IMG/VR virus record: IMGVR_UViG_3300017967_000175
Span: 1 to 26,342 of that record
Direction: 5' to 3' (one strand)
DNA from: a virus
Length of the DNA: 26,342 nt
Part shown: positions 1-26,342 of the stretch, in pieces
How positions within the stretch are numbered: position 1 is the stretch's first letter
Layout of the letters: the number at the start of each line of letters is the position of its first letter
Position numbers and translations under genes: made by a program
Notes under the pieces: generated by a model
Told to the model about the DNA's origin: nothing
Databases searched by the model: none
The model's input: only the letters and a program-made list of their open reading frames with translations

Positions 1-1
1 T

Positions 2-505
2 CCAGCAGGATACACAAGAGGTGTTGTAACAGCAGCAAATGACATTGCAATTAGTCCAACCCAACGTCAAAGAGATCAGTTATACAGAGTTGCTATCAAC
101 CCTATAACTCAGTTCCCTAACGAAGGTATAATTGTATTTGGTCAGAAGACATTACAACGTAAGCCAACTGCGTTTGACAGAGTTAACGTTCGTAGATTAT
201 TCTTAGACTTAGAGAAACGTACTAAAGAAACTCTTAAGTACTTTATCTTTGAGCCAAATACATTCTTAACACGTACAAAGGTTGTTAATACATTAACTCC
301 TATCTTTGAGAATTGTAAGCAAACAGAGGGTGTTTACGATTACTTGATCGTATGTGATGAGAGAAATAATACTTCTGCAAGAATTGAAAATAACGAATTG
401 GTTGTAGATATCTACTTAAAACCAGTACGTGCTGCAGAGTTTATTCTCGTTAACTTCTACGCTGTTAACAATGATGTTAACTTCGAAGAAATAGTAGGTC
501 AATAA
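2..505 (+). CDS. 18: Contractile tail sheath protein, C-terminal part (gp18-like), 5' truncated
   Basis: The frame is open from the window edge to a TAA at 503-505 and gives about 167 residues. The segment around FGQKTLQRKPTAFDRVNVRRLF is characteristic of the C-terminal domain of T4-type sheath proteins (gp18 family). The following FEPNTFLTRTKVVNTL and the final part, which ends ...FEEIVGQ, also fit. Sheath subunits polymerise round the tail tube and contract to drive the tube through the host envelope. The N-terminal and middle domains lie outside the window. A strong terminator follows directly, and the tail tube gene comes next, as in T4 (18 then 19). The family call is secure; the length of the whole protein cannot be seen. 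Confidence 0.93.
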   Translation, partial: PAGYTRGVVTAANDIAISPTQRQRDQLYRVAINPITQFPNEGIIVFGQKTLQRKPTAFDRVNVRRLFLDLEKRTKETLKYFIFEPNTFLTRTKVVNTLTPIFENCKQTEGVYDYLIVCDERNNTSARIENNELVVDIYLKPVRAAEFILVNFYAVNNDVNFEEIVGQ

Positions 506-526
506 AGTATAGTATTCATAAACACG

Positions 527-556
527 GAGCCTGACGTTTGTCAGGCTCTTTTTTTT
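527..556 (+). terminator. Rho-independent terminator after the sheath gene
   Basis: A 9-bp perfect stem (527-535 with 540-548, GAGCCTGAC pairing with GTCAGGCTC) closes a GTTT loop at 536-539 and is followed by eight T (549-556). It lies 21 bp after the sheath stop codon and just before a late promoter, so it separates sheath from tube transcription. Confidence 0.93.
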
Positions 557-575
557 ATTAATTATATGTTTTAGA

Positions 576-583
576 TATAAATA
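576..583 (+). promoter_or_regulatory. T4-type late promoter (TATAAATA) for the tail tube gene
   Basis: The box is an exact match to the T4 late consensus TATAAATA and sits directly after a terminator. In T4 the box spans about -13 to -6, which would place the transcript start near 589, three bases before the ATG at 592. The message would be practically leaderless, and no ribosome binding site is visible. Known: T4 late promoters are read by RNA polymerase with gp55, gp33 and the sliding clamp. Inferred: this phage has the same system. Confidence 0.85.
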
Positions 584-591
584 TTTACAGT

Positions 592-1170
592 ATGGCAGAT
601 ATCAAACAGACAATACAGGACTTTTACAAAGTAGCTCAATCGAGAGATTTTGCAAGAAAGTATCAGTTTAGAATAATAGATGTATCTAATAAAGGTGCAT
701 CTGTATTTGATGAATCAGAATTAGTTTACGCAACAACAGCAACCCTTCCAGGTAAGACTATTGGAGCTCAGGAAGTACCTTACAACGGCTTCACGTTTCG
801 TGTACCTAGTACTGTTTCTTATAACAATTCTGAAGCATTTAATATTCAATTTTATTGTGATGCAAATACATCAACCAGAATTAAAATGGAAAACTGGGTA
901 GAAGAAACCTTCAGTGATGCTACTACTACTGGTGATGGTGTTCTTCACAACAACAGTACAATCACATTAGCGCAGTTAGATACTCAATTTGAAGTATTAC
1001 GTACATATAAGTTATTCGGTGTCTTTCCTGTAACTGCAGGGGATCTTGAATATGATATGACAAATGCCGGGGAGATTGTTACATTCCAAGCAGGGTTTGC
1101 TTATCAGTTCTTCCGTAGAGATAACGAGATTGGACAGATTGTAAATAAGGTTGGTAAGATTTTATCCTAA
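592..1170 (+). CDS. 19: Tail tube protein (gp19-like)
   Basis: This 192-residue protein forms the inner tail tube through which DNA passes. It is close in length to T4 gp19 (163 aa) and lies directly after the sheath gene. The overall pattern resembles gp19-type tube proteins: an N-terminal helix, an early strand with FRIIDV, the LPGKTIGAQEVPYNGFTFRVP loop region (about residues 53-72), FNIQFYCDAN, then YKLFGVFPVTAGDLEYDM and a final strand region VTFQAGFAYQFF. The ATG is preceded by an exact late promoter and a terminator, so it starts its own late transcription unit. The gene is followed after 3 bp by a second tube-like gene. Confidence 0.88.
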   Translation: MADIKQTIQDFYKVAQSRDFARKYQFRIIDVSNKGASVFDESELVYATTATLPGKTIGAQEVPYNGFTFRVPSTVSYNNSEAFNIQFYCDANTSTRIKMENWVEETFSDATTTGDGVLHNNSTITLAQLDTQFEVLRTYKLFGVFPVTAGDLEYDMTNAGEIVTFQAGFAYQFFRRDNEIGQIVNKVGKILS

Positions 1171-1173
1171 TGT

Positions 1174-1881
1174 ATGCCTATAGAATTATCAGAACTTGAT
1201 TTGCAGAATGGTGGTTCTTTAACTGGTAATTTTTTCCAGTTACTTAACCAGGTAGAAACTACTCTACCCATACCTAATCTGTTTATAGTTAAGTTTGATA
1301 TACCTGCAGCTATCTCAGATGAAGTTCATGATACTTTAGGTGAATCACCATTAGATGGTAAAACCAACATAAATGCAGCAGCAAATCTATTTAAAGATGC
1401 TAAGATAAGTACTAATACTGGATTTGCTCTTTGTAACGGTATCAATGTAAATACCGAAACTATTGCAGTAGATAAGGTAGGTAATCAAGTTAACGGTTAC
1501 CTACCTATTTCTTATAATAAAAATAGATCATTTGATCCCACTGATCTAAGCACTCAATTCATGGAGAATGTTATCAGTGTATCTGATTTTATATTTAAAC
1601 CATGGGTTAAAATGGTAGCAAGGAACGGTGGTTTCTCCGATAGTAGCTTACATACTGATTTAGAAATACTTTACTTAGAAAGATCTACTAAGTCTGGTTT
1701 CTTTAACTTCTTCAGTAATACAGGATCTCCTTCAATCCGTAAAATTTATACATTCTACAATTGCCTTCCTTATGATGTAGCTGCGCAAGGTATACAAACT
1801 TATGCAGATACTCCTTCCGTAATTAATAAAGAAATAAAATGGAAATTTGATAGGTATGATATTAAATTACCTAAGAAGTGA
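1174..1881 (+). CDS. Second tail-tube-like protein, possibly tube or baseplate junction
   Basis: This protein has 235 residues. Its C-terminal third (IRKIYTFYNCLPYDVAAQGIQ..., then EIKWKFDRYDI) has the layout of the end of gp19-fold proteins, in which a strand carrying FYNCLP or FGVFP is followed by a loop and a last strand. A similar ending appears in the 4799-5842 product. In T4 the gp19 fold is shared by the tube (gp19) and the tube initiators gp48 and gp54, so this may be a tube-initiator or terminal-ring protein, or a minor tube protein. It begins 3 bp after the tube stop and overlaps the next gene by 4 bp, so it is cotranscribed. The fold call is inference from pattern and position. Confidence 0.6.
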   Translation: MPIELSELDLQNGGSLTGNFFQLLNQVETTLPIPNLFIVKFDIPAAISDEVHDTLGESPLDGKTNINAAANLFKDAKISTNTGFALCNGINVNTETIAVDKVGNQVNGYLPISYNKNRSFDPTDLSTQFMENVISVSDFIFKPWVKMVARNGGFSDSSLHTDLEILYLERSTKSGFFNFFSNTGSPSIRKIYTFYNCLPYDVAAQGIQTYADTPSVINKEIKWKFDRYDIKLPKK

Positions 1882-2597
1882 ATTTCCTTGACGTCCTAAA
1901 ATTATCTAAACAAATATCTACTAAAGATTATGATAAGGTTTTTAGCTTTATCAATAATTATTATAAACCTTATACTTGTTTACATTTAATCACTAAAATA
2001 AAGGAAGAGATATTTCAATCTAATCCTATTTATAAAGTTACAAGAAATATAAAAAATAAGGAGTATAACCTGAATTTAGAAACAGAAAACTTTCTCAATG
2101 TAACATATGAAGAAGATATCGAGATTAACGAAGGATGCTCTTATAAAATAAACTTTCCGAATATTATTTCATTGGATATTATAAATTTAAATATTATTAG
2201 TATTATTAAAAAAATAAAAATTAATAATAACTGGGTAGATATTGATTCATATAAGATAGATGATCTTAAATTAATACTGGATAATATAGATATTAATGAT
2301 TTTAGAATACTCAAAGAATACTTTGAAAAGTATATTTCTAGAATACAAAAGTTTACTTATATAAAGTTTAATAAGATTAACGAAAATCTATCATTTGAGA
2401 TTATATTGAGATTTATAATAGAGAACTTTCACTATGATACAGAAAATTTATATCAAATACTCTTATCTCTTATGAGACATTTTAATTTTACTTATTCAGA
2501 TTTTAAAGAAGTAGAATTTCATGATGGATTAAGAATGATTAAAATTGGTAATAAGATTGTAAATGAAGAAAACGAGGTAAATAATAAAAATGAGTAA
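1878..2597 (+). CDS. Unknown protein of the tail-assembly region
   Basis: This 239-residue product is rich in Ile, Asn and Lys. The start is GTG at 1878, overlapping the upstream TGA (GTGA), and no in-frame ATG lies nearby. Two parts can be seen: an N-terminal alpha/beta portion, and after about residue 130 a mostly helical portion containing LSFEIILRFIIENF and LYQILLSLMRHFNF. It ends inside the start of the next gene, overlapping by 8 bp. Its place between the tube and the tape measure is where many tailed phages encode tail-assembly chaperones or hub-assembly proteins. I do not recognise the family. The base composition is even more AT-rich than its neighbours. Confidence 0.75.
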   Translation: MNFLDVLKLSKQISTKDYDKVFSFINNYYKPYTCLHLITKIKEEIFQSNPIYKVTRNIKNKEYNLNLETENFLNVTYEEDIEINEGCSYKINFPNIISLDIINLNIISIIKKIKINNNWVDIDSYKIDDLKLILDNIDINDFRILKEYFEKYISRIQKFTYIKFNKINENLSFEIILRFIIENFHYDTENLYQILLSLMRHFNFTYSDFKEVEFHDGLRMIKIGNKIVNEENEVNNKNE

Positions 2598-3279
2598 TGT
2601 AAATCTAATACTTTCAGAATTATCCAAAAAACAAGAAGATGTTATTACTCTTCCTTTTAGTAAAAAAGAAGTTAAAATCTCTAAACCAAAATTTAAATTT
2701 CAGGAAGAAGTAGTTCAGTTATTCGAGAAATATGAATCCGAACAAGCTGCTATCCTATCTTACAGAAAATATATTAATGATTACGCTATTTCAAATATAG
2801 GTAATGAAGTTAATATATTAGATAAAAACTATTTTTTATTCAGTGTCGCGCAAAGACTATCTAATAATGAAGAATATACTGAAGTATTGAAAGGTTTAGA
2901 AGATTTAGATATTACTAGCGTATTTGAAAAGGAAGAAGATAATATGAAGTTCAAATTTGTATTAGATGCCCCTTCTTTGAGTACAGAATCATCGTTCTTG
3001 AGATTCTTTAATAATAAAAAGAACCTAAAGGTAGTTGAGTATGCTTTCTGTGATATTTTTAGATTCGTAAAGACTATTATCATTAATAATGATGAAAGCT
3101 TAACTATCGATATATCTGATACCGATATTAACTCAATATATAAGGTTTACACCTCTCTCCCTGTTTCTACATGCAGTAAGTTGATAGATCATATCAATAT
3201 CAATATCTCCGGTAAAATCAAGGATACCCAAAAAGATAATGATATTGAGCAAGATCCGACCATATTTGTGAGTATTTGA
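2590..3279 (+). CDS. Putative baseplate hub assembly protein / tail chaperone (gp26-like)
   Basis: This protein has 229 residues, near T4 gp26 (208 aa). The N-terminal segment ITLPFSKKEVKISKPKF followed by a helix of acidic and hydrophobic residues resembles T4-type gp26 hub proteins, which begin with a substrate-like LP..GK.VK..PF strand pair and a helix. The C-terminal VYTSLPVSTCSKLIDHI fits the same reading. It directly precedes the tape-measure-like gene, the usual place for a tail chaperone. The ATG at 2590 overlaps the previous stop. A box GGTAAATA at 2576-2583, 6 nt before the ATG, resembles the late promoters but is weak. The family assignment is moderate. Confidence 0.55.
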   Translation: MSNVNLILSELSKKQEDVITLPFSKKEVKISKPKFKFQEEVVQLFEKYESEQAAILSYRKYINDYAISNIGNEVNILDKNYFLFSVAQRLSNNEEYTEVLKGLEDLDITSVFEKEEDNMKFKFVLDAPSLSTESSFLRFFNNKKNLKVVEYAFCDIFRFVKTIIINNDESLTIDISDTDINSIYKVYTSLPVSTCSKLIDHININISGKIKDTQKDNDIEQDPTIFVSI

Positions 3280-3285
3280 TAAATA
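3278..3285 (+). promoter_or_regulatory. Late promoter-like box GATAAATA before the tape-measure-like gene
   Basis: The box differs from TATAAATA only at the first base and lies 6 nt before the ATG at 3292. Its right flank ATTACAATGG matches, with one difference, the flank of the divergent promoters at 10921 and 10943. A transcript would start one base before the ATG. It overlaps the stop codon of the upstream gene. Confidence 0.65.
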
Positions 3286-3291
3286 ATTACA

Positions 3292-4794
3292 ATGGCCGAC
3301 GATGCTGCAATTGTAAATGTTTTAACATTACTAAGTAAGAATTTTACTGAACTTAATCAGAACGTTAAAGATAGCTCTGATAAACAAGAAGCTCTGTCTC
3401 AACAACTCGCTGATTCTCTCAAGAGCATACTAAAAGTACAAGATGATCAGCTGAAATTAAATGAAAAAACTGCTGAAGAAGCTAAACAAAGACAAACAGG
3501 TATCGATAATGAAAAAGCTCAAGCAGAAGCTAAAAAAGAAACCGATAAAATATTAAAAGATATCCGCGATGGCCAAGAGAGCTTACCATTGGTTGGTAAG
3601 TACATTAAAGCTTTCAATGAGGGTAAAGATAAAGAAGAGAGTGTAGGTTTAGGACTTAATAATATAGCTACAAGTTTTAATAATTTCGCAGCTTCACAAA
3701 AACAAAAAGCAAATACTCAAACAGGTTTGAGGTCTAAAATAACCGGAGGAGTAGGTAAGGTCGCTGGTGGTTTAGGTTCTGTTATTGGTAAAATAGCTAA
3801 ACACTTCCCGAAATTATTAAAATTTTTAGGCCCATTAGGTATTGCAGCTCAAGAATTATTGAAAGTATTTGACCTTCTACAAGGTGCTATAGGCTTCCTT
3901 ATTTCAGGAACTATAGCTATGTTTGGTACTGCTATATTTGCATCGAAAGAGGCAATAAAGGATATTATTAAATGGTTCGAAGCACTACCACAAAAGATAT
4001 TTAAATTCTTTTCAGAAGACTTACCTCTTTTATTTGAAGCAGGAATTGTTAAGCTTAAGGAAATATTTACAAACATTTATAACTACCTACAAGAAAAAAT
4101 CTTCCAGCCACTTGCCGATTATTTGTATGAAGCTTGGGAAGGAGTTATGGCATACTGGAAAGAATTTAAAGCTGCATTTAATGAAAAAATATCTGCAATA
4201 GCTGACTCAATATATGAGACCTGGGAAGGGGTTAAAATTTGGTATAAAGAAATTAAGCAAAGCTTTAATGAATGGTTAGAAGGTTTTGCTGATGGTCTAT
4301 ATGAAGCTTGGGAAGGTATTATTGCTTATAAAGATGAGCTAATGGCTTCAATTAGAAACATGATTACTAATGTGAAAAATGCTGCAGTGGGAATGTTTAC
4401 TAATATTATTAACTTTATAAAAGAAAAAATAGATGCAGTGCTTAATATCGGTGGTAGAGCTATTGATGCTGTTAAAGGATGGTTTGGCTTTGGTGGTGGA
4501 GATGAAGAAACAATAAGAGAAGAAGCTAAAAAAGAACTAACACCAGAGGATTTCCCTAGCGGGGTAGTTAATAGAAATGCTCCACCAAATGTAATTATTG
4601 AGTTCAATGACGAAGCAATGAAGTTATACAATAATACTATTGAAAAGAATAGACAACAAACTGAAAAAATGACTGAATCAGTTGATCTGTTAATAGAAAC
4701 AATCAGTAGTAAAGAACTTGGTACTACAGTTATTAATAATACAGCTCCTGCTCCTACTCAAAGTTACAGTAGCGGTGGTAGATTAAGAAAGTAA
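3292..4794 (+). CDS. Tape-measure-like tail protein with 29-residue repeats
   Basis: This protein has 500 residues. Residues 10-95 are strongly helical, charged and Gln/Lys-rich (coiled coil). Residues 150-166 are glycine-rich. Residues 175-217 form a long hydrophobic stretch able to cross or insert into a membrane. Residues 279-360 contain three repeats beginning YE(A/T)WEG. The end is polar with a Gly/Ser tail. This mixture of coiled coil, hydrophobic segment and helical repeats is typical of tape measure proteins, which set tail length and are injected. T4 gp29 has 590 aa, so a somewhat shorter tail would be expected. It has its own late box and lies between the gp26-like gene and the tube-initiator-like gene. 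Family identity with gp29 is not demonstrated. Confidence 0.65.
   Translation: MADDAAIVNVLTLLSKNFTELNQNVKDSSDKQEALSQQLADSLKSILKVQDDQLKLNEKTAEEAKQRQTGIDNEKAQAEAKKETDKILKDIRDGQESLPLVGKYIKAFNEGKDKEESVGLGLNNIATSFNNFAASQKQKANTQTGLRSKITGGVGKVAGGLGSVIGKIAKHFPKLLKFLGPLGIAAQELLKVFDLLQGAIGFLISGTIAMFGTAIFASKEAIKDIIKWFEALPQKIFKFFSEDLPLLFEAGIVKLKEIFTNIYNYLQEKIFQPLADYLYEAWEGVMAYWKEFKAAFNEKISAIADSIYETWEGVKIWYKEIKQSFNEWLEGFADGLYEAWEGIIAYKDELMASIRNMITNVKNAAVGMFTNIINFIKEKIDAVLNIGGRAIDAVKGWFGFGGGDEETIREEAKKELTPEDFPSGVVNRNAPPNVIIEFNDEAMKLYNNTIEKNRQQTEKMTESVDLLIETISSKELGTTVINNTAPAPTQSYSSGGRLRK
4126..4350 (+). repeat. Coding tandem repeat, period 87 bp (29 residues)
   Basis: The motif YEAWEG, YETWEG, YEAWEG starts at residues 279, 308 and 337 (bases 4126, 4213 and 4300), exactly 29 residues apart. 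Between the motifs the pattern of aromatic, acidic and Lys positions and a final A-D pair is also kept (...IAD, ...FAD). The third copy is clear only in its first half. Confidence 0.85.
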
Positions 4795-4798
4795 TTAT

Positions 4799-5842
4799 AT
4801 GAATTTATTCAGATTAGATAATCAAGAACCTTTAAGTTACCCAGATGGTCAAAAGTTTAAAACTGCCGTAGCTAATGCTCCTATAGCTAAGCCATTAGGT
4901 TCAGGCACAATTGATGTAGTTAATGACTTCAAATGGACAAAGACTCTCAAAGAGGGTAGAGTTGACGTCCCGTTTATGCGTTTAAGAGAGAAATATGTAA
5001 ATAGAAGTTCTTTTTTAAGTAACTTAGCATATGCAGCTAATGTGTTTGTAGATACTACTCAAATAGCAACAAAAGCTATAGGTAATGTAGGTAGTAATAT
5101 TCCTATAGTCGGGGATTATATTAAAAAAGGATCGAAAGGTTTTGGCGATGCATTGAAAAATACAACAGACTTTGTAGATTTAACTAACCCTAAAACCCCA
5201 AAACATTTACAGAGTTATTACAATTTATATGGCACTAAAGACTCAGGCTTTGTATATAATATTCCTTACTTAGAAGATGATTGGAAGTCTACTCAATCTA
5301 AGTGGGGCGCAGGAATGATTGAAGGATTAGCTGAGAGTTTATTTAGTTTCACTAAAGCTATAGTAGAAGGTTTTAGTATGGAATCAGCAAAGAGTTACGA
5401 ATATCCAGCCGTTGGGCCTACAGTAAGTACAACTATATTTCTTGATAATACAAAAGATATAAGTGACGGGCGGTTACCTTCATGGCAGCAAAACTGGCAG
5501 TTAATATTTTTACTTGTATATCAGAACTTACCAAATAGACTTAACAGATTTTTAGCTCAACCTTCTGCGTTATATGAATTAAGAATGTCAGGTTTACATT
5601 ACTATCCTTATTGTTATATTCCAGAGCTTCAAGTTAAGTGTCATGGTGTTCGAAAACAAAAAGTTGTTACTTATCAACTTGATGCAGATATTAAGGAAGT
5701 AAAAACTTTAATACCTGAAGTATATGAGTTAAATCTTAAATTTACTTCTTTAATACCTGAATCTAAAAATTTATTTTATGAAAGTTATATAGATAGAATT
5801 AATGTAACTTTAGAGAAGGACCAAACAACAGATGAGGTATAA
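4799..5842 (+). CDS. Putative tail tube initiator / baseplate cap protein (gp48/gp54-like)
   Basis: This protein has 347 residues. The C-terminal half (from about residue 200) has strands with VGPTVSTTIFLDNT, a conserved-looking helix LPSWQQNWQLIFLLVYQNLPNR, then LYELRMSGLHYYPYCYIPELQVKCHG and VYELNLKFTSLIPESKNL. A strand ending in EL.LKFTSLIPES after a central P-rich loop is what I would expect of gp19-fold proteins that cap the baseplate and start the tube (T4 gp48 and gp54). Position between the tape-measure-like gene and gp53 supports a baseplate role. The ATG is 4 bp after the previous stop, without a clear ribosome binding site. The call rests on pattern and order. Confidence 0.5.
   Translation: MNLFRLDNQEPLSYPDGQKFKTAVANAPIAKPLGSGTIDVVNDFKWTKTLKEGRVDVPFMRLREKYVNRSSFLSNLAYAANVFVDTTQIATKAIGNVGSNIPIVGDYIKKGSKGFGDALKNTTDFVDLTNPKTPKHLQSYYNLYGTKDSGFVYNIPYLEDDWKSTQSKWGAGMIEGLAESLFSFTKAIVEGFSMESAKSYEYPAVGPTVSTTIFLDNTKDISDGRLPSWQQNWQLIFLLVYQNLPNRLNRFLAQPSALYELRMSGLHYYPYCYIPELQVKCHGVRKQKVVTYQLDADIKEVKTLIPEVYELNLKFTSLIPESKNLFYESYIDRINVTLEKDQTTDEV
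5834..5837 (+). promoter_or_regulatory. Ribosome binding site GAGG that decides the gp53 start
   Basis: GAGG lies 6 nt before the ATG at 5844 and within the end of the upstream gene. An in-frame ATG at 5832 would begin before this site and has nothing comparable upstream, so 5844 is preferred. This is one of very few recognisable Shine-Dalgarno sequences in the window. Confidence 0.6.
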
Positions 5843-5843
5843 T

Positions 5844-6215
5844 ATGATAGAAGATTTACAAAAGTATCATAACGAAATTGACGAGCTAGTTCCATTAGAA
5901 TATACTAGATATGAAAATATATTTCAAATAGCAAAAAATAATAATTATTTTTTCTATAATATTCTTAAAAAGGTTAACTTCCCTACAAGCATTGATAATA
6001 GACTCTTTCATGAAGTAATTGTATCAACCAGAATACCCTATACTGTTGTTAGTCATCAGTATTATGGAACACAAGACTTATGGTGGTTAATTTGTTTAGT
6101 TAATAATATAACTAATCCAGTTAATAATATTACACCTGGTACTAAACTTAAAATATTAACTAATGATGCTGTTAACAGAGTATTAGCTAGTATTGAAGAA
6201 GATCTCAAAAAATAA
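5844..6215 (+). CDS. 53: Baseplate wedge protein gp53-like
   Basis: This protein has 123 residues from the ATG at 5844. The motif HQYYGTQDLWWLICLVNNITNP (about residues 70-91) is the hallmark of the gp53/LysM-associated baseplate wedge family, in which a Tyr-Gly-(aromatic/acidic) element and a Trp-Trp/Leu-Ile-Leu helix are followed by NN..NP and PG..L.IL. Here the ending TPGTKLKIL matches that pattern. In T4 gp53 joins wedges round the hub. It follows the tube-initiator-like gene and overlaps the next start by one base (TAATG). The 127-residue version starting at 5832 remains possible. Confidence 0.82.
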   Translation: MIEDLQKYHNEIDELVPLEYTRYENIFQIAKNNNYFFYNILKKVNFPTSIDNRLFHEVIVSTRIPYTVVSHQYYGTQDLWWLICLVNNITNPVNNITPGTKLKILTNDAVNRVLASIEEDLKK

Positions 6216-7672
6216 TGCGCCCTAATATATCTAAAAATCCAAATCCTGAAAATAGAGATATCACTATTGAAGTCGGTGGTGCTAAATACACTTTAGAATT
6301 ATTCTTTGTTAATGCAGATGGTTACTTTAAAGTACAACCTAATATTTTCAAACAATTAGAGTTTAGAGATAATATATACAACCCATTTTTATCTATCAGT
6401 TTAGTTTTAAGGAATAATAAAAACGAACTAGAAAGTAATTTAATAACTCAACCAAATAAACTTAATACAAAATTACAATTTGAATTTAAAGGTAACAGTG
6501 ATGAGTTTGTACTTATAAATTTTAAACCTTTAGTTGAAGAAATAAAGGTTATAAACAAAAAAGATAAATTCCATTATAAAGTAGAATTACCTTGCTTTAT
6601 AAAAGATGAAGAAGAGTTTGAAGAATCTGGTAACAAGTATAAAGTTTTCGAATTAATGGATGTTAAGTATAGAGAGTTAATGTATCCAACTAAACAATGG
6701 AGTACTAATCAGCTGTTACTAAAGACATTACAAAATACACCTTTATCTCAATTAAGTGATAAAGATAGGTCAGTATATACAGGAGATGCTCTAAAAGATC
6801 TAATTGAAACATTTATAAGTAATAAAGTTATAAATTATGATAGATGGGATCGAGGCTCTTCTAAATTATTTTATTCATCCCCGATCGATGCTACTCCTAT
6901 GCAGATTATGGAGTATTTAGTTGATAATCATACTTCAACAAAAAATAATGATGCTTGTCTTATTAGAGAAGATAAGTACGGTAAATTAAATTTTTTAAGT
7001 ATAAAAGATATTTTTGATGGAGTATCTAGTGGAAGATTGATTGGGCCTGAAGTCGTAGGTAGTTATGAACTTCCAGTAGAGAATGAAGATACAGGATCTA
7101 AAATAGCAAAACCTGCTTATAAAGATATAAGCCCTTTCAATTCTAACTTTCCAATAAGAAAATACAACTACTTAAATTTTTCTTCAACAAGTTCGTTAGA
7201 AAGAATTAGATCAACAAATATTATAAATTATAGTTTTGGAGACAAAAAATTTAGCTTTTATAAAAACGAAGGTGATATAGAAAATAGTATAAAATATTTC
7301 AATAATAACTTTCTCAATAATATACCAAGCAAAAAAGCTAGTATTACATTTGAACCTGGTGAAAGAGTATTAGATAGAAGTTTATTCACAACTTTATATA
7401 GTACATCTCAAGATGAAAACTCTGCAAGATATGATGGTAGAAATGAAGTAATAAAGAATTTATTATATCTATCCAATAATATAGAAATTGAAGCTAACGG
7501 TAATATAAACTTACGAGCTGGTAAGTTTGTTAACGTTGTACGTAATACTGGGGTAGACTCAAAATTTGAAAGGAAGATCCAGGGTTATTACTTTATTCTA
7601 GACACTCATCATATAATTAATAATAAAGAATACATTTGTAACGTTGTAGCAACCAAACCATATTCAGTATGA
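6215..7672 (+). CDS. Baseplate hub protein (gp27-like)
   Basis: This protein has 485 residues. The N-terminal part (EVGGAKYTLELFFVNADG, then QLEFRDNIYNPFLSISLVLR) is a beta-rich tube-like domain. The middle part has a helical region with LLKTLQNTPLSQL, PMQIMEYLVDN and a strand RGSSKLFYSSPIDATP. The C-terminus (NGNINLRAGKFVNVV, then KIQGYYFILDTHHIINNKEYICNVVATKP) has the order seen in hub proteins of the gp27/gpD type, in which a final strand pair carries G.Y.I...HHI. Length (T4 gp27 is 391 aa) and location next to gp53 agree. It should form the trimeric hub at the tip of the tube. It starts within the upstream stop (TAATG) and overlaps the following gene by 4 bp. Confidence 0.7.
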   Translation: MRPNISKNPNPENRDITIEVGGAKYTLELFFVNADGYFKVQPNIFKQLEFRDNIYNPFLSISLVLRNNKNELESNLITQPNKLNTKLQFEFKGNSDEFVLINFKPLVEEIKVINKKDKFHYKVELPCFIKDEEEFEESGNKYKVFELMDVKYRELMYPTKQWSTNQLLLKTLQNTPLSQLSDKDRSVYTGDALKDLIETFISNKVINYDRWDRGSSKLFYSSPIDATPMQIMEYLVDNHTSTKNNDACLIREDKYGKLNFLSIKDIFDGVSSGRLIGPEVVGSYELPVENEDTGSKIAKPAYKDISPFNSNFPIRKYNYLNFSSTSSLERIRSTNIINYSFGDKKFSFYKNEGDIENSIKYFNNNFLNNIPSKKASITFEPGERVLDRSLFTTLYSTSQDENSARYDGRNEVIKNLLYLSNNIEIEANGNINLRAGKFVNVVRNTGVDSKFERKIQGYYFILDTHHIINNKEYICNVVATKPYSV

Positions 7673-8499
7673 GCTTAGCACCAGCAAAAACATTAAAAGA
7701 AGAATTAGTAAGTACAAAGCTTGAAAGTACAGCCGATGTACAGTTGAGTAATACTACAACTAATAATCCTTTCAATGTATATAAAGAACACTTTCAATTG
7801 TATATACAGTATGAAAATACTAAAACAAAAAATGACCCTATAACAAGTGAAGCTGATTTCTGGACAAATAATATTGATACATTTGAAAGTTTTGAGCCTG
7901 AATTTATTTTATTTTGGATGCGTAAACTTGCTAATGCTAATCCAAAAGTATTAGAACTTGTTAAAGGTAAAATTAATATTGAAGAGACAGCTCTACAAAC
8001 TTTAAGTGATAGTATTGCTAATATTTTCGATCAAGACTTGGTAGTTGATAGTAGATATACCCCTATGTTTGATGTAGATCTAGAAAGTAATAATCCTCTG
8101 CCCTACAATCATATATTAGATAGTAAATTAAATTTTAATTATAAGAAAAATGTATCTCAAATGAGTACTAAGGTTAATAGTCTATTCAATCAAAATATAT
8201 CTAAGATAGTACAACCATCCTCTCCTGGGGTCGCGCATGGTGGTAATTTAGTAACTGATTTTACTCATATAAATAGAATAGCAGAAAACAAACCTGACTT
8301 TTATGAAGTTATAGCTGATAAGTTAGATGGTTCTTTTGAGACGTTTGTATTTTTATCTAACTATAAGCTTAATAACTTACAAGAAGTAATAAAAGTAGAA
8401 TTCGATAAAGATGTAGAGGGTACAACTATTAAGGTTGATCTCAAAGGAGATAGAATACAAACTCCGAGTAAAAAGAAAACTAAAGACTTACTCGGTTGA
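7669..8499 (+). CDS. Unknown baseplate-region protein
   Basis: This protein has 276 residues and no recognised domain. It has a polar Ser/Thr/Asn N-terminus, a helical part around EADFWTNNIDTFESF and FILFWMRKLANANPKVLELVKG, a central DSRYTPMFDVDLESNN, then SSPGVAHGGNLVTDFTHINRI and a Lys-rich tail. It starts by ATGA overlap with the hub gene, so it belongs to the baseplate operon. It sits where many T4-like phages place gp5 (hub lysozyme and spike), but I see no lysozyme catalytic pattern and no spike repeats. It could be a hub adaptor or assembly factor. The last 12 bases overlap the convergent terminase-like gene. Confidence 0.8.
   Translation: MSLAPAKTLKEELVSTKLESTADVQLSNTTTNNPFNVYKEHFQLYIQYENTKTKNDPITSEADFWTNNIDTFESFEPEFILFWMRKLANANPKVLELVKGKINIEETALQTLSDSIANIFDQDLVVDSRYTPMFDVDLESNNPLPYNHILDSKLNFNYKKNVSQMSTKVNSLFNQNISKIVQPSSPGVAHGGNLVTDFTHINRIAENKPDFYEVIADKLDGSFETFVFLSNYKLNNLQEVIKVEFDKDVEGTTIKVDLKGDRIQTPSKKKTKDLLG
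8464..8495. other. Inverted repeat across two convergent stop codons, possible weak bidirectional terminator
   Basis: An 8-bp perfect inverted repeat (8464-8471 CCGAGTAA with 8488-8495 TTACTCGG) has a 16-nt loop. The right arm contains the stop of the minus-strand gene and lies 4 bp before the stop of the plus-strand gene. There is no long T tract on either side, so termination is uncertain. Confidence 0.35.
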
Positions 8500-8943
8500 T
8501 TCTTCCGCATCAACATTAATAACATCTTTACCATCAATTAATTTTTTTAATATTTCTTCTCTAGATAGTTTAAGCCTATGGACTTGTTCACTATCCTGTA
8601 ACATTTGTTTAGAATGAATATCTAATTGTTTTACTTGCAATTGAGTTTTAGATTTCTTATCCTGTGTAACAAGTTTATTAAGAGTCTCTATGGCACCAGT
8701 AGATGCTTTGATTAGCTCGGCAAGAGAAGAAACATTGTCAGCATCTGGAACATGAAATACAACTTCTTTCATATTGTTTATCATTTCCATACTGTCATGA
8801 ATTAATTTTGCGGATTGATCAATTATGAATTGCTCAACCTTTTCTTTCTCTAAAGGTTCTATATCCTTCTTAGTAGCTAACTGTTTAGCTTCTTTTGGAA
8901 TATTTTTAAGCTGTGCTATAATATCGTTAGCCTCTTCTTCCAT
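8488..8943 (-). CDS. 16: Putative terminase small subunit (gp16-like)
   Basis: This 151-residue protein is almost wholly helical, with a short N-terminal acidic part and a C-terminal Lys/Glu-rich tail. T4 gp16 has 164 residues with a central coiled-coil pair. The central segment here, LEKEKVEQFIIDQSAKLIHDS..., then VSSLAELIKASTGAIETLNKLV, lines up by eye with the two central helices of T4 gp16, including the acidic-to-helix entry and the helix break near a D/N-A-D stretch. gp16 recognises viral DNA and starts packaging with the large subunit gp17. The gene is antisense to the tail genes, has an exact late promoter, and converges on the baseplate operon with a 12-bp overlap. A structural coiled-coil protein is the alternative. 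Confidence 0.58.
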   Translation of the reverse strand: MEEEANDIIAQLKNIPKEAKQLATKKDIEPLEKEKVEQFIIDQSAKLIHDSMEMINNMKEVVFHVPDADNVSSLAELIKASTGAIETLNKLVTQDKKSKTQLQVKQLDIHSKQMLQDSEQVHRLKLSREEILKKLIDGKDVINVDAEESTE

Positions 8944-8951
8944 AGTAGTAT

Positions 8952-8959
8952 TATTTATA
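8952..8959 (-). promoter_or_regulatory. T4-type late promoter (TATAAATA) for the terminase-like gene
   Basis: The box is an exact consensus on the minus strand, 8 nt before the ATG at 8943, the same spacing as at the tail tube gene. The predicted transcript begins 3 bases before the start codon. Confidence 0.82.
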
Positions 8960-8981
8960 TCTTGTTTCTAAGAATTAAACC

Positions 8982-9010
8982 TTGAATATAAAATAGAAAT
9001 ATATATTATA
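8982..9010 (+). promoter_or_regulatory. Possible host-type promoter for dUTPase and clamp loader
   Basis: TTGAAT at 8982-8987 and TATTAT at 9004-9009 are separated by 16 nt, a sigma70-like layout directed towards the dUTPase gene. No late box is found here, which would fit early or middle expression of replication genes. The region is extremely AT-rich, so chance matches are likely. Confidence 0.3.
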
Positions 9011-9015
9011 CACAT

Positions 9016-9498
9016 ATGACTGAAAACGTAAATTGGAATATTGAAGAATCACCTGCAATTAAAGTTAAGTTTTTGAAGACTCACGACGACGCTATTCTAC
9101 CGAAAGTTAATAATAGTGCTTGGGCTACCGGGGATTCAGGTTACGATATTTTTAGTGTTGAAGATGTTGTTGTACCTGCTCGTGGATCTGTAGTTGCTCC
9201 AGTAGGTATTACAGTTGCAGATATTTCTCCTGGTTATTGGTTTAGAATTGAACCTCGATCAGGTCTAGGCTTCAAACATAATATTCAACCTCATCTTGGA
9301 GTTATTGATAATCAATATCGTGGGGATCTTGGAGTTAAGCTTTATAACTTCAGCGATACAGATGTAACTATTGAGAAGGGTAAAGCTGTTGCTCAATTTG
9401 TTGTTTACCCTCTCTTGCAAGTTGCTGTTGATTGGTCTGATGAAGTTACTGAGACCAATCGTGGTGCGAAGGGTTTTGGTTCATCTGATAGTAAGTAA
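9016..9498 (+). CDS. dut: dUTPase (deoxyuridine 5'-triphosphate nucleotidohydrolase), trimeric type
   Basis: The enzyme hydrolyses dUTP to dUMP and pyrophosphate, keeping uracil out of DNA and supplying dUMP for dTMP synthesis. All five motifs of the homotrimeric family are present in 160 residues: I GDSGYDIFS (39-47), II EPRSGLGFK (79-87), III GVIDNQYRGDLGV (95-107) with catalytic Asp98 and Tyr101, IV KGKAVAQ (121-127), and V RGAKGFGSS (149-157). The protein is complete and should be active. There is no visible ribosome binding site and the ATG follows an AT-rich promoter-like region. The clamp-loader gene begins 3 bp after the stop. T4 itself uses a different dCTPase-dUTPase (gp56). Confidence 0.96.
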   Translation: MTENVNWNIEESPAIKVKFLKTHDDAILPKVNNSAWATGDSGYDIFSVEDVVVPARGSVVAPVGITVADISPGYWFRIEPRSGLGFKHNIQPHLGVIDNQYRGDLGVKLYNFSDTDVTIEKGKAVAQFVVYPLLQVAVDWSDEVTETNRGAKGFGSSDSK

Positions 9499-9501
9499 GT
9501 T

Positions 9502-10425
9502 ATGGAAATCACCGACATCTGGGTAGAGAAGTATCGACCTGCAACATTAGATGATACAGTATTATCTAGTGATGTACGAGAATACTTTAATAATGTAAAA
9601 CAAAAAGGTAACCTACCTAATCTATTGTTAGTAGGAAACCCAGGGGTCGGTAAGACTACCTTAGCTAAAATCATTATCAACGATATTCTGAATGCTCAAT
9701 ATTTGTATATTAATGCGTCAGATGAAAACGGTATTGATACAATTAGAACTAAGGTACTCAATTTCGCTCAAACGCAAAGTATTTTCGGTACTACTAAAGT
9801 AATTATTCTCGATGAGTGTGATGGATTAAGTCTAGACGCTCAGAAAGCTTTGCGTAATAGTATTGAAGAGTATCATGATATTGCGAGATTTGTTCTCACT
9901 GCGAATTATCAGCATAAGATAATACCAGCTCTTCAATCCCGCTGTCATACTTTTCTTTTAACTCCACCGAAAGAAGGATATGTTAAAAGAGTACTACATG
10001 TTATTAATAAAGAGAATGTTCAAATTGATAGAGAGCATTTATCAGAAATAATTAATAAGTCATATCCTGATCTTCGTAAGTGTATCAATAGTATTCAAAA
10101 ATACACTATTTCAGGTAAAAAGGCTAATGTAGTAAATGGAGCAGAGAGTGTTATAAGTACATGCCTATCTTTATTGAAAAAGAAAGATATTTACAAAATG
10201 CGTAAGCATATTATTGAGAATGAAAGCGCATTCGGTAATGATTATGATACTCTCTTCAAAGTTTTATTCGATAAGTTATATAATAACGAGTTAAAGGTAT
10301 CCGACGAAAAAAACAGAGACTGTATGATTACAGTCTCTGAGTACTTTTATAGAAATAATATTGTAATTGATAAAGAGATTAACTTCTTTACTTGCTTGAT
10401 CGAACTATCAAGACATGTACTTTGA
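9502..10425 (+). CDS. 44: Sliding clamp loader ATPase subunit (gp44-like)
   Basis: This AAA+ protein of 307 residues (T4 gp44 has 319) loads the sliding clamp onto primer-template DNA. In T4-like phages the clamp also activates late transcription. Seen: N-terminal WVEKYRP box (7-13), typical of RFC and gp44 subunits; Walker A GNPGVGKT (45-52); Walker B VIILDECD (100-107); sensor 1 TAN (133-135); SRC arginine-finger motif (146-148); and a C-terminal region with PDLRKCINSIQKY. The partner gp62 is usually next to it but is not in this window; the next gene is on the other strand and overlaps by 18 bp. An inverted repeat inside its coding sequence works as a terminator for that opposing gene. Confidence 0.93.
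   Translation: MEITDIWVEKYRPATLDDTVLSSDVREYFNNVKQKGNLPNLLLVGNPGVGKTTLAKIIINDILNAQYLYINASDENGIDTIRTKVLNFAQTQSIFGTTKVIILDECDGLSLDAQKALRNSIEEYHDIARFVLTANYQHKIIPALQSRCHTFLLTPPKEGYVKRVLHVINKENVQIDREHLSEIINKSYPDLRKCINSIQKYTISGKKANVVNGAESVISTCLSLLKKKDIYKMRKHIIENESAFGNDYDTLFKVLFDKLYNNELKVSDEKNRDCMITVSEYFYRNNIVIDKEINFFTCLIELSRHVL
10307..10339 (-). terminator. Rho-independent terminator for the minus-strand gene, embedded in the clamp-loader gene
   Basis: On the minus strand an 11-bp perfect stem (10329-10339 with 10314-10324, CAGAGACTGTA pairing with TACAGTCTCTG) closes a 4-nt loop and is followed by seven T (10313-10307). It lies about 70 nt past the stop of the 10408-10914 gene and entirely within the coding sequence of the clamp loader, where it encodes part of the C-terminal domain. 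Confidence 0.85.
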
Positions 10426-10914
10426 AGTATAATTCTCGCTCGCGAGTTTATAGTCTCCTCCGTCAATCTTAGAGCTATTACCAACAGCTAGTTCTGGATC
10501 TTTTACAGGTTCAGGCTTAGCTGTAATATTTTCTTGCTTTTCATTCGTTTTGTCGATTCTTGTAGCTCTATGCTCATCACCAGTCATATCGAATTCAACT
10601 AACTCGATTGGTAATGATAATGCATTATTGTAAAATCCTGGAGCTTCTTCAACAGTAATATCAGCGATATACTCTTTAGAGCCAAGTCTGTTTGTTTCGT
10701 ATTGAGTAGACTTAATAGCACTAAAAAGAATGTATTTACCAGCTTCTTGTAACTGAATGATGTTATCAACGTAAGCTTTTCTGGCTTCGTCTAAGTTTTT
10801 ATACCAGTCAGAGCTTTTAACGTTAGAACGTATTTTGACGTAATCTCCTGGGATTGCGCTAGTTTTCTCATAACGCTGGTATACCTCTTCGTATAATTCA
10901 CTAAATTTTCCCAT
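10408..10914 (-). CDS. Unknown late protein
   Basis: This protein has 168 residues with no recognised domain. It opens with a helical, Tyr-rich part (FSELYEEVYQRYEKTSAIPGDYVKI), then has DEARKAYVDNIIQLQEAGKYILFSAIKS and a strand-rich middle (EYIADITVEEAPGF). The last 50 residues are polar and probably disordered (Lys/Glu/Pro). It stands alone on the minus strand with its own late-type promoter and its own terminator, so it is a single-gene late unit. It converges on the clamp-loader gene with an 18-bp overlap and diverges from the gp25 gene. A virion or assembly role is inferred only from late expression and neighbours. Confidence 0.82.
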   Translation of the reverse strand: MGKFSELYEEVYQRYEKTSAIPGDYVKIRSNVKSSDWYKNLDEARKAYVDNIIQLQEAGKYILFSAIKSTQYETNRLGSKEYIADITVEEAPGFYNNALSLPIELVEFDMTGDEHRATRIDKTNEKQENITAKPEPVKDPELAVGNSSKIDGGDYKLASENYTSKYMS

Positions 10915-10920
10915 TTTAAT

Positions 10921-10928
10921 TATTTATG
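10921..10928 (-). promoter_or_regulatory. Late promoter box CATAAATA for the 10408-10914 gene
   Basis: The box differs from TATAAATA only at the first base and lies 6 nt before the ATG at 10914 on the minus strand. The predicted leader is one base. Confidence 0.72.
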
Positions 10929-10942
10929 CTTTTTGTTTTATT

Positions 10943-10950
10943 ATTAAATA
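10943..10950 (+). promoter_or_regulatory. Late promoter-like box ATTAAATA for the gp25-gp6 operon
   Basis: The box matches TATAAATA at six of eight positions and lies 6 nt before the ATG at 10957. It is the mirror image of the promoter at 10921-10928 in its last six bases and spacer. It would drive the large baseplate and fibre operon. Confidence 0.58.
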
Positions 10951-10956
10951 ATTAAA

Positions 10957-11439
10957 ATGGCTATTAACTTAGATTTCTTAGATGAAAATAAGATAAAGGA
11001 TAAAACAACATCCTTTGCTTATAGTGATTTATCTTTGGATTTCGAGCTGAGCTCTGATATCAACAATACACCTGTTAACCGTGCTAACAACAAACAGGAT
11101 GTTAAGCTATTGTATGATGAACAAGCAATATATCAGAGTGTTAAAAATATATTCAATACTTCGCCTGGTCAAAAGATTCTTAATCCAACTTTTGGATTAG
11201 ATCTTAAACAATTCCTATTTTATCCTGTTAGTGAAAATACGGCTTTATTAATTGGTGAAGCTATACAAGAAAAATTACCTGTATACGAGCCTAGAATCAT
11301 AGTAGATGAAGTTAGTATAGTTGGTAGACCTAATAGAAACGAATACTTTATAGAACTAAGCATTATCGTTCCAACATTAAATAATAAAAAACAGTTAGTG
11401 AAAGGTGTGCTAGATACAGAAGGATTTAGATACAATTAA
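10957..11439 (+). CDS. 25: Baseplate wedge protein gp25-like
   Basis: This protein has 160 residues. The C-terminal 100 residues are a clear gp25/GpW-type domain: IYQSVKNIFNTSPGQKILNPTFGLDL (about 58-83), then LFYPVSENT..., and the conserved EPR triplet (111-113, in VYEPRIIV), ending with a strand pair. The domain resembles lysozyme in fold class but is structural. In T4 and other contractile systems it seeds sheath assembly on the baseplate. The first 50 residues are an extra polar extension compared with T4 gp25 (132 aa). The gp6 gene follows 2 bp after the stop, the usual pair of the wedge core. Confidence 0.93.
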   Translation: MAINLDFLDENKIKDKTTSFAYSDLSLDFELSSDINNTPVNRANNKQDVKLLYDEQAIYQSVKNIFNTSPGQKILNPTFGLDLKQFLFYPVSENTALLIGEAIQEKLPVYEPRIIVDEVSIVGRPNRNEYFIELSIIVPTLNNKKQLVKGVLDTEGFRYN

Positions 11440-11441
11440 TT

Positions 11442-13274
11442 ATGGATAACATAACAGAATTTAATTTACCTACAAATAGTTATGCATCATTTGATGCGCA
11501 AAGTATGAGAGATTTAATTATTGATAGACTCAATAACGACTCATCTATATCCTTTACTGATCAGAACTTCCAGGGAAGTAACCTTAATGCTGTAATTGAT
11601 ATTATCTCTTACTCCTTTCATACCCTTTTATTTTACTTAAATCAAACTAGTTCAGAAGCAGTTTTCACTGACACTCAACTATACGAAAATATGAATCGTA
11701 TAGTCAAGCTAATTGACTATAAGCCATTAGGTAAGCAAACTTCGATTGTTCCAATGTCACTGAAGGGTACTTCAAATCTATCTTCTGGATATTATACCCT
11801 ACCAAAGTTCTCATTTGTTACAGCAGGAGGTAAGACATACTCAACGTCTAAAGATTTAACCTTCCAGAAAGTTAATAGCTCTGTAACTGAAACAATATCT
11901 GCAATAGATAATACCCTATTCTATGAAGGTAAGTATAGAGAATATCCTGATGTGATAGCAATCGGGGAAGATTTTGAAACTATAACTCTATTGCCTGGAG
12001 ATAATATATTTGTAGATCATTTTAATATTTCTGTATTTGTACAAGAAAGCTCAAATAGTAAATGGTATGAATATAAAAGAGTACCTTCTTTATATTTAGC
12101 GAAGCCTAATGATAGATGTTTTGAATGTAGATTAAACCAAAATAAAAATTACGAGATTACTTTTGGTAATAACATTAACGGTCGTAAGTTAGTTGCTGAT
12201 GAAACTATTGGTATTTACTATATAGCTTCTACTGGTACTGAAGGTCAGATAACAAAAAATACTTTTGCAGATGCTTCAGTTAATATTTATAACACAACTA
12301 GGTATGATAGTATTTTTGCAGATATAAAAGATACGACTCTGAGTTATGTATCGGTAGCTAATAGTGTTAATATTAACGCAACAAATACTGAAGATAGTAC
12401 ATTGTATAGTGAAGAAGAAGATGTTGCTAATATAAGGTCTAATGCTCCTAAATTTTTTAGCTCAGAATATAAGTTAGTAACTAAATCAGATTATGAGAAT
12501 TTCATTGACCGTAATTTCAAAAACTTTATATATGATATCAAAGTAAGTAATAACTCTGACTATTTAAATATATTCAAAAAATATCTTACAGAAGATCTCA
12601 AATTAGATTCCTATATAGATTACAACAACGCATTGTTTAATCAATATTCTTTTAGTGATAGTTTTGATGTTAATAATATTTTTGTTACAATAGTTCCTAA
12701 ATTTAAAAAGGATAACTCTGTTGTAAAGAGATCTAATTATGTTTCAACAAATTTAAAAAATGAAATTTTATCCACATTACGTAATTACAAATTACTCAAC
12801 AGCGAAATTTCTTTTATTGATCCGGTCTATTTAACAGTAGATTTGTTACTCAAATCTGCCTCAGAGACAAATAAAATAGATTATAAAAACTATACTCAAT
12901 TAAGAATAGTAAGAAACTCTGCTACAATCGCAAATGATAATACTTTGAAAAATAAAGTATTCACAATAATCAATAACTACTTCAATCAAGCTAAACTCGG
13001 TCAGTTAGTAGATATAAAACAACTTAATACTGATATTACAGGTATTGAAGGGGTTGATAGTTTTTACACGTATAGAACAGATACAGGAGCAAAAGCAAAT
13101 GGTATAAGTTTGGGTATTTATAATCCAGTTTACACCGGAACAGACTTAGAAGTAATCGATACTAATTATCAATTGAAATATTTTCAAATACCATTTATTG
13201 AAAATATAGAAGATTTAAAAAATAAAATTATAGTTGAAACAGTTAATAAATCTAAAACAGTTATTGAATACTAA
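11442..13274 (+). CDS. 6: Baseplate wedge protein gp6-like (baseplate J family)
   Basis: This protein has 610 residues, close to T4 gp6 (660). The N-terminus (FDAQSMRDLIIDRLNND..., then FQGSNLNAVIDIISYSFHTLLFYLNQTSSEAVFTDTQLYENMNRIVKLIDYKP, about 18-96) is typical of gp6/baseplate-J proteins. It is followed by a beta-rich domain (LPKFSFVTAGGKTYSTSKDL), ITFGNNINGRKL near 240, and a later YKLVTKSDYENFIDRNFKNFIYDI region. The protein forms the dimeric wedge core and the iris that opens on infection. It is directly downstream of gp25 and upstream of the PKD protein gene (2 bp), all one operon. Confidence 0.9.
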   Translation: MDNITEFNLPTNSYASFDAQSMRDLIIDRLNNDSSISFTDQNFQGSNLNAVIDIISYSFHTLLFYLNQTSSEAVFTDTQLYENMNRIVKLIDYKPLGKQTSIVPMSLKGTSNLSSGYYTLPKFSFVTAGGKTYSTSKDLTFQKVNSSVTETISAIDNTLFYEGKYREYPDVIAIGEDFETITLLPGDNIFVDHFNISVFVQESSNSKWYEYKRVPSLYLAKPNDRCFECRLNQNKNYEITFGNNINGRKLVADETIGIYYIASTGTEGQITKNTFADASVNIYNTTRYDSIFADIKDTTLSYVSVANSVNINATNTEDSTLYSEEEDVANIRSNAPKFFSSEYKLVTKSDYENFIDRNFKNFIYDIKVSNNSDYLNIFKKYLTEDLKLDSYIDYNNALFNQYSFSDSFDVNNIFVTIVPKFKKDNSVVKRSNYVSTNLKNEILSTLRNYKLLNSEISFIDPVYLTVDLLLKSASETNKIDYKNYTQLRIVRNSATIANDNTLKNKVFTIINNYFNQAKLGQLVDIKQLNTDITGIEGVDSFYTYRTDTGAKANGISLGIYNPVYTGTDLEVIDTNYQLKYFQIPFIENIEDLKNKIIVETVNKSKTVIEY

Positions 13275-13276
13275 TA

Positions 13277-15418
13277 ATGGCTAACTGCGATCCAATTTCA
13301 AGAACATCAGAATGCCCGAGTACTATTGCGATACCAATAAGTATTTCTCCTGCATTAACTGGGTATACTCGCATTACTGAATTTACATTTACTCCTAAAT
13401 TGACAGGAGACTTTGCTACCTTTTACCATAAAGATATAAGCGAAGTTAAAGTTGTGTGGGATTTTGGGGATGGTTATACATTAAGTGCGGATACTCCATA
13501 CGAAGCTACTCATAGATATAGTTACCCAGGTAATTATAATATTACTTTATACTTTTACGATAACGAAGGTAAAGCTTTACTTAACACTTTAACTCAAACT
13601 TTATCAATCGAAAACTTTTTATCAAATAGGGTTAAGTTTATTGTAGATACAAAACCAACTTTAATAGCTGGTAATTTAAGTACAGACGCTAACAGAAAAA
13701 TACCATACAACGTTCAGGTAACGTGGCAGGATTACAATAGCGCAGGTAACACAATATATTTCGCTGCTAGTGGTAGTAGTTCTGATTTATATGATAACAC
13801 ATATAAGTATGCATTCTTATTACCGTTTAGAGCGTTTTATACATATACTAATAAGTTTGAGAGAATTGAGAATAAACAGGTAGTAAACCTTTCACCTTTA
13901 TATTATGTACCAGTAGGCGGGAGTCAAACCCCGACTCTTACTACCAATCCAAATCCATTATCTGCTGCTTATATTTTAGGAGATACTGGCAATTCAGCTA
14001 TCTATTACTACGATGATAAACCAGGGCCTCGTAGAATTTTTGCTGCTATAGATACTTACAATCATACTATACCAGATTATTTTATAAATGAAGTTAATAC
14101 TAATTTGAATTTATCTGAACTTAATTATAAGGAAGCAGCTTTAGATTATATTGATGTAAACGTAGTACGTAATAGATCTACAAAATTAATTCTTACTAGT
14201 ACAGGTAATAACTATATGACATTACCTGATTACAAAAGACAGGGAGATAAATTTGAAGTATTCGTAGCAGCTGGAGATGCAGATGGAAATCAACATAAGG
14301 TATATAGCAATTTCAATTATGATAATAGCGGATATGATAGTGGTTCTATCAAAAGATTTAAAGTTACTATAGGTACTACTTCTTCTAACGGAGTTACTAG
14401 TACAGCAATTTCGAGCGTTAGTTCAATAGACTTTCCTTATAGTTCATCTTTAAGTAGTAGTAACTTGAGCTCATTCTTTTACTTTAATTATACCCCTACA
14501 GTAACAGGTACGCATGTGTTATCAGTTAGTGGTAAACCTACATCTGATTCTGGAACCTTAACCGGGTCATATACATTTACAGTATTACCTTCTGCAGGAA
14601 GTGAGTACTATAAAATTAATGAACTCGATTTTGATTATAAAGAGACTTTGAAGAGTTATAGATTTCAAGACTTTTTATATGAGTATGATGATTTATTCGA
14701 AGGGGTACTTGGATCTATAGTAGGTACATTATCAAGTAGTCCAACAACATACGGTAAAGCTACTTTTGAAAAGGTTAGCAACTTCGTAATTAACAATTCA
14801 GATGTTGATACTTGTAACATATCAATACTCAAAAAGCTGTATGACTTTCTCAATGAGGAGAGTAATTTCAATATAACTCCAGCTCCACCTGAGTTGAAAA
14901 GATTATATGATTTATTTACTATAAGATTTAGACGTCTTATGGGTATGGATGAAAAGTTTGATCAAAGTTTTGATACATTTTATTCAAGTAACTCTGCTCA
15001 TGCGAAGAATGTAGATTACAATAATCCTTTATCAGTCACGACTTATACAGTTAGTGCTGGCCAAAAGTTTGTAGCAGTACAGAAATTCAATAATGAAGCT
15101 ATTATTATTGAGCCAATGAAAGTACCAGTAACCACTATTGATAGTGGCTCTACTAGCGCTTACCCTCTTAGTAATTTTAATTTATCAGCTAACTGGGGCT
15201 GGCCGTTAGATGATACAACATCGGGTACTTCATTATCTGCTTTCTATGACTTCTATCCATATATAGAAAGTTACAACAATGATAGAAAAAATAACATTCT
15301 AGACTATACAGAATTAAGTCATAACATTTTAACAAAACAGTTATCAAGTGTATCAGCATGGGACACAGAAGTATATAAAAACATTGACCTCAAAGTAAGA
15401 GGAGGTTTAAACTTATGA
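13277..15418 (+). CDS. Large baseplate/virion protein with PKD domain
   Basis: This protein has 713 residues. Residues 55-115 form a PKD-type beta-sandwich: WDFGDG at 61-66, then a spaced HRYSYPGNYNITLYFYD (79-95). Residues about 120-450 are beta-rich with many Ser/Thr/Tyr. After about 450 comes a distinct alpha/beta part with LDFDYKETLKSYRFQDFLYEYDDLFEGVLGSIVG and LKRLYDLFTIRFRRLMGMDEKFDQSFDTF, then a strand-rich end. PKD domains are used for protein-protein or sugar contacts on surfaces. It follows gp6, the position of gp7 in T4, and so is likely a wedge or peripheral baseplate component. I cannot show homology with gp7. It overlaps the next gene by 4 bp (ATGA). Confidence 0.8.
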   Translation: MANCDPISRTSECPSTIAIPISISPALTGYTRITEFTFTPKLTGDFATFYHKDISEVKVVWDFGDGYTLSADTPYEATHRYSYPGNYNITLYFYDNEGKALLNTLTQTLSIENFLSNRVKFIVDTKPTLIAGNLSTDANRKIPYNVQVTWQDYNSAGNTIYFAASGSSSDLYDNTYKYAFLLPFRAFYTYTNKFERIENKQVVNLSPLYYVPVGGSQTPTLTTNPNPLSAAYILGDTGNSAIYYYDDKPGPRRIFAAIDTYNHTIPDYFINEVNTNLNLSELNYKEAALDYIDVNVVRNRSTKLILTSTGNNYMTLPDYKRQGDKFEVFVAAGDADGNQHKVYSNFNYDNSGYDSGSIKRFKVTIGTTSSNGVTSTAISSVSSIDFPYSSSLSSSNLSSFFYFNYTPTVTGTHVLSVSGKPTSDSGTLTGSYTFTVLPSAGSEYYKINELDFDYKETLKSYRFQDFLYEYDDLFEGVLGSIVGTLSSSPTTYGKATFEKVSNFVINNSDVDTCNISILKKLYDFLNEESNFNITPAPPELKRLYDLFTIRFRRLMGMDEKFDQSFDTFYSSNSAHAKNVDYNNPLSVTTYTVSAGQKFVAVQKFNNEAIIIEPMKVPVTTIDSGSTSAYPLSNFNLSANWGWPLDDTTSGTSLSAFYDFYPYIESYNNDRKNNILDYTELSHNILTKQLSSVSAWDTEVYKNIDLKVRGGLNL

Positions 15419-17577
15419 TTAATTTAAATACAGTTTCACCGCTAACATTTAACGAGTTTAGAAATTATTATAAAAGGTATAATAATTTTAATGAGCTAAA
15501 AGATTTATACAGTCAATATCTTGCTGATTATAGAAGTAATAAAAGTACAACTACTACAAGTGATAATAACTATATATCAGATAATTATAAAGAGTTTATT
15601 CGTAATGTAGATAATAATGATTTAAACAATGAAGTAAAAGAGTTTTTAAGTAATCTAGATTATAATAATCCATATGAACTCGATATAGCTGCTCATTATG
15701 TGTCTGATAATCTAAAAAGAGAGTTTACAAGATTAAAAACATATAGAGATGAATTAAAGTTTGTAAAAACAAAAAACAATCTTAAAACATCTAAAAAGGG
15801 TATTGAAATATATTTAAAGAACTTAATTGCTCGTTTGTTGAGTCAAGATAGTTTTATTAAAAATAATACTGATGTAACATCAGTTAACTTAAAAGAGATT
15901 ATTAATAAGCTCTCTATAAAATTCACCCAGTATTGTGCTAGTGAAATTGAAGTAACAGATAATATAACTGAAATAGAAAATAGTATAAAAGATACTATTG
16001 ATGATAGAGTTAAACAAGAATCTAAAAAAACTATACAAGTTCTTAATGTTACCAGTAAGGGAAAAAAATTATTACTTAGAACTAATACTAAAAAGAAGAT
16101 TTCAATTAATCAATTGTATACTGACCCTTTAAGGTTACCAGAGAGATTTTTTGCTAACGAAAATAAAACAATTGATAATTTAAACATTAATATCAAAGCA
16201 AAATTATTGGGTAAATACCTTGAAACAGATTTTTATTTTCTATCCGGTGATACTACAAAATACGAATTAACTAAAGTTATTTCAGTAGAAAATAGCGGTA
16301 GTTACTACAATAGATATAATCCAATTGTTTCTAATAAGTATGGTACTTTAATTAAAAAGGATAAAATACCATTTCAATTAAGCTTTCATAATGCTGGTTT
16401 AGCTCAGTCCTTATCTAAAAACTTAACATTTAATGTTAATGTATCAGCTGTGGATGGAGAATTTTATTTACCTGATCCTACTAAAGTACAGAGAGGGATA
16501 GGTCTCAGACCATCTAGTACAGAAAAGAATTCCCCGATTAATTTTATAAGTGATAATTTTTGGATAAAAAATAACGATCTTGATAGTATCAAAGTTAGTG
16601 ATATTGATACTCTAAAATCATATGGATATCAATCAAAAGAAAATTCATTAAAGTATACATCAACAGGTATCAATAGAGCTGAAGATGAAGTGAGTTTTTG
16701 GTCTGGTTCACAACAAAACATATGGAAGAATAGTGATGTATACAAACGGGAAGCACTCAACACTTGGCCAGAAGCTGAACGATTAGAAGACTTATTAATT
16801 AAAAATGAAACAGCTGTTGTATTAAAAAATGATATATACGGTAATGAATTTGTTTTGTATAAAAGTGTTAGTCCTAAAAGATATGCAGGAACAAGCTATA
16901 CTTTATATAATGAATCAGCTACCAGTACAGAAGACCTAACAAGCTGTGAATTATACGATGGATTGTACTTTAATAGTGTACTAAGCGCTATCACAGCAGC
17001 TGCACCGTCAGAATACACTAGCTTGACAGGTATGTACGATACTGTTTTAACTAACGATGTATCAACATGTCTAGGAGATGGTGGTTTTTTCGCGCCTTTA
17101 AGTACTGTAGATTGTAGTGCGGTATCAGGAGACGACTTAGTAGATGCTTATTATTTCGAAGGTCATCCATGTCCTGCTTCAGAGTTCGCGAGTATATACT
17201 TTGGTAGATATACAGTAAATAGTTTCAATACTGTTTCTATACCTAGTGGTTTCACTACATCTTATGAACTTACAAGCTTACAGAACCCATCTGTAAGTAC
17301 AATACCATTATATAATCAGAAATACATAACCGCTGGTTCATTATTTGTTAGAGATATAAGCTCACAAAAAGTATATACATTCTATGAGAAATTAAGTGGA
17401 GTATTAGGCAAATTATCTACAACTGTTAAAAATGCTATTAGTTCAAATGAAGTTGTAAACTTTGACGTTATTGGTAATACTTTATACATACAAACTTCCG
17501 CAAATACATTTACAGAGAGTTACACATATGATGGAACAGAGTTTAAACTTTCTCTTCCGTCGAATTCTATTATTTAA
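15415..17577 (+). CDS. Large virion structural protein, probably baseplate
   Basis: This protein has 720 residues. Residues 1-220 are helical and rich in Asn, Lys and acidic residues (NEFRNYYKRYNNFNELKDLYSQYLADY). The rest is beta-rich, with IDNLNINIKAKLLGKYLETDFYFLSGDT, a stretch FWSGSQQNIWKNSDVYKREALNTWPEAERLEDLL, a Cys- and Gly-containing middle (around LGDGGFFAPL), and a C-terminus with VVNFDVIGNTLYIQTSANTFTESYTYDGTEF. That last segment reads like a beta-propeller blade, and the start of the next protein reads like its continuation. It starts by ATGA overlap with the PKD gene. The position in the T4-like order is that of gp7/gp8; homology is not visible. Confidence 0.8.
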   Translation: MINLNTVSPLTFNEFRNYYKRYNNFNELKDLYSQYLADYRSNKSTTTTSDNNYISDNYKEFIRNVDNNDLNNEVKEFLSNLDYNNPYELDIAAHYVSDNLKREFTRLKTYRDELKFVKTKNNLKTSKKGIEIYLKNLIARLLSQDSFIKNNTDVTSVNLKEIINKLSIKFTQYCASEIEVTDNITEIENSIKDTIDDRVKQESKKTIQVLNVTSKGKKLLLRTNTKKKISINQLYTDPLRLPERFFANENKTIDNLNINIKAKLLGKYLETDFYFLSGDTTKYELTKVISVENSGSYYNRYNPIVSNKYGTLIKKDKIPFQLSFHNAGLAQSLSKNLTFNVNVSAVDGEFYLPDPTKVQRGIGLRPSSTEKNSPINFISDNFWIKNNDLDSIKVSDIDTLKSYGYQSKENSLKYTSTGINRAEDEVSFWSGSQQNIWKNSDVYKREALNTWPEAERLEDLLIKNETAVVLKNDIYGNEFVLYKSVSPKRYAGTSYTLYNESATSTEDLTSCELYDGLYFNSVLSAITAAAPSEYTSLTGMYDTVLTNDVSTCLGDGGFFAPLSTVDCSAVSGDDLVDAYYFEGHPCPASEFASIYFGRYTVNSFNTVSIPSGFTTSYELTSLQNPSVSTIPLYNQKYITAGSLFVRDISSQKVYTFYEKLSGVLGKLSTTVKNAISSNEVVNFDVIGNTLYIQTSANTFTESYTYDGTEFKLSLPSNSII

Positions 17578-17578
17578 T

Positions 17579-17586
17579 AGTAAATA
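17579..17586 (+). promoter_or_regulatory. Weak late promoter-like box AGTAAATA
   Basis: The box lies in the 19-bp gap before the lectin-like gene, 10 nt before its ATG. It differs from TATAAATA at the first two bases, and the spacing is longer than at the other starts. It is supported only by position. Confidence 0.3.
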
Positions 17587-17596
17587 TTTTATATAA

Positions 17597-19075
17597 ATGT
17601 TCGAAAGTAAACAATCAGATTATTGGTATAAAGAGGACACTAAGGAGTTTTTAGTATGTGCTATCACGTCCGTGTCAGCAGAAGGCCCGCCTTGTAAAGG
17701 GGATCTGATAGCTCACTTTCCATGTATATATAGTATCGATCGAGATACTAATAGAAAAAAGCTTATATTTCCAAATGATGTAAGTGACTGTAGTAGCGCA
17801 CAATTAACAGCAGAAGATTCCCCTGGTTATGTATACTCTTTTGTACCTGAAACAAGTGCAGATATAAACCTAAGTGAAATTTCTAAACCTGTTATTTCAT
17901 ATAACGAGAGATCAGATTTTTACAATATTACATACTTAGGTAAATATACTGACTCTGCTGATGGGTTTGCTATATTCTCATACATATTCCAATATGTTAA
18001 TGAGTTTATGTACCCGGTACATAGTAGAGTAATATTACCCGAAAGTAAAAATACAGATTTAAATTTTACTTTTGCAGACGGTAACTTGCATAAAGATTAT
18101 TTCATACAAGGGAACGAGACTAAAGGAGAGAATACTTTGTTCGGTATACTCACAGCAGAACGGCCTCCTAACTATATGTTTAGGCCTTTTCATTATAATA
18201 ATGATCTTAAATTTAGTACTATAACATACGCTACAACTTCAACAGAAGTAACTGCAAACTCAACTCTACCTATGGGGTATGCAGGAGGTTTTATTGCTAA
18301 GAAAAAAGAAACACCTAGTTATAAAACAAATAATTGCATACGAGTTGATTTCACGTGTAAGTCTTACACGCTTACAGGTAATGATCAGTTAGGATTTTTA
18401 AGTACAAGATCAACTAGTGGTTCTCCTGTATCATCATATAGATCAATCAAACAATATACTCTTAGTGCAGGGCCTGCTGAAGGTTTTTGTGTTTTCTTTT
18501 ATACCCCAGATAGTGAGACAGAACTTCAATTGAATGGAGTTAATAGTTCTCTAGGTTATTGTCCTTCAGATTATAACCAATTTGAAGCTGGTGGGTCAGC
18601 ACTATTCGGTACCGATGGCATAAACTTAAGCGGTTATATTGGAGTTGCATTTGATATAGCTGGTAATTTTTGTACAACAACAGAAGGTAAAAATGGCAAA
18701 TATGATGGAACTACGTTTACACAAACTGCATGTTGTATAGGAGTTCGTTCAGGGGTTGATAATGAATATAAAGCTATTGGTCAGTCAAGTCAAATTACAA
18801 CTGTAGCTTTACATGAAACCGTCGCGGACGCTGGTGACGCTGTTTATAGAGATTTTAGAGTAGAACTTTCAAGACAAGCCAAGGTTTTAATTGTATCAGG
18901 AAAACTAAGCACAGATACAGAGTATACCGAGCTATATAGATTGAATATGTCGACTTTACCAAATTATAGTTTTAATATACCAGATAAACTAAAAGTCGGG
19001 TTAAGCTGTACTACCTCTGAAAAGGTTTTTAATTTTGAGCTAAAGAGCTTCAAAGTAGAAGGGATAACTGATTAA
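17597..19075 (+). CDS. Virion protein with C-terminal L-type-lectin-like domain
   Basis: This protein has 492 residues with 12 cysteines. Residues 1-160 look like propeller-type strands (YWYKEDTKEFLVCAITSV, then FYNITYLGKYTDSADGFAIFSYIF). From about residue 225 to the end the pattern resembles a concanavalin/L-type lectin sandwich: AGGFIAKKK, NNCIRVDFTCKS, the pair AEGFCVFFYT (294-303) and LSGYIGVAFDIAGNF (344-358), which mirrors the DGFAFFL ... GVEFD..GN signature, and a final strand set with VGLSC...FNFELKSFKV. Such domains bind carbohydrates, so this may be a receptor-binding or auxiliary adhesin. It is followed by a gene overlapping its stop by one base (TAATG). Confidence 0.75.
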   Translation: MFESKQSDYWYKEDTKEFLVCAITSVSAEGPPCKGDLIAHFPCIYSIDRDTNRKKLIFPNDVSDCSSAQLTAEDSPGYVYSFVPETSADINLSEISKPVISYNERSDFYNITYLGKYTDSADGFAIFSYIFQYVNEFMYPVHSRVILPESKNTDLNFTFADGNLHKDYFIQGNETKGENTLFGILTAERPPNYMFRPFHYNNDLKFSTITYATTSTEVTANSTLPMGYAGGFIAKKKETPSYKTNNCIRVDFTCKSYTLTGNDQLGFLSTRSTSGSPVSSYRSIKQYTLSAGPAEGFCVFFYTPDSETELQLNGVNSSLGYCPSDYNQFEAGGSALFGTDGINLSGYIGVAFDIAGNFCTTTEGKNGKYDGTTFTQTACCIGVRSGVDNEYKAIGQSSQITTVALHETVADAGDAVYRDFRVELSRQAKVLIVSGKLSTDTEYTELYRLNMSTLPNYSFNIPDKLKVGLSCTTSEKVFNFELKSFKVEGITD

Positions 19076-20067
19076 TGAAAACTACAACCTATACCCTAAG
19101 TACAAATCAACAAACTTCTACTGCTACAGTTAGTACTTTATCTCAAAGTATGACAGGAACTACAACAGTTACGTTTAGTTTAAGCGATATTGATCAAAGT
19201 CAATCTCCAGTAGATAAAATAATTGTTACCTTTTATGATGATAGAGAATTAGTATTCAATAGAGACCTTAGTAGTTCTACTGATGCAAAATCTTTAAGCT
19301 CAACTACTTTCACACAGGTTGTACATAGTGAGTTAATTAATAGCTGTGAAAAACCTGTAGAGATATTATTACACAGAGATGATGGTATAACAGACTTTTA
19401 TACTATTGAATTCAAAATGTTTAAAAGTATTCTTGATGATTATGTAGATATCAATCTGATAAAAACGGATTTTATTGATACTGATGTATCTCAAGATAAT
19501 ATCTTGCTTACTTTTGAAGGAGATGATCCTGGGTTAGTTGGTACTAATGTATTAAGTACAAACCAAGCTGAATATTTCTACTTTGGATCTGGTACTACTG
19601 CTACTAGCTCTTGCTCTACAGAAGTTGGCTTTGAGGATGAATACGATTTTGTTCAAGCAGCTTTGAGTTATGCTACGTTCGATGTATCTGCTGCAGGATG
19701 TATGGACGGTAAGTTCAGATTGAAATATCGTACCCGTACTGGTATAGGAACTGCAAACTATCCAGGTCTAGGAGATTTTATACCAGCAATCCCTAATACT
19801 CAGTTCGTACACGTTACAGGATATCTAAATTGGCATCCTGATGAAGAAACAACTGTAAAGAATATTAGTGTTCCGTTGATTGATGTATACGGAACAGATC
19901 TAACTGCAGGAACAAATATTTATTTTGAGAATGTATCTACAGGTGTAGGTACATCCTTAATGCCAGTCTCAGCAGGTTATTTCTTCGTTGATCTATATGA
20001 TCTCGAAGGATGTGAAACTGTTAATATAGCAACAAGCACATTAACAGCTTATATAACTTATAAGTAA
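19075..20067 (+). CDS. Beta-rich virion protein of unknown function
   Basis: This protein has 330 residues and no recognised domain. It starts with a Thr/Ser-rich N-terminus (TTTYTLSTNQQTSTATVSTL), then repeated short strands with polar loops (VDKIIVTFYDDRELVFNRDL, then IEILLHRDD-like), and a C-terminal part with GKFRLKYRTRTG, FVHVTGYLNWHPDEE and VSAGYFFVDLYDL. The composition (few Lys, many Ser/Thr/Asp) is typical of tail fibre or baseplate accessory proteins. It starts within the stop of the lectin-like gene and is followed by a fibre gene with its own late box. Function is inferred only from neighbours. Confidence 0.78.
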   Translation: MKTTTYTLSTNQQTSTATVSTLSQSMTGTTTVTFSLSDIDQSQSPVDKIIVTFYDDRELVFNRDLSSSTDAKSLSSTTFTQVVHSELINSCEKPVEILLHRDDGITDFYTIEFKMFKSILDDYVDINLIKTDFIDTDVSQDNILLTFEGDDPGLVGTNVLSTNQAEYFYFGSGTTATSSCSTEVGFEDEYDFVQAALSYATFDVSAAGCMDGKFRLKYRTRTGIGTANYPGLGDFIPAIPNTQFVHVTGYLNWHPDEETTVKNISVPLIDVYGTDLTAGTNIYFENVSTGVGTSLMPVSAGYFFVDLYDLEGCETVNIATSTLTAYITYK

Positions 20068-20074
20068 ATAAAGG

Positions 20075-20082
20075 AATAAATA
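20075..20082 (+). promoter_or_regulatory. Late promoter-like box AATAAATA for the fibre gene
   Basis: The box differs from TATAAATA only at the first base and lies 5 nt before the ATG at 20088, with flank ATTATATGG like those at 3292 and 10957. An AAGGA at 20071-20075 could instead act as a distant ribosome binding site (12 nt). Confidence 0.6.
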
Positions 20083-20087
20083 ATTAT

Positions 20088-20912
20088 ATGGCTTTAGAAG
20101 ATGAAATTATAAACATAGAAGACCTAGAAATTGCCAGTGAAATAAAAATCGGTGACTTCGTACTTTTGGAAACAACTGATGGTACCAAACTTATCGATTT
20201 TAAAGATTTTATTATAGGTGCTGATAATGTGACCTTCTTTGATAAAATATCAAGTACGTACTTACAATCATCTGATATATCTGCTATTAGCGCAAAGACA
20301 TTAAATAATGAGTCTCTTTTATCTTCTATAAGTGGAGTTAATAACGTTACTGATAGATTAGAAACAAGAATTAATTCAGTTGAGAGTTCATTAATTACCT
20401 TTATTGATAGTCTTAGTGTCACATCTTTAACTGATGCAGATATAACTAGTAATACAAATGCTAAAGTTGGTTTCACTGTATCAAATGCTTCTTCTTTAAG
20501 TCTTGAAAGGTCATATGGTAAAGTTAGATTCAGTACAATAGACTTCCAAGGAACTGGTTTAACAGAAGGAGCTGACGCGGATATATATCTAGGAGACAGT
20601 GGCCAAGGTTTCTTTTATAAAGCTAAAGGTTCATACGGTTTACTTCTAAATGGCATGATCAATGCTTCTATTCTGCGATATACATCAGGTAAAAAATTAT
20701 TATATTTAAAGAAAAACGATACCGTTGTAGCATCTTATGCTCTGAGTTTTACATACGATGGATCAATAAGTAGAACAGTACATGCGGATCAAGGAAGCTT
20801 TAACTTTTCTATCTATATTAATTTAGTAGCTGGCGATAAAATTACTCTCACGTTTGGAGAGAAAAACACTACAATTAAAGAAGCAACATTTTCTGGAGTC
20901 AGAGTTGGATAA
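20088..20912 (+). CDS. Fibre protein with C1q-like C-terminal domain
   Basis: This protein has 274 residues. The N-terminus (ININ-like IEDLEIASEIKIGDFVLLETTDGTKLIDFKDFI, 10-43) is the kind of module that phage fibres use to attach to the particle. A coiled coil with heptads follows at about 83-110 (VNNVTDRLETRINSVESSL). Residues 145-274 resemble the C1q/TNF-type jelly roll: KKLLYLKKNDTVVASY, then IYINLVAGDKITLTF and a final ATFSGVRV strand. Proteins of this design are trimers whose distal jelly roll binds receptors. The gene has its own late box and overlaps the next start by one base (TAATG). Assignment as a short fibre or spike is likely but not proven. Confidence 0.75.
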   Translation: MALEDEIINIEDLEIASEIKIGDFVLLETTDGTKLIDFKDFIIGADNVTFFDKISSTYLQSSDISAISAKTLNNESLLSSISGVNNVTDRLETRINSVESSLITFIDSLSVTSLTDADITSNTNAKVGFTVSNASSLSLERSYGKVRFSTIDFQGTGLTEGADADIYLGDSGQGFFYKAKGSYGLLLNGMINASILRYTSGKKLLYLKKNDTVVASYALSFTYDGSISRTVHADQGSFNFSIYINLVAGDKITLTFGEKNTTIKEATFSGVRVG

Positions 20913-23900
20913 TGAAGGTAGTAACTTTCAATACAGAGTCAGTTAAGCCAGTAAAGCTTAAACACTCAGCAGATAAGACCCTCGTATACAAAGGAGAGCC
21001 TGAGAACTTCAATTTTGGGCTTCATCTTCAAACATATAATGTATTTGAAGATATTAAAGATAGAAGTACTAATTACAATACAGCTTACTTTCTATCTGAT
21101 CTTTATAGTCTGAGCTCTATTATTGAACTAGATACACCGTATACTTTAACTAGTGATTCTAAGTTTACTACATATCTAAAAAATGGAGACAATTATGCTA
21201 AAGCATCGTCTAGTAGTAGTGAGTTAACTTATGATTCTAATTTTAATACTTTAAGCTCTCAATACTTTTTTACCCTCAATATAAGCACAAATAGGTATCT
21301 ATACATTACAAAAGAAATAAATGATACTACTTATTATGCATACTGTTCAAGTGAGTTAATTTATTTATCAGCTGATGTACCTAGTGTAAGCTCACACTTA
21401 TTTGAGTTTGTAGTTGAAGATAATAAACTCAAATTATTTCCATATAAAGATATAGCGAATCCATCAAATAAATACCAAGTTATATTTTCTAATGTTTTAG
21501 AATTAACAGGTACTACAGCAGGTAATGTTGTTAGTTCAGTTATAGATATTAATAGAAATGTTTTAACCAAACTCAAAGGAGCTCTTAATAATACTTTTAG
21601 TTATTATATCTCTAGTTTTAATAGAGATAATGTTGGTTTAAATTTAAACACTACGACAAAGACAGTAAGTAATAACTACCTTGGCTTTACAAATAACTAC
21701 ACTTTAAATTATTCAAGTAATGATTGGTGTGTTGATTTCGATACTTTACCGTTAAAGAATCAAGCTACATTAGAAGAGTATTATTCCCCTAATAATCACT
21801 ATAACTCACAGCCTAGTAACCTCAATAGAGAGTATGAAAAAATATTCTCAGGTAACAATCAAAATGAAGGTTATGATAAGTTATATCTCTCTTATAACAT
21901 AGGTACAAAAGATATTCATTTTCCACCATCTAAGCTGACTTACTTTACAACACCATCAAGTATATCTCCTTATACTAAGTTAAATATAAATGATTCTAAA
22001 ATAGATAATATAGGAGCTATACCTGGTAATAATCCTCTAGTTGCTGATAAAGTATTCAAGAGAAGATTTGATTTTAAAAATAATAACTTTACTGATGACG
22101 TTAATGCTACCTATTTGTGTAGTTGGTTATCTGGTAACACAGACGGAGATAGACTATGGGTAGATAGGTACTATAATCCAGATTCAATAAACTTCTCGGC
22201 CGCCATGTCTGGAACAGCGTTTTATAATACTGTTACATCAGCTAGCGCTCAAACAACTCATGTGTTTGATATTAGTTCTAGATTAACGTTTGAGAAGAAT
22301 AACGATTACGCATACTATCATATAGGTGAGGTAGATTACCTCAATCATATAAACTCACTCAAGAAATTTGAACTATCTCAAGATATAGAGATTCTATCCA
22401 ATAAAGGCGCAGTAACAACATTTGATTATGCTAAAGAAGATATTGAACTAGATTTAAATGGGGATAGATTCGGTAGGTTTAAAACAAATCATAAGGGGGA
22501 TATTTCTTTATCTTTTTGGTTGAGCGCTAATGATTATTCTCTTCCTCTTGGTTATAAGATATTAGGTAATTACTTTGAAGAAGGTTTTGGTATATTCAAT
22601 ACTGATTTTGTCACGCCGAATATTTTTATTCCAGTTGGTAATAAACTATTATTACTCAACAATGAATTAGAGATATATGATGAGATTGAAGTTCTAGAAG
22701 GTAACACTCCAGTCAATATTAAAGGCATCGGCCGTAAAGATAACTTTAGTGAGTTTTATATCTTAGGAGAAAACAACGTAATTTATATTTACAATAGTAA
22801 TCCAAACTTAGTAAGTAAAGTAACTAACTTATCTAGTTATAGTAGTATTGTTATAGATGATATTGATGTAACTAAAGATAGATTTTATGTAGGTTTAAAT
22901 CCATCAGGATCTAAGGGATACTTCTATTATGATTCTTCTGATAATAGTACTCATATAAGAAGATCTGTAAGCGCAGACTCTTTTGGAGATAAGAATAAGA
23001 TATTTGTTAATCCAGCAAACAATGCTATTAGTTTCTACAAAGCTGACTCTGAAATAGAAACAGGTAATGAAATAGCTATTGATGGAGATAAGAACACATA
23101 TACTATTAGACAGAAGTCTCCTACTCAAAGAAACATACCTTATAACCTAGTATATAAGAACAGCTTTATTGATAATACAACAAACACTATACAAGTAACT
23201 GGTGGTAATGTTGAGTCTGTTTTAACTAACGTTATTGTAGATGACGAAGATTACATTATTACGCTACATGATAAGAATAGAATATCCAAACTTAAAACAA
23301 CTAGAAAATTAGTAACCTTCAAAGACTTAACTTTCTTAGATAATAATACTACAAAATATATTGATGTTATTCTAGACTTCGAAGGTAAGAACTATGTTAA
23401 GTATTATCTAATAGTAGAAAAGTTTTCCAATAAAACTCTTTTACATAAAATTGATAAGAACTTTAATCTAGTTAAAACTAAGAGTCTTGGATCTAGAATA
23501 GTTAATAACTTGAACTTAACTAAGTCAATCACCAGTTACTACTTCTTAAAGAAATACAATGCATGTAAGAATAAGCTCAAAGTAGTTCTAAAAGCTAAAC
23601 CTAAGTTTACTAAAACTGGTGGCTTCAAAAAGACAGAAGCTAATATCGTATATGATATCTCTCAGCTTAACTCTGGATATAATCACTTTGCGGTCAATGT
23701 AAGTTTAAAACTAGGTTATATGGATCTATATGTCAATGGTTACAAATATCAGCGACGTACGTTCAGTCCTGGTACATTCTTACTTGATAATCCATTAGGG
23801 TCTGGTATATTCCTTGGAGCCTTAAGCACTCCTTATTATCTAACCTTTTCAAGTAGATTACAACAACCAGGTAAGTATTTCTTGAGAGACTTAAAGCTCA

Positions 23901-24208
23901 AAGGGTTTAAAATGTACAGTAAGGTGTTAGACTTCTATGAAATTAGATCTCACTATAATTATCACAATTTCAATAGAGATACAGTATGGTCATTACCTAT
24001 TGGTCAGAGAACATATATAGACACAATAGATAGAGTATATAAGTTTAACTTACCTGAGAAGAACACTAATACGTTTGATATTGATATCAAGAACTTAGGT
24101 ATCCCAGATACTACTTTACAACAGAAGATTAAGGATGAGATTAAGAAAGAAATTCCTAAGCTAGTTCCTTACTATGATACTCTGAAAGATGTTAATATTA
24201 ATAGTTAA
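20912..24208 (+). CDS. Giant virion adhesin-like protein with LamG-like sandwich and internal propeller-like insert
   Basis: This protein has 1098 residues, the largest gene here. Residues 1-510 are Asn/Ser/Tyr-rich and beta-structured. From residue 518 comes DRFGRFKTNHKGDISLSFWLSANDY..., the usual opening of a LamG or concanavalin-type sandwich, followed by YKILGNYFEEGFGIF. Its expected second half (YNHFAVNV at 923-930, MDLYVNGYKYQRRTF at 937-951) appears more than 350 residues later. The intervening segment has propeller-like repeats (for example NKLLLLNNELEIYDEI and NNVIYIYNSNPNLV). The final 130 residues are Lys-rich. The protein is presumably exposed on the baseplate or fibre and binds host surface sugars or proteins. 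It converges on the minus-strand accessory genes with a 4-bp overlap. Confidence 0.78.
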   Translation: MKVVTFNTESVKPVKLKHSADKTLVYKGEPENFNFGLHLQTYNVFEDIKDRSTNYNTAYFLSDLYSLSSIIELDTPYTLTSDSKFTTYLKNGDNYAKASSSSSELTYDSNFNTLSSQYFFTLNISTNRYLYITKEINDTTYYAYCSSELIYLSADVPSVSSHLFEFVVEDNKLKLFPYKDIANPSNKYQVIFSNVLELTGTTAGNVVSSVIDINRNVLTKLKGALNNTFSYYISSFNRDNVGLNLNTTTKTVSNNYLGFTNNYTLNYSSNDWCVDFDTLPLKNQATLEEYYSPNNHYNSQPSNLNREYEKIFSGNNQNEGYDKLYLSYNIGTKDIHFPPSKLTYFTTPSSISPYTKLNINDSKIDNIGAIPGNNPLVADKVFKRRFDFKNNNFTDDVNATYLCSWLSGNTDGDRLWVDRYYNPDSINFSAAMSGTAFYNTVTSASAQTTHVFDISSRLTFEKNNDYAYYHIGEVDYLNHINSLKKFELSQDIEILSNKGAVTTFDYAKEDIELDLNGDRFGRFKTNHKGDISLSFWLSANDYSLPLGYKILGNYFEEGFGIFNTDFVTPNIFIPVGNKLLLLNNELEIYDEIEVLEGNTPVNIKGIGRKDNFSEFYILGENNVIYIYNSNPNLVSKVTNLSSYSSIVIDDIDVTKDRFYVGLNPSGSKGYFYYDSSDNSTHIRRSVSADSFGDKNKIFVNPANNAISFYKADSEIETGNEIAIDGDKNTYTIRQKSPTQRNIPYNLVYKNSFIDNTTNTIQVTGGNVESVLTNVIVDDEDYIITLHDKNRISKLKTTRKLVTFKDLTFLDNNTTKYIDVILDFEGKNYVKYYLIVEKFSNKTLLHKIDKNFNLVKTKSLGSRIVNNLNLTKSITSYYFLKKYNACKNKLKVVLKAKPKFTKTGGFKKTEANIVYDISQLNSGYNHFAVNVSLKLGYMDLYVNGYKYQRRTFSPGTFLLDNPLGSGIFLGALSTPYYLTFSSRLQQPGKYFLRDLKLKGFKMYSKVLDFYEIRSHYNYHNFNRDTVWSLPIGQRTYIDTIDRVYKFNLPEKNTNTFDIDIKNLGIPDTTLQQKIKDEIKKEIPKLVPYYDTLKDVNINS

Positions 24209-24423
24209 CGACCAGATAAGAAGTGCGCTTTAATGTTATTTAAATCATTTAGAAACTCTCTATAACAAGATACCGTAACAGCGTCGGCATTTTCCATAAT
24301 CAATTGCTGTCCACCAAATTGATACTTCTCTACTAGAGTCTGATACTTACTAATAGCACTATTAATTGCTTGAAGAGTTAAAGTTGGTTTAATACGCTCA
24401 AATTCACTTATATTCATATTCAT
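24205..24423 (-). CDS. Small unknown protein
   Basis: This is a 72-residue helical protein (SEFERIKPTLTLQAINSAISKYQTLVEKYQ, then AVTVSCYREFLNDLNNIKAHFL), with no recognised family. The start at 24423 is chosen because AAGG lies 6 nt upstream, just after the stop of the zinc-ribbon gene. A second in-frame ATG at 24417 lies 5 nt after a GATAAATA box and would be the leaderless start of a late transcript. A TTG at 24441 would overlap the upstream gene and is less likely. The gene overlaps the end of the giant adhesin gene by 4 bp. Confidence 0.7.
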   Translation of the reverse strand: MNMNISEFERIKPTLTLQAINSAISKYQTLVEKYQFGGQQLIMENADAVTVSCYREFLNDLNNIKAHFLSGR

Positions 24424-24430
24424 ATTTATC
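24423..24430 (-). promoter_or_regulatory. Late promoter-like box GATAAATA inside the start region of the small gene
   Basis: The box is one base off consensus on the minus strand. It overlaps the first ATG (24423) and lies 5 nt before the second in-frame ATG (24417), the spacing seen at other late genes. AAGG just upstream may serve the first ATG when the gene is read from further upstream. Confidence 0.45.
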
Positions 24431-24431
24431 C

Positions 24432-24677
24432 TTATGCGCAAATGTGTTTACTAAAATTCTTAACTGCACTACGAGCTCCGTTAGGCTGATAATACTTCTT
24501 CTGCTCAGACCAACACTCAGATGACATAATCTGAATAACAGGAGCAGTCTTATGCGACCAATTCATAGTACCTTTATACCTAGATACATCAGGCCGCCTA
24601 AAAGCACATGCCTTACAAGACGTCAATCCGAATTCTACACGAGCCGTTTCAATATCTTTACCACAAGAGCATTTCAT
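24432..24677 (-). CDS. Small zinc-ribbon protein, DksA/TraR-like N-terminus
   Basis: This protein has 81 residues. It opens with C-x-C-G-K-x-I-x-x-x-R (Cys3, Cys5) and has C-x-x-C at residues 21 and 24, the spacing of the C-terminal zinc finger of DksA/TraR (C..CG..I...R ... C..C). DksA-type proteins act in the secondary channel of RNA polymerase, but here the coiled coil is absent, so this may only be a zinc-binding module. Residues 30-81 contain a Trp- and His-rich part (NWSHKTAPVIQI) without a known match. A TATAAACA box at 24679-24686 lies 2 nt before the ATG, closer than the late boxes elsewhere. The small unknown gene follows 8 bp after its stop. Confidence 0.72.
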   Translation of the reverse strand: MKCSCGKDIETARVEFGLTSCKACAFRRPDVSRYKGTMNWSHKTAPVIQIMSSECWSEQKKYYQPNGARSAVKNFSKHICA

Positions 24678-24713
24678 ATGTTTATATTATAGATATCTGA
24701 GAGATAGTTGCAA

Positions 24714-24740
24714 TAAAAAAAGCGGCTCTTTCGAACCGCT
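24714..24740 (-). terminator. Rho-independent terminator after the outer-membrane protein gene
   Basis: On the minus strand an 8-bp stem including one G-U pair (24740-24733 with 24728-24721) closes a GAAA tetraloop and is followed by seven T (24720-24714). It lies 25 bp after the stop of the beta-barrel gene and isolates it from the zinc-ribbon gene. Confidence 0.9.
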
Positions 24741-24764
24741 CTGCAATGTTTAATGTTAGTTTAA

Positions 24765-25499
24765 TTAGAAGCTAATAGCTAAACCACCCGACCAAACTAA
24801 ATCTCCATCAAGCTCTGCTGCCGCAAAATTGAAATTCTGCACATCAAAACTATTATCAATGTACTTGGCTGCAACAAATGGCTGGATCTGCCACTTAGTC
24901 AATGCAAGCCTAGCGCCAATATCAACGGACTTATAGTCTTCAAACATATGATATGAGATATTAGGAGTGAACTTAAACCACTCGTCTCCCTTAAGCTCCA
25001 AAGAATACTCCTTGGTTAAGCCGAAAGTCAAACCATTTTGCTCAATCCTCCAGTCATGAGTATAACTAACATATGGCATAACCCATGGAGTAACTAATCC
25101 TACAGTACCAGCAAGCTCAGAATTCTGAGGAACATTAAGATCAGTTCTACGGGTAGTAACTACCCCGTCTAACCGAAGTGCATACTTGTCAGACCCATTC
25201 AAGGATAAAGACTTTCCAGCTCCTACACTCCAAAAGGAATCAGTATTGTCAGTAATAATAGTCCCACTACCATACAAGTCTACAGGAATAAAGTTATTCT
25301 CTTCTGGAGAATGTAAATTCAATCCAATATACCGAGCGTATCCACCAGTGTAAGCAACACCCTTACTAAGCAATTGACCTGAATACCCAGCCTCAATAGA
25401 GAAACTAGGCTTAATAATAGCTTTTTCGACGTCATTAGTCTGTGCGAAGATATTTAAACTAATAAGCATCGCACTAATCGTTAACAATGTTTTATTCAT
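24765..25499 (-). CDS. Secreted outer-membrane beta-barrel protein, late expressed
   Basis: This protein has 244 residues. Residues 1-20 are a signal peptide: positive start MNK, hydrophobic core LLTISAMLISLNIF, then AQ with likely cleavage near residue 19-20. The mature part alternates polar and hydrophobic residues in many strands (FSIEAGYSGQLL, YARYIGLNL, SFWSVGAGKSL, VMPYVSYTHDW, SVDIGARLAL) and ends in GGLAISF. A C-terminal Phe on a last amphipathic strand is the usual signal for insertion by the BAM complex. It would sit in the host outer membrane late in infection. It has an exact late promoter and its own terminator, so it is a single-gene unit. A host-derived origin is likely. Its role could be receptor masking or uptake. 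Confidence 0.85.
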   Translation of the reverse strand: MNKTLLTISAMLISLNIFAQTNDVEKAIIKPSFSIEAGYSGQLLSKGVAYTGGYARYIGLNLHSPEENNFIPVDLYGSGTIITDNTDSFWSVGAGKSLSLNGSDKYALRLDGVVTTRRTDLNVPQNSELAGTVGLVTPWVMPYVSYTHDWRIEQNGLTFGLTKEYSLELKGDEWFKFTPNISYHMFEDYKSVDIGARLALTKWQIQPFVAAKYIDNSFDVQNFNFAAAELDGDLVWSGGLAISF

Positions 25500-25505
25500 A
25501 CATGA

Positions 25506-25513
25506 TATTTATA
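25506..25513 (-). promoter_or_regulatory. T4-type late promoter (TATAAATA) for the outer-membrane protein gene
   Basis: The box is an exact consensus on the minus strand, 6 nt before the ATG at 25499. It overlaps the stop codon of the small ORF upstream (25509-25511). Confidence 0.83.
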
Positions 25514-25670
25514 TACCATTAACCAAAAATAGCAACAAAAAAAAGTCGGGCGACTTACCCGACTTGAAACTCTTACGATTATATGATCCTTTACCTTTCT
25601 TTGGCTTATGTCGCCTTGTTCCTATATTCCACGGCACTAAATACCGTACCTTGATCACTTTGCCTTTCAT
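25509..25670 (-). CDS. Small basic peptide (53 residues)
   Basis: The ORF begins MKGKVIKVRYLVPWNIG and is strongly basic in its middle (TRRHKPKKGKGSYNRKSF). GGAAGAA stands 8 nt before the ATG and resembles the sequence before the PQ-loop gene start, which supports translation. The last 15 residues are read through the stem and T tract of a terminator (25537-25565), giving a hydrophobic end FFLLLFL. Either the terminator sits inside the gene or the true product is shorter. No known family. A competing 39-residue GTG-started frame covers part of the same region. Confidence 0.4.
   Translation of the reverse strand: MKGKVIKVRYLVPWNIGTRRHKPKKGKGSYNRKSFKSGKSPDFFLLLFLVNGI
25537..25565 (-). terminator. 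Rho-independent terminator downstream of the PQ-loop gene
   Basis: On the minus strand an 8-bp perfect stem (25565-25558 AAGTCGGG with 25550-25543 CCCGACTT) has a 7-nt loop and is followed by a run of T ending at 25537. It separates the upstream small genes from the late promoter of the outer-membrane protein gene. Confidence 0.88.
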
Positions 25671-25744
25671 ATCTTTTCTTCCTATCTACCGGCACGCACC
25701 TGATTTTTACCCGGCGGCCCGACACCTAATACTTAATCTAGCCA

Positions 25745-26038
25745 TCATACCTCAATCTCCTTCCTAATATAGTACTTCCAGAAAAACATAGTCAGGATCG
25801 TCATACAGATACCAGAACTATAGTTAATCACTACCCAGAATCTAGCTATCTCATTACTCGTTATATAGACTAAACCTGAACAATAACCTATGAGGTTGAG
25901 AATCAGCATTCCTAATGATACGTCTTTTGAGCTCTTATTCCTAATCATCCTGATAATCTGCGGGAAATACGCTATAGCGAAACATACAGATAACAAGATT
26001 CCGGATGTCTGCTTTATGATCTCTGGTATACTCTCCAT
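25745..26038 (-). CDS. PQ-loop membrane protein, SemiSWEET-like
   Basis: This protein has 97 residues with three hydrophobic segments (about 11-32, 41-60 and 66-88). The first ends in a PQ motif (FPQIIRMIRNKSSKDVS, PQ at 26-27), with S-x-x-D-V-S and a Leu/Asn-rich second helix (LGMLILNLIGYCSGLVY), the pattern of PQ-loop/MtN3 (SWEET) half-transporters. Bacterial SemiSWEETs of 85-100 residues form dimers and move sugars. It lies in the inner membrane and is positioned 1 bp after a small basic peptide gene, with GGAAGAAG upstream as a possible ribosome binding site. Substrate cannot be read from the sequence, and a role unrelated to sugar is possible. Confidence 0.8.
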   Translation of the reverse strand: MESIPEIIKQTSGILLSVCFAIAYFPQIIRMIRNKSSKDVSLGMLILNLIGYCSGLVYITSNEIARFWVVINYSSGICMTILTMFFWKYYIRKEIEV

Positions 26039-26039
26039 A

Positions 26040-26141
26040 TCACTTCTTCCCTTTACCCACCCTCTTACGTGTGATTGTAACTGTCTTACGTGTCTTAATT
26101 CCGTTCTTAGTTGTCTCTCTTACTGTTTGTCTCTTACTCAT
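26040..26141 (-). CDS. Small very basic peptide (33 residues)
   Basis: Sequence MSKRQTVRETTKNGIKTRK then TVTITRKRVGKGKK: 14 of 33 residues are Lys or Arg, and there is a Thr-rich strand-like core. The stop is 1 bp before the PQ-loop start, so the two are cotranscribed. A GATAAATT box lies 5 nt before the ATG. It may bind nucleic acid, which is inference from charge only. Confidence 0.55.
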   Translation of the reverse strand: MSKRQTVRETTKNGIKTRKTVTITRKRVGKGKK

Positions 26142-26146
26142 AATTT

Positions 26147-26154
26147 AATTTATC
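26147..26154 (-). promoter_or_regulatory. Late promoter-like box GATAAATT
   Basis: The box is two bases off consensus, 5 nt before the ATG at 26141 on the minus strand. It overlaps the stop of the upstream gene (26154-26156). It would drive the basic peptide and PQ-loop genes. Confidence 0.45.
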
Positions 26155-26342
26155 TATTTTTTTTCTACACACACCAAACACTCAAGTAAAAGTTCTGTTC
26201 TTCTATGTATACTCCTACTTGAGTAAGATTGTTCTTCTATATTACCTATAGTCTCTAAATTAGCATAAAATGTTGCATGATCTCTCACACCTCCAACAAT
26301 ATAATTATACGCTTCAGGGTTTGCATCCTTAAAAATATCAAA
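26154..26342 (-). CDS. Unknown protein, C-terminal part (truncated at the window edge)
   Basis: The minus-strand frame is open from the window edge to TAG at 26154-26156 and gives 62 residues: a helical segment around FDIFKDANPEAYNYIVGGV, then HATFYANLETIGNIEEQS, SIHRRTELLLECL and VCVEKK. No family recognised. Together with the following basic peptide and PQ-loop genes it continues the minus-strand accessory cluster. Confidence 0.7.
   Translation of the reverse strand, partial: FDIFKDANPEAYNYIVGGVRDHATFYANLETIGNIEEQSYSSRSIHRRTELLLECLVCVEKK

Follow-up and report, generated by a model that had tools for sequence, protein, structure and literature searches.

Late transcription of bacteriophage T4 is a textbook subject; the mRNAs it yields have leaders in which the ribosome-binding sites are found. 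The late promoters of the phages investigated here resemble those served by gp55, gp33 and gp45 in T4 with respect to the octamer box, the A/T-rich segment downstream of it, the presence of a gp55 homologue and the use for virion genes. In T4, however, the ATG is mostly found 17-35 nt past the box with a Shine-Dalgarno sequence in the leader, whereas in this clade it follows at 5-9 nt and no such sequence is found. The cyanophages Syn9, P-SSM2 and P-HM1 share the box, gp55 and related virion genes with the clade, but their boxes are mostly located 15-39 nt upstream. Pelagibacter phage HTVC008M is like the clade in having 11 boxes 5-9 nt before deposited starts, 8 of them at exactly 5 nt, and Mosig EXVC030M has 3 boxes at exactly 5 nt; unlike the clade, both also possess leadered late genes, with Shine-Dalgarno sequences and 15-39 nt after the box, and use Shine-Dalgarno sequences in other genes.

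Leaderless mRNAs of Bacteroidota (Flavobacterium, Bacteroides) are translated without a Shine-Dalgarno sequence, as predicted for the clade, but they are rare there (5.5% of the mapped mRNAs in Flavobacterium psychrophilum; about 3.7% of 5′ UTRs shorter than 10 nt in B. thetaiotaomicron), whereas behind the late boxes of the clade this would be the norm. The late promoters of phiKZ (TATG) are likewise a phage late motif containing ATG, but phiKZ employs a phage multisubunit RNA polymerase and no gp55, and it was rejected as a precedent since transcription there starts at the G of TATG (PMC4666361). In the open-access literature, with most subscription papers outside the scope, leaderless T4-type late messages were not found to be reported.

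The window, i.e. the whole stretch of 26,342 nt analysed here (the sequence of IMGVR_UViG_3300017967_000175), is a T4-like tail and baseplate segment which by family profiles also encodes the clamp loader gp44. It belongs to a lineage of uncultured, mostly marine, T4-related phages with genomes of about 70% A/T, and a single protein query matched 139 related stretches. Clade box counts refer to the window and five related contigs (six contigs including G002), which are partly non-independent, the window and G002 being homologous.

Late boxes and start codons in the window

A sequence-only reading had placed nine boxes, equal or close to the T4 octamer, 5-8 nt before start codons, three of them exact (576-583, 8952-8959 and 25506-25513). 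All nine were recovered where it had put them, and ATGG was found at six of the nine starts, as it had said. Seven of the sites are solid, while the one at 24417 is ambiguous and the one at 26141 is weak. The features are as follows, with the gap counted from box to start codon.

526..549, plus strand: Rho-independent terminator-like hairpin, with a stem of 10 pairs and a T run after it
576..583, plus strand: late promoter box TATAAATA, exact; gap 8, predicted leader AGU
592..1170, plus strand: tail tube protein gp19, predicted leaderless (phrog_45, E 3e-28)
3278..3285, plus strand: late promoter box GATAAATA, one mismatch; gap 6, predicted leader A
3292..4794, plus strand: tape-measure-like tail protein, predicted leaderless (tape measure families, phrog_1272 among them)
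8488..8943, minus strand: protein without family match, predicted leaderless, divergent from dUTPase
8952..8959, minus strand: late promoter box TATAAATA, exact; gap 8, predicted leader ACU
10408..10914, minus strand: protein without family match, predicted leaderless, divergent from gp25
10921..10928, minus strand: late promoter box CATAAATA, one mismatch; gap 6, predicted leader A
10943..10950, plus strand: late promoter box ATTAAATA, two mismatches; gap 6, predicted leader A
10957..11439, plus strand: baseplate wedge gp25, predicted leaderless (phrog_261, E 1e-23)
20075..20082, plus strand: late promoter box AATAAATA, one mismatch; gap 5, predicted leader 0 nt
20088..20912, plus strand: late-cluster protein without family match, predicted leaderless
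24205..24417, minus strand: small protein, possible leaderless start (phrog_12416, E 1e-3, family function unknown)
24423..24430, minus strand: ambiguous box GATAAATA, one mismatch; gap 5
24765..25499, minus strand: secreted or outer-membrane-like protein without family match, predicted leaderless
25506..25513, minus strand: late promoter box TATAAATA, exact; gap 6, predicted leader 1 nt
26147..26154, minus strand: weak, doubtful box GATAAATT, two mismatches; gap 5

The tail tube box was kept in all 30 distinct orthologue upstreams, at 5-11 nt, and the N-terminus of gp19 is conserved. Despite its two mismatches, the gp25 box was kept at 5-7 nt in 6/6 distinct orthologue upstreams, and the box at 10921-10928 likewise in 6/6. 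The boxes at 3278-3285 and 20075-20082 were present in 2/2 and 3/4 distinct orthologue upstreams, respectively, and that at 8952-8959 in 7/17, every one at 5 nt. The start at 24417 has a rival in-frame ATG at 24423 with AAGGA ahead of it, and its box was found in 2/3 orthologue upstreams; the start at 26141 opens a 33-codon ORF only.

The hairpin at 526-549 closes the upstream unit and is located 26 nt ahead of the box at 576-583. Another terminator-like hairpin (25565-25543) lies upstream of the box at 25506-25513, and the protein encoded there has a predicted signal peptide ending in FAQ. The box at 3278-3285 shares bases with the stop codon that ends the gene before it.

Spacing and conservation of the box

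The number of octamers in the window is at chance level (161 near-matches versus 158 expected), while their positions are non-random, in agreement with the sequence-only reading. Fourteen ATAAATA occur in the window; for seven of them an ORF ATG follows after 5-8 nt, and within 59 nt no other spacing was seen. The concentration of distances was confirmed in the six clade contigs, in which the 367 ATAAATA peaked at 5-9 nt (n = 100), with 10 at 0-4 nt, 14 at 10-14 nt and 23 at 15-39 nt. When only non-operonic starts of the six contigs were considered, 44/367 ATAAATA were located at 5-9 nt versus 102/14,016 for every other arrangement of these letters taken together (Fisher test, P 3e-35, a value somewhat too small because the window and G002 are homologous). 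At non-operonic starts the lower edge of the distribution is sharp: a spacing of 4 nt does not occur, and one of 5 nt occurs 21 times. In a de novo test, TAAATA exceeded its expected number upstream of starts more strongly than any other 6-mer (158 occurrences versus 5), and it was enriched about 30-fold over internal ATGs.

A comparison set consisting of T4, the three cyanophages, a related marine single-cell virus (AG-345-L05) and a Campylobacter phage (CP21) had in total 3 boxes at 5-9 nt and 49 at 15-39 nt, so that T4 and the cyanophages differ from the clade as expected. Rhodothermus phage RM378 and a KVP40 stretch outside the late region were uninformative for this comparison. Within the clade, some boxes are found 16-26 nt upstream, such as those of sheath and prohead protease in G002, and not every late gene is therefore leaderless.

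Conservation showed that the box tracks transcription-unit starts and not genes in general. Genes at unit starts kept it in 30/30, 6/6, 6/6 and 2/2 distinct orthologue upstreams, whereas the counts for operon-internal genes were 0/6, 0/16, 0/7, 0/27, 1/22, 0/16, 0/18 and 0/16. The box is present before the tube, gp25, tape measure, neck and fibre genes of G002, and absent before those of its replication genes that were read out (gp43, gp41, gp32, uvsX, gp46/47 and nrdA/B).

Late transcription factors and the predicted transcript start

The late sigma factor gp55 was detected in 10 of 12 related contigs (E 1e-26 to 4e-30) with sigma region 2 conserved; the window is a fragment and does not contain gp55. 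In a family search of the relatives the coactivator gp33 was not detected; absence is weak evidence for a short protein whose N-terminal third is highly divergent, and we call the system T4-type, not identical to T4. Matches to gp33 of about 13 bits inside an ORF of about 620 aa were discarded as chance. Among the relatives, the sliding clamp gp45 was found by family profile in G005 only (E 1e-5), and no family matched a 257-aa ORF of G002 that is a candidate for the clamp.

T4-type late promoters are characterised by the lack of a conserved −35 element and by a transcription start one helical turn past the box. Published T4 numbering, with the first box base T at −13 (PMC2988020), backs the spacing argument of the sequence-only reading and places the predicted +1 six bases past the last base of the box. 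At this position a purine was found in 61/73 clade sites with a gap of 7-11 (84%) versus 350/678 control boxes (52%; P 5e-8), and the enrichment of A is registered to the box, not to the ATG. The +1 assignment, founded on this numbering and the conserved purine, predicts the leader of 0-3 nt proposed earlier for the window, while some genes in related phages would reach 6 nt.

The boxes are thus likely to be gp55-dependent T4-type late promoters, with transcripts predicted to start 0-3 nt (0-6 nt in relatives) before the AUG. The late RNA polymerase would consist of the host core enzyme and phage gp55, probably activated by the sliding clamp, and would recognise NNTAAATA at −13 to −6 and initiate at the purine. 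The start codon would be shifted against the promoter such that +1 is the A of the AUG or lies 1-3 nt ahead of it in the window, and up to 6 nt ahead in relatives, and the promoter would thereby determine where the RNA begins as well as where its translation begins. Ribosomes would have to initiate at an AUG on or near the 5′ end with no Shine-Dalgarno sequence before it, and the host, probably one of the Bacteroidota, would make little or no use of such sequences.

Alternative readings, translation signals and host

The motif is A/T-rich and near the start codon, and Bacteroidota favour A at −3, −6 and −11 to −15 of initiation regions (PMC7366714), so that it might instead be a Kozak-like, non-Shine-Dalgarno initiation signal on mRNAs with ordinary leaders. 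This is quite unlikely: most operon-internal genes of the same phages are without the motif, the base pattern follows the box and not the ATG, the octamer is the known T4 late box found 15-39 nt upstream in leadered relatives, and the phages encode gp55. A gene-wide Bacteroidota-type signal of this kind in ATG register was not found either. Coincidence in compact intergenic sequence, where TAA stops are followed by TAAATAAT-like filler, would suit the A/T content, the boxes overlapping a stop codon and the chance-level octamer total. It is nevertheless highly improbable, being refuted by the permutation test, the 6-mer enrichment and the conservation of the box at orthologous starts and its lack elsewhere; sites at divergent starts, moreover, have no upstream stop codon.

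The promoters could also be real while most protein is made from longer read-through transcripts and the leaderless species is minor. The boxes of 3292 and 20088 do lie directly behind a same-strand gene, and about half of the box-bearing genes in relatives are within 60 nt of one, but at the starts 592, 8943, 10914, 10957 and 25499 either no gene on the same strand lies immediately upstream or a terminator-like hairpin comes before, and an unimportant leaderless species would leave it unexplained why the exact spacing is conserved. We regard this as unlikely. Read-through from upstream units could add leadered copies of box genes.

Most box genes are without a Shine-Dalgarno sequence, as the sequence-only reading had held. 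An AGGA-like match was found at 2/8 box genes in the window, where it would fall upstream of +1, and the frequency in five relatives (0-8%) equals the control level. Clade starts showed no Shine-Dalgarno enrichment, in contrast to those of T4 and HTVC008M. Matches of a ClpC-like gene in G002 (29-44%) were spread over many phyla and were rejected as a host indicator, and a search of 395 genomes from the phylum to which the Mediterranea genome G013 belongs gave no match to the outer-membrane-like protein starting at 25499.

It is possible, though doubtful, that the fusion of promoter and start is a lineage-wide module that releases late mRNAs in general from initiation through a leader. If so, virion genes would use the 5′-terminal AUG route, rare among host mRNAs, perhaps helped by phage-encoded ribosomal protein bS21. 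On the likely reading given above, a T4-type promoter would specify the translation start too in a common marine phage group. Confirmation by transcript mapping would make the clade a large natural collection of leaderless genes served by a single type of promoter, suited to studying how Shine-Dalgarno-poor hosts make abundant proteins without a leader. Box spacing would offer a simple rule for start-site annotation of such phages. HTVC008M has a cultured host, which makes a direct test possible. Two relatives encode bS21, and the best match of the phage protein was E 3e-13 in the phylum of Mediterranea versus 1e-9 in a proteobacterial sample, a closeness which mildly suggests a host in that phylum.

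Late boxes before start codons

The window is a virus fragment of 26,342 bases with T4-like tail and baseplate genes. The following genes, named by start position, were assigned by family match.

592, tail tube gene
3292, tape-measure-like protein
5847, gp53-like wedge protein
9016, dUTPase
9502, clamp loader gp44
10957, gp25
11442, gp6

An IMG/VR search with the tube protein returned 139 related stretches (80 kept), on contigs of up to 200 kb. The nearest cultured phages are about 30% identical in the tube protein and no more than about 35% in the capsid, and the lineage is, as far as these collections show, uncultured. Within the clade (the window and five related contigs), contig G002 has QueC-, QueD- and QueE-like genes (49955-50644, 64456-64896 and 65038-65835; judged by eye from the sequences), which suggests deazaguanine DNA modification in the lineage.

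All nine T4-type late boxes claimed for the window by the sequence-only reading were confirmed at their positions. The octamer count in the window is at chance level; it is the placement that is non-random. Scanned as ATAAATA, 7 of the window's 14 boxes lie 5-8 nt before the ATG of an ORF and none at other distances up to 59 nt. Of the 367 boxes in the clade, 100 are found at 5-9 nt, 10 at 0-4 nt and 14 at 10-14 nt. Counting non-operonic starts only, 44/367 ATAAATA lie at 5-9 nt, versus 102/14,016 for heptamers with the same letters in permuted order. Box-to-ATG distances, proposed to be concentrated relative to background, are so genome-wide at 5-9 nt, and those of permuted heptamers much less so. 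In a motif-free search of the clade, the 6-mer most enriched upstream of starts was TAAATA (158 seen, 5 expected); in T4 and the SAR11 phages HTVC008M and Mosig, the same search put Shine-Dalgarno words first. Shared ancestry of the clade contigs makes the P values of the placement tests optimistic, but the size of the effect is not in doubt.

The 42-base divergent intergenic region at 10915-10956 is common to two outward-facing late boxes on opposite strands, and both messages have a predicted leader of 1 nt. At 24417-24441 (minus strand), AAGGA and a late box overlap three alternative in-frame starts (TTG 24441, ATG 24423, ATG 24417), of which a late transcript would permit 24417 only.

Box register and conservation

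T4 numbering places the first T of the octamer at -13 (PMC2988020) and its last base at -6. Transcription would then begin at the sixth base downstream of the box, so that with a gap of 5 nt +1 coincides with the A of AUG. Non-operonic starts have a sharp lower edge here (no site at gap 4, 21 at gap 5), as expected because a start codon cannot precede the transcript start. At sites with gaps of 7-11 nt the sixth base is a purine in 61/73, against 350/678 control boxes without a following ATG (P 5e-8), whereas the best spacer position in the ATG register reaches only 0.68, which assigns the spacer signal to the promoter. Upstream of the tube gene in many relatives (L014-L054, L058-L062 and other related stretches) stands CTAAATA, with C at -12 and the ATG 11 nt downstream, resembling the a/gC box variant reported in Aeromonas phage Aeh1 (PMC2988020).

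Distinct upstream sequences were compared among orthologues aligned at the protein level. Among genes that open a transcription unit, the box is retained before the tube gene (30/30), gp25 (6/6), 10914 (6/6), 3292 (2/2), 20088 (3/4) and 8943 (7/17); operon-internal genes gave 0/6, 0/16, 0/7, 0/27, 1/22, 0/16, 0/18 and 0/16. Among relatives the gap at one and the same gene ranges from 5 to 11 nt, which predicts leaders of 0-6 nt. In the window gene 1174 has no box, but 22/25 distinct relatives have one at 5-7 nt, an apparent recent loss which would leave the gene operon-internal. In G002 the box precedes tube, gp25, tape measure, neck and fibre genes; it is absent from those replication and nucleotide genes that were read out. 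Terminator-like hairpins (526-549 and 25565-25543) precede the window promoters at 576 and 25513, respectively. The starts at 9016 (dUTPase) and 24677 (minus strand; small Cys-rich protein) are preceded by TATTATACACAT and TATAATATAAACAT, which may represent another class of promoter near the ATG.

Of 12 related contigs, 10 encode the late sigma factor gp55, whose central sigma region is conserved. No gp33 was detected in the related contigs, and gp45 gave a single match; we therefore infer the coactivation step.

Comparison with other T4-like phages

By the same scan, boxes in the T4 late region, Syn9, P-SSM2, P-HM1, the single-cell virus AG-345-L05 and the Campylobacter phage CP21 lie mainly 15-39 nt before the ATG, and T4 late leaders carry Shine-Dalgarno sequences (11/12), in agreement with the earlier statement that established T4 late promoters normally leave leaders. 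HTVC008M shows both arrangements: its 11 boxes at 5-9 nt are mostly without Shine-Dalgarno sequences, while others, 18-36 nt upstream, have GGAG in the leader. In Mosig, three boxes have a gap of exactly 5 nt and eleven lie 15-39 nt upstream. Leaderless placement is therefore the rule in the clade of the window; in the two SAR11 phages it is a minority or mixed pattern, and the other phages sampled rarely show it.

That late messages of the clade would be leaderless, from T4-type late promoters, is supported by every available computational test, although two of the nine window sites are weak. Both the promoter type and leaderless messages are already known; that a T4-like lineage combines them systematically seems to be new, judged from the open-access literature. 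HTVC008M offers a cultured system where the predicted transcript 5' ends can be examined.

Translation and host

At positions -12 to -8, G makes up about 9-14% in clade starts, which is no enrichment; at their Shine-Dalgarno positions T4 reaches 41-67% and HTVC008M 35-39%. In the relatives, Shine-Dalgarno words are at control level for box genes and other genes alike. A Bacteroidota host, as we infer, would fit this absence, the signal peptides ending in FAQ and, as a mild hint, the closeness of the phage ribosomal protein bS21 to those of that phylum; Bacteroidota lack Shine-Dalgarno sequences (PMC6847099). The mRNAs of such hosts are themselves seldom leaderless. In Flavobacterium psychrophilum 5.5% of mapped mRNAs are leaderless (PMC9723704), and in Bacteroides thetaiotaomicron about 3.7% of 5' UTRs are shorter than 10 nt (PMC7366714). 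Two relatives encode bS21 (PF01165, E 1e-17):

G001:80975-81127 (L100 4969-5163), bS21, PF01165
G005:60388-60537 (L224), bS21, PF01165

HTVC008M likewise has a bS21 gene, and phage bS21 is possibly linked to Shine-Dalgarno-independent translation of phage messages.

What the first reader, a model, noticed from the sequence alone, without database searches (positions are those of the whole stretch)
10911..10960. Perfect 16-bp inverted repeat holding two divergent late promoters and both start codons
The arms at 10911-10926 and 10945-10960 are exactly complementary and contain the promoter end, the spacer and the first codon plus one base of each divergent gene. Symmetry extending into the coding start suggests a duplicated promoter-plus-start cassette or selection for coordinated firing of both units. 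The 18-bp gap is so short that two polymerases can hardly be loaded at once.
Basis: seen in the sequence. Interest (0 to 1): 0.7.

Follow-up and report, generated by a model that had tools for sequence, protein, structure and literature searches.

The report
Back-to-back phage late-gene promoter pair
A 42-base stretch between two genes of an uncultivated T4-like phage holds two late promoters facing opposite ways, each ending almost on its gene's start codon; the mirror symmetry mostly reflects two copies of the phage's usual promoter, but the stretch as a whole is unusually well conserved, for a reason still unknown.

Summary
The perfect 16-bp inverted repeat is real; 0 of 200 dinucleotide shuffles give one. 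Each arm is a T4-type late promoter box (TAAATA), a 6-nt spacer, ATG and G. They head gp25 (baseplate wedge) and a conserved 168-aa gene of unknown function. The repeat is best explained as two copies of this phage's preferred promoter-plus-start unit: the same 16-mer heads a third, unpaired gene in a 127-kb relative. A fifth of that relative's genes have TAAATA 4-9 nt before their start (predicted leader mostly 0-1 nt), and almost none of these has a Shine-Dalgarno. The symmetry is not maintained: in relatives the gp25 arm changes alone, and in a deeper clade only the two TAAATAATT cores remain, with leaders of 6 and 7 nt. The divergent gene pair is kept in all 80 loci (41-99% identity). Within each clade the 42- or 46-bp intergenic, spacer included, is 83-100% identical (L078 has another spacer), while fourfold sites average 40-55% and other late-promoter regions 39-59%. 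Polymerase competition is inferred from geometry; why the spacer is conserved is unexplained. Verdict: new variant of a known kind; the symmetry interpretation is mostly not supported.

The parts
10915..10956 (.). 42-bp intergenic element with two back-to-back late promoters
   Evidence: 93-100% identical among ten clade A genomes, against 39-59% upstream of other late genes and 40-55% at fourfold sites
10911..10926 (.). left arm of the inverted repeat (minus-strand promoter box, leader, ATG and next base)
   Evidence: invariant in clade A
10945..10960 (.). right arm of the inverted repeat (plus-strand promoter box, leader, ATG and next base)
   Evidence: varies at the base before ATG and the base after it in clade A
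10921..10926 (-). late promoter box TAAATA (8-mer CATAAATA), 6 nt before the ATG of the 168-aa gene
   Evidence: box identical in all clade A and clade B loci compared
10945..10950 (+). late promoter box TAAATA (8-mer ATTAAATA, a weaker match to TATAAATA), 6 nt before the gp25 ATG
   Evidence: box identical in all clade A and clade B loci compared
10927..10944 (.). 18-bp spacer TGCTTTTTGTTTTATTAT between the two boxes; conserved, role unknown
   Evidence: only 3 variable columns among clade A haplotypes; different in L078 and in clade B
10956..10956 (+). inferred transcription start for gp25, 1 nt before ATG
   Evidence: inference from T4 numbering, box at -13 to -6 (PMC2988020); not measured
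10915..10915 (-). inferred transcription start for the 168-aa gene, 1 nt before ATG
   Evidence: inference from T4 numbering; not measured
10408..10914 (-). 168-aa gene of unknown function, conserved next to gp25 in all 80 loci
   Evidence: no PHROG or Pfam family, no match in phage records; relatives; model pLDDT 65 without a fold match
10957..11439 (+). gp25-like baseplate wedge subunit
   Evidence: phrog_261 E 1.4e-23, phrog_43 E 1.1e-15
11442..13274 (+). gp6-like baseplate wedge subunit directly downstream of gp25
   Evidence: phrog_219 E 5e-37

Best explanation
The site is a compact pair of back-to-back T4-type late promoters. Each TAAATA box is read by RNA polymerase carrying the phage late sigma factor gp55 (inferred). 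With T4 numbering (box at -13 to -6), transcription would start 1 nt before each ATG, so both mRNAs would be practically leaderless (inferred). One promoter fires gp25-gp6, the other the 168-aa late gene. The inverted repeat arises because both units are copies of the phage's preferred promoter-plus-start sequence TAAATAATT-AAA-ATGG, not because mirror symmetry is selected (supported by relatives). The inferred start points are 41 bp apart, so two polymerases probably cannot sit there together and would alternate (inferred). The whole intergenic is under purifying selection at the DNA level (shown); why the spacer is constrained is not known.
For: TAAATA 4-9 nt before the start of 31 of 156 genes in G001, peak 5-6 nt; TATAAATA at that distance in G001 7 of 12 and G013 10 of 19, against T4 0 of 24, P-SSM2 0 of 13, RM378 0 of 4. 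gp55 in G001, G002, G013. Shine-Dalgarno-like motif in 1 of 97 such genes in G001, G013 and G016. Same 16-mer at a third, unpaired gene in G001. One arm drifts alone and the leaders differ in clade B, while both TAAATA boxes are invariant. Divergent pair kept in 80 of 80 loci. Other tight divergent pairs in the same genomes.
Against: No transcript data. The plus box is a weaker match (ATTAAATA). The spacer is conserved although T4 late promoters have no conserved upstream element, so something is missing from the account. The gp55 profile finds nothing in G016, a 119-kb fragment. Exact identity of the arms is somewhat more than independent draws would give (3 of 465 pairs).
Confidence: 0.75

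Rival explanations
1. RNA hairpin control: the repeat folds in read-through transcripts from upstream middle genes and hides the AUG, while transcripts from the late promoter lack the 5' arm and are translated, as in T4 genes e, soc, 49 and I-TevI.
For: Window RNA folds with the AUG inside a 16-bp stem, -14.2 kcal/mol, z -4.2; the other strand gives -13.5, z -3.6. T4 precedents in PMC3014915.
Against: In clade A relatives the plus-arm changes break the pairs at the start codon with no compensating change in the minus arm. The L010, L023, L078 and clade B sequences fold near or within the shuffle range (z from -1.8 to 0.5), with the AUG outside the stem in L010, L023, L135 and L082; the L-locus stretches folded were cut slightly short on the minus-gene side.
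Confidence: 0.1
2. The conserved spacer holds a third element (binding site of a phage or host regulator, an extra promoter, or a replication signal) that makes the pair a regulated switch.
For: Spacer nearly invariant in clade A and 86% identical in clade B, far above fourfold sites.
Against: The spacer differs between clades and is replaced in L078; it is not shared with other divergent late pairs of the same genomes; its MotA-box-like part has no MotA to read it.
Confidence: 0.2
3. An inverted duplication of a promoter-plus-start cassette kept identical by gene conversion, or a recombination junction between gene modules (compare the mobile promoter cassettes described for T4-type phages, recalled from memory).
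For: gp25 and the tail genes diverge far more between groups than the 168-aa gene, gp44 and dut do. Exact arm identity is somewhat more than independent draws would give.
Against: Arms change independently. Trees of the two flanking genes are not clearly in conflict (p-AU 0.126; 0.041 for a grouping named after seeing the tree). An exchanged tract would have to be confined to about 50 bp, because flanking synonymous sites are near saturation.
Confidence: 0.05

Closest known systems
T4 late promoters (TATAAATA, gp55-dependent)
   Same: Same box; gp55 in relatives; A+T-rich stretch directly downstream of the box; late virion gene behind it
   Different: Box 5-6 nt from ATG instead of mostly 16-50 nt; no Shine-Dalgarno; conserved spacer upstream of each box
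Bidirectional promoters of bacteria (Warman and colleagues, PMC12825309)
   Same: Opposed promoters so close that polymerases should exclude each other
   Different: Those share one -10 element with starts most often 18 (also 10 or 23) bp apart; here two separate boxes with starts about 41 bp apart. The palindromic TAAATATTTA site of G001 is nearer to that type
T4 e, soc, 49 and I-TevI hairpins with a late promoter in the 5' arm (PMC3014915)
   Same: Late promoter and start codon inside a hairpin-forming repeat in the window
   Different: Pairing at the start codon not conserved in relatives
T4 gene 25 split ribosome binding site (PMC3014915)
   Same: Same gene, structure next to its start codon
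   Different: T4 uses a stem between Shine-Dalgarno and AUG of a longer mRNA; here no Shine-Dalgarno and practically no leader predicted
Far-T4 phages and Rhodothermus phage RM378
   Same: Uncultivated distant T4-like phages; PhoH and T4 capsid genes in G001; Shine-Dalgarno motifs rare in RM378 too
   Different: Membership not tested by a capsid tree; RM378 gives no gp55 match with phrog_234 and lacks TAAATA next to ATG

Membership tests
T4-type late promoter | TATAAATA-like 8-bp box | tested here: met
   CATAAATA (minus) and ATTAAATA (plus); TAAATA invariant in relatives
T4-type late promoter | gp55 late sigma factor encoded by the phage | tested here: met
   phrog_234 in G001, G002, G013; not found in fragment G016; the window itself is a 26-kb fragment
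T4-type late promoter | transcription start about one helical turn downstream, gp33/gp45 activation | not testable with these tools
   no RNA data; candidate gp45 of G001 had no PHROG match
T4-type late promoter | no conserved sequence upstream of the box | tested here: not met
   spacer conserved within clades; each box lies in the other's upstream region, so part of this may come from the paired arrangement
Bidirectional promoter (Warman type) | shared -10 element, starts most often 18 bp apart (10 and 23 also common) | tested here: not met
   two boxes 18 bp apart, inferred starts 41 bp apart
Leaderless gene start | 5' end of mRNA at or within a few nt of the start codon; no Shine-Dalgarno | tested here: inconclusive
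   spacing and lack of Shine-Dalgarno agree; the 5' ends themselves are not mapped
T4 e-type AUG-hiding hairpin | start codon paired in read-through RNA, conserved in relatives | tested here: not met
   paired in the window, pairs at the start codon lost in several clade A relatives and clade B
Far-T4 phages | capsid gene groups with the Far-T4/RM378 clade | not tested
   G001 capsid is phrog_138 with about 35% identity to cyanophage capsids; no tree with Far-T4 made

The most novel reading that the evidence does not exclude
The 42-46-bp element is a regulated two-way switch: a dedicated factor reads the conserved spacer and, together with polymerase exclusion between two leaderless late promoters, sets the ratio or timing of the gp25-gp6 baseplate proteins against the unknown 168-aa protein.
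Probability: 0.2. Interest if true: 0.7.

Novelty: new variant of a known kind. Interest (0 to 1): 0.5.

Why it matters
It predicts that a large group of uncultivated T4-like phages makes late mRNAs with almost no leader, unlike T4, and packs opposing late promoters into gaps as small as 13 bp between start codons. That gives a testable case of how a phage late sigma factor works in a host that seems not to use Shine-Dalgarno sequences, and a compact natural system for studying competition between opposed polymerases.

Tried and rejected
Blastn and tblastn for cultured relatives of the site and of the 168-aa protein: none. MotA-driven middle promoter (the spacer's TATGCTTTT resembles the MotA box): no MotA in G001, G002, G013 or G016, T4 control positive. 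Small ORF in the spacer (ATG at 10926, 9 codons, read directly): broken in L078 and mostly absent in clade B. Fold of the 168-aa protein: mean pLDDT 65, no Foldseek match at E<=0.001. Recombination junction: trees not clearly in conflict. A backwards-motif control (ATAAAT) for the spacing count was uninformative because it overlaps TATAAATA; T4, P-SSM2 and RM378 served as controls instead. Papers on leaderless late genes in T4-like phages: none found in the open-access library.

Full report
What is there. The arms at 10911-10926 and 10945-10960 are perfect reverse complements with 18 nt between them. Of perfect repeats with arms of 13 bp or more and a gap of up to 60, it is the only one in the window, and none of 200 dinucleotide shuffles contains one of 16 bp. 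On each strand the arm reads TAAATA-ATTAAA-ATG-G. The left gene (168 aa, minus strand) has no known family; the right gene is a gp25-like baseplate wedge subunit followed by a gp6-like one. The window is a 26-kb fragment of an uncultivated virus, T4-like by its tail, clamp loader and dUTPase genes.

What the arms are. In the 127-kb relative G001, 31 of 156 called genes have TAAATA 4-9 nt before their start, 21 of them at 5 or 6 nt. In T4 none of 24 TATAAATA boxes with an ORF start within 80 nt lies 4-9 nt away; in P-SSM2 0 of 13, in RM378 0 of 4; in G001 7 of 12, in G013 10 of 19, in the Pelagibacter phage HTVC008M 6 of 16. Relatives G001, G002 and G013 encode the late sigma factor gp55. The T4 box runs from -13 to -6 (PMC2988020), so 5 or 6 nt to ATG means a leader of 0 or 1 nt. 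Shine-Dalgarno-like motifs are rare: 5-12% of other genes in G001, G013 and G016 against 55% in T4, and in 1 of 97 genes with a TAAATA start in those three genomes (a simple ORF caller, so gene starts are approximate). Hence these look like late promoters that abut the start codon. The leader length is inferred, not measured.

Why the arms match. The pooled units favour T after TAAATA[A/T] and A or T up to the ATG. The exact 16-mer TAAATAATTAAAATGG heads a third, unpaired gene in G001 at 91256. Among 465 pairs of units in G001 three are identical throughout, all of them this 16-mer. So identity between two units is uncommon but needs no duplication or selected symmetry.

Does symmetry persist? 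In the nearest relatives (clade A; 18 loci with the left gene 72-99% identical) the minus arm never changes, while the plus arm changes at the base before ATG (A to T) and the base after it (G to C). In L078 (69%) the plus side reads TAAATACTTAAAATGG and the spacer is different. In the deeper clade B (41-52%) the intergenic is 46 bp (45 in two loci), both TAAATAATT cores stay, the boxes are 21 bp apart and the leaders are mostly 6 and 7 nt. The divergent pair of genes is kept in 80 of 80 loci.

What is unusual. The 42 bp are 93-100% identical among ten clade A genomes. The same length upstream of other late genes (gp19, g8943m, g20088, g17597, g25499m) averages 39-59%; fourfold sites in gp25, the left gene and gp44 average 40-55%. 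The one exception, upstream of g3292, is coding sequence of the preceding gene compared in only three close genomes. In clade B the 46 bp average 91% (lowest 83%) against 46-48% at fourfold sites; the two boxes are 100%, the leaders 92-93%, the spacer 86%. So the element is under strong DNA-level constraint. Two opposed promoters explain the boxes and leaders. They do not obviously explain the spacer, since T4 late promoters have no conserved upstream sequence. The spacer also differs between clades and from the spacers of other divergent pairs in the same genomes.

How it probably works. gp55-polymerase binds one box and transcribes gp25 onward, or binds the other and transcribes the 168-aa gene. 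The start points inferred from T4 numbering are 10956 (plus) and 10915 (minus), 41 bp apart. T4 late complexes extend upstream of the box, by 13 bp more with the clamp, so both can hardly sit there at once. Competition is therefore likely but untested; in E. coli, bidirectional promoters at basal activity show little competition (PMC12825309). The same phages carry other tight pairs: gaps between boxes of 18, 8 and -10 bp in G001 (the last a palindrome TAAATATTTA with 13 bp between the two start codons), 1 to 45 bp in G013, and -10 to 29 bp in G016. The gp25 site is one of a family of such arrangements.

Rivals. A hairpin hiding AUG in read-through RNA fits the window (-14.2 kcal/mol, z -4.2) and has T4 precedents, but its pairing at the start codon is lost without compensation in relatives. 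A recombination junction or gene conversion is not supported by the flanking trees or by the near-saturated synonymous sites right beside the element. A MotA-type middle promoter is unlikely, MotA not being found. A specific factor reading the spacer is not excluded and is the most novel reading left.

Novelty. T4 late promoters, divergent bacterial promoters and leaderless genes are all known. The combination of opposed late promoters abutting both start codons, conserved across an uncultivated T4-like group, was not found in the papers searched (open-access library only). It is a new variant of a known kind. The host is not known; rare Shine-Dalgarno motifs fit a Bacteroidota host (PMC6847099), and Far-T4 phages have been linked to marine Bacteroidetes (PMC7198788), but this is inference, and in Flavobacterium johnsoniae most transcripts are leadered.

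Noticed in passing
window 520-555: A terminator-like hairpin followed by a run of T lies just before the gp19 late promoter.
   Followed up: no
L048 (G001 38158-38190) and L054 (G003 about 11160-11190): A palindromic late promoter TAAATATTTA serves two divergent ORFs with only 13 bp between the two start codons; the sequence is identical in both relatives once oriented.
   Followed up: partly
L188 (G013 about 135835-135864) and L192 (G016 about 16783-16812): Another divergent late pair with the two TAAATA boxes 1 bp apart, conserved between clade B genomes.
   Followed up: partly
window 8944-9015: The dut / 151-aa gene intergenic keeps a conserved AACCTTGA ... TATCATA stretch in relatives, looking like an early or middle promoter for dut.
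   Followed up: no
window 25745-26038: A 97-aa protein with a PQ-loop repeat (PF04193, E 9.5e-12), the fold of small sugar transporters, conserved in G001 and G006.
   Followed up: no
window 24765-25499: A 244-aa protein with an apparent signal peptide, no Pfam or PHROG match, behind a late promoter.
   Followed up: no
L070, L072, L073, L074, L077 and L075: Unrelated viral contigs with near-symmetric divergent TAAATAATT pairs next to ATG, suggesting that the arrangement recurs in other phages.
   Followed up: partly
L154-L161 (Pelagibacter phage HTVC008M): A cultured phage also has TAAATA 5 nt before ATG at 12 genes and one divergent pair with a 4-bp gap, so leader length could be measured there.
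   Followed up: partly
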